DNA of 64,000 bases from NCBI RefSeq assembly GCF_019041915.1, contig NZ_JAHPYF010000001.1:496001-560000 (forward strand), in the 5' to 3' direction. The notes beneath the pieces were generated by a model. The model saw only the letters and a list, made by a program, of their open reading frames with translations, searched no databases and was not told the DNA's origin. The DNA is from Collinsella sp. MSK.8.10. Its GTDB lineage: Bacteria > Actinomycetota > Coriobacteriia > Coriobacteriales > Coriobacteriaceae. Numbering within the stretch: the stretch's first letter is position 1; each line of letters opens with the position of its first letter. Made by a program: the position numbers and the translations under genes. Shown here in pieces: positions 1 to 64,000 of the stretch.

Positions 1-104
1 GGGTCGCCGAAGTACGCGGTCGCGAGCTCGCAGGCCATCTCGCCGTCGCCGCTGAGATCCTCCGGGACGTTAGCCTCGTATGTCGGCGTCTGCCTGGGCT
101 CCAT
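1..104 (-). CDS. terL: Phage terminase large subunit, N-terminal fragment
   Basis: An ATG at 104-102 opens a frame that runs off the left edge, so only about 34 residues are visible (beginning MEPRQTPTYEANVPED). Its start overlaps the stop of the small terminase subunit by ATGA. The call rests on this position and on the general resemblance of the start to terminase large subunits; no ATPase motif is inside the window. It would be the motor ATPase and nuclease that packages phage DNA. Confidence 0.6.
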   Translation of the reverse strand, partial: MEPRQTPTYEANVPEDLSGDGEMACELATAYFGD

Positions 105-535
105 CAGGCGCCCGCCGCCTTGGCCTTGCGCTCGCGGTCGGCGAACATGAGGCTCAGCACCCTAGCGCCATCGCTCTGCGGACGCGCCTGCTGCACCTGG
201 ATGGGCACCGCCTTGCGCGACAGCCCGAGCAGCTCGTTGAGCGCGCGTATCTCGGCGGTCGCCTGCTTGAGCACGGACACGGCGGGGTGCGGGCGCTCCA
301 TGATGGCGTGCCTGCCGTTCTTCGCCTTGACGGGCTTGTAGCCGACGGGGTCGAGCACCTTCACGGACTTGCCCTTGCTCATGGCATCCTCCGCGGCCTT
401 CGCCACGGCGTGCCAGTAGCACAGCAGTGCGAGGTTCGGCGCGTCCTCGTCGGAGAAGCGCCCCGATGCGGTGACGCTCGCCCAGATCTGCGATTGATAG
501 TCGTCGGATGCGACCGATTCCGGCATCTCCGGCAT
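104..535 (-). CDS. terS: Phage terminase small subunit (P27-like)
   Basis: A 143-residue protein just upstream of the terminase large subunit start and just downstream of an HNH endonuclease gene, the usual order in siphovirus packaging modules. A helical stretch LLCYWHAVAKAAEDAM is followed by a central region with HPAVSVLKQATAEIRALNELLGLS, typical of P27-family small terminases, which recognise phage DNA and load the large subunit. The ATG at 535 is preferred over a GTG at 538 because the AGAAAGGAGG ribosome site (550-541) is only two bases from the GTG. The ATGA overlap with the next gene implies translational coupling. Confidence 0.72.
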   Translation of the reverse strand: MPEMPESVASDDYQSQIWASVTASGRFSDEDAPNLALLCYWHAVAKAAEDAMSKGKSVKVLDPVGYKPVKAKNGRHAIMERPHPAVSVLKQATAEIRALNELLGLSRKAVPIQVQQARPQSDGARVLSLMFADRERKAKAAGA

Positions 536-538
536 CAC

Positions 539-782
539 GGCCTCCTTTCTCGTGCCCGCATTGTGCGATGCGGGTGAGATTCGCGGCCTACCCCCGCCCT
601 GGGGCCATGGGGCGGGGGGAAATCGGTACTGGCAGCGTTGGGTGTCCGTGCACCCCCGGGGAGGGGCGATGCCCCCGCCATCTGCGGCTCAGCGCCCCAG
701 AAAAGCAGTGAGGCGCAGCCGAGCAAACGACCGCGCCTCCAATTAGGCTTTTCAGCCTCGCCTATTCAGTTGTCCATAACGT
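539..782. other. Spacer between HNH gene and terminase genes
   Basis: 244 bases without a credible gene. It is GC-rich with runs of C and G (for example around 640-670). It is the only sizeable gap in the left 12 kb of the phage operon, so a late promoter, cos-type site or terminator may lie here, but I cannot point to a convincing one. Confidence 0.3.
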
Positions 783-1064
783 TCAGAACAGCCTCGTGCG
801 CCTTATCTCGACGGGCCTCGCGTCGCCCGGCATGTGCTTGCCCTTCCTCTGGTTGCAGATGCGGTGCGCCGCGTCGAGGTTCGCGTAGTCCAGCACCGCG
901 CCGCCCCTCGCCCTCGGCACCACGTGGTCGGCCTCGAAGCTCCACGGCGTGCCGGGCGGCAGGCTGTAGTCTATGGGCTGTCCGCATATGTGGCACGGCC
1001 TGCCCTCGGCGCGGAGCCTCGCCTTGAGCTTGCGCTCGGCGTTGCCGTTGGAGCTCCACGTCAT
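783..1064 (-). CDS. Phage HNH endonuclease
   Basis: A 93-residue protein with the compact HNH layout. A zinc pair CHIC is near residue 24, the catalytic DHVVPRARGG (residues about 46-55) supplies the metal-binding Asp-His, and HRICNQRKG closes the ββα-metal fold. HNH proteins beside terminase genes are known to be needed for terminase-dependent genome cleavage in HK97-type phages. Its ATG overlaps the upstream stop by four bases (ATGA). It is probably a packaging cofactor rather than a homing endonuclease, because it stands as an ordinary member of the operon. Confidence 0.85.
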   Translation of the reverse strand: MTWSSNGNAERKLKARLRAEGRPCHICGQPIDYSLPPGTPWSFEADHVVPRARGGAVLDYANLDAAHRICNQRKGKHMPGDARPVEIRRTRLF

Positions 1065-1261
1065 GCCAGGCGCTTCCTCACGAGGTAGTCCTTCTTCACC
1101 GACAGGGTCGGGGTCTCGTCGGTGCTTCCTATCTTGATGGTGAGCGTTATGGGCGGCAGCACGAACCTCTCGTCGATGTCCCCCGCCACGTCTTCCGCCA
1201 TGGACTCCAGCAGGGCCGCGGCGTCGCGGAGCTGCCGCGCCACCCTCTCGCCCGCACTCAT
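1061..1261 (-). CDS. Small phage protein of unknown function (66 aa)
   Basis: I do not recognise this protein. A helical N-terminal half (ARQLRDAAALLESMAEDVAG) is followed by a β-rich half with VLPPITLTIKI and a basic end. The start at 1261 is chosen because its ATG overlaps the TGA of the upstream membrane-peptide gene. Longer readings of the same frame upstream look like non-coding shadow. It overlaps the HNH start by four bases, so it belongs to the same transcript. Confidence 0.6.
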   Translation of the reverse strand: MSAGERVARQLRDAAALLESMAEDVAGDIDERFVLPPITLTIKIGSTDETPTLSVKKDYLVRKRLA

Positions 1262-1380
1262 GCGACCAGCCCCACGACCAGCTGCATGCACCACAGCACT
1301 GCGGCGACGCACAGCAACACGAGCACCGTCATGATGAGGCACCCGATGAGCCTGCCGATCAGCCTTCCAATCTCGTCCAT
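1258..1380 (-). CDS. Small phage membrane protein (40 aa)
   Basis: A 41-codon frame beginning MDEIGRLIGRLIGCLIMTVL, with one strongly hydrophobic helix over residues about 9-40. It overlaps both neighbours, which places it inside the operon. Its function is unknown; small membrane proteins in phage early operons include holin-like and exclusion proteins, but nothing here allows a choice. Confidence 0.5.
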   Translation of the reverse strand: MDEIGRLIGRLIGCLIMTVLVLLCVAAVLWCMQLVVGLVA

Positions 1381-1496
1381 TCAATCCTCCAATCCCACCC
1401 GCACGCCATGCGCACGAGAACGGTCAGAACCACGACGAGCGCCCATGCGGACCTCGCCGCCCACGCCAGCAGCGCGGTGAGCGCCGCCAGCGGCAT
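1359..1496 (-). CDS. Small phage membrane protein (45 aa)
   Basis: A 45-residue frame beginning MPLAALTALLAWAARSAW, with one hydrophobic helix (residues about 2-32) and a charged tail ending WDWRIEWTRLEG. Its ATG shares one base with the upstream TGA (TGATG), and it overlaps the next small membrane gene by 22 bases in another frame. Function unknown. Two adjacent single-helix proteins suggest a paired membrane function, though this is only inference. Confidence 0.45.
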   Translation of the reverse strand: MPLAALTALLAWAARSAWALVVVLTVLVRMACGWDWRIEWTRLEG

Positions 1497-1780
1497 CAGC
1501 CACAGAACATGGCGCACGCTTCCTCCTGCATGTCCCTCATGTGGTCCGCTATCCACGGGAGCGCCCAATAGGCGACGTCGCCCGGCTCCGCGTCCGCCCC
1601 GTCGAACTTCTCCCGGAAGGCGTCGTCGAACTCCACCTCGCAGATGCCGTAGTCGCAGCAGCACTCGTACATCTTGATGCACTCGGCGCAAGTGGGCTTG
1701 CCCTCGCCGAAGTGCCTGTCGATTGCCGCGCCGGTGCATCCGTCCGGGAGGTTGTAGCCCGGATCACAGCTTGCCCCCAA
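1496..1780 (-). CDS. Cysteine-rich small phage protein (94 aa)
   Basis: I do not recognise the family. It carries nine cysteines, in pairs such as CAEC and a YECCCDYGIC cluster at residues about 31-47, so it probably binds zinc or is cross-linked, and it has an acidic C-terminal half. It overlaps the upstream gene by 17 bases. It is one of a run of small cysteine-rich proteins between about 1.5 and 6.2 kb in this prophage. Confidence 0.6.
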   Translation of the reverse strand: MGASCDPGYNLPDGCTGAAIDRHFGEGKPTCAECIKMYECCCDYGICEVEFDDAFREKFDGADAEPGDVAYWALPWIADHMRDMQEEACAMFCG

Positions 1781-1952
1781 GGCGGATCACCTCCTCGCGG
1801 TACATCTCGTACCGTTCGATGAACCTGTGCGGGTTCTCCGCGATGACGTCGAGAACCTCAACGAGCGCCATCTTGCCCAAGGGGCGCTCGCCGTCCGTGA
1901 GCTCGCTGTCAGGCACGTCGATGATGTGGCGCTCGATTATCTCGAATCTCAT
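1764..1952 (-). CDS. Small phage protein of unknown function (62 aa)
   Basis: Begins MRFEIIERHIIDVPDSEL and ends in a helical charged segment (RFIERYEMYREEVIRLGGKL). No family recognised. The ATG at 1952 overlaps the TGA of the upstream HTH gene (ATGA). The longer upstream reading of this frame is low-complexity Arg/Gly shadow and was dropped. Confidence 0.55.
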   Translation of the reverse strand: MRFEIIERHIIDVPDSELTDGERPLGKMALVEVLDVIAENPHRFIERYEMYREEVIRLGGKL

Positions 1953-2170
1953 CTCTCCACCTTCTTCCTCACGATGTCGCGCGGGTCTTCGCCCATCGCC
2001 TCCGCCAGATTGAGCAGCAGGTTCATCTTCACTTCCCTGCCGTTGCTGATGGCATGGCTCAGGCTGCTGAGGTTCACCCCGGCGGCGCGCGCCAGCTGCT
2101 TCAGCGGGACGTGGTTGTCGATGCGCCAATGGGCGATCTTGTCGGCGTCCAGAACGTACTCGGTCGCCAT
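1949..2170 (-). CDS. XRE/Cro-type helix-turn-helix protein (73 aa)
   Basis: A single small DNA-binding domain. The segment LKQLARAAGVNLSSLSHAIS (residues about 25-44) is a textbook helix-turn-helix and is followed by an NLLLNLAEAMGEDP helix, as in Cro/C1 proteins. The start at 2170 has a GGAGGTG site and shares one base with the upstream TGA. It lies far from the lysogeny control region, so it may regulate later phage genes or be a DNA-binding accessory protein. Confidence 0.75.
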   Translation of the reverse strand: MATEYVLDADKIAHWRIDNHVPLKQLARAAGVNLSSLSHAISNGREVKMNLLLNLAEAMGEDPRDIVRKKVER

Positions 2171-2436
2171 CACCTGCACCTCCCCTCGCGCTTGAGCGTC
2201 TCCACGTTGCGGCGGGACCTCTTGAGCGCGCGAATCCGGGCGCGCCTCCATTTCGGGTCGAGCCTCTTGCAGAGCGCCCTCGCCTCGCGCCTCACGCCGC
2301 GCAGCACGGGCACGAGGGCCTCGTTGAAGCTCGCCACCGCGTTGGCCATGATGGCGGCCGCGGCCCTCGCGGCGGGGCCATCCGGTCTCCGCAGGTCGAC
2401 GGACGGCGACGGCGCCGGCCTCATCTCGTCAGCCAT
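2170..2436 (-). CDS. Basic small phage protein (88 aa)
   Basis: No family recognised. The C-terminal half is very rich in arginine and lysine (WRRARIRALKRSRRNVETLK), suggesting nucleic-acid contact. Start ATG at 2436 overlaps the preceding zinc-ribbon gene by eight bases. Membership in the operon is clear from the overlaps. Confidence 0.55.
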   Translation of the reverse strand: MADEMRPAPSPSVDLRRPDGPAARAAAAIMANAVASFNEALVPVLRGVRREARALCKRLDPKWRRARIRALKRSRRNVETLKREGRCR

Positions 2437-2773
2437 GCCGCACCTTCCTCCCGCACTGCGGGCAATAGTTCCAGACGCCGCTCACGCGGTAGTGCTCCTC
2501 GTCCTCGACCTTGCAGCCGCAGACCGAGCACAGGAAGCCGTTGTCGCACGAGTCCTGGACGCTCCCGTCGTAGACGTTCTCGCACTCGCCGCGGTCGACG
2601 AGGTCGGCGAGATAGTCGAATACGTTGCCCTCCGTATAGCCGACGCACTCGAGCACGCGCTCGAAGATGTCGAATATGAACGGCTCGAGGACGGTCCTCG
2701 GCAGGCTGTTGAAGAAGCCCCTCGACCCGCGCAGGCTCGCCGCCGCCTCGCGGCGCTGCTCGTCGCTAATCAT
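2429..2773 (-). CDS. Phage zinc-ribbon protein (114 aa), MIxDExRREAA type
   Basis: The N-terminus MISDEQRREAAASLRG is shared, with small changes, by three other reading frames upstream (starting at 3396, 3589 and 4135). The C-terminal half holds a zinc ribbon with CSVCGCKVEDEEHYR and WNYCPQCGRKVRHG, that is, two CxxC pairs. Function unknown. The ribbon may bind nucleic acid or protein. It overlaps both neighbours by eight bases. Confidence 0.65.
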   Translation of the reverse strand: MISDEQRREAAASLRGSRGFFNSLPRTVLEPFIFDIFERVLECVGYTEGNVFDYLADLVDRGECENVYDGSVQDSCDNGFLCSVCGCKVEDEEHYRVSGVWNYCPQCGRKVRHG

Positions 2774-3041
2774 CAGTCAAATCCTCCCCACACCACGGGC
2801 AATACCGTGGGACAGTCTCGAACTCGGTCCAGCTCGTGATGTACGTGTCGTCATGCTCGTAATGCACGACGCCGAAGACGAGGTCGCACCTAGGGCAGTG
2901 GACGGCGTCGACTGGGTCGACGTCCCCTATCGCGACCATCTCGTTGGTGTAGACCAGCTTGCGCGGCTTCCACTTCTGGTGCGACGGGGTCGCACCGCAC
3001 GTCGGGCAATCGACCGGCCTTGCGAACTTAATACGCTTCAT
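2766..3041 (-). CDS. Phage double zinc-ribbon protein (91 aa)
   Basis: Three CxxC motifs are visible: CPTCGA near residue 12, CPRCDL near residue 49 and CPWCGE near the C-terminus. It therefore probably folds as one or two zinc ribbons. No enzyme motif is seen. It overlaps the zinc-ribbon genes on both sides, forming a three-gene cluster of likely zinc-binding proteins. Confidence 0.6.
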   Translation of the reverse strand: MKRIKFARPVDCPTCGATPSHQKWKPRKLVYTNEMVAIGDVDPVDAVHCPRCDLVFGVVHYEHDDTYITSWTEFETVPRYCPWCGEDLTDD

Positions 3042-3396
3042 CTTCCACCACCACCGCCCCGCAGACCGGGCATGAGTACCAGTCGACTGGGAACGCCTCG
3101 GAGGTCACGACGAGCACACCGTCCGGCCTGTCGCCGGGCACCAGCACGCGGCACCCGCACTCTGAGCACTTGAATGATTCCTTGGTGTAGTCGGCGACGT
3201 TGTGACATGTCGGACGGTCGATTAGGTCTGCAAGGGCCGCGTACGTCTCGTTCTCAACCTCGTGAATGAACTTGCCGTCCACCTCGACGCCGATTGAGTT
3301 TGCAATCACGTCGAGTGAATCAACGTGGCGGTATGCCCCGGTCGATGCTTCGCGCAACTCAGCCACCGCTCGCTTGCGCTCCTCGTCGTTAATCAT
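3028..3396 (-). CDS. Phage zinc-ribbon protein (122 aa), MIxDExRKRA type
   Basis: A paralogue in layout of the protein at 2429-2773. It begins MINDEERKRAVAELREAS, has a middle region ending YAALADLIDRPTCHNVADYT (compare DYLADLVDRGECENVYDGS in the other), then a zinc ribbon with CSECGCRV and WYSCPVCGAVVV. The start at 3396 follows a GGAAGGGGGAG ribosome site; an upstream extension has no coding character. Function unknown. The pair looks like an in-phage duplication that diverged. Confidence 0.65.
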   Translation of the reverse strand: MINDEERKRAVAELREASTGAYRHVDSLDVIANSIGVEVDGKFIHEVENETYAALADLIDRPTCHNVADYTKESFKCSECGCRVLVPGDRPDGVLVVTSEAFPVDWYSCPVCGAVVVEDEAY

Positions 3397-3589
3397 CGTC
3401 TCCCCCTTCCGGGTCAATGAGATCAGCGAGCTTATCGAGGACAACATCGAAGTCATGGTAGTCCTCGAAGCCGACCACCACCTCGGCAAGCTCGTCGAAG
3501 AACTGCTCCTTGTACTGGATGGAGTGGCCGATGGTCAGGTGTCGCAGGTTCTCAGCCATCTCGCGTCGCTCTTCGCTAGTGAATGTCAT
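3389..3589 (-). CDS. Small acidic phage protein (66 aa), EERREMAENLR type
   Basis: Begins MTFTSEERREMAENLRHL, the same helical N-terminal motif as the neighbouring zinc-ribbon proteins, but it stops before any ribbon and ends in an acidic tail. Start chosen at ATG 3589, which has a GGAG site nine bases upstream; a TTG 15 bases further upstream also fits the frame. It shares LADLIDPEGGD with the ADLIDRP and ADLVDRG segments of its neighbours, so it looks like a ribbon-less family member. Confidence 0.55.
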   Translation of the reverse strand: MTFTSEERREMAENLRHLTIGHSIQYKEQFFDELAEVVVGFEDYHDFDVVLDKLADLIDPEGGDDD

Positions 3590-4085
3590 CGAAACCAGCT
3601 CCAAACATACAGTCGTAGTCGCACTCCCAGGTCTCTCCGTCGCGGCTCATGGTCGCCCCGTACCTCGGAGTACCGCCGGTATCGTCGCCCCAGAAGCGGA
3701 AGTACCATCCAAGGAAGTCGAACTCCTCGTCGTACTCGTCTGCGGCGTACCTCGTGTCGCCGTACTCCTCGTAACCGTCCCACCCGAACTTGCGGGAAAG
3801 GTCATCGAACGTGTATATGGTCGGCTTGTCCTCGCCGTCCTCCCACTCGTAGACCTCCGGCCAACCCTGCTTGTAGCACCCGACGCGGACATTGCCGTCG
3901 CCCATGACTCCATGGTGCGAGAACTCGAACCACTCGAATCCGTCATGGTGCTTCATGATGTTCGCGTACACGCGGAGTCCAGTAGGCAGGGAACCCTCGT
4001 CGGTGTCGTATACGCCTACGTCCTCCTTGTCGGTTCTGCGCTCGCCGTTGAGGTACACGAACGCGCCGTAGTCGCTGTATGCCAT
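3576..4085 (-). CDS. Phage protein of unknown function (169 aa)
   Basis: An acidic, aromatic-rich protein starting MAYSDYGAFVYLNGERRTDKED. No conserved family is recognised, and no signal peptide or membrane segment is visible. Its AAGGAGGT ribosome site lies inside the last codons of a 15-codon frame immediately upstream, so its translation may depend on that mini-frame. Confidence 0.55.
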   Translation of the reverse strand: MAYSDYGAFVYLNGERRTDKEDVGVYDTDEGSLPTGLRVYANIMKHHDGFEWFEFSHHGVMGDGNVRVGCYKQGWPEVYEWEDGEDKPTIYTFDDLSRKFGWDGYEEYGDTRYAADEYDEEFDFLGWYFRFWGDDTGGTPRYGATMSRDGETWECDYDCMFGAGFDDIH

Positions 4086-4087
4086 GG

Positions 4088-4135
4088 CTATACCTCCTTC
4101 GCCGCCGCCTCGCGGCGCTTTTCATCGGTAATCAT
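4088..4135 (-). CDS. 15-residue mini-ORF, leader or truncated paralogue
   Basis: The frame ATG(4135)...TAG(4088) encodes [15 protein letters not shown], which matches the N-termini of the zinc-ribbon proteins (MISDEQRREAAA, MINDEERKRAVA). Its ATG overlaps the TGA of the DUF3850 gene by ATGA, and its final codons (AAG GAG GTA TAG) contain the ribosome site of the 169-residue gene that starts two bases after its stop. It may be a decayed paralogue kept as a translational-coupling leader. Confidence 0.45.
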
Positions 4136-4401
4136 TCGTCCACCTTGGATATGGCCAGCGCCACGTATTTCTGGGCAAGGCCCTCGAAGTCGTCGAGGAT
4201 GTAGTCGATTCGGTAGACTTCACCGTTGAGCGGATGCCTGGCTGCTTCCCCGACGGCGTAGCCTTCGTTCGTGACAACGTCGAATACGATCTCATCGCCG
4301 ACCTTGTAACCCCGGTCGTTCTTGCGAATCTCGAACGTCTTGGTGCCGTTCAGGACGGCGTCGGCGTATTGCTCTTGAATCTTGAGCCTGTGCGTCGCCA
4401 T
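4132..4401 (-). CDS. DUF3850 / ASCH-superfamily phage protein (89 aa)
   Basis: Matches the DUF3850 pattern: an early [20 protein letters not shown], then the signature [17 protein letters not shown] (residues about 24-40), and a C-terminal YVALAISKV strand. The ASCH superfamily has a PUA-like fold and is thought to bind RNA or modified nucleotides. It is common in phage and mobile-element operons. It overlaps upstream and downstream frames by one and four bases. Confidence 0.8.
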
Positions 4402-4772
4402 CAGGCCTCACCCCTCAGCTTGCGGATGCGGGATACGATGTCCTCAATCACTTTCGGAGAGCAACCAGTTGTTATATTGCTGAGAGAACAACTTTGACAG
4501 GTTCCATCCTTGCTGAAGTACGTGCAAGCGGTGCCTTCTGCGACGCATTTGTCCAAGTCCTCTTCGAGCTTCTCCCAGCTGTCTGGCTGGGTGAATCTTA
4601 GCGCTGTCGTCATTGGGGTTCCCAACCCGTCTAAACGCTCGACTCTCCAGAAGCATTCATTCGGGTTGTAGCGGAACGCTCGAATGCTGACCGGGACACC
4701 GCCGGCGTCGTATAACCTCTTCGTGTTCAGCGGAATCTCACGCCCTTCGGCGTCCCTCGGTAGCTCAATCAT
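4401..4772 (-). CDS. Phage protein, DAEGREIPL family copy 1 (123 aa)
   Basis: Starts [20 protein letters not shown] and ends [15 protein letters not shown]. It carries four central cysteines in the C-terminal half ([11 protein letters not shown] and CQSCSL). The adjacent upstream gene has the same start and end motifs, so the two are tandem paralogues. Family function unknown; the cysteines may bind metal. Confidence 0.6.
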
Positions 4773-5200
4773 TCGGAATCACCGGAAAGACGGTTCACAC
4801 GCGATACGATGTCGGCCATCATGGCATCGAGGCAATCCATCTTCCCGTGGCTGCACAGCCGACAATCGTTGCAGTACTCGCCACGGTCCTTGTCGTAGTG
4901 GCACGGCATGTCCCTGCAGCCTTTGCCGTGCACATCCCACACACGGTTGAGGTCTTCCGCGAGCTGCTTGAGGCTGTCCGGCTTCTCGAGGTACATGGAG
5001 TTGGCAGGTAAGTGGTACACCATGTACCCAGTCCCGTAGGACTCGGCTGTCCATTCGACCTCGTGTGTGATCACATCGAATCCGAACGTGAACCTGTTCA
5101 CCTCGTACCCGACGCCTATGTTGTTGTACAGCACCTTGGTGTCCAGCGGAATCTCGCGGCCCTCGGCATCTTTTGGTAACTCGATATTCAACATTGCCAT
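4769..5200 (-). CDS. Phage protein, DAEGREIPL family copy 2 (143 aa)
   Basis: Paralogue of the next gene downstream. It shares [20 protein letters not shown] at the start and [17 protein letters not shown] at the end, with a cysteine cluster CRDMPCHYDKD...CNDCRLC in between, longer than in its sister. The start at 5200 shares one base with the upstream TGA (TGATG); a GTG three bases before is also possible. Function unknown. Confidence 0.6.
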   Translation of the reverse strand: MAMLNIELPKDAEGREIPLDTKVLYNNIGVGYEVNRFTFGFDVITHEVEWTAESYGTGYMVYHLPANSMYLEKPDSLKQLAEDLNRVWDVHGKGCRDMPCHYDKDRGEYCNDCRLCSHGKMDCLDAMMADIVSRVNRLSGDSE

Positions 5201-5406
5201 CACCTATCTAGCCCCAGCAGTACAAAGGACATGTCGCGGCAGATGCGGATGCTGCCGGGCGTCCTCACGGTCATTAGCTCCCCGTCCTTGCACATCCTGT
5301 AGACGGTCCTCAGGCTCACGTTGAAAGCCTCGGCCCATTCGTTGGGCGTTGCATACTCGGGGATCGTGGATGGGGTCACGCCCTTGGGCATTTCGATAAT
5401 TGCCAT
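5200..5406 (-). CDS. Helix-turn-helix (excisionase/MerR-like) protein (68 aa)
   Basis: Contains TPNEWAEAFNVSLRTVYRMC (residues about 19-38), the pattern of small winged-helix proteins of the excisionase/HTH_17 type, followed by a GELMTVRTPGSIRI wing. The start MAIIEMPKG at 5406 shares a base with the upstream TAA. It could be the excisionase acting with the integrase at 13.5-15 kb, or a transcription factor. Excisionases often lie near the integrase gene, which argues mildly against the first option. Confidence 0.65.
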   Translation of the reverse strand: MAIIEMPKGVTPSTIPEYATPNEWAEAFNVSLRTVYRMCKDGELMTVRTPGSIRICRDMSFVLLGLDR

Positions 5407-5624
5407 TAGTCCTCCCCGGTCTCGTAGCTCGCGTCGGTCCAGTAGTTGCACCTGGCGAGCCCCTGCGTGCGGTGCACGAACTCCGGGCGCCGCCCGCACT
5501 CGTACTCGGTGCGCTCCACGCCGTGGACGGTGCGCAGCACCGTCGCGCAGCAGTGCAGACAGTTCTCACAGCGCTCCTCCCGGAGTCCGTCCGCATAGAT
5601 GTCCGGCCTCTCGTTCCCCGTCAT
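5406..5624 (-). CDS. Cysteine-rich small phage protein (72 aa)
   Basis: Starts MTGNERPDIYADGLREERC and contains ERCENCLHCCATV, then YECGRR and ARCNYW, six cysteines in all. It probably binds zinc. No family recognised. Start chosen at 5624, where it overlaps the upstream stop by ATGA. Confidence 0.55.
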   Translation of the reverse strand: MTGNERPDIYADGLREERCENCLHCCATVLRTVHGVERTEYECGRRPEFVHRTQGLARCNYWTDASYETGED

Positions 5625-5845
5625 CTGTATCCCCTCTTCCCGTACCTTCCGTCGTTCACCATGTTCCTTACGTGGCGCCGCATGTCCTGCGCCGCCTGGT
5701 CTCCCTCGGGCGGCAGCTTCCGCCCGCTCGCGCACTCGACGCAGTGGACGCGCCAGCCGCCGCGGTAGCGCTCGAAGTGCCCGAACCCGGGAGGCGTCCA
5801 CCTGCCGCACTCGCGGCAGTAGCCGCCGTAGACGTTCCTAGCCAT
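5621..5845 (-). CDS. Small zinc-finger phage protein (74 aa)
   Basis: Begins MARNVYGGYCRECGRWTPPG and carries a second pair VHCVECASGRKLPP, so one four-cysteine zinc ribbon over residues about 9-40, followed by a basic helix. Overlaps the YkgJ-type gene upstream by eight bases. Function unknown. Confidence 0.6.
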   Translation of the reverse strand: MARNVYGGYCRECGRWTPPGFGHFERYRGGWRVHCVECASGRKLPPEGDQAAQDMRRHVRNMVNDGRYGKRGYR

Positions 5846-6248
5846 TCCCCTGCTCCTTCCTGTAGACGTCGCTGGCCATTGATTCCGCGAGCTCGCGCAT
5901 GTCGGTCACCTCGGCGCACTCCGCGCCGAAGAACATTCCGAGCTCGCTCCTCTTGTGCCTGTCGCACCGGTAGGCGCGGCAGATCTCGGGCCTCGCGGCG
6001 TAGACCGCGCACTCGCGCCCGTCCGTGAGGTAAGGGCACAGCAGGTCGTACTCCGCCCTGGGCTCGGCGGGCTCGATCCCGTTCCGGCGCACGTACAGCT
6101 CGAGGCGCACCCGGTCGAACGGGCTCACGGGCAGGAAGCGCGAGCAGCACTCGCCGCAGCCCCTGCAGTCGCCCGAGTACAGGTCGGTCACGTCGTCGCT
6201 CTGGAGCCCGGCGTGGATGGCCGCGGCGATGGCCTTCTCGTCATTCAT
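5838..6248 (-). CDS. YkgJ-family cysteine-cluster protein (136 aa)
   Basis: The cluster CRGCGECCSRFLPVSPFD (residues about 29-46) followed by LCPYL, GRECAVYAARPEICRAYRC is the YkgJ/UPF0153 pattern, which coordinates zinc or an iron-sulphur centre. Start MNDEKAIAAAIHAGLQ at 6248. Upstream extension is shadow of two other frames. Such proteins occur in phage operons, but their role there is unknown. Confidence 0.75.
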   Translation of the reverse strand: MNDEKAIAAAIHAGLQSDDVTDLYSGDCRGCGECCSRFLPVSPFDRVRLELYVRRNGIEPAEPRAEYDLLCPYLTDGRECAVYAARPEICRAYRCDRHKRSELGMFFGAECAEVTDMRELAESMASDVYRKEQGNG

Positions 6249-6396
6249 CGGCCCGCCCTGCCGCTCCTGTCGGGCACGGCGGCCTCTTCTCGGCACGCTT
6301 GGCCACCTTCTTGTCGTAGATCTTCTTGAGGTCCCGGCGCATGAACCGGGTGAACTCCTCCTCGCCGACGTCGTCCGCCAGCGCCACATATCGCAT
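6241..6396 (-). CDS. Small phage protein or shifted C-terminus (51 aa)
   Basis: The frame MRYVALADDVGEEEFTRFMR...KKIYDKKVAKRAEKRPP looks like real protein, with balanced composition and a helical basic end. It lies wholly inside the 3' part of the frame at 6245-6691, whose own translation there turns into Gly/Arg-rich shadow. Either it is a separate gene starting at 6396, or it is the true C-terminus of the upstream protein joined by a frameshift near 6396-6405. Confidence 0.5.
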   Translation of the reverse strand: MRYVALADDVGEEEFTRFMRRDLKKIYDKKVAKRAEKRPPCPTGAAGRADE

Positions 6397-6691
6397 CGTG
6401 GCACCATTCGTCGAAGTCGAGCAGCCTTCCGCTGAACGCGCTCTTGACGTCCGTGACCTCGGCGTATGTGAAGCGGGTCAGCATCTCCTCGCGCATGACC
6501 CTGTCCCCGAGCGCCTCGACGGGCGTCTTGGGCCGGCTGATGATCTGTCTGTAGCCGTTCGCCATCTTTGTCATGGCGTCGAGCTGCTTGGCCAGCTTGT
6601 TGTTCTCGGCCACGAGGCGCTCGTTGCGGCGCTGCTCGTAGTCGAGCTCGGCGAGCACGTACTGCTCGCAGTTGGTGATCTCCATCGTCAT
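6245..6691 (-). CDS. Phage coiled-coil protein, frame doubtful after residue 97
   Basis: Begins MTMEITNCEQYVLAELDYEQ, with a coiled-coil-like ERLVAENNKLAKQLDAMTKM at residues about 23-42 and good coding character up to FDEWCHDAI. From about position 6400 to the stop the frame becomes CGAGGRRRRGG, while another frame takes on coding character. The annotated length of 148 residues is therefore uncertain. The start overlaps the upstream stop (ATGA). Function unknown. Confidence 0.5.
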   Translation of the reverse strand: MTMEITNCEQYVLAELDYEQRRNERLVAENNKLAKQLDAMTKMANGYRQIISRPKTPVEALGDRVMREEMLTRFTYAEVTDVKSAFSGRLLDFDEWCHDAICGAGGRRRRGGVHPVHAPGPQEDLRQEGGQACREEAAVPDRSGRAGR

Positions 6692-7140
6692 TTCACCTCT
6701 CGGATGATCTCGTTGCCGTATCGGTCGGTGATGGCCCAGTAGCCGAACATGTAGAGGTCGGGGCTGTGCGGCGGGTACTCCCTGAGCAGCGTGCCGGACC
6801 ACCATGCCTCCTCGGCCGCCCCGGTGCGCCATACCCACTCGGCGTGCAGTCCGCCGTCGTGGAACTTCCCGTGGCACCCGGTCGTGCCGGAGCCGCACAG
6901 GGCGAACAGCGGGCTGCGCAGCTCCCACACCCCGTTTGGCGTGACGAGCCTGAACGTCTTCCCCCACGAGCGCCTCGCGACGTGGTGGCAGTTGCAGGCT
7001 CGCCGGCCGCACACAGCGCACCGGGCCTGCGTCGGCTCGTATGCCGCGCCGTGCGTGTACCTCGCCCCGAGGTGGGGCTTGCCGTACAGCTCGGCGCGCT
7101 CCTTGGACCAGCTCCTGAGGACTCCCGCGTCGACCGTCAT
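6688..7140 (-). CDS. Cysteine/histidine-rich phage protein, HNH-like (150 aa)
   Basis: Contains RCAVCGRRACNCHHVARRSWG at about residues 40-60, then ALCGSGTTGCHGKFHDGG at about 80-97. This order (CxxC, HH, CxxxxxCH) resembles zinc-bound HNH nucleases or phage HNH-like recombination proteins. The catalytic assignment is uncertain. Start MTVDAGVLRSWSKERAELYG at 7140 overlaps the replication-type gene by ATGA. Confidence 0.6.
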   Translation of the reverse strand: MTVDAGVLRSWSKERAELYGKPHLGARYTHGAAYEPTQARCAVCGRRACNCHHVARRSWGKTFRLVTPNGVWELRSPLFALCGSGTTGCHGKFHDGGLHAEWVWRTGAAEEAWWSGTLLREYPPHSPDLYMFGYWAITDRYGNEIIREVK

Positions 7141-8006
7141 CGGGGCCTCCCCTCGCACGCGGCGCGTGCGGCCAGCAGTCTCTGAGCGTCCTGGTACAGC
7201 CCGAACCGGTCCCTGCTAGCGGTCGTGCCCCGCGGGGCCTCGACCTTCGCCGGGTCGATGCCCGGGTGCTCGGACGCCCACCGGCGCTCCTGCTCGGCCA
7301 GCGCCTCCTCGGGCGTCCTCGTGAGCCTGAACGTGGCGGCCTCGACCTCCGAGGCGGTGGGCTTGCCGCGGCTGCGGGCCTCGGCGTCGAGCTCGCGCTG
7401 GCGGCGGTGCCACTGCCGGGCCTGCGGCTGCCAGTCCGAGATCGGCATGCCGTTGGACTTGCGCCAGCCCTGCGACGCGTAGAAGTCGAAGAAAGCCTGC
7501 GGGTCGCCGTTCAGGCAGTTGGCCCCGAAGTACGCGGCGACCTCCTCGGCGGTCGGCGGCTCGAAGCCCTCGGGCGCTGCGCACGCGTCCGCACTGCCCT
7601 GCACTGGGATGGCCTGGCTTGGTATGGACTGGTATGGATTGGTATATAAGGAGGGGTTTTCAGGTTCCGAAACCCCCGTTTCGGTAGTTTCCGAAACCCC
7701 GAAACCCCCGTTTCCGTTTTCCGAAACCCCCGTTTCCGAGGTTTCCGTATCCTCCGAAACCCCCGTTTCGCCCTTGGAGTCCTTGCGCGGTCTGCCGCCC
7801 TTGTTCTTGTTGCGGGCGGCGAGACTGTTGTCGATGTCCTCTCGCAGGCTCTCGAACACGGCGGAAAGCGCCCAGTCGGCGAACTCCGGCTCGACGCCGT
7901 TGGTGCCGTACTGGATGATGGCCCAGCACAGCTCCCCGCGCGGCCCATCCGGCACGCGCTCGAGGGCGGCGGTGAGCTTCGGGAACCACGTGAACTTGCT
8001 TGCCAT
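7137..8006 (-). CDS. Phage replication-type protein (DUF6291-like, 289 aa)
   Basis: The N-terminal 75 residues (MASKFTWFPKLTAALERVPD ... WAIIQYGTNGVEPEF) resemble the DUF6291 domain found at the start of phage replication initiators. A low-complexity linker follows, with ETGVSE repeated, then NPYQSIPSQAIPVQ, and a C-terminal domain with GWRKSNGMPISDWQPQARQW seen in phage replisome-organiser proteins. The gene lies just downstream of ssb, as expected for replication. The linker DNA carries four iteron-like repeats, so the phage origin may be inside this gene. Start at 8006 shares a base with the upstream TGA. Confidence 0.7.
   Translation of the reverse strand: MASKFTWFPKLTAALERVPDGPRGELCWAIIQYGTNGVEPEFADWALSAVFESLREDIDNSLAARNKNKGGRPRKDSKGETGVSEDTETSETGVSENGNGGFGVSETTETGVSEPENPSLYTNPYQSIPSQAIPVQGSADACAAPEGFEPPTAEEVAAYFGANCLNGDPQAFFDFYASQGWRKSNGMPISDWQPQARQWHRRQRELDAEARSRGKPTASEVEAATFRLTRTPEEALAEQERRWASEHPGIDPAKVEAPRGTTASRDRFGLYQDAQRLLAARAACEGRPR
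7621..7769. repeat. Iteron-like repeats inside the replication gene, candidate phage origin
   Basis: Four copies of GAAACCCCCGTTTC at 7669-7682, 7701-7714, 7723-7736 and 7756-7769 start 32, 22 and 33 bases apart, close to whole helical turns. The first copy extends to the palindrome CCGAAACCCCCGTTTCGG. Beside them, three GGTATGGAYT-type direct repeats run into GGTATATAAGG at 7621-7651. This iteron-plus-unwinding layout resembles phage origins inside initiator genes, such as lambda O; the assignment is inference. Confidence 0.5.
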
Positions 8007-8116
8007 CAGAACCACCCCCAAAGAAGCGAAGAGAAGAACAGGAAACCCGCGGAGAAGGAGGCGGCGAACAGGACCGCCTCCCAGTGGTCGCGGATGGTGT
8101 CGAGCAAGCGCCCCAT
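8006..8116 (-). CDS. Small phage membrane protein (36 aa)
   Basis: A frame of 37 codons starting MGRLLDTIRDHWEAVLFAAS, with one hydrophobic helix over residues about 14-35. It joins ssb and the replication gene with one-base stop/start overlaps on both sides (TGATG), which supports it as a real member of the operon. Function unknown. Confidence 0.5.
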   Translation of the reverse strand: MGRLLDTIRDHWEAVLFAASFSAGFLFFSSLLWGWF

Positions 8117-8694
8117 CAGAACGGGATGTCCTCGTCGTACACGTCCAGCTGCTGCTGGGCGGGCTGCTGCGGTGCCGGCTGCGGCGCCGCCTGCGGGGCC
8201 TGCTGGTAGGCCTGCTGGGCGTTCCACTGCGGCGCGGGCTGCTGGGGCGCCGGATGCGGGGCGTACGCCTGCGGCGCGGGCTGCGGCGCCTGTCGGGGCG
8301 GGTACGCCTGCTGCTGGTAGCCCTGCGGCGCGTACTGCTGAGGCGCCTGCTGCCCGTTGGGGTTCTGGCTCATGAGGACGACCTCGTCGGGGATGATCTC
8401 GACCTTCGAGCGCCTGCAGCCCCCGTTCTTGTCCTCCCAGGAGCTGTAGCGAAGCTTCCCCTCGATGGCGACCTTCATGCCCTTGCGCAGGATGCGCGAG
8501 AGCGCCTCGGCGCGGTTGCCGAACATAGTGCAGTCGATGAAGTTGGGGTAGTCCTCCCACTCCCCCGTCTGCTGGTTGCGGCGGCGGTCGTTGACGGCCA
8601 CGCCGAAGCCCAGTACCTGCGTGCCGCCCGGCGTGACGCGCAGCTCGGGGTCTCGGGTCAGATTGCCCGACACGACCACTCTGTTGATGCTCAT
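8116..8694 (-). CDS. ssb: Phage single-stranded DNA-binding protein
   Basis: A 192-residue SSB. The OB fold is clear (MSINRVVVSGNLTRDPELR ... LGFGVAVNDRR ... FIDCTMFGNRAEALSRILRK ... VAIEGKLRYSSWEDKNG). A long Gln/Pro/Ala linker (residues about 110-180) precedes the acidic tip DVYDEDIPF, the conserved protein-interaction tail. The start at 8694 is chosen because it matches the family start and overlaps the upstream gene by ATGA. It coats single strands during phage replication and probably works with the ERF protein. Confidence 0.93.
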   Translation of the reverse strand: MSINRVVVSGNLTRDPELRVTPGGTQVLGFGVAVNDRRRNQQTGEWEDYPNFIDCTMFGNRAEALSRILRKGMKVAIEGKLRYSSWEDKNGGCRRSKVEIIPDEVVLMSQNPNGQQAPQQYAPQGYQQQAYPPRQAPQPAPQAYAPHPAPQQPAPQWNAQQAYQQAPQAAPQPAPQQPAQQQLDVYDEDIPF

Positions 8695-9038
8695 CTGTAT
8701 GTCTCCTCTCCGCCGCTCGTCCATGTCCTCTGGATGTCGGCGTCCACTGTCTTGATTCGCAGCTTCAGCGCCATGATCGCCTCGCTCGATGCCTTGTAGA
8801 GAGCTTCGGCGCAGTCACGCAGCTGCTTCTTCTCGGCTATCTCCTCGCGCCCCCGGCACAGGTCGCCGATGATGGTCACCGGCGTGCCCTTGGAGCGCTC
8901 CTCGAGGATGGCGATGCGCAGCGCCTTTCGGTAGTCCGCCTCGTTCTCGGCGTACTGCTGGCCCGTCCGCCTGAGCGTGTCCAGCTCCGCCATGAGGCGC
9001 TCGAACAGCTCCTCGCGCTGCGCGTACATGTCCTGCAT
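8691..9038 (-). CDS. Phage protein of unknown function, coiled-coil (115 aa)
   Basis: A highly charged, largely helical protein (MQDMYAQREELFERLMAELD ...). Its position between the ERF annealing protein and SSB suggests a recombination or replication accessory role. No family or catalytic motif recognised. Confidence 0.55.
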   Translation of the reverse strand: MQDMYAQREELFERLMAELDTLRRTGQQYAENEADYRKALRIAILEERSKGTPVTIIGDLCRGREEIAEKKQLRDCAEALYKASSEAIMALKLRIKTVDADIQRTWTSGGEETYR

Positions 9039-9041
9039 GGC

Positions 9042-9599
9042 CTACAGGACGCGCCACGTAGGCGTGGCGCAGCAGCCGGGGTGCTTCTTGAACTCCTCGT
9101 ACTGCTCTTTCGACTCGAAGGCGTAGGCCGTGCCGCAGGCCTTGCACTTCGCCGTGAAGCCGCCGCTCTCGGGCGGCTTCTTCTCGGGCCTGTCCGAGAG
9201 CGCGTCCGGGTCGCTCTGCCCGTCGATGGCGAACAGGCCGCAGAGCGCGTACTTGCGCGCGTAGCTCGACGCCATCCCGGTCACCTGAGCGTCGTCGGAG
9301 CCACTCTTGTGCTCCGCCTCGCGGGCGTAGGCCTTGAACTCCTTCTTCTCGCCGTGCCCGTCCACGAAGAACAGAGTGCACGTGGCCTCGACGTAGTAGC
9401 GCTCGCCCACCTTGCAGATGCTGTCATGGAGCGTGAACGCCACGCCGGCCTCCTTGCAGGGCTCCTTGAGCGCGGCGACGATGTCCTCGAACGAGCGGTA
9501 GCTGAATTTCGCGAAGGCGTTGTAGCGCGCCTTGGGGACGGTCACGGAGCGCTGCACCTTGGCTATCGCCTGGGAGAGCGTCATCTTCTCGTCGTCCAT
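9042..9599 (-). CDS. erf: ERF-family single-strand annealing protein
   Basis: The pattern KARYNAFAKFSYRSFEDIVA at residues about 23-42 and TGMASSYARKYALCGLFAID near residues 107-126 are the hallmark blocks of the ERF superfamily. These proteins anneal complementary single strands during phage recombination and genome circularisation. A C-terminal C4 zinc ribbon (CKACGTAYAF ... CC) is an extra. It lies between DUF1351 and ssb, the usual phage recombination module. Confidence 0.88.
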   Translation of the reverse strand: MDDEKMTLSQAIAKVQRSVTVPKARYNAFAKFSYRSFEDIVAALKEPCKEAGVAFTLHDSICKVGERYYVEATCTLFFVDGHGEKKEFKAYAREAEHKSGSDDAQVTGMASSYARKYALCGLFAIDGQSDPDALSDRPEKKPPESGGFTAKCKACGTAYAFESKEQYEEFKKHPGCCATPTWRVL

Positions 9600-10493
9600 C
9601 TAGCACACCCCCTTGCACTTGATGGTGCCGGTGATGCCGCGCTCGCGCAGCGCCGCGGCGAGCAGCTCCATCTGCGAGCGGGTCGCGGACGGGATCTCGA
9701 CCGTCCACGCGCAGGACAGCTCGGGGCGCGCCGCGGCGGCGGGTTCCGCCCGGCGCCTCGGTACGGGACGCGGCGCGGGCTTGGACTCGACCGCCTCGCG
9801 CATGGCGGCGATGCGGGCGTCCTCCTCGTCGGCGGCGCGGGCGGCGTTGAGCGCCGAGCCCAGGTCGAGCGTGCGGAACAGCTCGCGCTCGGCGACCTCG
9901 TAGTGGGCCATGGAGTCGCGCTGCGCCTTGAGCGTGTCCCAGTCGCGCGCGACGGCGGAGACCTTCTCCTCGAGGGCCTTCTTCGCCTTGACCTCGCCGA
10001 AGGACTTGTTGAGCCACTTGTCGTCGTGCAGGCGCTCGTAGGGCACGACCGGCGCGAGGAGTTCGGCGAACTCCCTGTAGTGGGCCTCGAGCGCGGCCCT
10101 CGCCCCCGCCCTGCGCCTCTCCTCCGCCTCGTCGAGCTGTGCCTTGATGCCGTCCGACGCGCCGTCGATGATGGACGTGATCTCCTTGCAGCGCTTCTCG
10201 AAGGCGGCGAGCGGCTTGTTGTACTCGCGCTTCACGGCCTTTCGGCGCTCCTCTATCTCGTTCTTCAGGCCGTTGAGGTAGGAGCGGTCGTTCTTGGCCT
10301 CCTTGATCTTGTCGGCCTTGGTGAGGTCGTAGGTCGCGCCCTTGTAGAGCTCGACGGTCTTGCGCACGCGCTTCTCGAGGGCGTCGAAGTTCGCCTCGAT
10401 GGACGAGGGCGCATAGGTCACGATGAGCGACGACGCCTCCTGCTCCTCGACGACCTCCGCCACGACCTCCTCGGCCCTGTTCTTCTCGGACAT
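9600..10493 (-). CDS. DUF1351 phage recombination-module protein (297 aa)
   Basis: Start MSEKNRAEEVVAEVVEEQEA at 10493. The body is a long helical, charged protein with NDRSYLNGLKNEIEERRKAV (residues about 67-86) and a central RAALEAHYREFAELLAPVVP, typical of DUF1351. DUF1351 genes commonly precede ERF, RecT or ssb genes in phages, and their role is thought to be in recombination. The C-terminal segment WTVEIPSATRSQMELLAAAL is also usual for the family. The frame ends one base before the ERF start codon. Confidence 0.8.
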   Translation of the reverse strand: MSEKNRAEEVVAEVVEEQEASSLIVTYAPSSIEANFDALEKRVRKTVELYKGATYDLTKADKIKEAKNDRSYLNGLKNEIEERRKAVKREYNKPLAAFEKRCKEITSIIDGASDGIKAQLDEAEERRRAGARAALEAHYREFAELLAPVVPYERLHDDKWLNKSFGEVKAKKALEEKVSAVARDWDTLKAQRDSMAHYEVAERELFRTLDLGSALNAARAADEEDARIAAMREAVESKPAPRPVPRRRAEPAAAARPELSCAWTVEIPSATRSQMELLAAALRERGITGTIKCKGVC

Positions 10494-10714
10494 TACCTGA
10501 CCTCCTCGTTGAGCATCCGGTTGTACTTCCTCTCGGTTATCGCCTCGTCGATGACGGCGGCGTGCTCGACGATCCACTTGGACAGCCTCTCGCGCGCGTC
10601 CAAGAACCTGTCGAACGCCTCGTCGGACTTGGTTATGCCATAGATGGTGAACATCGCCTGCTCCTCCGTGGCGAGCTCGGCCAGCTCGGCGAGCATCCCC
10701 TTGTAGTCCTCCAT
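10493..10714 (-). CDS. Small helical phage protein (73 aa)
   Basis: Starts MEDYKGMLAELAELATEEQA. Probably all helical, no known family. The ATG at 10714 shares a base with the upstream TGA, and its own stop shares a base with the DUF1351 start. A GTG at 10717 is an alternative start. Confidence 0.55.
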   Translation of the reverse strand: MEDYKGMLAELAELATEEQAMFTIYGITKSDEAFDRFLDARERLSKWIVEHAAVIDEAITERKYNRMLNEEVR

Positions 10715-10926
10715 CACTCGGTCACCTCCCCGTCGTGGCTAACGAACAGGATCTGCGGCTGCTTGCTCTGGATGGACAGCCAGACCTCCTCGCCGCTCTT
10801 GCGGATGGCGTCGAACGCCGCGCTGTCCTCCGTGTCGACCTCGAACTGCAGGACGGCGACGCCGCCCTTAACGGTGGCCTGCTTGAACTTGGCCTCGATC
10901 TCCATCGGTATGTTTGTGCTCTCCAT
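10714..10926 (-). CDS. Small phage protein of unknown function (70 aa)
   Basis: Begins MESTNIPMEIEAKFKQATVK, with alternating strands (GVAVLQFEVD, EEVWLSIQSKQPQILF) that suggest a β-rich fold. It lies in the recombination module two bases after the nuclease gene. No family recognised. The start at 10926 follows a GGAGG site. Confidence 0.6.
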   Translation of the reverse strand: MESTNIPMEIEAKFKQATVKGGVAVLQFEVDTEDSAAFDAIRKSGEEVWLSIQSKQPQILFVSHDGEVTE

Positions 10927-10928
10927 TG

Positions 10929-11297
10929 CTATTCCTCCCTGCCTGCGCCCGCGAGCATCGCCGCGAACGTCTCCAATGTCATGGTCACGAACTGCTCGCC
11001 GGGGATGGCGGTCCCGCGGCGCTTCCAGACGACCACGCCGTAGTCGGCCCCGCGGTTCCTGCGCTCGGTTTCCGCCTCGCGCAGCCACTTGGGCAGCTCG
11101 TGCCTTCCCTGGTAGTCCTTGCACTCGATTGCGATGCCCCGCCCGGCCATCGACACGCCGCGGATGTCGCCCGTGTCGTGCGAGCCGGTCTTGACCTGCC
11201 TGTCGATGTCGGCCCCCAGCCTCCCGGCGAGGTAGTCGGCGACCAGGCGCTCGAACCTCGTGCCCGCGTCCTTGGCGGTCCTCCTGCTCCTACTCAT
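10929..11297 (-). CDS. PD-(D/E)XK-type nuclease, Holliday-resolvase-like (122 aa)
   Basis: Begins MSRSRRTAKDAGTRFERLVA, with an early Glu (FERLVADYL), then HDTGDIRGVSM and IAIECKDYQG: the D...ExK triad of the PD-(D/E)XK fold. Similar small enzymes in phages act as Holliday-junction or structure-specific endonucleases. The end is AETERRNRGADYGVVVWKRR, as in archaeal-type resolvases and phage VSR-like proteins. Its place beside ERF and DUF1351 supports a recombination role; the substrate is inferred. Confidence 0.72.
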   Translation of the reverse strand: MSRSRRTAKDAGTRFERLVADYLAGRLGADIDRQVKTGSHDTGDIRGVSMAGRGIAIECKDYQGRHELPKWLREAETERRNRGADYGVVVWKRRGTAIPGEQFVTMTLETFAAMLAGAGREE

Positions 11298-11628
11298 CGA
11301 CGAAACCGTCCGATTTCGAGCGGTGCTTGTTGAATGCGTGCCTCAGGTGCGGGTAGCGCGCCTCCATGATGCGGGCGAGGCTCGGCGCGAGGCCGTTCTT
11401 CACGCCGACGTGCAGCTCGTTGCGCACCATGTGGATGAGGTAGTTGATCGAGACGTAGCCCTTGCGGTTGAGGCGGGTGGCCTGCTCGACCATGAAGTCC
11501 CACGCCCGCGGGTGCTCGCCTATCCATGCGCGCGCCTCGGCCATGTCCTGCTCGCCGTCCGCGCCGAGGCCGAATATCTCGAGCTGGTTGCTCATCGGCT
11601 TCTGGCGGTATCTCTCGTCGTTACGCAT
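11290..11628 (-). CDS. Phage protein of unknown function (112 aa)
   Basis: Contains WIGEHPRAWDFMVEQATRL and VGVKNGLAPSLARIMEARYP, a helical pattern often found in phage DNA-binding proteins near recombination modules. No firm family. Two starts are possible, MRNDERYRQ at 11628 and MSNQLEIFG at 11595; the first overlaps the upstream stop by eight bases and is taken. Confidence 0.55.
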   Translation of the reverse strand: MRNDERYRQKPMSNQLEIFGLGADGEQDMAEARAWIGEHPRAWDFMVEQATRLNRKGYVSINYLIHMVRNELHVGVKNGLAPSLARIMEARYPHLRHAFNKHRSKSDGFVDE

Positions 11629-11902
11629 TGACGGCCCCCGCCGCGCATGCGGCCTTGGCCGCCTGGACCGCGCCGTCCATCGTCGGGAGGACGAAGACGG
11701 TCAGGATCGCCGCGAACAGGACCGCGGCGGCGATGAAGCCGACCATGGCCCCCGCCCTGAACGCATCGGAGTCGAGCTGCTCGCGAACGGTCGGTCGATA
11801 TGACTTGGGTGCTATGATGGTCTGAGCCTCATGTCTGGGGCTGTTTCGGCGAGTGCTCGCAAGTTGGTAGCTGGGGGCGCTCGCTTCTTTGTATGTGTAC
11901 AT
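11621..11902 (-). CDS. Phage single-pass membrane protein (93 aa)
   Basis: Begins MYTYKEASAPSYQLASTRRN with a hydrophilic stretch of about 53 residues, then a transmembrane helix (AGAMVGFIAAAVLFAAILTV, residues about 52-71) and a short alanine-rich tail. Start at 11902 follows an AGAAGGGAAC site. Function unknown. Confidence 0.55.
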   Translation of the reverse strand: MYTYKEASAPSYQLASTRRNSPRHEAQTIIAPKSYRPTVREQLDSDAFRAGAMVGFIAAAVLFAAILTVFVLPTMDGAVQAAKAACAAGAVNA

Positions 11903-11958
11903 CTTGTGTTCCCTTCTGATGTTTCCGCAGGTAGATGCAGGTGTGGCTTTTAGGGTGG

Positions 11959-12312
11959 CTATTTTGAGACTTTTTTGGCGCGGCTCTTGGCGCTGTAGCA
12001 CCTCTGCCGCTCCCTGTCGTTCCGCTTGGCCCTCGCCGCCTCCTCGCGCATCGCGTTGGCCTGCTCCCTGAGGTCTGCCACGTGGCCCTCCTTGGTGCAC
12101 TCCGCGCACCAGCCGTTCGCCTTGTTCAGCGGCTTGAACGTCGTGCGCCCGCACTTCGGGCACATCCAGCGCTGGCGGAGCGATATTCCGCATCTGCGCG
12201 CCTGCCACTTGACCGCGTCGGTGCTGCGGCCAAGCGCCTTGGCTATCTCCCTGGCTCCGTCGCCGGCGTGCTCCCTCAGGTACCGGATCTCACGTGTCGA
12301 CCATGGCCTCAC
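11959..12312 (-). CDS. Phage HTH plus zinc-ribbon protein (117 aa)
   Basis: Starts at GTG 12312 (VRPWSTREIRYLREHAGDGA), chosen because the GTG overlaps the upstream TGA and follows an AGGAGGGGAG site. The N-terminal domain (WSTREIRYL ... EIAKALGRSTDAVKWQARRC) is SANT/Myb-like, as in phage transcription regulators. A zinc ribbon follows (CPKCGRTTF ... WCAECTKEG), then a basic tail. It is probably an early DNA-binding protein. Confidence 0.65.
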   Translation of the reverse strand: MRPWSTREIRYLREHAGDGAREIAKALGRSTDAVKWQARRCGISLRQRWMCPKCGRTTFKPLNKANGWCAECTKEGHVADLREQANAMREEAARAKRNDRERQRCYSAKSRAKKVSK

Positions 12313-12443
12313 TGTCTCTTGCTCCCCTCCTTCCTCTCCCATTCCCGGTACGCCGCCCGAAGCGTCGAGCACATGGTGTCGAGCGCTATCTCGCGCGGGG
12401 TCTTGGGCTTACTTTCGCTAGGGTGCGAGTCGGCAGACTTCAT
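12309..12443 (-). CDS. Small phage protein (44 aa)
   Basis: A frame starting MKSADSHPSESKPKTPREIA and ending YREWERKEGSKRQ, with a GAGGTGAG ribosome site seven bases before the ATG at 12443. It overlaps the Cro-like gene end by 26 bases, and its stop overlaps the next start by GTGA. The short helical segment ALDTMCSTLRAAYREWERKE gives coding character. Function unknown. Confidence 0.5.
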   Translation of the reverse strand: MKSADSHPSESKPKTPREIALDTMCSTLRAAYREWERKEGSKRQ

Positions 12444-12621
12444 CACTGCTCACCTCGATAGCCTTTGCGAGCTTTCGCGCCTCTGTGATGGTGATGTCGG
12501 ACTCGCCACACACCTTCTTGTTGAAGGTGACGAGCGATACCCCGACGGCGTCGGCAAGACTCTGCTTGGTAATGTTCAGCTCCGCAACTCGGGCTGCCAC
12601 CAGACCTTGAAGGCTGTTCAT
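12418..12621 (-). CDS. Cro-like phage regulator (67 aa)
   Basis: A compact helix-turn-helix protein starting MNSLQGLVAARVAELNITKQ, with the HTH at KQSLADAVGVSLVTFNKKVC (residues about 19-38). Start at 12621 follows an AAGGAGG site; extension upstream would enter the operator region. It is the first gene of the long minus-strand early operon and diverges from a second HTH gene, the classical cro/cI arrangement. It probably binds the three palindromes directly upstream. Confidence 0.8.
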   Translation of the reverse strand: MNSLQGLVAARVAELNITKQSLADAVGVSLVTFNKKVCGESDITITEARKLAKAIEVSSDEVCRLAP

Positions 12622-12633
12622 CCGTACCTCCTT

Positions 12634-12721
12634 CCTAATCTGCATTAGGTACATTGGATACAGTAACCTAATGCGCATTAGGAATCAATAGAATGTTGAA
12701 GTTTTCCTAATTTCTGTTAGG
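12634..12721. promoter_or_regulatory. Phage operator region with three palindromes
   Basis: Three 16-bp sites lie between the two divergent regulators: CCTAATCTGCATTAGG (12634-12649), the perfect palindrome CCTAATGCGCATTAGG (12667-12682) and CCTAATTTCTGTTAGG (12706-12721). The common core is CCTAA-N6-TTAGG. Centres are 33 and 39 bases apart. The layout matches a lambda-type genetic switch with three operators. Confidence 0.85.
12660..12688 (-). promoter_or_regulatory. Predicted early (lytic) phage promoter
   Basis: On the minus strand TTGATT (12688-12683) is separated by 17 bases from TACTGT (12665-12660). The whole middle operator palindrome occupies the spacer, so a bound repressor would block RNA polymerase. 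It would drive the long minus-strand operon. Confidence 0.6.
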
Positions 12722-12723
12722 AT
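12696..12723 (+). promoter_or_regulatory. Predicted lysogenic (repressor) promoter
   Basis: TTGAAG (12696-12701) and TAGGAT (12718-12723) are 16 bases apart. The third operator (12706-12721) covers the spacer and the start of the -10 element, allowing negative autoregulation of the plus-strand repressor gene. The -10 match is moderate. Confidence 0.45.
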
Positions 12724-12759
12724 TTACTCGTACAGTCTTTAGATGGAGAGGAGCTACAA

Positions 12760-12981
12760 ATGCAGCTCTCACGCGCATTGATTGACTATCTTGGCGAGCG
12801 CGGCATGAAGCAGGCCGACGTTTGCAGGGCTTCGGGGCTGTCCGACGCCCACGTCTCCCAGATTTTCAGCGGGAAAATAAAAGACCCCAAGGCCAGCATT
12901 GTCTACAAGATCGCGCACGCGATGGGTATCACGGTCGACGAGCTACTCGAGCGCGCGGAATCATACGAGGACGGCGAATAA
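12760..12981 (+). CDS. XRE-family phage repressor, CI-like (73 aa)
   Basis: One HTH domain (MKQADVCRASGLSDAHVSQI, residues about 16-35) with the usual DPKASIVYKIAHAMGITVDE continuation. It lacks any C-terminal peptidase domain, so it cannot self-cleave like LexA or lambda CI, and induction must work differently. Transcribed toward the integrase, as expected for a lysogeny gene. The ribosome site GGAGAGGAG precedes the ATG. Confidence 0.8.
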   Translation: MQLSRALIDYLGERGMKQADVCRASGLSDAHVSQIFSGKIKDPKASIVYKIAHAMGITVDELLERAESYEDGE

Positions 12982-12985
12982 CTTT

Positions 12986-13417
12986 ATGGGCCTGTTTAAT
13001 CAACTAACGGGGAAACCAAAGGCAAACGCTCAGCAAAGCACGGAGCAACCACCAATGAACGTTCCGTTCGCTATCTGGATGCTCGCAAGAGACAGCCTTT
13101 ACATCCACAGCTATTCGGCATTCCAAGATGTTCTCGCCACGCACCAACCCTTCATACCGTTCTCGGTCAAGCTCAAGCGGCAGACAAAAAGGAACATGCC
13201 CCAGAACTGGGAGGTCGAGAACGGAGCCGCGGTGATACTGGACGAAAGCGGTGTCTTGCTGGGCACAGTCAGCGCAGAGAAAATGGAGAAGCACGGCTTC
13301 ATGTTCAATCGGACATATCGGGCGTTCTCCATGCCGCCGTGCCGCGATTACGCGCGCGGCTTCACCATTAGCGACAGTTACAGCATTTGCGTCGCACCTT
13401 ATGGCGCATATATATAA
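12986..13417 (+). CDS. Lysogeny-module protein of unknown function (143 aa)
   Basis: Starts MGLFNQLTGKPKANAQQSTE four bases after the repressor stop, so the two genes share a transcript. It has no HExxH motif, so it is not an ImmA-type metalloprotease, and it has no clear transmembrane helix. The C-terminal part has strand-rich segments (AAVILDESGVLLGTVSAEKM). As a gene expressed from the prophage it may modulate the repressor or confer a lysogen trait; this is inference from position. Confidence 0.6.
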   Translation: MGLFNQLTGKPKANAQQSTEQPPMNVPFAIWMLARDSLYIHSYSAFQDVLATHQPFIPFSVKLKRQTKRNMPQNWEVENGAAVILDESGVLLGTVSAEKMEKHGFMFNRTYRAFSMPPCRDYARGFTISDSYSICVAPYGAYI

Positions 13418-13422
13418 AAAGA

Positions 13423-13462
13423 GCCCCGACGGCAGCGCTGGTACCGCTTTAGCCGACGGGGC
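13423..13462. terminator. Hairpin between lysogeny gene and integrase
   Basis: GCCCCGACGGC (13423-13433) pairs with GCCGACGGGGC (13452-13462) with one internal A-A mismatch. On the minus strand the stem is followed by CTTTTTATATA, so termination is best read for leftward transcripts; on the plus strand no T-run follows. Confidence 0.5.
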
Positions 13463-13517
13463 ATCCAACCAGTGCACCCATGCAAACTCAACTTGAAGGA
13501 AGGGTGACATACACATT

Positions 13518-14954
13518 ATGCCAAAGAAGGCAGTGATATACGCGAGGTTCTCGTGCAACAGGCAGCGCGAGGCCTCAATCGAGGACCAGCTGCGCGTCTG
13601 CCGCGAGTGGTGCGCGCGCGAGGGCTACGAGGTCGCGGCGGAGTACTGCGACCGCGCCGTGTCGGGGCGCACCGACGACCGCCCCGAGTTCCAGCGGATG
13701 ATAGCCAACGCCGGCGAGAGCGAGATCGTCCTCGTCTACATGATGGACCGCTTCAGCCGCGGCGAGTACGACGCGCCGATATACAAGCGCGAGCTCGCCA
13801 CGCACGGGGTCAAGCTGGTCTCGGCGCTCGAGCAGATACCCGACAGCCCTGAGGGCATCATCTACGAGAAGCTGCTCGAGGGGCTCGCCGCCTGCGAGTC
13901 GAGGAAGACCGCCATCAGGACCAAGCGCGGAATGGAGGGCAACGCCCTCAAGTGCAAGACCAACGGCGTGCGCATCTTCGGATACCGCAGGAACGGGGAT
14001 GACGAGTACGAGGTCGACGAGGCGCAGGCGGCGTGGGTGCGCGAGGCCTTCGCGCTGAGGCTTGAGCGCATGTCCATGAACGCGATAGCGCGCGAGTTCG
14101 CTCGGCGCGGCCTCAGGACGCGCAAGGGCAACCCGTGCGGCCAGGCGATGGTGCAGCAGATGCTGCGCGACCGCAGGTACACGGGCAGGTACGAGTGGGG
14201 AGGCATCGTCCGCGAGGGCGGGATGCCGGCGATAGTGGACGAGGTGACGTTCATGGAGGTCCAGGGAATCAAGTGCCGCAAGCAGCGCTCGAGCGAGAAC
14301 TGGGGCGACTTCGCCCTCGCGGGAACGGCACTGTGCGCGGAATGCGGCAGGAACCTGCAGGGCGTGAGCGGCAGGGGCCGCAACAACGTGAAGTACGAGT
14401 ACTACAGCTGCCCGGGGTCGTGCGTCCGCAACATCAGGCGCGAGGAGCTCGAGGGCTCCATAGCCTCGGCGCTGCGCGGGCTGCTCGGCGACCGCGGCGA
14501 GGCGCTGCAGATAGCCAACATGGTAGCGGAGCGCGCGGACACGGCCGAGGTGCGGGCGCGCCGCAGGCAGGCCGAGGACTCGCTCAGGGCCGCGGAGAGG
14601 GGCCTGAGGAACATCCTCAACGCCATCGAGCAGGGCGTGATAGCGCCGGGCGTGAACGAGCGCATAGCCGAGCTGGAAGAGCAGCAGGCGCGCGCGAGGT
14701 ACGACCTCGAGGCCATCACGGACGAGCGGATTGACCCGGAGCGCTTCGCCGACTTCCTGCAGTGCGGGACGACGCTCGACGACGCGACGCTGCTGAAGGC
14801 GTTCGTGTGGCAGGCTGTCGTCTCGGAGGACGAGATACTGGTCACGCTGAACTACGACAAAAAGGGCGAACCCGCCAGATTGGACATCCAGCGGGTTCGA
14901 GCAAAATTGGAATGGTGCCCCCGGGCGGATTCGAACCGTCGACACCCGCTTTAG
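13518..14954 (+). CDS. int: Large serine recombinase, prophage integrase
   Basis: A 478-residue serine integrase. The catalytic domain begins MPKKAVIYARFSCNRQREAS with the nucleophile Ser in YARFS (residue 12), and continues with the conserved VYMMDRFSRG block. A recombinase domain follows (GYRRNGDDEYEVDEAQAAWV ... RKGNPCGQAMVQQMLRDRRY), then a zinc ribbon (ALCAECGRNLQG ... YYSCPGSC) and a coiled-coil-like helix (residues about 340-410). Its last dozen residues (CPRADSNRRHPL) are read from the tRNA-Arg gene, and its TAG stop falls in the anticodon loop. It integrates and, with a directionality factor, excises the prophage. Confidence 0.93.
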   Translation: MPKKAVIYARFSCNRQREASIEDQLRVCREWCAREGYEVAAEYCDRAVSGRTDDRPEFQRMIANAGESEIVLVYMMDRFSRGEYDAPIYKRELATHGVKLVSALEQIPDSPEGIIYEKLLEGLAACESRKTAIRTKRGMEGNALKCKTNGVRIFGYRRNGDDEYEVDEAQAAWVREAFALRLERMSMNAIAREFARRGLRTRKGNPCGQAMVQQMLRDRRYTGRYEWGGIVREGGMPAIVDEVTFMEVQGIKCRKQRSSENWGDFALAGTALCAECGRNLQGVSGRGRNNVKYEYYSCPGSCVRNIRREELEGSIASALRGLLGDRGEALQIANMVAERADTAEVRARRRQAEDSLRAAERGLRNILNAIEQGVIAPGVNERIAELEEQQARARYDLEAITDERIDPERFADFLQCGTTLDDATLLKAFVWQAVVSEDEILVTLNYDKKGEPARLDIQRVRAKLEWCPRADSNRRHPL

Positions 14955-14988
14955 GAGAGCGGTGCTCTATCCCCTGAGCTACGGAGGC
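14913..14988 (-). tRNA. tRNA-Arg(CCT)
   Basis: The minus strand folds as a 76-nt cloverleaf. Acceptor GCCTCCG pairs with CGGGGGC, the D arm is AGCTCAGGGGATAGAGC, the anticodon loop CTCCTAA has anticodon CCT at 14955-14953, the T arm contains GGTTCGAATCC, and CCA is encoded (14915-14913). It reads the rare Arg codon AGG. The 3' half overlaps the integrase end, so the prophage keeps the tRNA intact. Confidence 0.95.
14913..14988. other. Prophage attachment junction in tRNA-Arg
   Basis: Phage genes stop and host genes begin at this tRNA, and the integrase gene runs into it from the phage side. The core lies somewhere within the tRNA; the exact crossover cannot be placed without the opposite junction, which is outside the window. 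Confidence 0.6.
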
Positions 14989-15046
14989 ATGTTGCACTAG
15001 TGTAGCAGATTTACTGCATCGCAATACGTCGCATGACTAGACTTCG

Positions 15047-15115
15047 AAGTTGCGGTGGAATAGTTCCTGTCTGAAGCATCTAAAGCCGTATTTAGGAACT
15101 ATTTCACCGCAACTT
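15047..15115. repeat. Palindromic repeat family A, copy 1
   Basis: Arms AGTTGCGGTGGAATAGTTCC and GGAACTATTTCACCGCAACT pair across a loop of about 25 bases; the one arm difference is a G-U pair in plus-strand RNA. It starts nine bases past the stop of the DUF956 gene. Two further copies are at 18734-18800 and 63649-63715. Confidence 0.85.
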
Positions 15116-15123
15116 ATGAGGAG

Positions 15124-15522
15124 CTAGTTACCTTTGTGGAAGAGGTTTTTGATAACGGAGGGGATGCTCTTGGCGCCCTTGGCAGTCACATCGATAAAGT
15201 CGGGCGAACGCACGAGCTTATCCTCGTCGACGTACTTGCGGACCGCACGAAGCGTCTCTTTGTCGTCGCGCGTCGAAAACGTAAAGTGACCGTTATCCTT
15301 GGTGAAGATGGCAAAACGCGTAATCTTCTTGGTGCCGCGCAAAACCTCGGCGGCAATATAGTCGACCTCGTCCCACGGGATCTGAATATAATCCTCGGGA
15401 TTGCGCTCGTTATAGTACTCAAACGCCTTATTGCCCACCATCACGTTACCGTGGCTGGTAAGCCCCATCAGGCAGGTTGCCGGCGTTGCCAGATCGACCG
15501 TGCTGTTCTGAGATTGCGCCAT
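15124..15522 (-). CDS. DUF956 protein associated with mannose PTS (132 aa)
   Basis: Starts MAQSQNSTVDLATPATCLMG and contains GNKAFEYYNERNPEDYIQIP and FAIFTKDNGHFTFSTRDDKE, matching DUF956. Genes of this family accompany mannose-class PTS operons in many Firmicutes and Coriobacteria and have been linked to mannose uptake control. Start chosen at 15522; upstream residues lie beyond a hairpin. It is the last gene of the man operon, after a partial terminator. Confidence 0.82.
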   Translation of the reverse strand: MAQSQNSTVDLATPATCLMGLTSHGNVMVGNKAFEYYNERNPEDYIQIPWDEVDYIAAEVLRGTKKITRFAIFTKDNGHFTFSTRDDKETLRAVRKYVDEDKLVRSPDFIDVTAKGAKSIPSVIKNLFHKGN

Positions 15523-15550
15523 GCGCGCCTCGCCCTCCAAATAAAACAAT

Positions 15551-15586
15551 CGGACCGCATCCAGTGTACCCACCGGGTGCGGTCCG
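15551..15586 (-). terminator. Hairpin after manZ
   Basis: CGGACCGCA (15551-15559) pairs with TGCGGTCCG (15578-15586). On the minus strand it is followed by ATTGTTTTATTTGG. It lies between manZ and DUF956, so it may partly terminate the PTS transcript and lower DUF956 expression. Confidence 0.55.
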
Positions 15587-15642
15587 TTTCAATGGCTCAA
15601 AAGCCCTTACCTAGCAACTCTCGGTCTTAAGCCGAAACATGC

Positions 15643-16563
15643 TTACATGAAGCCGCAGAAGCGACCGATGATGCCGACGGCGAAGAGAGCCAGGATGATG
15701 ACGATCGGGCTGACCTTCTTCTTGAGGAGCTTGCAGACCAGCAGGGTCAGGCACACGGCGGCAAGGCCGGGGATGAGCTGATCGAGGTTGGCCTGAAGCG
15801 TGGTGACCTTCATCTGATCAAGGGCGGTAGCACCGATGGAGTTATACATCGTCAGCGCTTCCTTGATACCCTCGGAACCGGAGGGCAGGCTAGCCCAGTC
15901 GATAAAGGCGCCAGCAGACTGCTTGACCGTGGAGACGATCGGGGTGAAGGAAATGGACACCCAGCGCTCGACCAAGGCGCCGATGATGAACATACCCAGG
16001 ATGGAAGCGCCCTCGGTAACCTTGCCCATCAGACCGCCGGAGAGGTCCTTGGCGATGGAGGAGCCGACCTTGTAGCCAAACTCCTGCGTGTACCACAGGA
16101 AGGCGTAACGGATGATGTTCCACGCGAAGAAGAACAGCAGCGGACCGGCGATGCTACCGGACAGGGCCAGGGAAGCGCCCAGAGCACCCAGAATCGGGCG
16201 AAGGGTGAACCAGAAGACGGGGTCGCCGACACCGGCGAGCGGGCCCATCATACCGACCTTGACGCCCTGAATGGCGACGTCATCGATCGGAGCACCGTTG
16301 GCGCGCTCCTCCTCGAGGGCGAGGGTAACGCCAATGACGGGGGCGGAAACATAGGGGTGGGTGTTATAGAACTCCAGGTGGCGCTTAAGAGCGGCAATCT
16401 GGTCATCCTTGCTGGTGTAGAGCTTCTTGATCGCAGGGATCATTGCGAAGCACCAGCCGCCGTTCTGCATACGCTCGTAGTTCCACGAGCCCTGAAGGAA
16501 CTGATGACGGAAGCAAACCTTCTTGCGGTCAGCCTTGGTGAGCTGAATCTTGTTCTCTGCCAT
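15643..16563 (-). CDS. manZ: PTS mannose-family IID component
   Basis: A 306-residue IID subunit, starting MAENKIQLTKADRKKVCFRH. Family blocks seen are QGSWNYERMQNGGWCFAMIP (residues about 25-44), HPYVSAPVIGVTLALEEERA and VKVGMMGPLAGVGDPVFWFT. Several membrane helices occupy the second half. With IIC it forms the mannose-class permease that brings hexoses in as phosphates. The start at 16563 follows a GGAGGGGAG site; a GTG nine bases upstream is less likely. Confidence 0.95.
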   Translation of the reverse strand: MAENKIQLTKADRKKVCFRHQFLQGSWNYERMQNGGWCFAMIPAIKKLYTSKDDQIAALKRHLEFYNTHPYVSAPVIGVTLALEEERANGAPIDDVAIQGVKVGMMGPLAGVGDPVFWFTLRPILGALGASLALSGSIAGPLLFFFAWNIIRYAFLWYTQEFGYKVGSSIAKDLSGGLMGKVTEGASILGMFIIGALVERWVSISFTPIVSTVKQSAGAFIDWASLPSGSEGIKEALTMYNSIGATALDQMKVTTLQANLDQLIPGLAAVCLTLLVCKLLKKKVSPIVIILALFAVGIIGRFCGFM

Positions 16564-16579
16564 ATGTATCACTCCCCTC

Positions 16580-17398
16580 CTACTCGTAATCGTTCAGAAT
16601 GTCGCCGAGCGGGTCGCCGGAGCCACCGCCCATGCCGCCACCCTGCTTGGCCAGATCCTTAAGGCCAAGGTAGATGAGGGCAAGGGAGATGCCGATGAGA
16701 CCAAGGGCGATCAGCGTGAGCTGAGGGATGGCAGCAAGGACAAAGCCGAGGACGAAGAACGGCCAGGTCTCCTTGGTGGCCATCATGTTGATGACCATGG
16801 CGTAACCGACGGAAGCGACCATGCCGCCGCCGACAGCCATGCCGCCGGACAGCCAGTCGGGCATAGCGTTAAGCGCGTTGGTAACGGCCTCGGCCGGGAT
16901 GACGCACAGAAGCACTGCCGGGATGGCGATACGAAGGCCCTGCATGAGGATGGCAGCGTACTGCCAGCGCTCGATGCCGGAGAAGTCGCCCTTCTCGGCG
17001 CAACCGTCCATGGCGTGAGCGATAGCGGTAGCAATGGTACGGCAGATCATGGTCAGGAACAGACCAGCGACCGACAGCGGGACGGCGACGGCGATGGCCG
17101 CGGTAACGGCCTTGGCCGAATCAGTGGCGCCGCCGTTGAGGGCGAGCACCATGATGATCGAAGAAGCGACCGAGGCCAGAGCGGCGTCAGGCGCGACAGC
17201 GGCGCCGACGTTAGCCCAGCCAAGGGCCATCATCTGGAGCGAACCGCCCAGGAGGATGCCCTCCTGAAGGTGACCGGTTACGAGACCGATAAGCGTGCAT
17301 GCCACGAGCGGCTGATGGAACTGGAACTCATCCAGAATGCCTTCCATACCGGCAAGCAACGCGACAATCGCAACAAGCAGAATAGTGATTGCAGACAT
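16580..17398 (-). CDS. manY: PTS mannose-family IIC component
   Basis: A 272-residue membrane protein with several hydrophobic helices. It contains the IIC signature blocks FQFHQPLVACTLIGLVTGHL and GIILGGSLQMMALGWANVGA-type sequence (here GILLGGSLQMMALGWANVG), then IIMVLALNGG. It forms the sugar channel with IID. Sixteen bases separate it from manZ and 18 from manX, so the three are one operon. Confidence 0.95.
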   Translation of the reverse strand: MSAITILLVAIVALLAGMEGILDEFQFHQPLVACTLIGLVTGHLQEGILLGGSLQMMALGWANVGAAVAPDAALASVASSIIMVLALNGGATDSAKAVTAAIAVAVPLSVAGLFLTMICRTIATAIAHAMDGCAEKGDFSGIERWQYAAILMQGLRIAIPAVLLCVIPAEAVTNALNAMPDWLSGGMAVGGGMVASVGYAMVINMMATKETWPFFVLGFVLAAIPQLTLIALGLIGISLALIYLGLKDLAKQGGGMGGGSGDPLGDILNDYE

Positions 17399-17416
17399 GT
17401 ATCGGACCCTCCTTTA

Positions 17417-18406
17417 CTATGCTTGAGCGGCCAGTTCGGCCTTAGCTTTCTTCAACATGGCGTCGAGATCCTCGGAGGAATCCGAAGGAACCTTGCGGAC
17501 CTCGAACTTGACGCCCTTGGCCTTGAGAGCCTCGAGAGTCTTGACGTCGTCATCGCCCATGGCGACGGCGTTGGTGACGACGACCTTGCCCTTGGAGTGA
17601 GCCATGGAACCGATGTTGACTTCCTTGATGTCGACGCCGGCCTCGATGGCCTTGAGCAGATCCTGCGGGTTCTCGAAGAGCAGCATGGCCTTGGTGTCAC
17701 CAAAGCGCGTGTCCTTGACGACCTCGGCCATCTTCTTGATGGGCACGACGTTGGCATGGACTCCCGGAGGGGCAGCCTGCTCGATCATGGTCTTGCGGAG
17801 CTCGTCGTGAGCAACGCCGTCGGAAACCACGATGATGCGGTTGGGGTTGATCTGCTTGGTCCACGTGGTGGCCACCTGACCATGAAGCAGACGGGTGTCG
17901 ATACGGACGTGGGCAATCTTGATGTGCCCGTCGCCGATGACCGTTCCCGGAGGAATGGCGCCTGCAGGAGCAGCGGCGGCCGCAGCCGGCTTCTTCTCCT
18001 CGGGCTCCAGAGACTCGGGCTTGACGCGCACGCCAGCCTTAGCCTCAGTCACGAGATGTTTTGCGATCGCATGTGCAGTGTTCTTTGCGTCAAAGCGCTG
18101 CGAATATGCCTCGATGAGCATAGGCAGGTTGACACCGGTGACGATAGCCCAGGAATCGTGGCCCTCGATGAGCCCGCTGATCTGGTTGAACGGCGTGCCG
18201 CCCCACAGATCAACGAGGAAGAGCACCTGCTCCTGGTCCTCGAAGGAAGCGACTGCTTCCTCGACCTTGGCACGGAAGTCGTCGGGGCCCATGCTCGGCT
18301 CGAGCGAGACCACGGCAACAGACGGCTGATCGCCAAAGACCATCGAGCCCGTCTGCTTGATTCCAGCTGCCAAGTCCCCGTGGCTAGCAAGAACAATACT
18401 TACCAT
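17417..18406 (-). CDS. manX: PTS mannose-family IIAB component (fused)
   Basis: A 329-residue fusion. The IIA domain carries the phosphorylated His in VLASHGDLAAG (His about residue 9) and FLVDLWGGTPFNQ. An alanine/proline-rich linker (residues about 135-155) leads to the IIB domain with its active His in VRIDTRLLHGQVATTW. It accepts phosphate from HPr and passes it to the sugar. Start ATG at 18406 has an AGGAGG site seven bases upstream; the GTG just before is too close. Confidence 0.95.
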   Translation of the reverse strand: MVSIVLASHGDLAAGIKQTGSMVFGDQPSVAVVSLEPSMGPDDFRAKVEEAVASFEDQEQVLFLVDLWGGTPFNQISGLIEGHDSWAIVTGVNLPMLIEAYSQRFDAKNTAHAIAKHLVTEAKAGVRVKPESLEPEEKKPAAAAAAPAGAIPPGTVIGDGHIKIAHVRIDTRLLHGQVATTWTKQINPNRIIVVSDGVAHDELRKTMIEQAAPPGVHANVVPIKKMAEVVKDTRFGDTKAMLLFENPQDLLKAIEAGVDIKEVNIGSMAHSKGKVVVTNAVAMGDDDVKTLEALKAKGVKFEVRKVPSDSSEDLDAMLKKAKAELAAQA

Positions 18407-18409
18407 CAC

Positions 18410-18733
18410 ATAACCTCCTTTTTGTCTACGTATTTCCTACACGACATGAAAGGAGTATACCTGTTTGGATTGTGGAATTATAGCTAAATTCGCAAAAGGT
18501 TGGATTATTTGTTTAAACGTCTAAGTTTGTTACAAGTTGATTACGTTACTGCTTTTTGACTCATTACACGACAAGGCGTCGCTCATCAAGCCATGCATTT
18601 TACAGATACAAGCAGGCTGTTCATTAATATCGATTTTAGGCAAGCGCGAATGCGCTTGTACTGCCGCTATTTTGTTTAAACAGACATGGCTTGACTATTT
18701 TCGTGACTTATGGTCTATGAAACCACTCAAAAT
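18410..18733 (-). promoter_or_regulatory. man operon upstream region
   Basis: AT-rich 324 bases without genes. A TATAAT -10 element is on the minus strand at 18482-18477, with no strong -35. GTTTAAAC occurs twice (near 18510 and 18673), AAGCCATG near 18588 is mirrored by CATGGCTT near 18683, and CAAGCGC-GAAT-GCGCTTG near 18642 forms a hairpin. These may be binding sites for a PTS regulator; none is identifiable. Confidence 0.45.
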
Positions 18734-18800
18734 AGTTGCGGTGGAATAGTTCTTGTTTAAGAGCCAGAAGGCTGAATTTAGGAACTATTTCACCGCAACT
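18734..18800. repeat. Palindromic repeat family A, copy 2
   Basis: Same arms as copy 1 (AGTTGCGGTGGAATAGTTC and GAACTATTTCACCGCAACT), with a different loop of about 28 bases. It lies 11 bases past the hypA stop. Confidence 0.85.
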
Positions 18801-18811
18801 TATAGGGAATC

Positions 18812-19240
18812 CTAGGCGATGTGGAGGGGGTTGGCGGCGTCGACGGCGTCGGGGGCGTCGGAGAGGCCATCAGGAGCAGCGCCTGCCGGGTCCTCGTCGG
18901 GGGTCTCGATCTGTTTGATCATGACCTCTTGGCCCTGCAGCAAATAGGTCTCGCCGCTACCGCAATGGGGACAGGTCTTGCCGTGCTCGACCGTCGCGTA
19001 GTCGCAGCCGCACGCCTCGCAATGTGTCACGGCCTCGACGGGCTCCACGATAAGCTCCGCGCCCTGCGCGATAGGCTTTTTATCTGCTGCCCAGCGCCAA
19101 GCGTCGAGCAGCAAGTCGGGAACGACGCCCGAGACCTCGCCCAACAGCAACGTCACGCTCGAAACGCGACGCACGCCATGAGCGCGCGCCACGTTCTCGA
19201 CATCGCGAATGATGTGGTAAACGATCCCCAATTCATGCAC
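18812..19240 (-). CDS. hypA: Hydrogenase maturation nickel chaperone HypA
   Basis: A 142-residue HypA. The N-terminal MHELGIVYHIIRDVENVARA includes the nickel-binding MHE, and the zinc domain has CEACGCDYATVEHGKTCPHC (two CxxC pairs at residues about 74-95). A 35-residue acidic C-terminal tail extends past the usual length of about 115. It delivers nickel to NiFe-hydrogenase large subunits. The other maturation genes hypF, C, D and E are at 50-55 kb, and it stands beside a redox gene here. Confidence 0.92.
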   Translation of the reverse strand: MHELGIVYHIIRDVENVARAHGVRRVSSVTLLLGEVSGVVPDLLLDAWRWAADKKPIAQGAELIVEPVEAVTHCEACGCDYATVEHGKTCPHCGSGETYLLQGQEVMIKQIETPDEDPAGAAPDGLSDAPDAVDAANPLHIA

Positions 19241-19270
19241 TTTTTCTTCCGCCGTTCCCGTTATGGCTAC

Positions 19271-22048
19271 TTACTTGCGACCGAACTTAATCTTGATGGC
19301 GCGCTTGAGCGCGTACTTGCCGAGGCTTGGGAGCTTTTGCTCGTATTTGACCATCGTGGAGCACTCGGGGCGGTCGCGATCCAGATGGATGGCGTCGAAC
19401 GCGCACTTGGTGGTGCACAGGCCACAGCCGATGCACTTGTTGGGGTCGACGATCGAGGCGCCGCAGCCCAGGCAGCGGGCGGTCTCGGCGCGCACCTGCT
19501 CCTCGGAAAAGGTCTCAACATACTCGCTAAACGGTGCAGCCTTCTCGCGCTCGCGGTCCACGTGGGCAACCTCGCGGCTCGCGTTGTCGTAGCTCTCGAG
19601 CACAACGTCGTCGCGGTCGAGCGAGGTGTAGCGGCGCTGGTTGCGGCCGATGGTGAGCGTGGAGCCCGGCTGCACAAAGCGATGGATGGACACCGCGGCC
19701 TCGTGGCCGGCGGCGATGGCGTCGATGGCAAAGCTGGGGCCGGTGTAGACGTCGCCGCCCACAAAGATGTCGGGCTCGGCAGTCTGATAGGTCTGGGGAT
19801 CGGCAAGGGCACCCTGGCCGCGGCCGAGCTCCACTTTGGAGCCAGCCAGCAGGTCGCCCCACACAATGGACTGGCCAATCGACATGACGACACGGTCGGC
19901 ATCGACACGGCGCAGGTCGTTCTCGTCGTACTCGGGCGCAAAACGGCCCTCGTCGTCAAAGACACGCGTGCAGCGCTTGAAGGTGATACCGCAGACACGA
20001 CCGGCCTCGTCCAAGTGAATCTCCTTGGGGCCCCAGCCGCAGCTGATGTGCGCGCCGTCCTCAACGGCCTCGCGACGCTCCTCCTCGCTGGCGGGCATCT
20101 GAGCCTCGCTCTCCAGGCAGAACATCTCAACATGCTCAGAGCCCAGACGGCAGGCGTTGCGGGCAACGTCGATAGCCACGTTGCCGCCGCCCACCACAAT
20201 GGTGCGGCCGGGCAACGCGTCGATCTTGCCACTGTTGACCTCGCGAAGGAAGTCGACGGCTACGGTCACGTCCTCGGCATCCTCGCCCGGAATGCCGGCA
20301 AGGCGGCCGCCCTGGCAGCCAATGGCAACGTAGAAGGCCTTAAAGCCCTGCGCGCGCAGCTCGTCGAGCGTCACGTCGCGACCGACTTCCACGCCATAGC
20401 GGAACTCGGCACCCATCAGGCGAATGACCTCGACCTCGGCCTCGATAACATCCTTCTGCAGCTTAAAGCTGGGAATGCCGTAGGTAAGCATGCCGCCCGG
20501 GTGCTCGTTCTTCTCGAACACGACGGGCCTGTAGCCCTTCTCGGCCAGATAAAAGGCGCAGGACAGACCGGCCGGACCGGCGCCGATGATGGCGATCTTC
20601 TGGTCGAAGCCGCCGGCACGCGTCGGGGTCACCACAGGTGGGACATAGCGGGTCGCGGCATCCAGATCGCGCTGGGCGATGAACTTCTTGACCTCGTCGA
20701 TGGCCACGGCGGCGTCCACACGGCCGCGGGTGCAGGCATCCTCACAGCGGCGGTTGCACACACGGCCGCAGATAGCGGGCAGCGGGTTCTCGCGCTTAAT
20801 GAGTGCTAGGGCCTCGTCATAGCGACCCTGCGCCGCGAGCTTCAAATAGCCCTGAACGGCAACGTGCGCGGGGCAGGCCGTCTTGCAGGGAGCGGTGCCG
20901 GACTCGTGCGTCTCGATGCGGTTGTCGTTGCGGTAGTTGGGCGACCACTTGGTGTGGTCCCACTTGGTGGCATCGGGCAGCTCCTGGCGCGGATACTCGG
21001 GCACCTGTCCACCGGCCTTTTTGCTACAGAGCTTCTGGCCCAGTTTGGCGGCGCCGGCCGGACACACCTCAACGCAGCGACCGCAGGCCACGCACTTGTC
21101 CTTCTCGACCTTGGCGACATAGGCCGAGCGCGACAGGTTGGGCGTGTTGAACAGCTGCGAGGTGCGCAGGGCGTAGCACACGTTGACGTTGCAGTTGCAG
21201 ATGGCGAAGATCTTGTTCTCGCCGTCGATGTTGGTGATCTGGTGCACAAAGCCGTTGTCCTCGGCCTGGCGCAGGATGTCGTAGACCTCGTCGCGGGTCA
21301 CGTAATGGCCGCGATCGGTCTCGACCACGTAGTCGGCCATATCGCCCACGGCGATGCACCAATCGGCCGGGTCGTCGGCGCAGCCCTCACCCATCACGCG
21401 ACGGCTCGCGCGGCAGCTGCAGGTGCTGGCGGCATACTTACCCTCGTATTTGTCGAGCCAGTGCTCGATATGCTCAATAGGCACCGACGTGCTCGCGGCA
21501 TCGATAGCCTTCTCGACCGGAATGACATGCATGCCGATGCCGGCACCACCGGGCGGCACCATCGGCGTGGCCTTGGACAGCGGTCCCTTGGACGCCTGCT
21601 CAAAGAACTTGGCATAGACCGGGTGCTCCTCGAGCTGGCTCACGCGCATGTTGAGGAACTCGGCGGAACCCGGCACCAGCATGGGCAGCACCCACTGCTT
21701 GGCGCGCTCGGGGTTTTCCCAGTTGTACTCGAGCAGACCCGTGTAGCTCATGTCGTCGAGCATCTTCTCGATATCGGCTTCGGGCATGCCGGTGAGCTTG
21801 ACCATCTCGGGCAGCGTATAGGGACGGCGCATCTTCATCTTGCAGAGCACTTCGGCCTGCTCGTCAGTCGCGGCCTCGGCAAACGACCAGTACTCGTAGC
21901 CCAGCAGCTCATCGCGATGCAGCAGACGGTTGGTGCAGTGCTCGCACAGCTTGACGATGGCCTCGCGCGGATGCTCCGGCAGCGGCGGCACGAACTCCGA
22001 ACCGATGTCGGGCTCGGTGTAGCTAATCCCCGGTCCGTTGAGAATCAT
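19271..22048 (-). CDS. FAD/Fe-S pyridine-nucleotide oxidoreductase (925 aa)
   Basis: A multidomain redox protein starting MILNGPGISYTEPDIGSEFV. An N-terminal helical domain carries CSCRASRRVMGEG and CNCNVNVCYA. A 4Fe-4S motif CVACGRCVEVCPAG lies near residue 320, and a GltD-type Fe-S domain CKTACPAHVAVQ ... CGRVCNRRCEDACTRG follows. Next are an FAD site GAGPAGLSCAFYLAEKG near residue 485, an NADPH site VVGGGNVAIDVARN near 615, and two C-terminal ferredoxin clusters (CLGCG, CIGCGLCTTKC) near 860-880. It resembles GltD/NfnB-type electron-transfer enzymes; the substrate is unknown. A TetR regulator diverges from it. Confidence 0.85.
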   Translation of the reverse strand: MILNGPGISYTEPDIGSEFVPPLPEHPREAIVKLCEHCTNRLLHRDELLGYEYWSFAEAATDEQAEVLCKMKMRRPYTLPEMVKLTGMPEADIEKMLDDMSYTGLLEYNWENPERAKQWVLPMLVPGSAEFLNMRVSQLEEHPVYAKFFEQASKGPLSKATPMVPPGGAGIGMHVIPVEKAIDAASTSVPIEHIEHWLDKYEGKYAASTCSCRASRRVMGEGCADDPADWCIAVGDMADYVVETDRGHYVTRDEVYDILRQAEDNGFVHQITNIDGENKIFAICNCNVNVCYALRTSQLFNTPNLSRSAYVAKVEKDKCVACGRCVEVCPAGAAKLGQKLCSKKAGGQVPEYPRQELPDATKWDHTKWSPNYRNDNRIETHESGTAPCKTACPAHVAVQGYLKLAAQGRYDEALALIKRENPLPAICGRVCNRRCEDACTRGRVDAAVAIDEVKKFIAQRDLDAATRYVPPVVTPTRAGGFDQKIAIIGAGPAGLSCAFYLAEKGYRPVVFEKNEHPGGMLTYGIPSFKLQKDVIEAEVEVIRLMGAEFRYGVEVGRDVTLDELRAQGFKAFYVAIGCQGGRLAGIPGEDAEDVTVAVDFLREVNSGKIDALPGRTIVVGGGNVAIDVARNACRLGSEHVEMFCLESEAQMPASEEERREAVEDGAHISCGWGPKEIHLDEAGRVCGITFKRCTRVFDDEGRFAPEYDENDLRRVDADRVVMSIGQSIVWGDLLAGSKVELGRGQGALADPQTYQTAEPDIFVGGDVYTGPSFAIDAIAAGHEAAVSIHRFVQPGSTLTIGRNQRRYTSLDRDDVVLESYDNASREVAHVDREREKAAPFSEYVETFSEEQVRAETARCLGCGASIVDPNKCIGCGLCTTKCAFDAIHLDRDRPECSTMVKYEQKLPSLGKYALKRAIKIKFGRK

Positions 22049-22142
22049 GGTTGTCCCTTCTCTTGCCACAGCCCGGCGGGACCGCGGCGCCCCTCTTTTT
22101 TTTGCAGGCCGGGCATGCCCCCATGCCGTTCACCCGCCATTG

Positions 22143-22180
22143 TTGACATTGTGTCAAAAATAGTATTGACGAACCGTCAA
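22143..22180. promoter_or_regulatory. Twin TetR-type operators
   Basis: TTGACA-TTG-TGTCAA (22143-22157) and TTGACG-AAC-CGTCAA (22166-22180) are palindromes of the same form, with centres 23 bp apart, in the divergent spacer between the oxidoreductase and the TetR gene. They are the likely binding sites of that regulator. Confidence 0.75.
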
Positions 22181-22239
22181 CAATATTCAAGACTGTTAGG
22201 CGAACGGTCAGGCAAAAGAGGATGAAAGGCGGCAAAAAC

Positions 22240-22902
22240 ATGGGCAACAACACAGCAGATACCTCTGTGGTCGATACCGTTCCCGCATCCGATAGCGCGG
22301 CAAAGCGCCTGACGGGCGACGAACGCCGTCGCGAGATCCTCGATGCCGTGCGCACCGTAAGCTCCGAGCTGGGCGTGTCCCACCTATCGGTATCGGCCGT
22401 GACCAAGCGAGCCGGCTGCACGCGTTCATTGTTCTACCACTACTTCGCCGACATGGACGCCGCCGTCACCGCTGTTATGGACGAGGCGATCGACGGCTTT
22501 ATCTCCGAGCTCGAGCAGTGGAACGCCGACCGCACCGTCGGTGATATCGAGGGCGCGCTCGACACCGTCGCCCCGCTCTTTAAGCGCCTGGTCGCCAGCG
22601 GCCACGAGCTGCCGAGCACGCTCACTTCAAGCAGCGGCGCGCTCTACGGCGGCTTTTTGCACAACGTGGTCCAGCGCGTGGCGCAGTATATCTGCGACAC
22701 CACCGTGGTGGACTTTGTCGCCCATCATGAGCTACGCATCGACCATGTCTACGAGACGTTCTACACCCTCATCATGGGGTTGTTGATGTATATCCGCACG
22801 CACCCCGATGTGCCCGACGAGACGGTCAAGGAAATCATCGCCTCGACACTCCACATCGAGGGCTATACCGCCAAGTATCCGGAGCGCAAGCCCCAGAACT
22901 GA
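22240..22902 (+). CDS. TetR/AcrR-family regulator
   Basis: A 220-residue regulator. The HTH is in RREILDAVRTVSSELGVSHL and SVSAVTKRAGCTRSLFYHYF (residues about 30-75), the usual TetR layout, and the ligand domain is helical. Start MGNNTADTS at 22240 has an AAAGGCGG site; an in-frame ATG at 22222 is possible. It diverges from the oxidoreductase gene and is followed 63 bases later by a DUF5692 gene, so it probably controls both itself and the oxidoreductase. Confidence 0.88.
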   Translation: MGNNTADTSVVDTVPASDSAAKRLTGDERRREILDAVRTVSSELGVSHLSVSAVTKRAGCTRSLFYHYFADMDAAVTAVMDEAIDGFISELEQWNADRTVGDIEGALDTVAPLFKRLVASGHELPSTLTSSSGALYGGFLHNVVQRVAQYICDTTVVDFVAHHELRIDHVYETFYTLIMGLLMYIRTHPDVPDETVKEIIASTLHIEGYTAKYPERKPQN

Positions 22903-22965
22903 CGACATTTGGCCAAACTGCCCGCGATCAGAAGAGGGGCCGCGGGCGTGTGAAAGGAGAGCAGC

Positions 22966-23973
22966 ATGCTGTTCGATGTTTGGGGTAGCGATACCCTTAT
23001 CCACTGGGCCGGCTGGGCCATGGTCTTTATTGGCCTGATCGTGCTCAACGAAGTCGGCCGCCGCACCAAGCTGGGCGCGGCAATCATCTTTGGCGTGGCT
23101 CCGCTGGCCATGACCATCTACTGCGTCGCCATCGCCGTGGGCGTTTCGCAAGGCGCCGAGTGGGCGCTCACCAACCCCACCCATGTGTACCAGAACAGCT
23201 GGTTCCACTACGCCAAGGTATACGCGGCGCTCGCCGGTTGCTGGGGCTTCATTGCCATTAAGTACCAGTGGGGAAAGATCGGCAAGGCGCATTGGTTCCG
23301 CGCTTGGCCGTTTGTGATCGTCGCCATCAACATCATGATCGCCGTCGTATCCGACTTTGAGAGCGCCTATCACTTCTTTGTCCTGGGCGAGTCCACCTGG
23401 GTCACCTCCGAAGGTGCTACGCAGCTGGCCGGCTGGAACAACGTGTTCAACGGCATCGCCGGTCTCATCAACATCTTCTGCATGACCGGTTGGTGGAGCG
23501 TCTACGCCTCCGAGGATCAGACCGATATGCTGTGGCCCGACATGACCTGGGTCTACATCATCGCCTACGATATCTGGAACTTCTGCTACACCTACAACTG
23601 CCTGCCCACCCACTCCTGGTTCTGCGGCTTTGCGCTGCTGCTGGCGCCCACCGTCGCCGCCTTTATCTGGAACAAGGGCGGCTGGATCCAGAACCGCGCC
23701 TTTACGCTGGCTATTTGGTGCATGTTTGCCCAGGTATTCCCCTACTTCCAGGAGGAGTCCATCTTTGTGACCCACTCCACGCTCGACCCCGGCGCCGCTA
23801 CCGCGGTCTCGATCGCCGCACTGGTCGCCAACGTCGCCGCGATCATCTACATCGCCTACCGCGCCAAGAAGCTCGGCCGCAATCCCTACAAGCAGGATGT
23901 CTTTGAGGGCACCAGCGATTGGGAGAAGGCTACCGCTCGCCGCGCCAAGGTGGATTACGCACACGCCGAGTAA
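22966..23973 (+). CDS. DUF5692 polytopic membrane protein (335 aa)
   Basis: About ten hydrophobic helices, with short loops rich in Trp and Tyr (WVTSEGATQLAGWNNVFNGI; WPDMTWVYIIAYDIWNFCYT). The pattern is that of DUF5692, seen in Coriobacteriia. The start at 22966 follows AAAGGAG. It lies next to a TetR regulator and a large redox enzyme, so the three may form one functional unit, perhaps transport of the enzyme's substrate; this is inference. Confidence 0.75.
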   Translation: MLFDVWGSDTLIHWAGWAMVFIGLIVLNEVGRRTKLGAAIIFGVAPLAMTIYCVAIAVGVSQGAEWALTNPTHVYQNSWFHYAKVYAALAGCWGFIAIKYQWGKIGKAHWFRAWPFVIVAINIMIAVVSDFESAYHFFVLGESTWVTSEGATQLAGWNNVFNGIAGLINIFCMTGWWSVYASEDQTDMLWPDMTWVYIIAYDIWNFCYTYNCLPTHSWFCGFALLLAPTVAAFIWNKGGWIQNRAFTLAIWCMFAQVFPYFQEESIFVTHSTLDPGAATAVSIAALVANVAAIIYIAYRAKKLGRNPYKQDVFEGTSDWEKATARRAKVDYAHAE

Positions 23974-24044
23974 CGCGCCCGGCGCAGACATCGCTTGAGC
24001 ACGAAGCAGCATAGCCGGCTCCGCGCAACTCAACGCATTGTAGA

Positions 24045-24084
24045 GCCCCCGGAATGTGATTCGTTCGCGTTCCGGGGGCCTTTT
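24045..24084 (+). terminator. Intrinsic terminator after DUF5692 gene
   Basis: GCCCCCGGAA (24045-24054) pairs with TTCCGGGGGC (24070-24079), followed by CTTTT. Ten-bp GC-rich stem. Confidence 0.85.
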
Positions 24085-24206
24085 GCCGCCGCGAGGATGC
24101 GGCCGAACGATGCGCTCAGGTTAAATCGGATCTTATATTTCGCACGCGCTTTATATGGCTCCATTTTTGGGTACAGTGTTGTCCCGATATTGAGCTTGGG
24201 GGATGT

Positions 24207-25703
24207 ATGAATGATGAGACGATGGGCCAAGAGGATGCGGCCCAAGATGCAGAAGCTTGCGCTGAGGCCTTGGAGAGCTTAGACCGGATTTCACTCGATG
24301 AGATTGCGTTTGACGATTCGGGCGTTGATGTGCAGGATGAGCCGGAAACCGAGGCGCAATCCGATAATCAGGATGCAGGCGACGTTGAGCCTGCCGAGGA
24401 TGAGGCAGATCACGAAGGCACCGAAAGCGAGGCCGGCAACCAGCCCGAATCCGACACGGGCGAGGAAACCGTCTTGCTCGACAGCTTGCCGGCCGAGGAT
24501 TCGCTGACTCGCGAGCTTCCTGGCCTGGGTTCCGCACCAGCCGTGGACGAGACCATCGCCATGGGCGATATACCCCTGCCGTCCGTTCCCTCGGCACGCG
24601 AGGCCGAGGTCCGCCATCGCAAGATGTCGCCCAAGCGCCGCAATCTGATGGTCGCCGGTGTCGTGGCCGTCGCGCTCGTCGCCGGCGGTGCAGGCTATGC
24701 TGCCTGGAACGGATATCAGCAAGAGCAGGCTGCCGCTGTCGCCGCCAATGCCCACACGATGATGTCGGTGCAGATTGGCATGCATGCCGCGGGCCTCGAC
24801 TGTTCCACTGGCTCCAAGATTCCCGTACAGGTGAGCGGTCAGGATTCTGACGGCTCCTCCGTGAGCGAAACGCTCTATGTTGACGAGCACGGCCGCGGCA
24901 TCAAACTGCTGCCCGGCGATTACACGCTCTCCATCGCTGCCTCCCCCATCGCGGCCGACGGCACCATCTATACCGTCCCGACCACCAAGACGCAGGTCAC
25001 CGTTAAGAGCGATGGACAGGATTTAAGTGCCCAGGCCACCTTTAAGCTCAAGGTGCCTTCGGCCGACACGGTGACTGACGACCAGATCGATGCCGCCGCC
25101 AAGTATGCCGAGGAGGGCGGTGCGAGCTCCGCCGCGGCTGCCAAAGTGCTCCAGCAGGCAGCAACCGCGCGGCGCGACGCCGCCGTCAATGCCGTGAGCG
25201 CGCAAAAGGCACAGGCGTCCCGTGATGCTGACGCTCGCCACAAGGCAACCGACCTCTACCAGCTCGATATTCCCGTCGAGTGGTACGGCAAGGTCGCAAC
25301 TTGGCAAAACGGAAGCACGCTATGCATCTATCTGGGCGACGACGCCAATACGCCGCTCGTGACGCTCGTCGCGGTGCGCGAGGGCGAGAGCTTTACGCCC
25401 GATGAAGGCGATACGGTTTTGGGTGCGGCCAATCTAGGCAACGGTTATACCGTCTACGCCAGCGGCCCCGTCTATCCGTACGTGGTGCCCCAGACCATCA
25501 ACGGGCGGACGCAGAATCCCGTGTCGACCTACCCCATGGATACGGCCATTGAGCTTGTCGAGCTGACGACCGGCAACCGCTATACGTATAGCCAGATCAA
25601 GAACGACCTGGTGGGTAAAGACGGCAAGGCCGATGGTGCCACTAAGCTCGAAACCGACTACCTCGCGCAGATCCTGCTGCCGAGTATCAAAGCCCAGGAC
25701 TAG
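24207..25703 (+). CDS. Membrane-anchored acidic protein of unknown function (498 aa)
   Basis: The first 140 residues are very acidic and disordered. One transmembrane helix follows (LMVAGVVAVALVAGGAGYAA, residues about 146-165), so the C-terminal 330 residues probably lie outside the cell. Outside, a strand-rich region is followed by a helical spacer (KAQASRDADARHKATDLYQL) and a folded end domain (YQLDIPVEWYGKVATWQNGS ... VTLVAVREGES). The cytoplasmic acidic head and exported tail are typical of Coriobacterial surface proteins. No family recognised. Confidence 0.6.
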   Translation: MNDETMGQEDAAQDAEACAEALESLDRISLDEIAFDDSGVDVQDEPETEAQSDNQDAGDVEPAEDEADHEGTESEAGNQPESDTGEETVLLDSLPAEDSLTRELPGLGSAPAVDETIAMGDIPLPSVPSAREAEVRHRKMSPKRRNLMVAGVVAVALVAGGAGYAAWNGYQQEQAAAVAANAHTMMSVQIGMHAAGLDCSTGSKIPVQVSGQDSDGSSVSETLYVDEHGRGIKLLPGDYTLSIAASPIAADGTIYTVPTTKTQVTVKSDGQDLSAQATFKLKVPSADTVTDDQIDAAAKYAEEGGASSAAAAKVLQQAATARRDAAVNAVSAQKAQASRDADARHKATDLYQLDIPVEWYGKVATWQNGSTLCIYLGDDANTPLVTLVAVREGESFTPDEGDTVLGAANLGNGYTVYASGPVYPYVVPQTINGRTQNPVSTYPMDTAIELVELTTGNRYTYSQIKNDLVGKDGKADGATKLETDYLAQILLPSIKAQD

Positions 25704-25776
25704 CCTGGCGCAGCAAGGTGCTCCCCAACCGTGATGAAGGAGCCAGGAGGTCCTGACCCCACAGGCCCATAGATGA

Positions 25777-27129
25777 TTAGGCAAGGAGCCACTTCCATGC
25801 GGGCATAACGTGTACCACACCGTGCTCGCATGGAATATCGGTCTGTTCATCCATGGTAACGATTGCCGACTCGCCAAGATCAAACTGGGCCATCGAGGCA
25901 TCAAGCGCGGCGATTTCGCGCTCGCGCGTTTTCTCACTTGCCATATCCGCACTCACCTGAATCAGGCTATAAGCCCGCATGAGAAGCGCATCCCCAGCCA
26001 CAAAGTCCACCTCATGGCTTTTGCTCTTCTCTTTGATTAGCAGGCGGCAGACCGAGCCGGTCCTCACCGCGGGAGTCCTTCTTCTTAGCGCATTGAACAC
26101 TGCGGTCTCGAGCCTCTGGCCCTGGTCCAATGCCGATGCGGGAGAGAATGCTCCAAACATCGCAGGGTCGACAGCGTAGACCTTAGACGCAGACCGCATG
26201 TTATTTGCCAGTGAACGCGTGAACTCCGGCACAGAAAATAACAGGTAGGCGTCCTCATAATACTCAAGTAAGTCGCTGAGCGAATTACGACTGACGGGTA
26301 TCTGTCTGCTCTTGAACTCGTTGTACACTTTGTTCACTGACAGCTCTCGTCCCGAAGATGCCATACACCGCGTCAAGAACAGCGATGCCAGGCGAGGGTT
26401 CTTGACGTCGTAACGTTCAACGACGTCCATGGCGACCGTTCGCGAAGCATATTCCTGTAGCAGCTGAATCGCGTCTGCAGGCGTCTGCTCAAGTGTCGCG
26501 ATGAATCCCCCTCGTTCAAGATACCCGATCAGATGATGTCGAAGCAGCGCTGCATCGCTCGGGGAAAAGGTCGCATCTGACTCGAGAACGCTCCCCGTCT
26601 TATATCGAACGTATTCCGAAAAACTCAACGGAAAAAGCTCTCGCACAAGAGAACGACCCCTGAACTCGCTCTTAAGTTCTGAGGACAGCATCTTAGAAGA
26701 AGATCCCGTCACATAGACGGTCGCTTTCTCCGTATCGACTACACGCCGCAGAAACGCACCCCATTCGGGAATTTCCTGGATCTCGTCAAAGAAAATGTAA
26801 GCGCCCTCGGTTCGAGCAACAGGATACAGCGCATAGAACGTGTCGAGCACGTCCGCCAGCAGCGATGGCTCATACGGGCGCAAGCGCTCATCCTCAAAAT
26901 TGAAGTAAAGCATCCGGTCAAGCTCGACGCCCCGGCTCTGAAGCCGCCGCATCTCCTGATACAGGCGATACGTCTTTCCACAACGGCGGGCCCCCACAAT
27001 CACATTTACGATGTTGTCGCGCTTTGGCTCCTGTGGGTTTCCTAGATCAAGGTCTCGCTCAAAGACCTGCGGAACCCCCTGCTGTTCAAAGTCCTTTATT
27101 TTCTGGGCGATCAAGTCGTTGAATGCCAT
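25777..27129 (-). CDS. AAA ATPase with DUF4143 domain (450 aa)
   Basis: Walker A GARRCGKT at residues about 46-53 and Walker B AYIFFDEIQEIP near 110; the C-terminal DUF4143 region contains KSKSHEVDFVAGD, a nuclease-like signature. Such ATPases are common in gut bacteria and archaea and their substrate is unknown. Codon use is less GC-biased than its neighbours, and the AT-rich upstream region stands out, so recent transfer is likely. Start MAFNDLIAQKIKDFEQQGVP. Confidence 0.85.
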   Translation of the reverse strand: MAFNDLIAQKIKDFEQQGVPQVFERDLDLGNPQEPKRDNIVNVIVGARRCGKTYRLYQEMRRLQSRGVELDRMLYFNFEDERLRPYEPSLLADVLDTFYALYPVARTEGAYIFFDEIQEIPEWGAFLRRVVDTEKATVYVTGSSSKMLSSELKSEFRGRSLVRELFPLSFSEYVRYKTGSVLESDATFSPSDAALLRHHLIGYLERGGFIATLEQTPADAIQLLQEYASRTVAMDVVERYDVKNPRLASLFLTRCMASSGRELSVNKVYNEFKSRQIPVSRNSLSDLLEYYEDAYLLFSVPEFTRSLANNMRSASKVYAVDPAMFGAFSPASALDQGQRLETAVFNALRRRTPAVRTGSVCRLLIKEKSKSHEVDFVAGDALLMRAYSLIQVSADMASEKTREREIAALDASMAQFDLGESAIVTMDEQTDIPCEHGVVHVMPAWKWLLA

Positions 27130-27373
27130 GATTCTCCAATCTTGCTCTCTAGCTAATCAAAATTATAGCGATTCTTGATTAATTAGAGATCAAGATTATG
27201 TCTGACTTGATTAACACTTAAGCAAGTTTTTTCACTATTACTGCTCGAAGGATGCCGAGTGGCTGAGAGGGCAACCAAGCTCGAATGCGACTCCCTGGAC
27301 AGTCGATTTGGGACGGGACTTTTTTGACTACCCCGTCCCAGGAAATCATCGCCAAATTAGCTACTTGATGCAA
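27130..27373. other. AT-rich upstream region with tRNA-like fragment
   Basis: The first 110 bases are AT-rich, with TTGATTAATT near 27176 followed by repeated TTGATTAA-type words; this is the probable promoter of the ATPase. At 27251-27300, GGATGCCGAGTGGCTGAGAG resembles the 5' part of a tRNA-Ser, but no 3' half follows. A short hairpin (GGGACGGG and CCCCGTCCC) lies at 27310-27340. Confidence 0.35.
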
Positions 27374-27568
27374 CTAGCGCCAGGGGTCGGCTTCGAACAG
27401 CGGCTCGCGCTCGGGGCGGCGATCGCTGTAGGGATCGTAGCCGTCATCGTCCTCGTTCTCGGCACGGATGTAGGGGTCGCGCGGCTTGGGCGCCGGCTTA
27501 GGCACAGGCTTGGGTGCGGCGGGTGCGGCATCGGTCGCCGGCGCGCTTGTCTTGATCTCGTCTTTCAT
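27374..27568 (-). CDS. Proline-rich small protein (64 aa)
   Basis: Starts MKDEIKTSAPATDAAPAAPK, then a PKPVPKPAPKPRD low-complexity stretch and a charged end YSDRRPEREPLFEADPWR. Start at 27568 uses the GAGGAG site; two ATGs further upstream are too close. No family recognised; it looks disordered. Confidence 0.5.
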   Translation of the reverse strand: MKDEIKTSAPATDAAPAAPKPVPKPAPKPRDPYIRAENEDDDGYDPYSDRRPEREPLFEADPWR

Positions 27569-27618
27569 CTGCATAGCTCCTCGCATCGCATCCGTTCAAT
27601 ATCATCGATTGTCGCACG

Positions 27619-27654
27619 AAAAAGGGCGGCGGACCCAATTGGATCCGCCGCCCT
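27619..27654 (-). terminator. clpB terminator
   Basis: On the minus strand AAGGGCGGCGGA pairs with TCCGCCGCCCTT, followed by TTTCGTG, downstream of the clpB stop at 27700. Confidence 0.85.
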
Positions 27655-27699
27655 TGGCGTTTAGAGACGGCTGGTAGATTTTAAGGCATGGCCCAAAAC

Positions 27700-30327
27700 C
27701 TACTCGGCGTCGGGGACCTCGTAGGTGGCCGCCGGCGTGTTGTCGCACACGACGGTAAAGCCGCCGTCCTTGTCGGCATCGACCGTCACCTGATCGCCCT
27801 CGCGCACCGTGCCGTCGATGATAGCGGCGGCGATGGCATCCACGACCTCGCGCTGAACCAGGCGCTTGAGCGGACGGGCACCGAACACGGGGTCCAGGCC
27901 ACCCACGGCGAGCATCTGCTTGGCCGCCGGGGTGATGGCAAGCGTCATGCGCTCCTTGGCCAGGCGTGCGCGAACGTCGGCAAGCTGGATGTCGACAATC
28001 TTCTCGATCTGCGCCATGCCGAGCGGATGGAACACCACGATATCGTCGATACGGTTGAGGAACTCGGGGCGGAAGGTCTGAGCCATGGCGGCGTCGACCT
28101 GATGGCGCATCTCCTCCTCGTCCTTACCGGACAGATCGGCGATGGCCTTGGAGCCCACGTTGGACGTCATGATGATAATCGTGTTCTTGAAGGACACCTG
28201 GCGACCCTGGCCATCGGTCAGACGGCCGTCGTCGAGCACCTGCAGCAGCACGTTGAAGACATCAGGATGAGCCTTCTCCATCTCGTCGAGCAAGATCACG
28301 GAGTACGGACGACGGCGCACGGCCTCAGTGAGCTGGCCGCCCTCGTCGTAACCCACGTATCCTGGGGGCGCACCGATCAGACGCTGGACGCTGAACTTCT
28401 CCATGTACTCGGACATGTCGATACGTACGAGCGCGCGCTCGTCGTCGAACAGGCACTCGGCAAGTGCCTTGGCGAGCTCGGTCTTGCCCACGCCGGTGGG
28501 GCCCAGGAAGAAGAAGCTGCCGATGGGCTTGTCCGGATCGGAGAGGCCCGCACGGCTGCGGCGCACAGCCGCGGCGACGGCGGAGACGGCCTCGTCCTGG
28601 CCGATGACGCGCTTATGCAGCTCACCCTCCAGGCCCTTCAGCTTGTCGAGCTCGCCCTGCATCATCTTGGACACGGGCACGCCGGTCCAGGCACTCACGA
28701 CCTCGGCGATCTCATCGGAGGTCACCTGCTCGTTGAGACCCTCGCCGTCCTTCTGCTTTTGTGCCTCGAGCGCAGCCTCGGAATCCTGAATCTGCTGCTG
28801 CAGACCCGGAATCACGGAGTAGCGCAGCTCGGACGCACGGCCCAGGTCGCCGTTGCGCGTCGCGCGCTCCTCTTCGCTTCTGGCCTCGTCGAGCTGTCCC
28901 TTAAGCTCCTGCACGTGGTCGATGGCGTTCTTCTGGTTGAGCCAGCCGGCCTTTTGCACGTTGAGCTTTTCTTGGACCTCGGCGATCTCTTGGCGCAGGG
29001 CCTCCAGACGCTCCTTGGAGGCGTCGTCGGTCTCCTTCATGAGCGCCTGCTCCTCGATCTGCAGCTGGGTGAGCTGACGCGTGGTGGCGTCAATCTCGAC
29101 CGGCATGCTGTCGAGTTCCATGCGCAGGCGGCTTGCGGCCTCATCGACCAGGTCGATGGCCTTGTCGGGCAGAAAGCGGTCGGCGATATAGCGATCGGAG
29201 AGGTCAGCAGCGGCCACGAGCGCGCTATCGGTGATGTGCACACCGTGGAAGATCTCGTACTTCTCCTTGAGGCCACGCAGGATCGAGATGGTGTCCTCGA
29301 CGGTAGGCTCGCTCACCATAACGGTCTGGAAACGACGGGCGAGCGCCGCGTCCTTCTCGATGTACTTGCGATACTCGTCGAGCGTGGTCGCGCCGATCGC
29401 GTGCAAGTCGCCACGGGCAAGCGCCGGCTTGAGGATGTTGCCGGCGTCCATGGAGCCCTCGGTGGCACCAGCGCCCACGATGGTGTGGAGCTCATCGATG
29501 AACAGGATGACCTTGCCTTCGGACTTCTGTACCTCCTTGAGCACAGCCTTCAAGCGGTCCTCGAACTCGCCGCGGTACTTAGCGCCGGCGACCAGCGCGC
29601 TCATGTCGAGCTCGATAAGGTCGCGGTCGCGCAGGGTACTCGGCACGTCGCCGGCCACGATACGCTGGGCGATGCCCTCGACGATGGCCGTCTTGCCGAC
29701 ACCCGGCTCGCCGATGAGCACGGGGTTGTTCTTGGTGCGGCGGGACAGGACCTGAATGGTGCGACGGATCTCGTCGGTACGGCCAATGACCGGGTCGAGC
29801 TTGCCGGCGCGGGCAAGGTCGCAGATATTGCGGCCGTACTGTTCCAGCGCCTCAAACTGGGTCTTGTCCTCGGCGGACGTCACGCGGTCATCGCCGCGCA
29901 GCTCCTCGTAGACCTGCTCGATGCGCTCCTTGGTGACGCCGGCGTCGCGCAGCACACGGCCCGCCTCGCCCTTGTCCTCGGCAAGCGCCATCAGCAGATG
30001 CTCGGTCACCACAAAGCTGTCGCCCATCTTGGTGGCCTTCTTCTCGGCCTTCTCGATGACGCGGACGAGCTCGTTGGACAGGCCCATCTGCTGACCCTCG
30101 CCCGAAACCTTGGGCGCGCGGTCGACGGCATCCTGCGTGGAGCGTGCGAGCTGGGCCGGATCAGCGCCGATGCGCTCGATGATCACGGAGATATTGCGCT
30201 CGCCGGCACCGAGCAGGGCAGACAGCAGGTGAATCGGCTCCACCGCGCCGGCCTGCGCATCGGCAGCCGTGCTCATGGCGGTCTGCAACGCCTCGCGCGA
30301 CGTCATTGCTAGCTTATCGATTCTCAT
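27700..30327 (-). CDS. clpB: ATP-dependent disaggregase ClpB
   Basis: An 875-residue Hsp100. N-terminal Clp repeat; Walker [12 protein letters not shown] (near residue 208) in the first AAA domain; coiled-coil middle domain (residues about 410-530, including [20 protein letters not shown]); Walker [15 protein letters not shown] in the second domain (near 610). It pulls aggregated proteins apart with the DnaK system. The upstream region shares a 27-bp motif with dnaK, suggesting joint control by HspR. Start [15 protein letters not shown]; the second Met (MTSREALQ) is also possible. Confidence 0.97.
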
Positions 30328-30416
30328 GGAATCACCTCTCTTGGGGCGGCCGCCCTACGGGGCGGCTTCACGTTGTTCGAGAAGTATTGTTGCCAGCTTT
30401 GTGCGATCTTATACAT

Positions 30417-30443
30417 AAATCTAAGTCTCTATATATAAGATTT
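30417..30443. promoter_or_regulatory. Candidate HspR site at clpB
   Basis: AAATCTAAGTC, five bases, then ATATAAGATTT, 90-116 bases upstream of clpB. Both 11-mers recur exactly, with the same spacing, upstream of dnaK (40841-40867). Confidence 0.7.
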
Positions 30444-30467
30444 TCTGAGTGTTCCCACGACATGCAA

Positions 30468-30502
30468 ACCACCACAAAGGGGACAGACACCTTTGTGGTG
30501 GT
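30468..30502. repeat. Palindromic repeat family B, copy 1
   Basis: ACCACCACAAAGG pairs with CCTTTGTGGTGGT around GGACAGACA. Further copies are at 31271-31305, 32139-32173, 33469-33502 and (half) 33284-33310. Confidence 0.85.
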
Positions 30503-30510
30503 CGCGGTCT

Positions 30511-31179
30511 CTACTTCTTCGCCGGACCCGTACTTCCCGATTCGACGGTCCAGGGCATCTCATCCTCGAACAGCCATGTACGGGCAGACCCACTATCGCG
30601 TGCAGCCTGCGGGTCAGGCAAGCAGGTCTGTTTATAGGCATCTTGGATACACTGGCCCATAAAATCGTTGAGCTCGGTCTGGTCGCCCTCCATGACATAG
30701 GCGACATCGCCGTCCATGATGTAGATGCCCGGACCCTCATTGTCCTCGTAGCCCGGATCGTACGAGACATCACATAACTTTGCGCCGTTTGCAGTGTCCA
30801 GCTCGATGGAAGAGTGGCATCCGCCAACCATGTCGTTCGCTTTTGCCCGATAGGACGCATATCCATACCAGCGCTTAAAGATTTTGCCCTTGAGCAGCTC
30901 GGACGCCCTGTCGATCAGACCAGAATCCGTGGTATAGCGCATAGCCCCAAGCTGAATGCGTGGATAATTACTAATGCCCAGCGCAGCCGGTTGCTCATCA
31001 AAATCAACGGTAATGGTCTCAGGCTTGTCGTCGCCGGTCAGAAGTTCGACAGATTGAGTCACAGGCTTGACCACCGGCTCCGTCACCGCAGCAGGTAGAA
31101 ATGCCATACCGACAGCGCCCGCGCCAACCACAGCGATCGCAAGCGCCAAGACAATCAATCCAATACGGGCAGGACTTCT
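30511..31179 (-). CDS. Exported/membrane-anchored protein of unknown function (222 aa)
   Basis: Paralogue of the protein at 32626-33273. An N-terminal hydrophobic helix (ARIGLIVLALAIAVVGAGAV) anchors it, and the rest lies outside the cell. Shared blocks are ITVDFDEQPAALGISNYPRI, KIFKRWYGYASYRAK, DVSYDPGYEDNEGPGIYIMD and SGSARTWLFEDE. The start is set at a GTG (31179) with a GAGGTG site, because the paralogue has the same arrangement. Function unknown. Confidence 0.6.
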   Translation of the reverse strand, partial: RSPARIGLIVLALAIAVVGAGAVGMAFLPAAVTEPVVKPVTQSVELLTGDDKPETITVDFDEQPAALGISNYPRIQLGAMRYTTDSGLIDRASELLKGKIFKRWYGYASYRAKANDMVGGCHSSIELDTANGAKLCDVSYDPGYEDNEGPGIYIMDGDVAYVMEGDQTELNDFMGQCIQDAYKQTCLPDPQAARDSGSARTWLFEDEMPWTVESGSTGPAKK

Positions 31180-31270
31180 CACAGCAAAGCACCTCACAAT
31201 GCAAACCCGCGCCATTTGTCCTAATGATACCGCCGGCTAACACTATCACCAAAAGAAGCCGCGCGCTCCC

Positions 31271-31305
31271 CACCACCACAAAGGGGACAGGCACCTTTGT
31301 GGTGG
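31271..31305. repeat. Palindromic repeat family B, copy 2
   Basis: ACCACCACAAAGG and CCTTTGTGGTGGT around GGACAGGCA, followed by TTTCGAC as in copies 3 and 4. Confidence 0.85.
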
Positions 31306-31416
31306 TTTTCGACGCTAACGGTCGACCATCTCACGCCATGAGATTAAACTTGAATTGTTCTCTGAACATATCCATTTCTGCCTATCCTCAACAGCTCTTT
31401 GTCTCGAGGAGCGCAT

Positions 31417-32085
31417 ATGAAGCCGTCTCATTCCACCGGTCGCAACGTCATCGCCATTCTCGCCATACCCATCGTGATGCTCTTCCTTATCGTCATCACG
31501 CCCTTTTCTTTTGGTATCGCCTCGCCCTTCGATCTTTGCGGGATGATCGACGCCGGCTCGCGTGCCACCTCGCTCTCCTTTGTCTGCCGTGGCGTGTTCT
31601 ACGAATATGCAATTCCCACCGGAAGTTGGCAGTCCAAGTTACCGTTGCTCGGCAAGGTCGACGGATGCTCTCCTTATTTCTGCCTCGAACCTCAGACAAT
31701 GAATTATCTGATCGACGACCAGCCCCTTGACTCCATCACCCTCGCCTACGACTACGCACCAAACACCGATGAGCGCCACATGAACCAAGTCCTCGACAAG
31801 CTGCTTGGACAGTGCGGGCTCACCGCGGAAGCCGGTCGAACCATCTATAGCAACCAGAAATTAAAGCGAACAGAACTCCGCCGTGTCGGAAAAATCAAAG
31901 GGCGAAACGGGGCCGCCTACTGGGATGCCTGGGCAACACGCGACAAGGGCGAATTCGGACACAGCACCTATATGGTCACTGTCTACACCAAAGACGGAAT
32001 TAAGGACAATGTTGACGATTTCGCGTCATCCAAACTCGGCATCCCCAAAACAACCAAACCCGCCAGCCCAGATGAAATTCTGTAG
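31417..32085 (+). CDS. Exported/membrane-anchored protein of unknown function (222 aa)
   Basis: N-terminal anchor helix (VIAILAIPIVMLFLIVITPF), then a hydrophilic exported part with four cysteines, including VCRGVFY and GCSPYFCLEP. Not clearly related in sequence to its two neighbours, but of the same size and layout. Start at 31417 follows GAGGAG. The stop is followed by family-B repeat DNA. Confidence 0.6.
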   Translation: MKPSHSTGRNVIAILAIPIVMLFLIVITPFSFGIASPFDLCGMIDAGSRATSLSFVCRGVFYEYAIPTGSWQSKLPLLGKVDGCSPYFCLEPQTMNYLIDDQPLDSITLAYDYAPNTDERHMNQVLDKLLGQCGLTAEAGRTIYSNQKLKRTELRRVGKIKGRNGAAYWDAWATRDKGEFGHSTYMVTVYTKDGIKDNVDDFASSKLGIPKTTKPASPDEIL

Positions 32086-32138
32086 AGGTGCCCATTAACA
32101 TGCCGCTCAACGATCACAACAACATCGAGCTCGTCCCC

Positions 32139-32173
32139 ACCGCCACAAAGGTGCCTGTCCCCTTTGTGGCGGT
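32139..32173. repeat. Palindromic repeat family B, copy 3
   Basis: ACCGCCACAAAGG pairs with CCTTTGTGGCGGT. Compared with copies 1-2, A-T changed to G-C on both sides, so the pairing is kept; the centre is inverted (TGCCTGTCC). Confidence 0.85.
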
Positions 32174-32261
32174 TTTCGACAAAAAGAAGCCGCCCCGATA
32201 ACAGAGGCGGCATCAAGCAAGCCTATTTATTAGCGTCCCTCAAGACCCAACGAAAACGCAG
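32171..32261. repeat. 91-bp direct repeat, copy 1
   Basis: Nearly identical to 33500-33589. It includes a hairpin (GCCGCCCCGATAACAGAGGC, 32189 onward) and TTATTAGCGTCCCTCAAGAC. The pair brackets the paralogue gene at 32626-33273. Confidence 0.85.
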
Positions 32262-32625
32262 CGATGGAATCGAGAACCGACAATAGCCCGTTCGCACAGA
32301 TAGAGGCGGAGATTCAAGGTCAGAGTCCGGCTTAAACGGCTTAGCTATCGCACGTCACAACGTTCTCGTCGTCCTCCCTATCGTATTTATAGTGCTTACT
32401 GTGAAAATAGTGAGTTTAGTGAGAATAGTATCGCTCAAGACTCGTGAACTGAATTATTGACCTCTCGCCCAGAATGAGTGGGGCAAATATTCCTATTAGA
32501 GGTCAAATCGAAGCCCAATAGGGCCTTTTCGCCCCGTCATTTCGACCGATCGCTTTCTTTTGAATATTGTCGTAAGCTGGTATCACTTATCTTAATGAAT
32601 GCATACTGTTTGCGAGGTACCCGCC
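32262..32625. other. Region upstream of second paralogue
   Basis: No gene. TAGTGAG-type words repeat near 32406-32432, and TTGACCTCT (about 32457) is mirrored by AGAGGTCAA (about 32498). These may be regulatory; the AT content is higher than in the flanks. Confidence 0.3.
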
Positions 32626-33273
32626 GTGAAACGCTCCACCTATATCGGCCTGCTCGTCTTAGCGTTTGCGATTACCGCAGTCGGCGTAGGAATTATCTAT
32701 CTCGCATTTCTCCCTGCCTCGGCAACGCAGGCGGCGGTTGAAACCGTAAGCTACCCCATCGAAATCCTCACCGATATCGTCAAACCCGATTCGATCACCG
32801 TCGATTTCGACGGTACGCCCGCAGCGCTTGGGGTCAGTAACTATCCCCGAATCGAACTTGGAGCCACGCGCTATACCCAAGATGAGCAGCTTATCGGTAA
32901 GGCAACCAGTTTACTCAAAGGCAAGACGTTTAAGCGGTGGTACGGCGCCGCAACATATCGAGCCAAGAACGGCCAAATGGTTGGCGGGTATCATTCGACC
33001 CTTGAGCTCGATGCGGCAAACGGGAGCAAATTGTGCAACGTCTCATACGACCCCGGCTGCGTGGACAATGAAGGACCGGGGGTCTATATCTCGGATGGCG
33101 ACGTAATCTACGTCATGGAGGGCGACCAGACGGCAGTCGTCGATTTTATGGATCGGTGTACCGAGGATGCCTACGAACAAACCTGCGAGCCCGATCCGCA
33201 GACAGCGCGCAACAGTGGCTCGGCACGCACTTGGCTATTTGACGATGAAATAACCTGGACCCCATCGAAATAA
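32626..33273 (+). CDS. Exported/membrane-anchored protein of unknown function (215 aa)
   Basis: Paralogue of the protein at 30511-31179, on the opposite strand, with the same start type (GTG after GAGGT), anchor helix (YIGLLVLAFAITAVGVGIIY) and shared blocks (SITVDFDGTPAALGVSNYPR; TFKRWYGAATYRAKNG; YDPGCVDNEGPGVYISDGD; GSARTWLFDDEITW). It lies between the two copies of the 91-bp direct repeat, so duplication or mobility of the segment is possible. Function unknown. Confidence 0.65.
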   Translation: MKRSTYIGLLVLAFAITAVGVGIIYLAFLPASATQAAVETVSYPIEILTDIVKPDSITVDFDGTPAALGVSNYPRIELGATRYTQDEQLIGKATSLLKGKTFKRWYGAATYRAKNGQMVGGYHSTLELDAANGSKLCNVSYDPGCVDNEGPGVYISDGDVIYVMEGDQTAVVDFMDRCTEDAYEQTCEPDPQTARNSGSARTWLFDDEITWTPSK

Positions 33274-33283
33274 GGACCCGCCG

Positions 33284-33310
33284 GGCAGGCACCTTTGTGG
33301 TGGTTTCGGC
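33284..33310. repeat. Family B half-copy
   Basis: Only the right half is present (GGCACCTTTGTGGTGGTTTC), seven bases past the paralogue stop. Confidence 0.6.
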
Positions 33311-33324
33311 TCCGATGTTCCACT

Positions 33325-33464
33325 GTCTCGATCTGTAACATCTAGCGGCCCTTTTCGATCCTAGATGTTACAGATTGAGATGAAATGATCGGCGGCGATC
33401 GTTTGTCTCAATCTGTAACAACCGCTCGTCAAATAGGGGCCCAGATGTTACAGGTCGAGACAAA
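33325..33464. repeat. Palindromic repeat family F, two hairpins
   Basis: Two hairpins share arms of the form GTCTCRATCTGTAACA. The first pairs 33325-33345 with 33361-33380; the second pairs 33402-33420 with 33446-33464. Loops differ. Confidence 0.8.
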
Positions 33465-33468
33465 CGGA

Positions 33469-33502
33469 ACCACCGCAAAGGCGCCTACCCCTTCATGGTG
33501 GT
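33469..33502. repeat. Palindromic repeat family B, degenerate copy
   Basis: ACCACCGCAAAGG pairs imperfectly with CCTTCATGGTGGT around CGCCTACC; followed by TTTCGAC. Confidence 0.7.
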
Positions 33503-33589
33503 TTTCGACAAAAGAAGCCGCCCCGATAACAGAGGCGGCATCAAGCAAGTCTATTTATTAGCGTCCCTCAAGACCCAACGAGAACGCAG
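33500..33589. repeat. 91-bp direct repeat, copy 2
   Basis: Matches 32171-32261 with one 1-base gap and a few changes; includes the same hairpin. Confidence 0.85.
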
Positions 33590-33596
33590 AAATGTA

Positions 33597-33670
33597 GCCC
33601 GGGGCTTACCCTTTCCCGAACGCGACCCTCGCGAAGCGCGTGAGCGGGCGGGAAAGGGTAAGCCCCGGGC
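33597..33670. repeat. Long perfect palindrome after the hydratase gene (family E)
   Basis: CCCGGGGCTTACCCTTTCCC (from 33598) pairs perfectly with its complement ending 33669, with a 30-base loop. It lies 16 bases past the hydratase stop. Confidence 0.85.
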
Positions 33671-33685
33671 GGACAATTAAGTGCG

Positions 33686-35986
33686 TTACTCGGCAGCGGC
33701 CTTGAACTTGTTGTAGTTGATCAGGCAGCCGGCCTTGACGATGGCACGCTCCTCTGCCGTCATATCGGCAATGTAGAGCTCAATCTGCTCGACCGCACCG
33801 TCGGCGCGCACCACGTAGGCGGCGATGTCCTTTAGGTCACCGTCGAGCGCGGCACGGATACCCGGCACAAAGACATAGTCGCCCACCTCAAAGCTGGGCT
33901 CGGCCTCCATCTGGAAGGGCACCATACCCCAGTTCATCACGTTGGAGCGATAGCGCTTGGTGGCGTACTCGTGGACGATGTTGGCCAGACCGCCGATCAC
34001 GCGCTGACAGCTCGCGGCCTGCTCGCGGGCGGAACCGTCACCGGGCTTCTTGGCATAGAGCATGGAGCCGTACTCAGTCGCCTTGGCATCGGCCGCGACA
34101 CCCGCGCCGACCAGCGCCTCAAACACGCCCGCAAGCTCGGCATCGAGTGCCGCCAGATCGCCTGCTGCCTCGCCGGCAACGCGGCGCTTCTCCACGGCGT
34201 CGACCTCCTTGGAGCGACCCACGTAGGCCGGATCGCGACGGCTGAGCGTAAACTCGGCCAGGCCCAGCGGGTTGGAGCGGAAGGAGCTCGTCTCGCCCGA
34301 AGGAATGAGCTCGTCGGTCGTGGTGACCGGATCCATGATCTTGGAGCACACCTTGAGCAGGATATCGTCGCCGAGCGGCTCCATCGCGGGCCACGGCTTG
34401 ATGTTGGGACCCTCGACCAGCTCGTCGGCAGGCTCCGCCTTGCCAAAGCCCCAGTACACGCGCTTTTTGTACGGCGCGTCGTCAAAGGTGTACTCGCAGG
34501 CCTCGTCCCAAGTCTCCTCGGGCAGGTCGGTCGCCGGCGTCAGGACGCCGCCGTTGGCAGCCGTCGCCGCAATGGAGCGGGCGTCCATCAGGGCCACGGC
34601 GCTCAGCTGGCCATTGCCCGGCTTGGAACCCTCGCGGTTGGGGAAGTTGCGCGTAGTGTGGCGGATCGAAAGGCCGTTGTTGGCGGGCGTGTCGCCGGCG
34701 CCGAAGCACGGGCCGCAGAACGCCGTGCGCACGATCGCGCCGGCCTCCATGAGGTCGTAGATGTAGCCGCGGCGTGTAAGCTCGAGTGCCACGGGCTGGC
34801 TCGTGGGATAGACCGACAGCGAGAACTCGCCGCAGCCGGTGTTGGCGCCCTTGAGCACGCGGGCAGCCTGGACCACGGAGTCGTAGTTGCCGCCCGAGCA
34901 GCCGGCGATAACGCCCTGCTGCACGTGCAGCTTGCCGTCGACGATCTTGTCGAGCAGGCTAAAGTGCGTCTTGCCCTCGCCGATCTTGGCGGCCTCGAGC
35001 TCCACCTCGTGCAGGATGTCCTCGAGGTTCTCGTTGAGCTCGTCAATCTCAAAGCCGTTGGAAGGATGGAACGGCAGCGCGATCATGGGCTTGATGCTCG
35101 ACAGATCGACCTCGACGCAGCCGTCGTAGTAGGCGACATCGGCGGGCTTGAGCTCGCGGTAGTCGTCGCCGCGGCCGTGCATGGCCAAAAACGCGTGTGT
35201 GTCCTCGTCGGTGGCCCAGATGGAGGAAAGGCAGGTGGTCTCGGTGGTCATGACGTCGACGCCGTTGCGATAGTCAGTCGTCATGCTCGCGATGCCGGGG
35301 CCCACGAACTCCATGACCTTGTTCTTGACGTAGCCCTTGGCAAAGACGGCGCGGATGATGGCGAGCGCCACATCGTGCGGGCCGACGCCGGGGCGCGGAG
35401 CGCCCGTGAGGTAGATGGCGACGACGCCGGGATAGGCGACATCGTAGGTGTCGCGCAGCAGCTGCTTTGCCAGCTCGCCGCCGCCCTCGCCCACGGCCAT
35501 GGTGCCCAGGGCGCCGTAGCGGGTGTGCGAGTCGGAGCCCAAGATCATCTTGCCGCAGCCGGCGAAGTTCTCACGCATAAAGGAGTGGATGACCGCAATA
35601 TGGGGCGGAACGAAGATGCCGCCGTACTTCTTAGCAGCGGAAAGGCCAAAGACGTGGTCGTCCTCGTTGATGGTGCCGCCCACGGCGCACAGCGAGTTAT
35701 GGCAGTTGGTGAGCACGTAGGGCAGCGGGAACTGCTCCATGCCCGAGGCACGCGCCGTTTGGATGATGCCGACAAAGGTGATGTCGTGGCTCGCCATGGC
35801 GTCGAAGCGGATCTTGAGCGCCTCGGGATCTCCGGACGTATTGTGTGCCTGGAGGATCGAATACGCGATGGTGCCACGCTTGGCATCCTCGGGCGTCTGC
35901 GTAATACCGCGCTCGGCAGCCTCGGCCGCAGGCACAACCTCGCTGCCGCCGCGCAGGTAGATGCCGTCCTCGTACAGCTTGACCAT
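33686..35986 (-). CDS. Aconitase-family hydratase (YbhJ-like, 766 aa)
   Basis: Blocks such as [20 protein letters not shown] (near residue 163) and the cluster cysteines in [10 protein letters not shown] and [18 protein letters not shown] identify a 4Fe-4S aconitase-superfamily dehydratase. The full-length order is close to E. coli YbhJ, whose substrate is unknown. Start [19 protein letters not shown] at 35986 follows a GGGAGAC site. It stands alone between palindromic repeats. Confidence 0.85.
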
Positions 35987-36261
35987 ACTGTCTCCCACTC
36001 TGCCCGAAAGGCTCGGGCGCATAGCATACATTCATTCAATATCGTGCCATAGAACAGTTGCGAGTGGGTTGCGAATCTGCACGTTCACTTTATCTCGGTA
36101 AAGTAAAGGACGAGCCCCTTGCATCACTCTCCTAACAAGGAGTGTCCCAAAGTGCCGGCACAAAAGGAACGTCCCCAAGTGCCAAATGCCGCAAGAATGT
36201 CCCCTTTGACTAGTCATTTAAGAACGTCCCCAATGACTACCCTGCCGTATCCGGAGCAAGG
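35987..36261. other. Upstream region of hydratase with family I repeats
   Basis: No gene. Words such as GTCCCCAAGTGCC and GACTAGTCATTTAAGAACGT (36208 onward) repeat elements also found at 55986-56065 and 59431-59463. Confidence 0.6.
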
Positions 36262-36431
36262 CAACGCCGCAGGTAGAGGACGGACAGCGAGCGACGTCCA
36301 GAGCGAACAAGTTGGCATGAAAAAGGCAAGGCATAGACCTTCTGGTCATGCCTTGCCTTTTGAATGACAAATTGTCGCTCTGGACGTCGAGCAGCGTCGG
36401 CCCGTTACGCGGTTTGGTAAAACCGCGTAAC
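36262..36431. repeat. Covarying palindromic element family D, copy 1
   Basis: Outer stem GCGACGTCCAGAGCGA (36291-36306) with 36375-36389; inner terminator-like hairpin AAAAGGCAAGGCAT... paired with ...ATGCCTTGCCTTTT (36321-36361) around ACCTTCTGGT; second hairpin GTTACGCGGTTT/AAACCGCGTAAC at 36404-36431, overlapping the hspR stop codon by one base. Other copies are at 41641-41739, 56103-56243 and 59547-59686. Confidence 0.85.
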
Positions 36432-36847
36432 TACAAATCCCCGCCGGCGCCCAGCAGCTTGCGCATGACTTGCTCGGGGTTAACTGAGCCGTCGCGCGGG
36501 GCCAGGGCGGTGATCTTCTTTTGCATCTTGTACTCGTGCAGCTCGTCCTCGAGCTGGCGTACGCGGGCGCGGAGCTTCTCGTTCTCGCGTTCGCGCTCCT
36601 CGGCACGCTCCTTCATATCGAGGATGCGCACCACGCCGGCGAGGTTGATGCCCTCGTCGGTCAGTTGGTTGATGAGCTCCAGGCGCTCGATATCGGCACG
36701 CGAATACAGACGCGTGTTGCCGCCCGAGCGCTGGGGATTCACCAAGCCTTTGGACTCGTAGACGCGCAGAGTCTGCGGGTGCATGCCGGTCAGCTCGGCC
36801 GCCACGCTGATCATGTACAGCGGTTTGTTCCTATTGTCCTCGGCCAT
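36431..36847 (-). CDS. hspR: Heat-shock repressor HspR (MerR family)
   Basis: A 138-residue MerR-type protein. The HTH is in YMISVAAELTGMHPQTLRVY (residues about 11-30) followed by SGGNTRLYSRADIERLELIN; a coiled coil (ERERENEKLRARVRQLEDEL) serves for dimerisation. As the last gene of dnaK-grpE-dnaJ-hspR it represses the operon together with DnaK in Actinobacteria. The 27-bp motif upstream of dnaK and clpB is its probable target. Confidence 0.92.
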   Translation of the reverse strand: MAEDNRNKPLYMISVAAELTGMHPQTLRVYESKGLVNPQRSGGNTRLYSRADIERLELINQLTDEGINLAGVVRILDMKERAEERERENEKLRARVRQLEDELHEYKMQKKITALAPRDGSVNPEQVMRKLLGAGGDL

Positions 36848-36919
36848 GCTACCTGACCCCTTTCCGTCTCGTTATCGTCCATCATAAGCCCGTGGGCGCG
36901 GGCGTGCGCCGCGACCGCC

Positions 36920-37885
36920 CTAGTACGTCGCCTTGTAACGGTTGACCTTCTCGCGATAGTCGCGTGTGTCGGTCTCGCGCAGCTTGGTCATGGCATCGCG
37001 CTCGTCATCGGATAGGTTCGTGGGGACCTGCACCTTGATCTCGACGAGCAGCGCGCCTGTGCGGCCACGGTGCTTAACGTCGGGCGCCCCCATTTCCTTA
37101 AAGCGGAACTTCTTGCCCGTCTGGGTACCCGCGGGCACCTTCAGACGAACCGTCGCACCGCCGGGCGTCGGCACGTCCACCGTGCAGCCGAGCGCCGCCT
37201 CGTAGACCGAGACCGGTACCTCCATGGTCACGTCGGCACCTTTGCGCTTAAACAGCGGGTGCTCCTCCACATGCGTGGTCACGACCAGGTCGCCGCGCTC
37301 GCCACCCGCAACGCCATACTCGCCGCGACGCTTGTAGCGCAGCTTGCCGCCGTCGACCGCACCCGCAGGCACCGAGACCGTAATGGTCTGCTGCTCACCT
37401 GTCGAGGGAATGCGATAGGTGACCTTGTGCGTCACACCGCGAAACGCGTCCTCGGCCGTCACATCGACGGTCAGCGACAGGTCGCCGCCCTTGCGAGCAC
37501 GGCTGCGGCCAGCGCCGGCACCGGCAGCGCCCGCAGCCCCGGCAAAGCCCGAGCCCCAATCGCTGCCCCAGGCGCCGTTGCCGCTAAAGATGCTGTCGAA
37601 GATGTCGCCCCAGCCGCTGGCACCCGCGCCGGCACCGTAGCCGCCGCCATACGCGCCGCCCGCGCCCGGCATACCGCCAAACATGAGCATCTGGTCGTAC
37701 TCTTTGCGCTTCTTCTCGTCCGAAAGCGTCTCATAGGCCTCGCTGATCTCCTTAAACTTGGCCTCGTCGCCGCCGGCATCGGGGTGATATTTTTGCGCGA
37801 GCTTGCGAAACGCGCTCTTGATCTCTTTGTCGGAGGCGCTCTTGGATACGCCCAGGATGTCATAGAAGGTTTTGCCTGCAGCCAT
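36920..37885 (-). CDS. dnaJ: DnaJ/CbpA-type co-chaperone (321 aa)
   Basis: J domain [20 protein letters not shown] with the HPD in KYHPDAGG (residues about 34-41), then a Gly-rich linker with [20 protein letters not shown] and the C-terminal substrate-binding domains. The central CxxCxGxG zinc repeats of classical DnaJ are absent, so it is a type II (CbpA-like) J-protein. It activates DnaK ATPase. Start at 37885 rather than at an upstream Met, as it follows GGAGAGGAG. A hairpin separates it from grpE. Confidence 0.92.
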
Positions 37886-37957
37886 CGTAGCTCCTCTCCT
37901 GTTACGTCCGCCGTCCATGCAGACGACGGCTCATGCTTTCATATGGCACTAGGCCAG

Positions 37958-37989
37958 AAAGGGCCCCGGGTGTTGCCCCGGGGCCCTTC
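37958..37989 (-). terminator. Hairpin between grpE and dnaJ
   Basis: GGGCCCCGGG pairs with CCCGGGGCCC; on the minus strand it is followed by TTTCTGG. It is a partial terminator or stabilising hairpin within the operon. Confidence 0.6.
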
Positions 37990-37993
37990 TCAA

Positions 37994-38836
37994 TTACTCC
38001 TCGGTGCTCTCGGCCGTATCGGCCGCAGCATCCTCGGGCGCCGCTTCGGGCTCCGGTGCGGGGCGCTTCTCGCCACCGTAGGTCACCGTCACCATCGCGG
38101 AACGCAGGATGCGGTCCGCCATGCGGTAGCCCTTCTGGTACACGTCGTTGACGGTCTCGTCGTACTGCGACGCGTCCTCGACGCGACCCACGGCCTGGTG
38201 CTCGAGCGGATCGAACGCCTCGCCCTTGGGGTCGATGGGCTCAACGCCCTCGTGCGCAAACACATCGAGCAGCTTGGCATGCACCGCGTCGACGCCGTCG
38301 ACGAACTGCTTAAAGTCGTCGGCAAGCTCCTGGCTGCGGGCATGGTCGATCGCACGCTCGATATCATCGACCACCGGCAGCAGCGCGGTGACGAGCTTCT
38401 CGGTCGCGCGCTCGCGCTCGGCGATACGCTCATTGGCGGTGCGGCGACGGAAGTTCTCCCAGTCGGCCTGAAGACGGGCGGTACGCTCAGTGGCGTCCTT
38501 TGCCTTGTCCTCGGCGGCCTTCTGAGCCTCTGCCGCAGCATCGAGCTCATTGCGCACGTCGGCGAGCTCCTTTTGGGCCTGCTCGAACTTGAGCTTAAAG
38601 TCGTTGTCGGCGGCTTCCTCACCGGCGCGGATAGCGGCTTCCACCATCTCGTCCTCGGTCATCGTCGCCTCCTTGTTGGAATCCTCTACCTGGTTCTCGG
38701 CAGCCTCGGCGGCCGCGGCCTCGTTGGCCTCGGTATCGTCGACGGCCTCTACGGGAATCTTCACGTCCTTCTCCTCAGAGTCAACGGGGGCGGCACCAAC
38801 GGCGGCCGCCTCCGTGCGAGCTTTACGGGCGGACAT
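37994..38836 (-). CDS. grpE: Nucleotide exchange factor GrpE
   Basis: The 280-residue protein has an unusually long acidic N-terminal extension (about 105 residues) before the helical dimer region (KLKFEQAQKELADVRNELDA). The C-terminal β-domain carries GEAFDPLEHQAVGRVED and TVNDVYQKGYRMADRILRSA, the GrpE signature. It releases ADP from DnaK. The start MSARKARTEAAAVGA lies two bases after the dnaK stop. Confidence 0.95.
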   Translation of the reverse strand: MSARKARTEAAAVGAAPVDSEEKDVKIPVEAVDDTEANEAAAAEAAENQVEDSNKEATMTEDEMVEAAIRAGEEAADNDFKLKFEQAQKELADVRNELDAAAEAQKAAEDKAKDATERTARLQADWENFRRRTANERIAERERATEKLVTALLPVVDDIERAIDHARSQELADDFKQFVDGVDAVHAKLLDVFAHEGVEPIDPKGEAFDPLEHQAVGRVEDASQYDETVNDVYQKGYRMADRILRSAMVTVTYGGEKRPAPEPEAAPEDAAADTAESTEE

Positions 38837-38838
38837 GA

Positions 38839-40731
<1,893 letters not shown>

Positions 40732-40840
40732 TAGAAATTCCCTCTCTCTTGTGCGTTTGCACCGACTCGGCGGTCTGCCGAGCGGTGTTTCGGCTTGTCT
40801 TTCAGGATGTAGTGTATCCCCTTATGGGCCGGAATATACA

Positions 40841-40867
40841 AAATCTAAGTCAATTCATATAAGATTT
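40841..40867. promoter_or_regulatory. Candidate HspR site at dnaK
   Basis: AAATCTAAGTC, five bases, ATATAAGATTT, identical in both 11-mers to the site at clpB, 110-136 bases upstream of dnaK. It differs from the HAIR consensus (CTTGAGT-N7-ACTCAAG) of other Actinobacteria. Confidence 0.7.
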
Positions 40868-40991
40868 CTTATTGCTGAGAGTTTAGGTTCTTAAATGTGC
40901 AGGTAGATGCGCTGATTGAGTTCTCGGCAAATCTATCGAGATCTATGTAGAGATGGCTGAGGCTTGGGTCCGAGGGTGCCTGGGGCTGCCT

Positions 40992-41105
40992 TGCGGAAAG
41001 CTCGTCCCGTTTTGAGAGCTGATACCGGGTCGCAGTTTCCGCTAGCGGGCCCAACCGGAAACTACGACCCGGTTTTCGGCCAAATAACGGGATGCCCTTT
41101 CCGCA
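40992..41105. repeat. Long inverted repeat (family G)
   Basis: TGCGGAAAG (40992) pairs with CTTTCCGCA (41097), and ACCGGGTCGCAGTTTCCG (41024) with CGGAAACTACGACCCGGT (41056), in a 114-bp palindrome. The minus-strand open frame across it has no protein character and is not called. Confidence 0.8.
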
Positions 41106-41326
41106 GGCGCGCTCAATAGCTCGATATTTCAAGTCACCTTTAGCTAACATTTGCGCAGCTCAACGGCCCCACCTGCGCATTTTTTAGTAAACCTTGGCAT
41201 ACTCGGCGAACGGTATGAAGATGCCGGTCAGAGGGTATTGCAAACGGTCGCTCCCGTGGTATGTTTTTGCCCGAATCAAACCGGCGCGCATCGCCTGTAG
41301 CGTCGGTCAACAGAGAGGAAACTACC

Positions 41327-41512
41327 ATGGCTCATCCCGTAATTGATGCCGACGAGTGCATCGCTTGTGGCGTTTGCGTCGACTCCTGCCCCGCTGGCGT
41401 TCTGGAGCTCCAGGACGTCGCTACCGTCGCTGACGAGGACTCCTGCGTCGCCTGTGGCGCTTGCCAGGACGCTTGCCCCGCTGGCGCGATCACCGAGATC
41501 GTCGAGGAGTAA
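41327..41512 (+). CDS. 2[4Fe-4S] ferredoxin (61 aa)
   Basis: Two CxxCxxC(x3)CP motifs: CIACGVCVDSCPAGV and CVACGACQDACPAGA. Clostridial-type ferredoxin; transfers low-potential electrons. Start MAHPVIDADE at 41327 after AGAGAGGAAA. A strong terminator follows. Confidence 0.95.
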   Translation: MAHPVIDADECIACGVCVDSCPAGVLELQDVATVADEDSCVACGACQDACPAGAITEIVEE

Positions 41513-41547
41513 CAACTCCCCCACTTGCACACTCAAAAGTACACCGT

Positions 41548-41595
41548 GCACAAAAAGGAGGCCTCCGCATCGCCGCGGAGGCCTCCTTTTTGTGC
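41548..41595 (+). terminator. Ferredoxin terminator (bidirectional)
   Basis: Perfect stem from AAAAAGGAGGCCTCCGC (part of a 21-bp arm) to GCGGAGGCCTCCTTTTT, loop ATCGCC, with A-run before and T-run after. Confidence 0.92.
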
Positions 41596-41640
41596 GGATA
41601 ACTAATTTGGCACCGTCGCAGGTTGAGCCCACGTCAGCGA

Positions 41641-41739
41641 AAACGTCCCTAAGCGAGCAAGGTGACGTGAAAGAGGAGGGAAGCGTACTTTGGGTACGCG
41701 ACCGACGATTGAACGTCAGATTGCCGCTTAGGGGCGTTT
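41641..41739. repeat. Covarying palindromic element family D, copy 2
   Basis: Outer stem AAACGTCCCTAAGCG with CGCTTAGGGGCGTTT (one G-U), inner GACGTG...CACGTC-type pairing (GGTGACGTGAAA and TTGAACGTCAGATTG), hairpin GCGTAC-TTTG-GGTACGC at 41683-41699; ten bases past the niaR stop. Confidence 0.8.
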
Positions 41740-41749
41740 GCAGCGTCGG

Positions 41750-42295
41750 CTAAGAGAGATCGTCTTCGTAGGGCATCAGGTCTGCTAGGTAGCCTTTTTC
41801 CTTGAGCATCGCCTCGATCTCGTCGAGGGTCTGTTCGTCCTCCGCCGCAATGCGATGGAAGTGGTAGCCGCTGGTCACCGTCAGCAGCGGGAAGCTCTTG
41901 CCGCTCTCGATATCGCGCAGATAGCGCTCAACATCGCGACGATTGCGGATGTCCAGGTCGGCCGTGATCTTACCGTACACGCGGTGATTGACGATCACGT
42001 TGAGCACGGCGCCTCCGGCGTCGACGATACTCGTGAGCTCATCGCCTGCCTGCTCCACGCTGTGGCGAACCTTGACCAAGCGCGTGGGCACGGCGGGGCT
42101 GCTGGGGGCCTCCTGCAGCACGTAGCCGCGGTTGGTCGCCACGATATCGTGCCCATCGGCGCGCAGCAGGGCGATGTCCTGCACCACGACCTGGCGGCTC
42201 ACACCCACCTCGCGGGCAAGCGCGCTGCCCGAAACTGGCCCCTTGGCTCCCTCGAGCACGGCCATGATGGCACGGCGACGCTCGCGGGCGTCCAT
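41750..42295 (-). CDS. niaR: Niacin-responsive repressor NiaR (HTH_11-3H)
   Basis: The 181-residue protein has a DeoR-like N-terminal HTH (RRRAIMAVLEGAKGPVSGSA and REVGVSRQVVVQDIALLRAD) and a C-terminal 3H domain whose His residues (VKVRHSVEQ, VNHRVYGKI, GYHFHRI) bind metal and niacin. It represses NAD-synthesis genes. It lies with nadC, nadB and nadA, and a 44-bp palindrome upstream of nadA is its likely operator. The TAATG-type junction with nadC puts it in the same operon. Confidence 0.9.
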   Translation of the reverse strand: MDARERRRAIMAVLEGAKGPVSGSALAREVGVSRQVVVQDIALLRADGHDIVATNRGYVLQEAPSSPAVPTRLVKVRHSVEQAGDELTSIVDAGGAVLNVIVNHRVYGKITADLDIRNRRDVERYLRDIESGKSFPLLTVTSGYHFHRIAAEDEQTLDEIEAMLKEKGYLADLMPYEDDLS

Positions 42296-43155
42296 TATTT
42301 ACCGTCCAGCAGACGCAGGTGCTTAAGCGAGAGGTCGAGAATCGGCGCAGAGTGCGTCAATGCCCCCGAGCTAATGTAGTCGACGCCCAGATCAGCCAGG
42401 GCGCGGATATTGCTGGCATCCACATTGCCCGAGCACTCGGTCTTGGCGCGACCGGCGATAAGCTCTATGGCGGCGGCCATGTCGTCATGGGTCATGTTGT
42501 CGAACATGATGATATCGGCGCCGGCCTCCACAGCCTCGCGCACCATGTCCAGGTTCTCGCACTCGATCTCGACCGTCGTGGTAAACGATGCATGGGCGCG
42601 CGCCATCTCGATCGCACGCGTCACGCCACCGGCGGCATCGATGTGGTTGTCCTTGAGCATGACGGCCGTCGACAGGTTGTAGCGGTGGTTGCTGCCGCCG
42701 CCGATCTCGACCGCCGCCTTCTCAAACACGCGCATGCCCGGCGTGGTCTTGCGCGTGTCGACGAGCACGGTCTTGGTGCCCTCGAGCGCCGCGGCCATGC
42801 TGTGCGTGTAGGTAGCGATGCCGCTCATGCGCTGCAGGTAGTTGAGCGCCACGCGCTCGCCCGAAAGCAGCACGCGCGCATCGCCGCGCACCTGACCCAC
42901 ATGGTCGCCGGCGTGCACCTCGTCACCGCCGGCAACGTCGAACAGCACCGAGCTCTGCGAATCCAACAGCTCAAAGGTGCGGGCGAACACATCCAAGCCG
43001 GCGATGATGCCGTCGGCCTTGGCGATAAGCTCAACGGTAGCGGGACGCGCCGTGGGGCACACGCTCGCCGTGCTCACGTCCTCAAACGTGATGTCCTCGC
43101 GCAGAGCCTGCAAAATCAGATCATCGACGACGAGCTTCATGGTAATGGGATTCAT
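42295..43155 (-). CDS. nadC: Nicotinate-nucleotide pyrophosphorylase
   Basis: Quinolinate phosphoribosyltransferase, 286 residues: ARVLLSGERVALNYLQRMSG near residue 92, TRKTTPGMRVFEKAAVEIGG near 135, KDNHIDAAGG, and EIECENLDMVREAVEAGADI. Converts quinolinate and PRPP to nicotinate mononucleotide. The stop lies at the niaR start, three bases after nadB. Confidence 0.97.
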   Translation of the reverse strand: MNPITMKLVVDDLILQALREDITFEDVSTASVCPTARPATVELIAKADGIIAGLDVFARTFELLDSQSSVLFDVAGGDEVHAGDHVGQVRGDARVLLSGERVALNYLQRMSGIATYTHSMAAALEGTKTVLVDTRKTTPGMRVFEKAAVEIGGGSNHRYNLSTAVMLKDNHIDAAGGVTRAIEMARAHASFTTTVEIECENLDMVREAVEAGADIIMFDNMTHDDMAAAIELIAGRAKTECSGNVDASNIRALADLGVDYISSGALTHSAPILDLSLKHLRLLDGK

Positions 43156-43158
43156 GGT

Positions 43159-44535
43159 CTACTCCTCCACGGCCTGCGTGCCGGCGGCACGGGCCAAATC
43201 ATCGATTGCCAGGATGTCGGCGCTCAGGGCGCGATGACGGCCATCGAGCGCGGGATCGCCCGCCTGCTCCACGGCCAGTGACTCGCCGGTACGCATATAC
43301 CACGCGGCGCGACGACCCCAGACCAGCGCTTCGAGCAGGCTGTTTGATGCAAGGCGATTCTTGCCGTGAACGCCGTTGCAGGCCGTCTCGCCCGCGGCGT
43401 AGAGCTCGGGCATCGAGGTGCGGCCGTCCTTATCGACCCATACGCCACCCATAAAGTAGTGCTGCGTGGGCGTAACGGGGATGGGCTCGTCCAAGATGTC
43501 GCGGCCGTCCTCAAGGCAGCGCGCGCGAATGTTGGCAAAATGCCCGGTCACCACATCGCGTTCGACGGGGGCGAAGCTCAGCCACTCGTGCTCGGTACCG
43601 TCCTGCTTCATCTGCTCGCGAATAGCGGCGGCGACCACATCACGCGGCTGAAGCTCGTCGGTAAAGCGCTCGCCGGCGGCGTTGAGCAAAATCGCGCCCT
43701 CGCCGCGGCAGCTCTCGCTGATCAGGAAGGTGCGGCCCGGCTGCGGCGAGAACAGTCCCGTGGGGTGGATCTGCACGTAGTCCAGGTGCTCCATCTTAAT
43801 GCCATGCTCCTGAGCGATGTAGCAGGCATCGCCCGTGAGCTGCGGATAGTTGGTCGAGTGGTCGTATACGCCACCGATGCCGCCCGTCGCCCACAGCGTG
43901 TGGCGGGCATGGATCTTAAACGGCTCGCCGGCATGCACGCCCTCGGCAGCATTTGCCAGCTCGTCGGCAGGACGAACCGAGTTGGCCTCGTCCACGGAAA
44001 CGGCGACGACACCGGCACACACCGTGGCGCCGTCACGCTCGCCCGTCAGGATATCGGTCATGGCCACGTGCTCCAAAATCTGCACGTTATCCAGCTTGCG
44101 AACGGCCTGGAGCAGCTTGGTCGTAATCTCCTTGCCGGTGATATCGGCATGGAAGGCAATGCGCGGACGGCTGTGCGCGCCCTCGCGGGTAAAGTCGAGG
44201 CTGCCGTCGGCCTTGCGCTCAAAATCCACGCCCAGCGCTAGCAGGTCGTTGATGACCGAACGGCTCGAGCGGATCATGATGTCGACGCTCTCACGGCGAT
44301 TCTCGTAATGACCGGCGTGCATGGTGTCCTCAAAGAAGGCATCGTAGTCCGATCCCTCAGGCAGCACGCAGATGCCGCCCTGCGCGAGCATCGAATCGCA
44401 CTCGTCGACAGCGCCCTTGGAGAGCATGATCACACGCGTGCTCGTCGGCAGATTGAGGGCCGCGTACAGGCCTGCCACGCCGCAGCCGGCAATGACGACG
44501 TCGCACTCCATATCGGGGTATTGCTTGGTTTCCAC
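43159..44535 (-). CDS. nadB: L-aspartate oxidase
   Basis: FAD-binding start METKQYPDMECDVVIAGCGV (GTG at 44535, with an AAAGGATT site), then GLYAAL; the substrate blocks SRPRIAFHADITGKEITT-type (here EGAHSRPRIAFHADITGKEI) and HPTGLFSP, SESCRGEGAIL. 458 residues, shorter than the E. coli enzyme (540), missing part of the C-terminal helical domain. Oxidises aspartate to iminoaspartate for NadA. The upstream open frame is shadow of nadA. Confidence 0.95.
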   Translation of the reverse strand: METKQYPDMECDVVIAGCGVAGLYAALNLPTSTRVIMLSKGAVDECDSMLAQGGICVLPEGSDYDAFFEDTMHAGHYENRRESVDIMIRSSRSVINDLLALGVDFERKADGSLDFTREGAHSRPRIAFHADITGKEITTKLLQAVRKLDNVQILEHVAMTDILTGERDGATVCAGVVAVSVDEANSVRPADELANAAEGVHAGEPFKIHARHTLWATGGIGGVYDHSTNYPQLTGDACYIAQEHGIKMEHLDYVQIHPTGLFSPQPGRTFLISESCRGEGAILLNAAGERFTDELQPRDVVAAAIREQMKQDGTEHEWLSFAPVERDVVTGHFANIRARCLEDGRDILDEPIPVTPTQHYFMGGVWVDKDGRTSMPELYAAGETACNGVHGKNRLASNSLLEALVWGRRAAWYMRTGESLAVEQAGDPALDGRHRALSADILAIDDLARAAGTQAVEE

Positions 44536-44552
44536 AGGAATCCTTTCCCTTG

Positions 44553-44585
44553 AATGTGACAAAGGGACTGTCCCTTTGTCACATT
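44553..44585. repeat. Perfect 33-bp palindrome between nadA and nadB
   Basis: AATGTGACAAAGGGAC and GTCCCTTTGTCACATT separated by one T. It lies three bases past the nadA stop and 17 bases before nadB. Similar to family C in containing GGGAC/GTCCC. Confidence 0.85.
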
Positions 44586-44588
44586 GTT

Positions 44589-45614
44589 CTAGCGCGCTGC
44601 GTACTCGAGCATGCGGTCGAGCGTGAGTTTGGCCTGGTCGGCAGCCTCGTCCGACACGCCGATCTGCACCTCGCCCTCGCCCGTCTCCAGGCAGCGCACG
44701 AGCTTTTCGAGCGTGATGAGATCCATGTTGACGCAGGTGGGCTGCACCGCGGGGAAGTAGAACTTCTTGCCGGTGCCCCGGCAGCGGCGCTCGAGCTCGT
44801 AGAGCACGCCGCGGACCGTCACGATAATGAACTCGCTCGCGTCGGACTCCTCGGCATACCTGATGATGCCGGCGGTGGAGCCGATGTAGTCGGCCTCGGC
44901 CAGAACGTCGGCCTTGCACTCGGGGTGCGCCAGCACGAGCGCGTCGGGGTGGGCCTCCGTCGCGTCGACGATCTGCTCGACGGTGATGATGTGATGGCGT
45001 GGGCAGTAGCCGTTGTTGAGGATGACGTGCTTTTGCGGCACCTGCTCGGCTACGAAGCGTCCCAGGTTTTGGTCGGGAATGAACAGGATATGCTGCTGCG
45101 GCAGCTCGGACACGATCTTAACGGCGTTGGAACTGGTGACGCACACGTCGCTCCAGCTCTTGATCTCGACCGTGGAGTTGACGTAGCAGACCACGGCAAG
45201 GTCGTCACCGTACTCGGCGCGCGCCGCGTCGACCGTCTCACGCTTGACCATGTGCGCCATGGGGCAGTCCGCGCCCGGCTCGGGCAGCAGCACGGTCTTG
45301 GTGGGGCTGAGCAGCTTGGCACTCTCGCCCATAAACTCCACGCCGCACAGCACGATGGTCTGCTGCGGCAGGCTCTTGGCAAGCTTTGCCAGGTAAAAGC
45401 TGTCGCCGACGTAATCAGCCACGGCCTGTACCTCGGGCGCCACGTAATAGTGCGCTAGGATCACCGCGTCACGTTGGGTTTTTAGTTGTTGAATGGCCTC
45501 GACAAGCTCTGCGGGCACCAGTGCCGCGCGCTCCGTTGCCGTCGTTGCCGATGCTAGGCCGGCCGCGATATCGCGTGCAAGCTCCGACGCATCCATGTTC
45601 GCGCTCTGTGCCAT
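44589..45614 (-). CDS. nadA: Quinolinate synthase A
   Basis: 341 residues. ILAHYYVAPEVQAVADYVGD near residue 53, CGVEFMGESAKLLSP, PEPGADCPMAHMV, and C-terminal cysteine QPTCVNMDLITLEKL hold the 4Fe-4S cluster ligands. Makes quinolinate from iminoaspartate and DHAP. First gene of the nad operon. The ATG at 45614 is preferred over a TTG before it. Confidence 0.97.
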   Translation of the reverse strand: MAQSANMDASELARDIAAGLASATTATERAALVPAELVEAIQQLKTQRDAVILAHYYVAPEVQAVADYVGDSFYLAKLAKSLPQQTIVLCGVEFMGESAKLLSPTKTVLLPEPGADCPMAHMVKRETVDAARAEYGDDLAVVCYVNSTVEIKSWSDVCVTSSNAVKIVSELPQQHILFIPDQNLGRFVAEQVPQKHVILNNGYCPRHHIITVEQIVDATEAHPDALVLAHPECKADVLAEADYIGSTAGIIRYAEESDASEFIIVTVRGVLYELERRCRGTGKKFYFPAVQPTCVNMDLITLEKLVRCLETGEGEVQIGVSDEAADQAKLTLDRMLEYAAR

Positions 45615-45649
45615 CAAGGCCCCTCTCTTTTGGCGAATCTTGGGGCTTT

Positions 45650-45678
45650 AGTATGACACCTAGGTTTACAGCTGACAA
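45650..45678 (-). promoter_or_regulatory. nadA promoter
   Basis: TTGTCA (45678-45673), 17 bases, CATACT (45655-45650) on the minus strand, inside the palindromic operator. Confidence 0.6.
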
Positions 45679-45699
45679 GACAGCTGTAAACCTAGGTGT
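45656..45699. promoter_or_regulatory. Probable NiaR operator
   Basis: A perfect 44-bp palindrome: ACACCTAGGTTTACAGCTG (45656-45674), six bases, CAGCTGTAAACCTAGGTGT (45681-45699). It overlaps the -35 element and spacer of the nadA promoter. Confidence 0.8.
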
Positions 45700-45907
45700 A
45701 AAGTTGAAATAAAGATTCAATCATGCGGCAGGTCCATTTTCGAACTGGCAAGCTGAGGATAGCCGAGCTCTCGATAGCGCAGGAGGCATCTTTCGCCACC
45801 GCAATACCGCTCGGCGCGAGTTGCGCGACGTGGGGCGCAAATGGGACACGCCTCCGCGAGCGGTCCGCACCCAATGTGGCAAAATCGAACTACTAAGGGG
45901 GCTCAGA

Positions 45908-46630
45908 ATGCTCAAGATTATTGCCTGCGACGACGACGTCGCTTTTCTAGATAGACTGCACCGGATGATCGACCGTTGGTCGAGCGAGACGGGCACGGCG
46001 GTCGATGTTGCGCTCGTCACGCGCGGCGAGGACCTGCTGGCCCGCCATGCCGCATCGCGCGCCGACATCATCTTGCTCGATATGATCATGCCGCTCGTCA
46101 ACGGCATGGACACCGCGCGCGAATTGCGCCAGGCCGATACCGCCGTGCGTCTGGTGTTTCTCACCTCATCGCCCGAGTTTGCACTGGAGTCCTACGAGGT
46201 CCGCGCCTTCGATTATCTGCTCAAGCCCGTGGCTTACGAACGCCTAGCGCAGTTGCTCGACGAGCTTTCGAGCATGCGCCCGGCGGCAACCGACGAGCTC
46301 GTGATCAAAACTTCCTTTGGCTACCACGCCCTGCGCCTGTCCGACATCGAATATGCCGAGGCGCGCAACAAGCACGTGGTCTTCCACCTGCGCGACGGAC
46401 GCGATATCGAGGCACTTGAGTCGTTCCGCAGCGTCGAAGACCGTTTGGCGCAAAATGCCACCTTCTTTAAATGCCACCGCAGCTACCAGGTCAACCTGCG
46501 CAATATCGATCACTTTGACCGCACGGACATCGTCATGCGCTCGGGCGCGTGCATCCCGCTTTCGCGCAGCTGCAAGCAGGGATTCCAAGACGCCTACTTT
46601 GCGGTGCGCTTTGAGGGTGGGAGACACTGA
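45908..46630 (+). CDS. LytTR response regulator (240 aa)
   Basis: Receiver domain with DDD at residues 8-10 and phospho-acceptor Asp in DIILLDMIMP, Thr/Ser in VFLTSS, Lys in LLKPV; C-terminal LytTR DNA-binding domain with LSDIEYAEARNKHVVFHLRD and FFKCHRSYQVNLRNIDHF. Start MLKIIACDDDVAF at 45908 after AAGGGGG. It pairs with the histidine kinase that starts inside its stop codon. Confidence 0.93.
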   Translation: MLKIIACDDDVAFLDRLHRMIDRWSSETGTAVDVALVTRGEDLLARHAASRADIILLDMIMPLVNGMDTARELRQADTAVRLVFLTSSPEFALESYEVRAFDYLLKPVAYERLAQLLDELSSMRPAATDELVIKTSFGYHALRLSDIEYAEARNKHVVFHLRDGRDIEALESFRSVEDRLAQNATFFKCHRSYQVNLRNIDHFDRTDIVMRSGACIPLSRSCKQGFQDAYFAVRFEGGRH

Positions 46631-47907
46631 TGGTCTCCACGGTCGAAATGATCCTTTGGGCAATCCACCACGCCACGACGCTGCTCTTTGGCGTCTTTGC
46701 CTCGGCGGCGCTGTGCGGTGTCGAGATCAACCGGCGTCATGCGCTTGAACTGGTGCTGGTCGGTGCCGTAACTGGATGCGCATTTGGCCTCGCCAATGCC
46801 GTCGGCGGCGAGCTTTTCGCCCGCCAGGTATATCCACTCGTCGTGCATCTGCCGCTCGTCATCTATTTGTGCGCGCGCTACCGCCTGAGCCCGCTGCTTG
46901 CCGTACTCGGCATTACGAGTGCCTATCTGAGCTGCCAGTTCAGCAATTGGATGGGCATTGCCGCATTTGCCGCAACCGATTCTCAGATCGCGTACTATCT
47001 GGCGCGCATCGCGACCACACTCGCCGTCTTTGCCGTCCTGTTGCATTGGGCCGGCGACATCGGTCCGCGCTTGGCGATTAAAAGCACCACCGAGCTGGGC
47101 ATCCTTTTAATCCTGCCGCTCGTCTATTACGTCTTTGACTATGCCACCAACGTCTACACCACGCTGTTCCACTCGGGCTCGGTGGTGACGGTTGAGTTTT
47201 TGGCATTTGCGCTCTGTGCCTTCTATCTTATGTTTCTTGCCGTTTACCTGCGCGAATACGAAGAAAAGGAAACCGCCGAGCGAGAGCGCTGGATGCTCGA
47301 AACCCGCGACAGCGCCGCCATCAAAGAGCTCGAGGCTTGGCGTCAATCTGGGCGCGAGCTGTCGATTCTTCGCCACGATATGCGCCACTTCCTACGCGGC
47401 CTGGCCGCTTTAATTGAGGAGGGCCACACCGACGAGGCGCTCAAACGCATCGATGAACTCTGCGAAGTCGGCGATCGCACCGCCGTACGCCGCTTCTGCG
47501 CCAACGAGACCGTAAACATCGCGCTTTCGTCATTTAACTCGGATATCAATAGAAACGGCATTACCGCCAACCTGCGCGCCGCCGTACCCGAAACCATCCA
47601 CGTAGGTGACGCCGACCTGTTTAGCGTGCTCTCAAATGCCTTGGAAAACGCTATCACCGCTGCAAGCGCCGCACCCCAAGGAAAGCGATTCGTCGACTTT
47701 GACCTGCGATTAGAGGACGGCCAGCTGCTGCTGTTAGTTTCCAACACGTTTGACCGCGCGCCGCGCATGGTCGACGGCATGCCCGTAGCCGGGCACACCG
47801 GACACGGCTTTGGAACCAAGAGCATTAAGCTTGCCGTCGAACGCATGAACGGCAACTGCCAGTTCCGCATTAACGGCGATCGGTTTGAGCTGCGCGCTGT
47901 GATGTAG
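46630..47907 (+). CDS. GHKL-family sensor histidine kinase (425 aa)
   Basis: Six or seven membrane helices in the first 200 residues, a coiled segment (EEKETAERERWMLETRDSAA), the phospho-accepting His in LSILRHDMRHFLRG, N-box LSNALENAITAASAA and G-box GHGFGTKSIKLAVERMNG. AgrC-like layout, typical partners of LytTR regulators in quorum or peptide sensing. Overlaps the regulator stop (TGATG). Confidence 0.92.
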   Translation: MVSTVEMILWAIHHATTLLFGVFASAALCGVEINRRHALELVLVGAVTGCAFGLANAVGGELFARQVYPLVVHLPLVIYLCARYRLSPLLAVLGITSAYLSCQFSNWMGIAAFAATDSQIAYYLARIATTLAVFAVLLHWAGDIGPRLAIKSTTELGILLILPLVYYVFDYATNVYTTLFHSGSVVTVEFLAFALCAFYLMFLAVYLREYEEKETAERERWMLETRDSAAIKELEAWRQSGRELSILRHDMRHFLRGLAALIEEGHTDEALKRIDELCEVGDRTAVRRFCANETVNIALSSFNSDINRNGITANLRAAVPETIHVGDADLFSVLSNALENAITAASAAPQGKRFVDFDLRLEDGQLLLLVSNTFDRAPRMVDGMPVAGHTGHGFGTKSIKLAVERMNGNCQFRINGDRFELRAVM

Positions 47908-47971
47908 AAGTGCGGCGCCGATCTCGAGGCGTGCCTTGCCCGCCAGACAATCGCTCGCCGGCGCTAATCCG

Positions 47972-48547
47972 CTACAGCGGAGCGGCCGCCGGGGTCAGCT
48001 GCTTGATGTATGCCCACATGCGCTGCTTGGCGGCTTTGTCAGTTAGCGCCGCCTCAAAACCGTCGAGCGCGAGCACGCGGCGACCCTGCACATGGGCGAC
48101 CAAGCCGGGCTTGAGCATGGCGGTGTCGAAGTCATCGATCGCCACGAGCATATCGGCGTAGGTCTCGCGCATGGCGTCAGCCGCGTTGTTGTCGAGCAGT
48201 AGCACCGCCTCGGGATCCAAAGCCTCAAGCGCCTCGCGGAACAGCTCGCACGGCAGAGTCTCGCCCACCGCGACCGCTCCGTCACCCACGCCGGCGACGC
48301 TTGCCAGCACGCAAAAATCCTCGGGCGCGTAGCCGATGGCCCCAAGCGCCTTGCGCAACGCCGTGCCATCCGGGCCGGCAGCAAGCTCGCCACCCGAACG
48401 CTCGGCGTCGTCCAAATCGCCTTTGACCAGAACGATCGGCGAGCACGCGTTGCCCGCGATACGCACGCCACGGACCGCAAGCGATGTGAGCTCCTGCTCG
48501 GCCGCCTGGGCGATGGCTTCTTTTTTCTGGCTTTGTGACGTGGACAT
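47972..48547 (-). CDS. Unknown protein, uracil-DNA-glycosylase-like layout (191 aa)
   Basis: Starts MSTSQSQKKEAIAQAAEQEL. The order of IVLVKGDLDDAERSGGELAA, DGTALRKALGAIGYAPEDFC and ELFREALEALDPEAVLLLDN follows that of family-4 uracil-DNA glycosylases (GEAPG-E-D... L-GL-ED... F-ELIL-P-V-LG), but the catalytic GEAPG and the cysteines are missing. It is probably an inactive relative. The 12-base GGAGAGCGC precedes the ATG at 48547. Confidence 0.5.
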   Translation of the reverse strand: MSTSQSQKKEAIAQAAEQELTSLAVRGVRIAGNACSPIVLVKGDLDDAERSGGELAAGPDGTALRKALGAIGYAPEDFCVLASVAGVGDGAVAVGETLPCELFREALEALDPEAVLLLDNNAADAMRETYADMLVAIDDFDTAMLKPGLVAHVQGRRVLALDGFEAALTDKAAKQRMWAYIKQLTPAAAPL

Positions 48548-48683
48548 GCGCTCTCCAATCGTTTGCGTGCCCACCATTATATAAAAGAGCTGCCCGCGAG
48601 TGGTTGCTTTGCGGGCGGCTGGGTATAAGCACGGTCGTACTGAGTTTTACGCGGCCGAGCCGCGTCGCATTATGGAGGTCACC

Positions 48684-49004
48684 ATGGCTGGCATTAATCA
48701 GATTACCCCCGAGAACTTCGATTCCATCGTTAACGACAGCCTGCCCGTGCTGGTTGATTTTTGGGCACCGTGGTGCGGTCCCTGTCGATCCCTCTCGCCC
48801 ATCGTTGACGAGGTTGCCGATGAGCTGGCGGGCAAGCTTGCCGTTGCCAAATGCAATGTCGACGACAACCAGGACCTGGCCATGAAGTATGGCGTCATGA
48901 GCATCCCCACGCTGATTGTGTTTAAGAACGGCGAGGAGATTGACCGCTCGGTTGGCGCTCTACCCAAGGCGAGGCTGCAGGCGCTGCTGGAGAAGCATCT
49001 GTAA
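48684..49004 (+). CDS. trxA: Thioredoxin
   Basis: 106 residues with the active site WAPWCGPCRSLSPIVDEVAD (WCGPC) and the cis-Pro loop MSIPTLIVFKNGEEIDR. Reduces protein disulfides. Start MAGINQITPENF after GGAGGTCACC; a Met 12 bases before lacks a site. Confidence 0.97.
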   Translation: MAGINQITPENFDSIVNDSLPVLVDFWAPWCGPCRSLSPIVDEVADELAGKLAVAKCNVDDNQDLAMKYGVMSIPTLIVFKNGEEIDRSVGALPKARLQALLEKHL

Positions 49005-49115
49005 TACGCTTGTTACTTACTCGCCGTCTATGAGCGCTTTTGCACCGCTCGCCGGACTTCTGGATGCACCGAGTGCAACCACGGATAGTATGGTAGTCAC
49101 AAACAGCCCCCAGTG

Positions 49116-49152
49116 AACGGGTGCGGGTCGCACAGACTCGTACCCGTTTTCT
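49116..49152 (+). terminator. Terminator after trxA
   Basis: AACGGGT (49116-49122) pairs with ACCCGTT (49142-49148), then TTCTT. Confidence 0.55.
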
Positions 49153-49225
49153 TATGCAACTGCGCGCAGAGCGGGCGTAGTAAAATCTGAACCACTGAAC
49201 TGCCCCATACAAAAGGAGATTTCCC

Positions 49226-49474
49226 ATGCATGATGTTGGAATGAACATGAGTCAGCTTGCCATGAGCGTCAAACAGGTCGACGACACCATCGAGCTCGCT
49301 CATGAGTGGAGCCATCAGCTGCTGCATGCGACCGAGAATTTTGACATGGAGCGCATCGGCGCCAAGCTCGAGGCCGCCATGGCCGCGCTGCACGAGGCGC
49401 ATGACGCGCTCGAGGGCTACGAGGAAGCCATCGAGGCCGACCACAACTCCGTCGGCTCCGTGAAGCTGGTGTAA
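49226..49474 (+). CDS. Small helical protein upstream of nikR (82 aa)
   Basis: Starts MHDVGMNMSQLAMSVKQVDD, a helical, acidic, His- and Met-rich protein (THE pattern LAHEWSHQLLHATENFDMER). It ends two bases before nikR, so the two are co-transcribed. Function unknown; a metal-related role would fit the setting. Confidence 0.55.
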   Translation: MHDVGMNMSQLAMSVKQVDDTIELAHEWSHQLLHATENFDMERIGAKLEAAMAALHEAHDALEGYEEAIEADHNSVGSVKLV

Positions 49475-49475
49475 C

Positions 49476-49988
49476 GTGGCCGAACATGAGCACGGCTGCG
49501 GGTACGAGCACGAGCATCCGCACGGGGCGGACGGTGACGCAGGCTGCCACTGTAGTGGCTCCGGCTCCGAGCTGGTCCGCTTTTCGGTTACCGCACCGGA
49601 CGACCTGCTGCGCCGTTTTGACGAACAGATCGCGCGCCGCGGCGACGTGGCCAACCGCTCCGAGGCCGTGCGCGACCTGATTCGCGCCTCGATCGCCAAA
49701 GAGCAGATGCGCACGCCCGATGAGCATGTTATCGGGTCGCTCACCATGATCTACGACCACCATACCGGCGACCTGACGCGCCGTCTGGACGAAGTGCAGC
49801 ACGACTACACCGACGAGATCGTATCGACCATGCACGTACATCTGGATCACCACAACTGCTTGGAGATCCTGGCGCTCAAGGGTCGCGGCGAGCGCGTCTA
49901 CGAACTGTCCGACCGCCTGCTGGGCCTGCGCGGCGTTAAGCACGGCGAGCTCACGTGCGCCGCCACCAAGCAGAGCCTGGGGCTGTAG
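49476..49988 (+). CDS. nikR: Nickel-responsive regulator NikR with His-rich tail
   Basis: Begins (GTG) MAEHEHGCGYEHEHPHGADG, a His/Cys-rich extension of about 35 residues, then the ribbon-helix-helix (VRFSVTAPDDLLRRFDEQIA) and the ACT-like nickel domain with HVHLDHHNCLEI and MIYDHH, which match the family nickel ligands. It controls nickel uptake and enzymes in other bacteria. It directly precedes the hyp genes, which deliver nickel to hydrogenase. Confidence 0.9.
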   Translation: MAEHEHGCGYEHEHPHGADGDAGCHCSGSGSELVRFSVTAPDDLLRRFDEQIARRGDVANRSEAVRDLIRASIAKEQMRTPDEHVIGSLTMIYDHHTGDLTRRLDEVQHDYTDEIVSTMHVHLDHHNCLEILALKGRGERVYELSDRLLGLRGVKHGELTCAATKQSLGL

Positions 49989-50007
49989 CGGGATTTCCCG
50001 CAGCGCA

Positions 50008-50087
50008 CCTGCCAAAAAGGGACAGGTTTGTTTTGGCAGGTTTAGAAGTTTTACCTACCAAAATAAACCTGTCCCTTTTTGGTCGGT
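50008..50087. repeat. Palindromic repeat family C
   Basis: Inverted arms with CCAAAAAGGGACAGGTTT pairing to AAACCTGTCCCTTTTTGG. Partial copy at 57848-57892; short related palindrome at 44553-44585. Confidence 0.8.
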
Positions 50088-50105
50088 TTTGATGAGGGGT
50101 GTCGC

Positions 50106-52577
50106 ATGCGGCATGTGCATATTCATGTGACGGGCATTGTGCAGGGCGTTGGCATGCGACCGTTTGTGTATCGCGAGGCCATGGCGCATGGCATTTGCGG
50201 ATGGGTGCTCAACGCGGGCGACGGCGTGCATATCGAGGCGCACGCTCCGGCCGATGCGCTCGATGCTTTTGTTGCCGCGCTTTCTGAGCATGCGCCTGCG
50301 GCAGCTCACGTTGAGCGAGTCGATATTGCGGATTTGGAGCCTAGCGGCTGGAGCACTGCCAATGAGCAGGGCTTTCGCATCGTAGCGTCGCAGGATCAGA
50401 CCGCGCACACGACTCTCGTCTCGCCCGATATCGCCACCTGTGACGATTGCCTGCGCGAGCTGTTCGACCCCGCCGATCAGCGCTATCACTACCCTTTTAT
50501 CAACTGCACCAACTGCGGCCCACGCTTTACCATCATCCGGTCGCTGCCGTATGACCGAGCGGCTACCTCGATGGACCGTTTCCCCATGTGCCCCGCCTGC
50601 GCCGCAGAGTATGCCAATCCACTCGACCGTCGCTTTCACGCACAGCCCGATGCCTGCTTTGATTGCGGGCCGCATATTACGTGGCGCGAGGCTGTGAACG
50701 GCGATGCGTGCGGGAATTCGTCCGCGACACCGGCCGTCGGCACCACACGCGAGGCCAGCGACGCTATCATCGAGCGCTGCGTTGAGCTGCTGGCCAGCGG
50801 TGGCATCGTCGCCATCAAGGGCCTGGGCGGATTCCATCTAGCCTGTGACGCTGCCAACGAGCAGGCGGTGGCCGAGTTGCGCCGTCGCAAACGCCGCAGC
50901 AATAAGCCGCTTGCCGTCATGGTGCGCAGTCTTGCCGATGCCGGGCGCCTGTGTCATATCGACGATGCTGAACGCGATCTGCTCGCCGGCAGTATCCGCC
51001 CCATTGTGCTGCTGCGCCAGCGCACTGCTGGCGAGGGCAACGGCGGTTCCCCCGACATCCTCGCCCTCGCGCCATCTGTCGCGCACGACTTGCCCGAGCT
51101 CGGCGTCATGCTCCCCTATACGCCGCTTCAACATCTGTTGCTTGCCGTGGCAGAAGCCTGCGGTATGCACGCGCTCGTCATGACCAGCGGCAACCTGAGC
51201 GAAGAGCCCATCGAGACCGATGACGATCTTGCCTGGGAACACCTCGTTGCCGCCGGCATCGCCGACGCGTTGCTCGGTAACGACCGCGCGATCCTCTCGC
51301 GCTACGACGACTCTGTAGTGCGCGTGGTCGGCGGCGCCGTTATGCCCGTGCGCCGCGCTCGCGGATATGCACCCCAGCCGCTGCCGTTGCCGGCGCTCGA
51401 CGGCGCTCCGTCCTGCGTGCTCGCCTGCGGGCCACAACAAAAGGCCACGATTGCGCTCACGCGCGAAGGGACGAACGGCGAGGCAACCTGTTTTGTGTCG
51501 CAGCATATCGGCGATGTTGAAAACGGCGGGACCTTCGATGCCTGGAACGCCGCGCGCACGCGCTTGGAAGATCTCTTTGACTTGGCGCCCGCCGCCTTGG
51601 CCTGCGATGTACACCCCAGCTATCTATCGGGCCAGTGGGCGCGCGAGCAGGCGCGAAAATGCAATCTGCCGCTCGTCGAGGTGCAGCACCATCATGCGCA
51701 TATCGCGAGCGTAATGGCCGAGGCCATCGCCGCGGGCCAGCTTACAACCGACGCGCGCGTCCTTGGCATCGCCTTTGACGGCACCGGCGCCGGCACCGAT
51801 GGGACCATTTGGGGCGGCGAGTTTCTTGTCGCCGGCCTTGGCGGCTTTGAGCGCGCCGCGCATTTGCGCACCTGGGCGCTCCCCGGCGGGGCGGCCTCCG
51901 TGCGCGACGCCCGCCGCAACGCCTTTGCCCTGCTCAGTGAGCTCGGCCTGCTCGAGCACCCAGGTGCCGCTCGACTTTTGGACAGCCTCGACGAGCAAAC
52001 GCGCAGCGTGACAGCCACCATGATCGAGCGCGACATCAACAGCCCGCGTACCAGCAGCATGGGGCGTCTCTTTGATGCCGCAGCAGCAATTCTGGGCATC
52101 TGCGACAAGGCAACCTACGAGGGCGAACCCGCCATCGAGCTTGAGGCCGCCGCCTGGCGCGCGCTCGACAACGAAATCGCCCATTTTCCCGACGACAACG
52201 CCGGCTATTTCGCATCTGGCCCATCGTGGCTAGACGGCCCCTATGTTCTGGACCAGAAAGCACTCTTTGAGGCACTTTTGGGAGGAATTGAAGCCGGAGC
52301 GCCCGCCGACAGGCTCGCACTCGACTTCCATGTCGCCGTCGCGCGCTCCTCGGCGCGCATCGCCAGCGATATCTGCGTGCACGAGGGCATCGATACCGTC
52401 GCGCTCTCGGGCGGCGTGTTCATGAACCGACTTTTGCTTCAGTTCCTCACCCGCAAGCTTAAAGACGCAGGCCTTACGGTCTTGATTCCCCAAACCGTGC
52501 CCGTTAACGACGGCTGCATCGCCTACGGTCAGGCGGCAGTCGCACGCACTCGCCTCGCACAGGTCGCACCGCAATAG
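50106..52577 (+). CDS. hypF: Carbamoyltransferase HypF
   Basis: 823 residues, with acylphosphatase domain VTGIVQGVGMRPFVYREAMA, two C4 zinc motifs (CDDCLRELFD ... CTNCGP; CPACAAEY ... CFDCGP, residues about 110-190), YrdC-like domain, and Kae1-like domain with HHHAHIASVMAEA and a C-terminal TVALSGGVFMNRLL. Makes the thiocarbamate used for hydrogenase CN ligands. Start MRHVHIHVTG at 50106 after GAGGGG. Confidence 0.97.
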   Translation: MRHVHIHVTGIVQGVGMRPFVYREAMAHGICGWVLNAGDGVHIEAHAPADALDAFVAALSEHAPAAAHVERVDIADLEPSGWSTANEQGFRIVASQDQTAHTTLVSPDIATCDDCLRELFDPADQRYHYPFINCTNCGPRFTIIRSLPYDRAATSMDRFPMCPACAAEYANPLDRRFHAQPDACFDCGPHITWREAVNGDACGNSSATPAVGTTREASDAIIERCVELLASGGIVAIKGLGGFHLACDAANEQAVAELRRRKRRSNKPLAVMVRSLADAGRLCHIDDAERDLLAGSIRPIVLLRQRTAGEGNGGSPDILALAPSVAHDLPELGVMLPYTPLQHLLLAVAEACGMHALVMTSGNLSEEPIETDDDLAWEHLVAAGIADALLGNDRAILSRYDDSVVRVVGGAVMPVRRARGYAPQPLPLPALDGAPSCVLACGPQQKATIALTREGTNGEATCFVSQHIGDVENGGTFDAWNAARTRLEDLFDLAPAALACDVHPSYLSGQWAREQARKCNLPLVEVQHHHAHIASVMAEAIAAGQLTTDARVLGIAFDGTGAGTDGTIWGGEFLVAGLGGFERAAHLRTWALPGGAASVRDARRNAFALLSELGLLEHPGAARLLDSLDEQTRSVTATMIERDINSPRTSSMGRLFDAAAAILGICDKATYEGEPAIELEAAAWRALDNEIAHFPDDNAGYFASGPSWLDGPYVLDQKALFEALLGGIEAGAPADRLALDFHVAVARSSARIASDICVHEGIDTVALSGGVFMNRLLLQFLTRKLKDAGLTVLIPQTVPVNDGCIAYGQAAVARTRLAQVAPQ

Positions 52578-52708
52578 GCTGTTCGGCCAGCCCGCAAGCC
52601 GCCGTCTCACAGGTGTAGCGCGTTTGCCCGCAGCGCCCGCGAGCGCTACCATCAACTGATGGATTATTGAGCGCCCGTCCAGCGCAAAGCGTATAAAAGG
52701 GGAACAAT

Positions 52709-52969
52709 ATGTGCCTTGCCGTTCCCGGTAAAGTAGTCAAACGCGACGACGACCTCAAGGCCACCGTCGACATGATGGGCATCGAGCGCCCCGTGTCGCT
52801 GCGACTCGTGCCGACGGCGCAGGTTGGCGACTATATTCTCGTACACGCCGGCTTTGGCATCCAGATCGTCGACGAGCAGGAAGCACAGGAAACGCTCGAG
52901 CTTGTTAATGCCATGTCCGAGCTGGTCGAAGAAGACCAGCTTGCCACCAACCCGGCGGAGGCTTACTAG
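52709..52969 (+). CDS. hypC: Hydrogenase maturation chaperone HypC
   Basis: 86 residues. Begins MCLAVPGKVVKRDDDLKATV with the N-terminal Cys essential for the HypC-HypD Fe(CN)2CO complex, and has YILVHAGFGIQIVDEQEAQE. Shares its last base with hypD. Confidence 0.97.
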   Translation: MCLAVPGKVVKRDDDLKATVDMMGIERPVSLRLVPTAQVGDYILVHAGFGIQIVDEQEAQETLELVNAMSELVEEDQLATNPAEAY

Positions 52970-54081
52970 TGGCGCCCGAACAACCGGCTCGCTCCGGTAT
53001 CGACTTCTCGGCATTCCGCAATCCCAAGCTGGCTCGCGAGCTCATCGAGCGCATTCATGAGCTTGTCGGCGACCGCGCCATCAACCTTATGGAAGTCTGC
53101 GGCACGCATACCGTGAGCATCGGGCGCTATGGCTTTCGCTCCATTATGCCGGCCGGGCTCAAGCTGCTGAGCGGCCCGGGCTGCCCCGTCTGCGTCACCG
53201 CCAACCGCGACATCGACCACGCAATCGCGCTCGCCAACATAGACGGCGCCATCATCACCACCTTTGGCGACATGATGCGCGTGCCCGGATCATCCACCTC
53301 GCTCGCTGCGCAAAAAGCGGCAGGGCGTGACATTCGCATCGTCTACTCCCCGCTCGACGCGCTCGACATTGCCGAGCAAAACCCCGATCGCCCGGTCATT
53401 TTTATGGGCGTGGGCTTTGAGACCACAACGCCCACCATCGCCGCCGCCATCTTGGAGGCCGAAGCGCGCGGGCTTTTGAACTTCTCGGTCTATTGCGCCC
53501 ACAAGACCACGCCGCCGGCGCTGCGCGCCATCGCCAACGATCCCGAGACCGCCATCGACGGCTTTATCCTGCCGGGACACGTCGCCACCATCACGGGCTT
53601 AGCCCCCTTTGGCTTTTTGGTCGACGAGTTCAATACCCCGGGCGTGGTCACAGGATTTGAACCGGTCGATATCCTGCAGGGCATCTGTATGCTGGTCCAG
53701 ATGGTTGTCGAGGACAGGCCCGCAATCGACAACGCCTACCGTCGCGGCGTCAATGCCGACGGCAATCCCGTGGCGCGCCAGCTGGTCGAGCAGGTATTTG
53801 AGCCGTGCGATACCACATGGCGCGGGCTGGGGCTGATTGCCAACTCGGGTCTTTCCATCCGCCCCGAGTTCTCGCGCTTTGATGCCCGTGCTCGCTTTGA
53901 CGTGCCCGTTGAGGCGACGGTCGAGCCGCGCGGGTGCCGCTGCGGCGACGTGCTGCGCGGGGCCATTGCGCCGAGCAGCTGCCCGCTCTTTGGCCGCACC
54001 TGCACGCCCGAGCACCCCGTCGGCCCGTGCATGGTGAGCTCCGAGGGCAGCTGCGCGGCGTACTACCGCTACCGCGACTAG
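52969..54081 (+). CDS. hypD: Hydrogenase iron-ligand assembly protein HypD
   Basis: 370 residues, GTG start overlapping hypC. VCGTHTVSIGRYG, GPGCPVCVT, the C-terminal cysteines RGCRCGDVLRGA and CPLFGRTCTPEHP bind the 4Fe-4S cluster and iron. Scaffold for Fe(CN)2CO. Confidence 0.97.
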   Translation: MAPEQPARSGIDFSAFRNPKLARELIERIHELVGDRAINLMEVCGTHTVSIGRYGFRSIMPAGLKLLSGPGCPVCVTANRDIDHAIALANIDGAIITTFGDMMRVPGSSTSLAAQKAAGRDIRIVYSPLDALDIAEQNPDRPVIFMGVGFETTTPTIAAAILEAEARGLLNFSVYCAHKTTPPALRAIANDPETAIDGFILPGHVATITGLAPFGFLVDEFNTPGVVTGFEPVDILQGICMLVQMVVEDRPAIDNAYRRGVNADGNPVARQLVEQVFEPCDTTWRGLGLIANSGLSIRPEFSRFDARARFDVPVEATVEPRGCRCGDVLRGAIAPSSCPLFGRTCTPEHPVGPCMVSSEGSCAAYYRYRD

Positions 54082-54129
54082 CCCGGACACACCCACACAC
54101 CGGCACCACCCACGATTGGAGTTTTCGAT

Positions 54130-55164
54130 ATGTCCCGTACTGCCACCGATAGCACCGTCCTGTTGGGCCACGGCTCTGGCGGTCAGATGATGAAACGCAT
54201 CATCGATGAGGTCTTTCTGGATGCATTTGGGTCGCCCGAGCTGCTCGAAGGCAACGACGCCGGCGTCGCCGCGCTGCCCGCGAGCGGGCGCATAGCCATG
54301 TCGACTGACAGCTTTGTAGTCTCGCCGCAGTTCTTCCCCGGTGGCAACATCGGCCGCCTCGCCGTGTGCGGAACCGTTAACGACGTCGCGACCTCGGGCG
54401 CCAACGTGCGCTACCTGTCGTGTGGCTTTATCCTCGAAGAGGGCTATCCCATGGATAAGCTCCACCAGATTGTGCAGACGATGGCCGAGACAGCACGTGA
54501 GGCGGGCGTGTCCATAATCACGGGCGACACCAAGGTGGTCGAGCGCGGCGGGGCCGACGGCGTCTACATCAATACCGCCGGCGTGGGCGAGGTTCCCACG
54601 GGCGTGGCGCTCAGCGGCGCCAACTGCCAGCCCGGCGACGTTATCCTGGTGTCGGGCACACTGGGTGACCACGGTATCGCCATCATGAGCCAACGCGAGG
54701 GCCTGGCGTTTTCGAGCACGATCGAAAGCGATGCCGCGCCGCTCAACCACCTGATTGCCGACGTTCTGGCCGCAGCGCCCGGCACGCGTTGCTTTCGCGA
54801 CCCCACGCGCGGTGGCCTGGCGTCCACACTCAACGAGTTTGCCCAGGCCAGCAATGTTGCCATGGAGGTCGACGAAGATGCCGTGCCCGTGCGTCCCGAC
54901 GTGCAGGCCGCCTGCGAGATGCTCGGCTACGATGTGCTGCAGGTGGCAAACGAGGGCAAGATGGTTGCCGTCGTGCCGGCCGAGCAAGCCGATGCCGCGC
55001 TAGCCGCCATGCGCGCCGCCCGCTACGGCGAGAATGCCGCCATCATCGGTCGCGTGCTGCCACTTGCCGAGGATGCCCGTCCCGCCGTGCGCGTGCGCAC
55101 CGGCTGGGGCTCGACCCGCATCCTCGACATGCTCGTGGGAGAGCAGCTGCCGAGGATTTGCTAG
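54130..55164 (+). CDS. hypE: Hydrogenase maturation protein HypE
   Basis: 344 residues, AIR-synthase-like fold with LLGHGSGGQMMKRII and VNDVATSGANVRYL. Ends LGEQLPRIC-type (here VGEQLPRIC), the C-terminal Cys that carries thiocyanate. Starts 49 bases after hypD. Confidence 0.97.
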   Translation: MSRTATDSTVLLGHGSGGQMMKRIIDEVFLDAFGSPELLEGNDAGVAALPASGRIAMSTDSFVVSPQFFPGGNIGRLAVCGTVNDVATSGANVRYLSCGFILEEGYPMDKLHQIVQTMAETAREAGVSIITGDTKVVERGGADGVYINTAGVGEVPTGVALSGANCQPGDVILVSGTLGDHGIAIMSQREGLAFSSTIESDAAPLNHLIADVLAAAPGTRCFRDPTRGGLASTLNEFAQASNVAMEVDEDAVPVRPDVQAACEMLGYDVLQVANEGKMVAVVPAEQADAALAAMRAARYGENAAIIGRVLPLAEDARPAVRVRTGWGSTRILDMLVGEQLPRIC

Positions 55165-55268
55165 CGACAAAGGCTCAGGGCTATTAAAGATATTCAGATT
55201 CCAAACATGCCCGGCACGCATGCCCAGTATCATGGGGTGCGTTTTGGAACCCAATGACGGGAGCTTTC

Positions 55269-55937
55269 ATGGCAGCAGCTTTTTCCCATGTGATCTTTGA
55301 CCTGGACGGCACCATCCTCAACACGCTCGAGGACCTGGCGGCCGCCGGCAACCATACCTGCGAGATGCACGGCTGGCCCACGTTTGCCGTCGACGAGTAC
55401 CGCTACAAGGTGGGAAACGGCATGCTCAAGCTCGTCGAACGCTTTATGCCTGCCGAATATGCGGGCGACGGTCGCATGTTTGAGCAGACGCTTGCCGAGT
55501 TTAGGGCTTACTACGGCGAGCACAAGGAGGACCACACCGCCCCCTATGCCGGTACAATCGAGATGCTCGACCGCCTACGCGCCGCGGGCGTTCAGCTTGC
55601 CGTGCTCACCAACAAGGACCACGTCTCGGCGGCTCCGCTTATCGAGAAGTATTTTGGTTCCGAGCGCTTTGCGCTGGTACAGGGCCGTGTCGATGCGTTT
55701 CCGCCCAAGCCCGAAGCACCCGTTACGCTACATGTGATGGAAAAGCTGGGCGCCAATCCGGCAACCACGCTCTATGTGGGCGATTCCAATGTCGATATCC
55801 TGACCGGCCACAACGCCGGCCTTAAGAGCGCGGGCGTCAGCTGGGGCTTCCGCGGCCGCGCAGAGCTGGAAGCCGCCGGCGCCGACTACGTGGTGGACAC
55901 CCAGGCAGAGCTCGCGGCGCTGATTCTGGGCGAGTAA
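55269..55937 (+). CDS. gph: HAD phosphatase, phosphoglycolate-phosphatase-like
   Basis: 222 residues: FDLDGTILNTLEDL (nucleophile Asp), VLTNKDH, PKPEAP and YVGDSNVDILTG. Cap domain type C1. Cleaves phosphoglycolate or a related sugar phosphate. Start MAAAFSHVIFDLDG at 55269 after GGGAG. Confidence 0.85.
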   Translation: MAAAFSHVIFDLDGTILNTLEDLAAAGNHTCEMHGWPTFAVDEYRYKVGNGMLKLVERFMPAEYAGDGRMFEQTLAEFRAYYGEHKEDHTAPYAGTIEMLDRLRAAGVQLAVLTNKDHVSAAPLIEKYFGSERFALVQGRVDAFPPKPEAPVTLHVMEKLGANPATTLYVGDSNVDILTGHNAGLKSAGVSWGFRGRAELEAAGADYVVDTQAELAALILGE

Positions 55938-55985
55938 CGCTGGTGCTGCTCAACCCAGCCGTCGCAATACCGTTGCGCGGAAAGT

Positions 55986-56065
55986 AGTCGTTGGGGACGT
56001 TCTTAAACGACTAGTCAAACAAGAACGTCACCAACGACTAGTCATTTAAGAACATCCCCAATGAC
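55986..56065. repeat. Palindromic repeat family I
   Basis: AGTCGTTGGGGACGTTCTTA mirrored by TAAGAACATCCCCAATGACT, with GACTAGTC in the middle. Related words at 36208-36238 and 59431-59463. Confidence 0.75.
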
Positions 56066-56102
56066 TGCCATGACAACGCCGATGTTTTGGCAACGACAGC
56101 GA

Positions 56103-56243
56103 GCGGTCACCAGAGCGAACAAATTGGCATGAAAAGAGGGCGGCATTGACCTTCTGGTCATGCCGTCCTCTTTGAATGACAAGTTGTCGCTCTGGTGACC
56201 GCGCAGCGTCGAGCAGTTGCGGCGTTTGGTAAAACGCCGCAAC
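56103..56243. repeat. Covarying palindromic element family D, copy 3
   Basis: Outer stem GCGGTCACCAGAGCGA with TCGCTCTGGTGACCGC (16 bp, different from copy 1 but still fully paired), inner GAGGGCGGCATTGACC with GGTCATGCCGTCCTC, second hairpin GTTGCGGCGTTT/AAACGCCGCAAC, four bases from the lipoprotein stop. Confidence 0.85.
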
Positions 56244-56246
56244 GAA

Positions 56247-56804
56247 CTAGCTCAGCATTGCATCCATCATCTCGGAGTTGACGGAGTCGTCGGCAGACCA
56301 CTCACCGTCGTCGTTGCAGGTGTACTTGAAGATAACCGTGGTCTTCCTGGGCTCGGTGGCCTTGGTCACATCGACCATAACCTGACCGGCCATCTTGTAC
56401 AGCTCGTCATCGGAAGGAACCGTGTCAAGCGCGGCAACCTTCTCCTGATACTGGGTGGAGAAGTCCTCGACGATCTTGTTCATGGACTTGCAGGTGATGG
56501 AGACCTCGGCGGTCGCGACACCCTTGTCTTCGTCGACCGTCACGTCGCCGATCTTGTAGTCAAAGCCCTCGAGATAGGTCTTGGCATACTCCTTGGGATC
56601 GATACCCAGCTGCTCGAACTCGTCGCCCGAAGCCTCCTCCAGACCAGAGAGGAAGTCGTCGCCACCGTTCTTGACCTCGTCAAACTGCGTCGTAAGATCC
56701 TCGGTGATGAGCTCCTCAACCGAAGGACCTCCACAGCCGGAAAGCACGACCACGCATGCAACCAAGACGGCCATGAGGGGCGCAAGCAGCAGCTTCTTTT
56801 TCAT
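56247..56804 (-). CDS. Lipoprotein of unknown function (185 aa)
   Basis: Signal MKKKLLLAPLMAVLVACVVV with lipobox LSGC (Cys about residue 24), then an acidic exported domain with repeated structure (EVSITCKSMNKIVEDF). Resembles DUF5105-type lipoproteins. Start after GGGAGG. Confidence 0.8.
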   Translation of the reverse strand: MKKKLLLAPLMAVLVACVVVLSGCGGPSVEELITEDLTTQFDEVKNGGDDFLSGLEEASGDEFEQLGIDPKEYAKTYLEGFDYKIGDVTVDEDKGVATAEVSITCKSMNKIVEDFSTQYQEKVAALDTVPSDDELYKMAGQVMVDVTKATEPRKTTVIFKYTCNDDGEWSADDSVNSEMMDAMLS

Positions 56805-56984
56805 GTTGTTCCTCCCAATGAGCGGCACCGCGCTTCCCGGACGCGGCACACGTTGTAATAAGTAAGCCCATACTATCCACTTATGAACACCCTCGGCAAC
56901 GCGAAGGCGTGGTCGGTTCGTTTTAGCGTCCGAACGGTTTGCAAGCCCGCCCAACGTGCAATAAAACGCTTCCCCACGGTGCAA

Positions 56985-57015
56985 TAAAAAAGGTGGCCGG
57001 AAAACCCGACCACCC
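56985..57015 (-). terminator. crr terminator
   Basis: Minus strand: GGTGGTCGGG-TTTT-CCGGCCACC followed by TTTTTTATT, 26 bases past the crr stop. Confidence 0.85.
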
Positions 57016-57040
57016 TTGCACATCCTTTGGACGCCGCAGT

Positions 57041-57577
57041 TTACTTGCGGACGACCTTGACGATGGCGTCACCGGCGGCGACGGCGGACTCTGCCTCAAC
57101 GGTGAGCTCGACATCGGCAAACTCGGCGGTGTTGGACACGGCCACGACGACGCAGTCCTTGTAACCGGCAGCGGCGATCTTGGCGCGGTCGATCTTGAGT
57201 ATGGGCTGGCCAGCCTTCACAACGTCGTCGGCCTTGACGAAGCCCTCGAAGCCATCGCCGTTCATGTTGACGGTATCGACGCCAACGTGCACCAGAACCT
57301 CGATGCCGCTATCGGACTGCAGACCCACGGCGTGACCCATGGTGACGGTCACCTTACCGTCGCAGGGAGCGTAGACCAGATCGTCCTCGGGCCACACGGC
57401 ACAGCCCTTGCCCAGAACCTCGCCACCAAAGACGGGATCGGGCACGTCGGCCATCTTGATGACCTTGCCCTTGACGGGCGAGCACAGCACGTCGGCGCCA
57501 GCAGAAGCAGAGATGGAGGCCGGAGCAGCGGCAGCCGCGGGCTCAGCCTTCTTCTTGAACATGTCAAACAGACCCAT
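57041..57577 (-). CDS. crr: PTS glucose-type IIA component
   Basis: 178 residues: MGLFDMFKKKAEPAAAAAPA, then SPVKGKVIKMADVPDPVFGG and the active His in GIEVLVHVGVDTVNMNGDGF (around residue 105). Passes phosphate from HPr to glucose-class IIB domains. Start at 57577 after GAGGAGAAAA; upstream frame is shadow. Confidence 0.95.
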   Translation of the reverse strand: MGLFDMFKKKAEPAAAAAPASISASAGADVLCSPVKGKVIKMADVPDPVFGGEVLGKGCAVWPEDDLVYAPCDGKVTVTMGHAVGLQSDSGIEVLVHVGVDTVNMNGDGFEGFVKADDVVKAGQPILKIDRAKIAAAGYKDCVVVAVSNTAEFADVELTVEAESAVAAGDAIVKVVRK

Positions 57578-58090
57578 ATGTTTTCTCCTCTTGATTAAGC
57601 GCAACGTTGTGCGCATGCCTACGGTAATTATAGTGCCAAATGGTTCAAATGCTAAGGTGGGGACTCGAATCGCGAGCCCTTCCCGGTAGTGTTCGTGGGG
57701 CGAGCATCTCCTTTGCATCGCGGGTCGATAAGCCGAGTATCGCCTGCACACGGGACGGGCAGAAGCGGGCGCACCAAACCCGATACTTCTTTTCGCTCTC
57801 GAGTCCTGCCGCCGCCCCGTCCCTGACACTTCCTGATACCGACCGAAACGTGCCAAAATAAACCCGTCCCTTTTTGGTAGGTTTGGCGAGTGTGGATTTT
57901 CGGACGCTTAACTAACGAGCGTGGATAATCTCCCACTTTGACTTTGAGGCCGTCACCGAGCCAAAAACGGGAGATTATCCACGTTCATTTTGGATGACCC
58001 CCTTGTACCAAGCCGAGCTCCATGGTCAAGTAATAACGACTTCTCATCATTAGATTGTTTACATGAATTCTAATAACTATTTAATCCTTA
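57578..58090. other. Region between crr and fic
   Basis: No gene. Contains a half-copy of family C (57848-57892), family H copy 1 (57917-57986) and AT-rich DNA with TAATAACGA half-sites before the fic operator. Confidence 0.5.
57917..57986. repeat. Palindromic repeat family H, copy 1
   Basis: GAGCGTGGATAATCTCCC (57917-57934) pairs with GGGAGATTATCCACGTTC (57969-57986). Copy 2 (59359-59422) has the same orientation on the other side of fic. Confidence 0.85.
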
Positions 58091-58132
58091 AACTCGTTAT
58101 TAGAATTGATATGATTAGCCTAATAACGAGTT
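58091..58132. promoter_or_regulatory. Palindromic operator upstream of fic
   Basis: AACTCGTTATTAG (58091-58103) and CTAATAACGAGTT (58120-58132) form a perfect 13-bp inverted repeat; further TAATAACGA-type half-sites lie at 58033 and 58067. Likely target of an autoregulator, perhaps Fic itself through its C-terminal winged helix. Confidence 0.65.
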
Positions 58133-58159
58133 TCCGGCACTAAAGATATGGAGGGCGCG

Positions 58160-59332
58160 ATGCAAATCGAGGAGAACGGCCAGGGAACGCTCCGCAATAA
58201 TCTATCGGGGAAATTGGCTTACTATTCGTTTTTTCCAACGCCCTTGCAATCATTGAGGCAGCTAAACCTCACCGAGGAAACCTATCGCACGCTTTCCGCA
58301 TGCTCACGAAAGCTTGGAGAGCTTGAAGGCATGCTCTACTTTGTTCCCAACGCCGACATGTATCTGACAATGTACGTGCGCAAAGAAGCACTCCTTTCTT
58401 CGCAAATTGAGGGAACCCAGTGCACGTTTGACGACCTACTTAGTCCATCGCAAACACAACTCCATCATAAAGATGTCGCAGACGTCGTGAATTACGTCCG
58501 TGCTGTCGACCGCGGCGTAGAACTGCTCAAAAAGATGCCCTTGTGCACGAGACTTCTTAGGCAAGTTCATGCGGTCTTGCTGGACGGAGTGCGCGGAACG
58601 GAGAAGAATCTAGGCGAACTGCGCTCCTCACAAAACTGGATTGGCCCCTCAGGCTGCACCATTGCAACCGCATCGTTTGTCCCTCCAAACATTGAAGATT
58701 TGAGTAACACGCTCCAGGACCTCGAACGCTTTATCAATGAGCCTCAAGTCGAAATGGATCCGATTGTGCGGGCGGCGCTCGTCCATTACCAATTTGAAAT
58801 TGCCCATCCATTCCTAGACGGAAACGGTCGCCTGGGCAGGCTTCTCATTACACTTATGCTCATCAATGATGGCGTTCTTCATTCTTGCTTGTTCTATCCA
58901 TCGTTCCAGTTCAAGAAAAATCGAAGCGAGTACTACCGGCAACTCACATCCGTAAGGGAGAGAGGCACTTACGAGGAATGGATAGAGTTTTTCTGCAACA
59001 GTCTTCTCGAGAGTGCGGAGGACTCGGTAGGGTCTTTAAAAAACCTTGTTGACCTCCATAACCGTTCCACAGCAACCATTACCGAAAATCTCGGAAGGAC
59101 TGCTGCAAACGGGCAAAGGCTGTTGGGCATTCTTGAAGAGCACCCCATCGTCGACACCGCATTCATCGCTGCCCAACTCGATATCGGCAGGAGTACCGCG
59201 AGCTCGCTCGTCAAATCATTTGAAGAATTGGGTATCCTCCGTCCGCTCGACGAGTCAAGACAGAGATACCGGCAGTACGGGTATGAAGAGTATCTTTCGA
59301 TTCTCAGGGAAGACGCCGAGCCGATTAGATAG
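58160..59332 (+). CDS. fic: Fic-family adenylyltransferase (390 aa)
   Basis: The active motif HPFLDGNGRLGRLLI is near residue 220. The N-terminal inhibitory helix has SSQIEGTQCTF near residue 86, so this is a class II Fic that restrains itself; a C-terminal winged helix (DIGRSTASSLVKSFEELGIL) can bind DNA. Codon use is less GC-rich than the neighbours, suggesting transfer. Start at 58160 after GGAGGGCGC. No clear antitoxin gene is adjacent. It AMPylates a target protein, unidentified. Confidence 0.9.
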   Translation: MQIEENGQGTLRNNLSGKLAYYSFFPTPLQSLRQLNLTEETYRTLSACSRKLGELEGMLYFVPNADMYLTMYVRKEALLSSQIEGTQCTFDDLLSPSQTQLHHKDVADVVNYVRAVDRGVELLKKMPLCTRLLRQVHAVLLDGVRGTEKNLGELRSSQNWIGPSGCTIATASFVPPNIEDLSNTLQDLERFINEPQVEMDPIVRAALVHYQFEIAHPFLDGNGRLGRLLITLMLINDGVLHSCLFYPSFQFKKNRSEYYRQLTSVRERGTYEEWIEFFCNSLLESAEDSVGSLKNLVDLHNRSTATITENLGRTAANGQRLLGILEEHPIVDTAFIAAQLDIGRSTASSLVKSFEELGILRPLDESRQRYRQYGYEEYLSILREDAEPIR

Positions 59333-59358
59333 GCATCGCAACCCAGGCAAATTAAAGC

Positions 59359-59422
59359 GAGCGTGGATAATCTCCCACTTTGAGCCTGCACACAGGCCAA
59401 AAACGGGAGATTATCCACGCTC
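59359..59422. repeat. Palindromic repeat family H, copy 2
   Basis: GAGCGTGGATAATCTCCC pairs with GGGAGATTATCCACGCTC; 27 bases after the fic stop. Confidence 0.85.
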
Positions 59423-59430
59423 ATTCCTGA

Positions 59431-59463
59431 GTAGTCATTTATGAACGTCCCCAATGACTAGTC
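59431..59463. repeat. Family I repeat
   Basis: GTAGTCATTTATGAACGTCC then CCAATGACTAGTC, as at 36208 and 56035. Confidence 0.6.
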
Positions 59464-59546
59464 CGGCAACGCCGATGTTTCGGCAACGACAGCGAGCGAG
59501 CCGCATTCGGAGCAAGACGACGCCGCAGGTAGAGAACGGACAGCGA

Positions 59547-59686
59547 GCGGGTCGCATTTGAGACAAGGTGACGTGAAACGAAAGGGCGCTGACCTTCTGG
59601 TCGCGCCCTTGAAGTTGAACGTCAGATTGTCCAAATGCGGCCCGCGCAGCGTCGAGCAGTTACGGCGTTTGGTAAAACGCCGTAAC
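59547..59686. repeat. Covarying palindromic element family D, copy 4
   Basis: Outer stem GCGGGTCGCATTTGAGACAA (from 59547) with TTGTCCAAATGCGGCCCGC (to 59645), inner AAAGGGCGCTGACC with GGTCGCGCCCTT, second hairpin GTTACGGCGTTT/AAACGCCGTAAC overlapping the pyrE stop. A 5' partial repeat lies at 59471-59546. Confidence 0.85.
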
Positions 59687-60366
59687 TAACGTGCTCCGTA
59701 CTGCTCGTAGTAGGCGTCGATGGCGGTCTTGAGCTCGTCGTCGATGACAACCTTGCCGTCGATCTCGTGGTTGTAGAGGGTCTCGACGACCTCAGCCATG
59801 GAGACGATGCTCGCGACGGGGAAACCGTACTTGGCCTCGATCTCCTTCTGCGCGGTGGTCACACCGCCCTTGCCGACCTCCATGCGGTTGAGGGACACGA
59901 TCAGGCCCTTGATCTCGACATCGGCAGCAGCCTTGACCTTGGGATAGGTCTCGTCGATGGACTTGCCGCTGGTGGTAACGTCCTCGACCATGACCACACG
60001 GTCGCCGTCCTTGGGCTCATAACCCAGCAGGTTGCCCTTATCGGCACCGTGGTCCTTGGCCTCCTTGCGGTCGCAGCAGTACTTGACCTCCTTGCCGTAC
60101 AGCTCGTGGTAGGCAATTGCGGTCACGACGGCCAGCGGAATACCCTTGTAGGCCGGTCCAAACAGCACATCAAAGTCGTCGCCAAAGTTATCGTGGATGG
60201 CCTGGGCGTAATACTCGCCCAGCTTCTTGAGCTGATAGCCCGTCACGTAAGCGCCGGCGTTCATAAAGAACGGGGACTGACGGCCGCTCTTGAGCGTAAA
60301 GCTGCCGAACTTAAGGACGTCGGACTCGACCATAAACTTGATGAACTCTTGCTTGTAAGCCTCCAT
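59686..60366 (-). CDS. pyrE: Orotate phosphoribosyltransferase
   Basis: 226 residues. GSFTLKSGRQSPFFMNAGAY, GPAYKGIPLAVVTAIAYHEL and the PRPP-binding VVMVEDVTTSGKSIDE loop identify PyrE. Converts orotate to OMP in pyrimidine synthesis. Terminator/palindrome overlaps its stop. Confidence 0.97.
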   Translation of the reverse strand: MEAYKQEFIKFMVESDVLKFGSFTLKSGRQSPFFMNAGAYVTGYQLKKLGEYYAQAIHDNFGDDFDVLFGPAYKGIPLAVVTAIAYHELYGKEVKYCCDRKEAKDHGADKGNLLGYEPKDGDRVVMVEDVTTSGKSIDETYPKVKAAADVEIKGLIVSLNRMEVGKGGVTTAQKEIEAKYGFPVASIVSMAEVVETLYNHEIDGKVVIDDELKTAIDAYYEQYGAR

Positions 60367-60592
60367 GCGGGCTCCTCTCGTAATCGCGTACGTGCCTTCC
60401 AGTTTAGCGCAGGCGAAGCGTCGATGCGGGCGCGCTTTGGGGCCACGGCATTCTGTAAAGGCTTTGTCAGGGGGAATGGTTTTCCGAACAATGGGGTTGA
60501 CATGTCAAACCCCCTCATCAAGAATACGGGCGGATTAAAAAGGGGTACGAGATACCCAAAGCGCGCTGCGCTCAGCCTTTAGGAGGTGTGCC
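60367..60592. other. Region between pyrE and mgtA leader
   Basis: No gene seen. Contains the mgtA promoter region with a 21-bp palindrome. Confidence 0.5.
60493..60525 (+). promoter_or_regulatory. mgtA promoter with operator-like palindrome
   Basis: GGGGTTGACA/TGTCAAACCCC (60493-60513) overlaps TTGACA (60497-60502); 17 bases later is AAGAAT (60520-60525). The regulator is unknown. Confidence 0.55.
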
Positions 60593-60664
60593 ATGGAAGG
60601 CAGTCCTAGTCGAAAAACCTGCATGTCGCCCTCGGCACGCCGCGAGGACTCCGCACACGCATAA
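60593..60664 (+). CDS. Leader peptide upstream of mgtA (23 aa)
   Basis: Frame MEGSPSRKTCMSPSARREDS + AHA, with a very strong AGGAGGTGTGCC site. It lies 139 bases before mgtA. A short translated leader before an Mg2+ pump suggests translation-dependent control, as known for MgtL in Salmonella, but the sequence is unrelated. Confidence 0.5.
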   Translation: MEGSPSRKTCMSPSARREDSAHA

Positions 60665-60803
60665 ACGCCACCGGCAGATCGCCAAAACCACCGCAAAGGC
60701 GCGCTGCACCCTTTGTGGGCTCAAGAGCTTGACGTGAGCGACATCTAGGTTTTTTGAAGCAAATACGACACGTACGCTAACTCCCCTCAACAAGGAGGAC
60801 CCT

Positions 60804-63572
60804 ATGCTGATGCTCAAAACCGTCACGGTACTCGAAGCCATCTCCAAGCGCCGCCGCACGGCGCGCCCTGCCGCTCATACCGGCCTGTCCAAGAACACCA
60901 TATTCGCCGCCACCCATAGTGCCGAGGACGCCCTCGTACTGCTTGACGCCACGGCAAACGGCCTCACCGTCGAGCAGGCAACTGAGCGCCTGAACGCCGT
61001 CGGCCCCAACGCCATCGAGGCAACGACCAAAACGCTCGCCCGCCGCATCGCCGACGCGTTCATCGATCCCTTCGCCGGCATCCTCGCCGCGCTCGCACTG
61101 GTCTCGCTCTACATCGACGTGCTCGCCGTGCCCGAACCGCAGCGCGACCCCTCCACGGTCATCGTCATCGGCACCATGCTGCTGGTATCGGGCGGCATGA
61201 AGTTTATCCAGGAAGCCCGCAGCGGCAATGCGGCCGAGGCCCTCAAGGACCTGGTCTCCAACACTTGCACCGCCCTGCGCGACGGCGAGCGCATCGAGAT
61301 CCCCTTCGACGAGCTCGTCCCCGGCGATGTAATCCGTCTCTCTGCCGGCGATATGGTGCCGGCAGATGCCCGCATCATCACCGCGCGCGACCTGTTTGTG
61401 ATCGAGTCCGCACTCACCGGCGAGAGCGAGGCCGTCGAGAAGACCACCGCCGTCACCGTCGTCGAGGGCGCCGACGGCTCCGCACTGCCACTCTCTGCCT
61501 GCAAGAACATCGTCTTTACCGGCACCTCCGTGCAAAACGGCGCCGCCATGGCGCTTGTCGTTGCCACCGACTCGGACACCTACCTGGGCGGCATCGCCAA
61601 GATGCTCAACGGGCGCGGCGAAAAAAGCGCGTTTGACCGCGGCGTCTCGAGCGTCTCCATGCTGCTGGTGCGCCTGATGCTCGTTATGGCGCCGGCCGTC
61701 TTTGCCATCAACGCCGCCACCAAGGGCAACGTCATCGACGCGCTGCTGTTCGCCACGAGCGTGGCCGTGGGCATCACGCCGCAGATGCTTCCCGTCATCG
61801 TGACCACGAGCCTGTCGCAGGGCGCCAAGGACCTCGCCCGTCGCCAGGTTATCGTCAAGGAGCTGCCGGCGATTCAAAACCTCGGAGCGATGGACGTCCT
61901 GTGCTGCGACAAGACCGGCACCCTCACCGAAGACCGCATCGTGCTCGAGCGCTACCTCAACACCGATGGCAACGAGGACGCGCGCGTGCTGCGCCATGCG
62001 TTTTTGAACAGCTTCTTCCAGACCGGCCTCAAAAATCTTATCGACCTGGCCGTAATCGACCGTGCCGATGTGACACCCTCGACCGTCGCACCCGATTCCA
62101 TGCTGGGCCAGAGCCTGCGCGACCGCTACACCAAGGTCGACGAGGTTCCCTTCGATTTCTCGCGCCGTCGCCTGAGCGTAGTTGTCGCCGACGCCCAAGG
62201 CAAAACCCAGATGGTTACCAAGGGCGCCGCCGAGGAAATGCTCGAGATCTGCTCCTTTGTCGAGATCGATGGCATCGCTCAGCCGCTCACCGACGAGAAG
62301 CTCGCCCAGATTCGCAAGCAGATCGCCGGACTTAACGCCGAGGGCCTACGCGTAATTGCCGTGGCGCAGAAGACCAATCCGCGCTGCGTGGGCGAGTTTG
62401 GCATCGCCGACGAGTGCGACATGGTGCTGATGGGCTTTTTGGCCTTCCTCGATCCGCCCAAAGCAAGTGCCGCGGGCGCCGTCGCCACCCTCGAGGCCAA
62501 GGGCGTGGCGGTCAAGGTCCTAACCGGCGACAACGACCGCGTCGCCGCCACCGTCTGCGAGCAGATTGGTATCGATGCGAGCAACGTCTTGCTCGGCTCC
62601 GAGATCGATGCGCTCGATGACGCCGAACTTGCCGAGCGCGCCGAGAAAACCCACCTCTTCGCCAAGCTCTCGCCGCTGCAGAAGGCGCGCCTGGTACGTG
62701 TCATGCGCGAGATGCTCGGCCACACCGTGGGCTTTATGGTCGACGGCATCAACGACGCCGCCGCCATGCGTGCGAGCGATTGCGGCATCTCGGTCGATTC
62801 GGCCGTCGACATTGCCAAGGAATCCGCCGATATCATCTTGCTTCAGAAGGACCTGGGCGTGCTCGAGCGCGGCATCATCGAAGGCCGCCGCACTTACGGC
62901 AACCTGCTCAAGTACCTCAAGACCACGGTGAGCTCCAACTTTGGCAATGTGCTGTCCGTGACCGTCGCGAGCCTGTTCTTGCCGTTTTTGCCCATGAGCG
63001 CCCTGCAGCTGGTTCTGCTGTCGCTGGTCTACGAGATCGTGTGCATCGCACTGCCGTGGGACACCGTCGATGACGCCTGGACTGCCCGCCCGCGTGCCTG
63101 GGACGCCGCGTCCATCAAGGGCTTTATGCTCGAGCTGGGCCCCGTGAGCTCGCTGTTTGACATCGTGACCTTCGCCGCGCTCTTCTTTGTCGTGTGCCCC
63201 GCCGCCGTGGACGCAAGCTGGTCCGAGCTTGCCGCCGCGGGCGACGTCGCGGGTATGGCGACCTTTGCTGCGCTCTTCCAGAGCGGCTGGTTTGTCGAGT
63301 CCATGTGGTCGCAGACACTCGTGGTCCACATGTTGCGCTCCCCGCATCTGCCGAGCCCGCGCGACCACGCCGCGCCCGCATTGTGCGTTCTTACCGTGCT
63401 GGGCCTGGCGCTCGTCACCTGGCTGCCGGCAAGCCCCATCGCCGATGCGCTCGGCCTCATGCCGCTGCCCACGAGCTTTTTTGGGCTGCTCATTGGCATC
63501 GTTACCGCCTATATCGCGCTCACCCAGCTGGCAAAGCGCCGCTACATTGCCCGCCACGGCGAGCTGCTGTAG
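60804..63572 (+). CDS. mgtA: Magnesium-translocating P-type ATPase
   Basis: 922 residues, P3-type ATPase. TGES near residue 207, phosphorylated Asp in CCDKTGTLTED near residue 369, TGDN near 575, then VDGINDAAAMRASDCGISVD at about 646 and membrane helices SSNFGNVLSVTVASLFLPFL at the C-terminal end, very like MgtA/MgtB. The hinge motif reads VDGIND instead of GDGIND. Imports Mg2+. Start after AAGGAGG. Confidence 0.95.
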   Translation: MLMLKTVTVLEAISKRRRTARPAAHTGLSKNTIFAATHSAEDALVLLDATANGLTVEQATERLNAVGPNAIEATTKTLARRIADAFIDPFAGILAALALVSLYIDVLAVPEPQRDPSTVIVIGTMLLVSGGMKFIQEARSGNAAEALKDLVSNTCTALRDGERIEIPFDELVPGDVIRLSAGDMVPADARIITARDLFVIESALTGESEAVEKTTAVTVVEGADGSALPLSACKNIVFTGTSVQNGAAMALVVATDSDTYLGGIAKMLNGRGEKSAFDRGVSSVSMLLVRLMLVMAPAVFAINAATKGNVIDALLFATSVAVGITPQMLPVIVTTSLSQGAKDLARRQVIVKELPAIQNLGAMDVLCCDKTGTLTEDRIVLERYLNTDGNEDARVLRHAFLNSFFQTGLKNLIDLAVIDRADVTPSTVAPDSMLGQSLRDRYTKVDEVPFDFSRRRLSVVVADAQGKTQMVTKGAAEEMLEICSFVEIDGIAQPLTDEKLAQIRKQIAGLNAEGLRVIAVAQKTNPRCVGEFGIADECDMVLMGFLAFLDPPKASAAGAVATLEAKGVAVKVLTGDNDRVAATVCEQIGIDASNVLLGSEIDALDDAELAERAEKTHLFAKLSPLQKARLVRVMREMLGHTVGFMVDGINDAAAMRASDCGISVDSAVDIAKESADIILLQKDLGVLERGIIEGRRTYGNLLKYLKTTVSSNFGNVLSVTVASLFLPFLPMSALQLVLLSLVYEIVCIALPWDTVDDAWTARPRAWDAASIKGFMLELGPVSSLFDIVTFAALFFVVCPAAVDASWSELAAAGDVAGMATFAALFQSGWFVESMWSQTLVVHMLRSPHLPSPRDHAAPALCVLTVLGLALVTWLPASPIADALGLMPLPTSFFGLLIGIVTAYIALTQLAKRRYIARHGELL

Positions 63573-63648
63573 CAAGTAGACGGAAAACACCCTGCCAGCT
63601 GCCGTTGCCACTACCACAGCTGCCGCCGCCGCAGTCTATCCCCCCAGC

Positions 63649-63715
63649 AGTTGCGGTGAAATAGTTCCTGTTTAAAGCCCCGTGACTTTAATTTAGGGAC
63701 TATTCCACCGCAACT
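63649..63715. repeat. Palindromic repeat family A, copy 3
   Basis: AGTTGCGGTGAAATAGTTCC pairs with GGGACTATTCCACCGCAACT. It lies 14 bases past the stop of the LuxR-type gene. Confidence 0.85.
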
Positions 63716-63729
63716 AATTGGAGGATTAG

Positions 63730-64000
63730 CTAGTCCTTGGGCGTCCAGGACCAGAAGAAGTTGATAAGGGCTACACGCGAGGCGGTACCGGCCTTTTTGT
63801 TGATCGAAGAAATGTGGCGATAGAGCGTGGAGCGCGAAAGGAAGAGCGTTGTGGCGATGTCCTGAACGCTCTGGTCCGAAACGACCAAGACCTCAAGAAT
63901 ATCGCGCTCGCGCTCTGTAAGCCCAAAGGTGACGACGAAAGCATCGAGGCGCTCATCTGACGTGAGCTCCGCTGCCTCCACGGGCACGGAGTCGGAGCAC
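63730..64000 (-). CDS. LuxR-family regulator, C-terminal part (partial)
   Basis: The visible end is a LuxR/GerE HTH: FGLTERERDILEVLVVSDQS, then VQDIATTLFLSRSTLYRHIS. The frame is open to the right edge, so the N-terminal portion is missing. In Coriobacteria such proteins often have a long membrane domain upstream; that cannot be seen here. Confidence 0.8.
   Translation of the reverse strand, partial: CSDSVPVEAAELTSDERLDAFVVTFGLTERERDILEVLVVSDQSVQDIATTLFLSRSTLYRHISSINKKAGTASRVALINFFWSWTPKD

Follow-up and report, generated by a model that had tools for sequence, protein, structure and literature searches.

A family of stop-adjacent palindromes at gene 3′ ends in Collinsella and other Coriobacteriia

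Four palindromic elements in a 64-kb stretch of the Collinsella sp. MSK.8.10 genome (the window) belong to a family of stop-adjacent palindromes present in Collinsella, Gordonibacter, Slackia, and other Coriobacteriia. The reading we favor, and to which we give about an even chance, is that each copy is a cis-acting 3′-end module that directly abuts a stop codon, in most cases where a transcription unit ends, with a function that we infer and a sequence renewed by template switching and cassette replacement. The family is marked by its position, by an irregular fold with conserved inner mismatches, by a tip with T-rich sequence after it in the gene direction, and by its presence across the order; stems have been exchanged, one copy has been inverted, and one arm has been homogenized. 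The stop-flush hairpin probably aids in terminating the mRNA or influences a ribosome that has completed translation, and the concerted change of its arms is due in part to DNA copying, which brings one arm into line with its partner. A class of common gut bacteria thereby gains an abundant 3′-end element of unusually strict position. No paper on such Coriobacteriia elements turned up in our literature search, which used partial listings with subscription journals mostly outside them, and we make no claim of absence from print.

Copies in the window

All four copies lie on the minus strand of the window, each downstream of a minus-strand gene, as read from the sequence (Table 1). Copies c36, c56, and c59 combine a 28-nt hairpin (hairpin A) with a long irregular stem and a ACCTTCTGGT tip loop, and their hairpin A starts at −1, 3, and −1 nt relative to the stop, respectively. 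The remaining copy, c41, lacks hairpin A and has a different tip; its GACGCTGC begins 2 nt past the stop, and the direct repeats CGACGCTG/CGACGGTG at its site could be a target duplication or a deletion scar. Folding of c36 and c59, the two copies compared with shuffled sequences, gave z-scores of −10.1 and −9.3.

No Rfam 15 family reached its gathering score over the element region of the window, and Rfam or miRNA-like identities for c36 were rejected, all matches from a permissive scan being far under the family cut-offs. Creation of the c36 stop codon by the element was likewise rejected: species lacking the element retain a stop codon behind a similar C-terminus, as judged by eye.

Table 1. 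Element parts and upstream genes in the window
Feature	Position	Strand	Remark
c36 hairpin A (GTTACGCGG..CCGCGTAAC)	36404..36431	-	Its first G doubles as the final base of the TAG stop
c36 core: GACGCTGC and long irregular hairpin, to CGCTCGCTGTC	36291..36398	-	
c36 tip hairpin, then TTTTT on the minus strand	36325..36357	-	Terminator-like; sequence reading
Gene upstream of c36: HspR-type MerR regulator	36431..36847	-	NF047375 above cut-off
c41 core, without hairpin A	41639..41747	-	GACGCTGC 2 nt after TAG stop
Gene upstream of c41: HTH and 3H domain regulator	41750..42295	-	
c56 hairpin A	56216..56243	-	3 nt past TAG stop
c56 core: GACGCTGC and long irregular hairpin	56103..56210	-	
Gene upstream of c56	56247..57023	-	No Pfam or NCBIfam family match
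c59 hairpin A	59659..59686	-	Its first G doubles as the final base of the TAG stop
c59 core: GACGCTGC and long irregular hairpin	59547..59653	-	
Duplicate of GACAGCGAGCG end (59488-59498, 59539-59549)	59488..59549	+	Partial second element end adjoining c59
Gene upstream of c59: pyrE (orotate phosphoribosyltransferase)	59686..60366	-	TIGR00336 above cut-off

Distribution across the order

The preliminary description had counted four copies with a common plan; all four are present, but four is far too low a number for a whole genome. Covariance model searches found at least 33–46 copies per genome in 16 of 35 congeners, and a refined model had matches in 26 of 79 genera of the order; genome copy numbers are lower bounds, based on at most 52 scored candidates per genome in congeners, 19 order-wide, and 96 in a further model search. 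The first 400 kb of genome G059 held five clear matches to model R1 (models R1 and R2 have 154 positions, R3 has 97). A second 400 kb of that genome and the stretches of genome G025 were picked for known copies and so yield no density. The motif GACGCTGC, the inner loops, and the tail are common across genera, with a best E-value in another family of 3.9e-23.

Position at gene ends

Positions relative to stop codons were counted for 115 copies from at least 120 stretches listed by a model scan. Among the matches listed, hairpin A starts −1 to 7 nt past an in-frame stop in 95/115 copies and −1 to 4 nt past it in 87/115, compared with 277/14,400 random positions and 516/14,380 random intergenic positions (outside called frames) for the narrower interval. 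Core-model matches, most of which lack hairpin A, comprised 46 distinct cases, 35 of them with a gene frame; in 24 of these 35, the start of the stem lay at −5 to +5 nt relative to the stop. Ordinary terminator-like hairpins in G059 start 0–3 nt after the stop in only 3/81 cases and most commonly at 20–39 nt (35/81).

Several counts weigh against the favored reading. Twenty of the 115 listed copies do not lie within 7 nt of the stop of an 80-codon frame; these include recurrent orthologous sites behind a predicted terminator or unassigned sequence, as well as two loci (L281 and L380) in which frame-walking places the gene end just past or inside hairpin A. In the A9 set, 19/45 copies are flush on neither side, and 9/103 core-less G059 genes also have some hairpin of at least 10 bp at 0–3 nt.

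The next called gene is co-directional in 13/23 cases, convergent in 9/23, and replaced by the locus edge in 1/23, and lies more than 100 nt away in 17/22. The 10 nt after the tip contain on average more T in the sense than in the antisense direction (5.3 vs 3.3 in the A7 set; 4.2 vs 2.4 in A9), but T runs are short in most stem types, which counts against a terminator role. The gyrB 3′ end carries the element, in differing subtypes, in eight loci that were fetched because they bear it. As a side observation, the stops before hairpin A in the 87 listed matches are TAG in 61, TAA in 23, and TGA in 3, a TAG excess over the background of G059 plus the window (192 TAG, 187 TAA, and 62 TGA) in a set of copies that includes orthologs.

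Covariation and change at the DNA level

That the stems differ between copies while matching changes preserve pairing, as first described from four copies, was borne out when more were added. In the four-copy alignment, 20/53 pairs stay paired through changes on both sides; with 44 copies 36/53 pairs covary (409 both-sided cells vs 125 ± 8 after shuffling), and with 101 distinct rows 45/53 (969 vs 297 ± 16), in structure-fitted alignments whose counts lean toward structure and whose rows are related, one of the 101 being an antisense match. Sliding the partner by 1–3 columns in the 101 rows left 82–133 cells. The structure thus survived the covariance-model check on further copies that the preliminary description had proposed. 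The outermost pairs, CGACGCTG/CTCGCTGTC, are near-invariant and partly G.U and so lend no covariation support. Among the closest copies (≥95% identity, 44 pairs) one-sided and both-sided changes stand at 34:15, as expected of plain mutation, which weighs against the favored reading.

The kinds of mismatch differ along the element. The ratio of G.U to A.C cells is 11:5 in hairpin A, 4:9 in the middle, 4:0 in the tip, and 36:72 in the outer stem, against 26:0 in a control of 18 tRNAs from the same loci. The excess of A.C over G.U in the outer stem persists without columns 58 and 64–66 (28:13) and is also seen in the core set (38:18), whereas hairpin A prefers G.U as an RNA would, a point against the favored reading. 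A gyrB copy has undergone in-place inversion (100/100 nt), and at locus L158 the 3′ arm is a copy of the element's own 5′ arm, each a single verified case; both outcomes, arm homogenization and spacer inversion, are known for polymerase template switching (PMC8604942). Whole stems have also been exchanged at fixed sites: across the 19 loci with the gene end at the c56 site, the stem is of type V in seven, II in six, I in three, IV in two, and untyped in one.

The compensatory changes had originally been taken to point to selection on structure. Because the outer stem has more A.C than G.U mismatches, and because of the inversion, the homogenized arm, and the stem swaps, compensatory change is not by itself proof of selection; covariation arises partly from a DNA process and offers no clean proof of selection at the RNA level. 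Selection on the irregular shape is nonetheless likely, since the inner mismatches, which arm copying would erase, stay conserved across families. The family is a natural case in which strong covariation owes at least something to DNA arm copying, and not all to RNA selection, and calls for caution in covariation-based RNA discovery.

Function, origin, and alternatives

In the favored reading of a 3′-end module, the tip would stop transcription or shield the end of the transcript. The base of the hairpin, placed inside the footprint of the terminating ribosome, may slow or stall it, by analogy with Escherichia coli REPs less than 16 nt from the stop, which stall ribosomes and lower translation (PMC12306157). 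Stem diversity would stem from template switching during replication and from cassette replacement between copies, while selection presumably keeps the irregular shape. Efficient termination at the tip would exclude the outer stem's 3′ arm from the RNA, so that any role of the whole stem as RNA requires read-through. A far-reaching version of the module, which we judge distinctly unlikely, is a class-wide terminating-ribosome system in which a candidate protein reads the inner mismatches of stop-flush hairpins on dozens of housekeeping genes, a single base position ties together ribosome release, the end of the transcript, and 3′ decay, and DNA arm copying renews the stem unbroken. The many copies provide natural replicates for testing whether a stop-flush hairpin affects termination.

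A non-autonomous mobile palindrome of MITE- or REP-like kind, moved by a postulated enzyme that inserts beside stops and affecting host genes as a side effect, is a plausible though unlikely account. It fits copy numbers that are high in some congeners and almost nil in others, near-identical stem types at unlinked sites, tandem or truncated copies, the possible direct repeat flanking c41, and the stem cassettes exchanged at fixed sites, which may also fit the mobile palindrome with a self-recognising end raised in the preliminary description. The account suffers from the failure to find a mobilizing enzyme: model R2 at E 0.01 detected no copy in 20 RAYT loci (L240–L259). Sites are, moreover, often common to orthologs, no clean empty site with a target duplication was found, and no enzyme that recognizes in-frame stops is known to us. 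RAYT was dropped as an unproven mobilizer, Y1_Tnp (PF01797) matches occurring in 37/43 congeners, copy-rich and copy-poor alike. The nearest RAYT type (≥70% identity) tracks phylogeny, being present in 21 genomes with at least 13 element matches each and missing from the copy-rich genome G007, and such co-occurrence is uninformative because any gene of that clade would show the same pattern.

Two further accounts dispense with any special process. A functional RNA under ordinary RNA-level selection, whose required fold produces covariation with nothing special at the DNA level, would explain covariation far above shuffled and slid controls, the conserved inner loops and bulge, the order-wide presence, and the preference for G.U in hairpin A and the tip. 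This account, taken alone, is already weakened by the opposite preference in the outer stem and core set, set against the tRNA control, and by the in-place inversion and homogenized arm, and we consider it improbable. Convergence of ordinary intrinsic terminators on GC-rich hairpins, arisen many times, matches the tip with its T-rich stretch and the frequent location at transcription-unit ends; it is already contradicted by the model scores, given the GACGCTGC, inner loops, and tail held in common across genera, and by the greater distance from the stop of ordinary terminators in G059, which makes it very improbable.

Comparison with known systems

MITEs such as ERIC, Correia, and RUP are palindromes of 100–150 nt, and mycobacterial MIRU are located at stop/start overlaps. 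The Coriobacteriia element resembles MITEs as a palindrome of such length, and differs in that it yielded no terminal repeats accompanied by a clear target duplication.

With REPs and BIMEs it shares the character of a high-copy intergenic palindrome beside gene 3′ ends. According to PMC3733652, fewer than 20 bp separate many REPs from the 3′ end of an ORF, GTAG REPs frequently provide the TAG stop themselves, and CGTC families have stems of 8–9 bp. The Coriobacteriia models, at 97–154 positions, exceed the REP size of 20–40 bp; in front of hairpin A stands the stop of the gene itself instead of a constant unpaired GTAG/CGTC tag; the RAYT linkage of GTAG REPs has no counterpart in the 20 RAYT loci, in which no copy was detected; and the inner mismatches are conserved. 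It does resemble the REP class within 15 nt of the stop, since 95/115 listed copies lie within 7 nt. In E. coli, 446/4,072 predicted REPs fall in that class, and an earlier study (Liang et al. 2015) assigned 260/496 to a translation-regulating group, both as reported in PMC12306157.

Like Rho-independent terminators, the element has a GC-rich tip hairpin and a T-rich stretch in the gene direction, as an average, with short T runs in several types; it adds an outer stem beyond the tip, a start at the stop, family-wide inner loops, and an optional hairpin A. A human-microbiome survey that included gut bacteria reported 250 palindromic structured-RNA candidates, 230 of them predicted terminators (PMC8040213); the element could be among these, although the available text, candidate tables aside, describes no stop-flush Collinsella family. 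Quasipalindromes shaped by template switching show the same arm homogenization and spacer inversion (PMC8604942), but theirs is a mutation process and not a family, whereas the Coriobacteriia element keeps its inner mismatches conserved.

Element plan and copies in the window

All four palindromic copies of the preliminary description are present at the positions it gave; they lie on the minus strand, each preceded by a minus-strand gene. Read in gene direction, the element runs from the stop codon through hairpin A, a short spacer and GACGCTGC to a long irregular hairpin with a terminator-like tip, followed by CTCGCTGNC and a tail (e.g. GCTCAACCTGCGG). Hairpin A, the second hairpin described earlier, is a perfect 28-nt hairpin (GTTNCGNNG...CNNCGNAAC) present in c36, c56 and c59 and missing from c41. 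The two copies tested had fold z-scores of -10.1 and -9.3 against shuffles, and 20 of 53 pairs in the four-copy alignment stay paired despite change on both sides.

Coordinates of element copies and other repeats in the window
Feature	Positions	Remark
c36	36262-36431	
c41	41641-41739	
c56	56103-56243	
c59	59547-59686	
REP-like palindromes	30466-33304, 36205-36240, 50007-50087, 55984-56019	several families, some with a GGGGAC motif
AGTTGCGGTGGAATAGTTCC palindromes	15082-15122, 18726-18808, 63636-63723	
Direct repeat pair	32182-32266, 33510-33594	85 nt, 95% identity, spacing 1328 nt

Genes upstream of copies are ordinary: hspR, a 3H-domain regulator, pyrE, prfA, a pfkB-type kinase, DAHP synthase, an LCP-family gene, gyrB, purH, aspS, rpoC, lysS, nrdD and aspartate kinase, several of the last four matches coming from partial genes that score below the full-length cut-off; the gene upstream of c56 had no family match. 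With mechanically called frames, the next gene is co-directional for 13 of 23 copies and convergent for 9, and lies >100 nt away for 17 of 22.

Distribution across Coriobacteriia

The search of relatives proposed in the preliminary description, using a covariance model of the four window copies, gave matches in 30 of 58 genomes. Among 35 same-genus genomes, 16 had at least 33-46 copies and 19 at least 0-13, these per-genome counts being lower bounds. The next model, trained on 44 copies, had matches in 63 of 158 genomes and 26 of 79 genera of the order, chiefly in two families, and in 9 of 198 genomes of a phylum sample, eight of them in the order and one a borderline match outside it (E 2.9e-4). 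A pattern scan demanding hairpin A, with one genome per species, returned at least 120 stretches, whose 80 named records belong to Collinsella, Gordonibacter, Slackia, Paraeggerthella, Candidatus Aveggerthella and Aphodovivens or are named as Eggerthellaceae, Coriobacteriaceae or Coriobacteriia. The third model (R3), built without hairpin A, recovered the four window copies and nothing else there, matched 40 of 43 congeners, and in the phylum sample matched 8 of 198 genomes, all within the order. The elements thus form a broader class with optional hairpin A and GACGCTGC.

One locus (L405, genome G023) carries three core elements in tandem behind one stop codon. At five others (L217, L190, L274, L286 and L382) a conserved stretch (GTTAGGTAGTGGAATTGTTTTGTGCCTAAC ... 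GTCAAGGTACCAAAC) precedes the element; an Rfam search of three of these loci gave no match.

Position at the stop codon

In 32 of 41 copies, drawn from the window and from samples of genomes G059 and G025, GACGCTGC lies past the upstream stop by 31-36 nt where hairpin A is present and by 2-7 nt where it is absent; of the other nine, four sit behind a truncated copy or what is left of one, two represent one orthologous site directly past a predicted terminator, and three have neither context. The scan yielded at least 123 copies, 115 with 400 nt upstream (orthologs included; 102 distinct upstream 30-mers). Counting frames of 80 codons or more, hairpin A begins -1 to 4 nt past the stop in 87 of these 115, 5-7 nt past it in 8 and 18-52 nt in 4, compared with -1 to 4 nt for 277 of 14,400 random positions and 516 of 14,380 random positions outside called frames. 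No such frame precedes the remaining 16, among them L380, where a long gene frame enters the element and stops 12 nt into hairpin A, and L281, where the frame ends directly past hairpin A, placing GACGCTGC 2 nt after the stop.

The 46 distinct R3 copies, a majority without hairpin A, behave similarly: among the 35 with a gene frame nearby, 24 have a stem start at -5 to +5 nt relative to the stop, and in several the stop codon is part of the stem. Of 81 G059 genes with an ordinary terminator-like hairpin, 3 have it starting 0-3 nt from the stop and 35, the largest group, at 20-39 nt; for any hairpin of ≥10 bp, 9 of 103 start at 0-3 nt. Across two alignments of copies, own-strand genes were flush in 85 of 100 (A7) and 24 of 45 (A9), only an opposite-strand gene in 2 and 2, and neither in 13 and 19. 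Apart from one inversion at gyrB, orientation is steady.

Stem exchange at fixed sites

Within the clade, sequence is less stable than position because stems exchange at fixed sites. The c56 site, at 19 loci with the gene end, carries stem type V in seven (including a chimera, L094), II in six, I in three, IV in two and an untyped stem in one. At c59 (30 loci) we found type IV in 12, II in 5, I in 2, no core in 9, the core motif only in 1 and a cut element in 1; at c36 (29 loci), I in 9, II in 4, III in 1, the core motif only in 5 and no core in 10; at c41 (22 loci), III in 8, the core motif only in 3 and no core in 11, two of which (L063, L066) match type III internally but lack the core motif used by the script. 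In several relatives the c56 stem differs while hairpin A remains alike, as do the gene end and the flank downstream, and the gyrB end bears differing subtypes across eight loci, selected as element-bearing. The core is often absent from the window's sites in distant congeners. At the c41 site of L074, a AGTTGCGGTGGAATAGTTCC palindrome directly behind GACGCTGC replaces the stem.

Size and cause of the covariation

The covariation claimed earlier is borne out: 45 of 53 pairs change on both sides among 101 rows, with 969 both-sided cells against 297 ± 16 in shuffled and 82-133 in slid controls. It had been read as selection on structure, but, strong as it is, it is at least partly a product of DNA copying. 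Selection on the gene-strand RNA would leave one-sided changes mostly as G.U. Over 100 rows the G.U:A.C cells came to 11:5 for hairpin A and 4:0 for the tip, and to 36:72 for the outer stem and 4:9 for the middle; cells, here as above, are not independent events. Outer-stem column 66 contributes 22 of the G.U cells, and columns 58, 64 and 65, partly fixed subtype mismatches, 44 of the A.C cells; without these four columns the ratio is 13:28. The R3 set had 18:38. Eighteen control tRNAs gave 26:0, although ARAGORN itself prefers G.U. Since A.C exceeds G.U in the outer stem, compared with the tRNA control, no RNA-strand wobble bias is seen there; hairpin A and the tip do lean toward one. The closest copies (44 pairs, ≥95% identity) differ by 34 one-sided and 15 both-sided changes, those at 90-95% identity by 169 and 293.

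Such events at the DNA level can be read at individual loci. Two congeners (L419, L421) carry the same element behind gyrB, but in opposite orientation, identical at 100 of 100 nt once inverted and 64 of 101 as is, beside a downstream flank identical at 276 of 280 nt; the stop survived because the palindrome has CTAG at both ends. At L158, fold and sequence show the 5′ arm copied into the 3′ arm, inner loops included. The inversion and the full arm copy are one verified case each. Some type I elements (e.g. L035) have two outer mismatches; in L167 both are resolved to match the left arm, in c36, which carries one other mismatch, both match the right arm, and L106 is half resolved. Template switching at inverted repeats is described as yielding arm homogenisation and spacer inversion (PMC8604942). 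Arm copying would erase the conserved inner mismatches, which argues that the irregular shape is itself selected.

Mobility and other repeats

No mobilising enzyme was found for the element. The 20 loci of RAYT (REP-associated transposase, PF01797) genes searched held zero copies, and RAYT distribution does not separate copy-rich from copy-poor genomes beyond phylogeny. Direct repeats in the c41 empty-site comparison are compatible with either duplication or a deletion scar.

Other repeats are also present. Some RAYT genes in related genomes are flanked by GGGGAC-type repeats, and AGTTGCGGTGGAATAGTTCC palindromes recur at L078, L163 and L178. Two G059 loci (L166, L169) hold a second long irregular-hairpin family, with variable outer stems and conserved AGTCCTGCGCAAGACG ... 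CTTTGCGTGCGGAACTC, also after genes.

Possible function and likeness to REPs

The 10 nt past the tip contain 5.3 T's in the sense and 3.3 in the antisense direction in A7 (101 rows), and 4.2 and 2.4 in A9, whose 50 rows still include a few antisense ones; the T excess fits a terminator. A hairpin flush with the stop would fall inside the footprint of the terminating ribosome, for which E. coli REPs offer a precedent: PMC12306157 reports that REPs <16 nt from the stop lower translation, places 446 of 4,072 predicted REPs within 15 nt of it, and cites an earlier study with 260 of 496 in that near-stop group. GTAG REPs often supply a TAG stop (PMC3733652). Our literature search found no description of this palindrome family. 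Among palindromic repeats it is a large variant, distinguished from REPs by its strict position at the stop codon.
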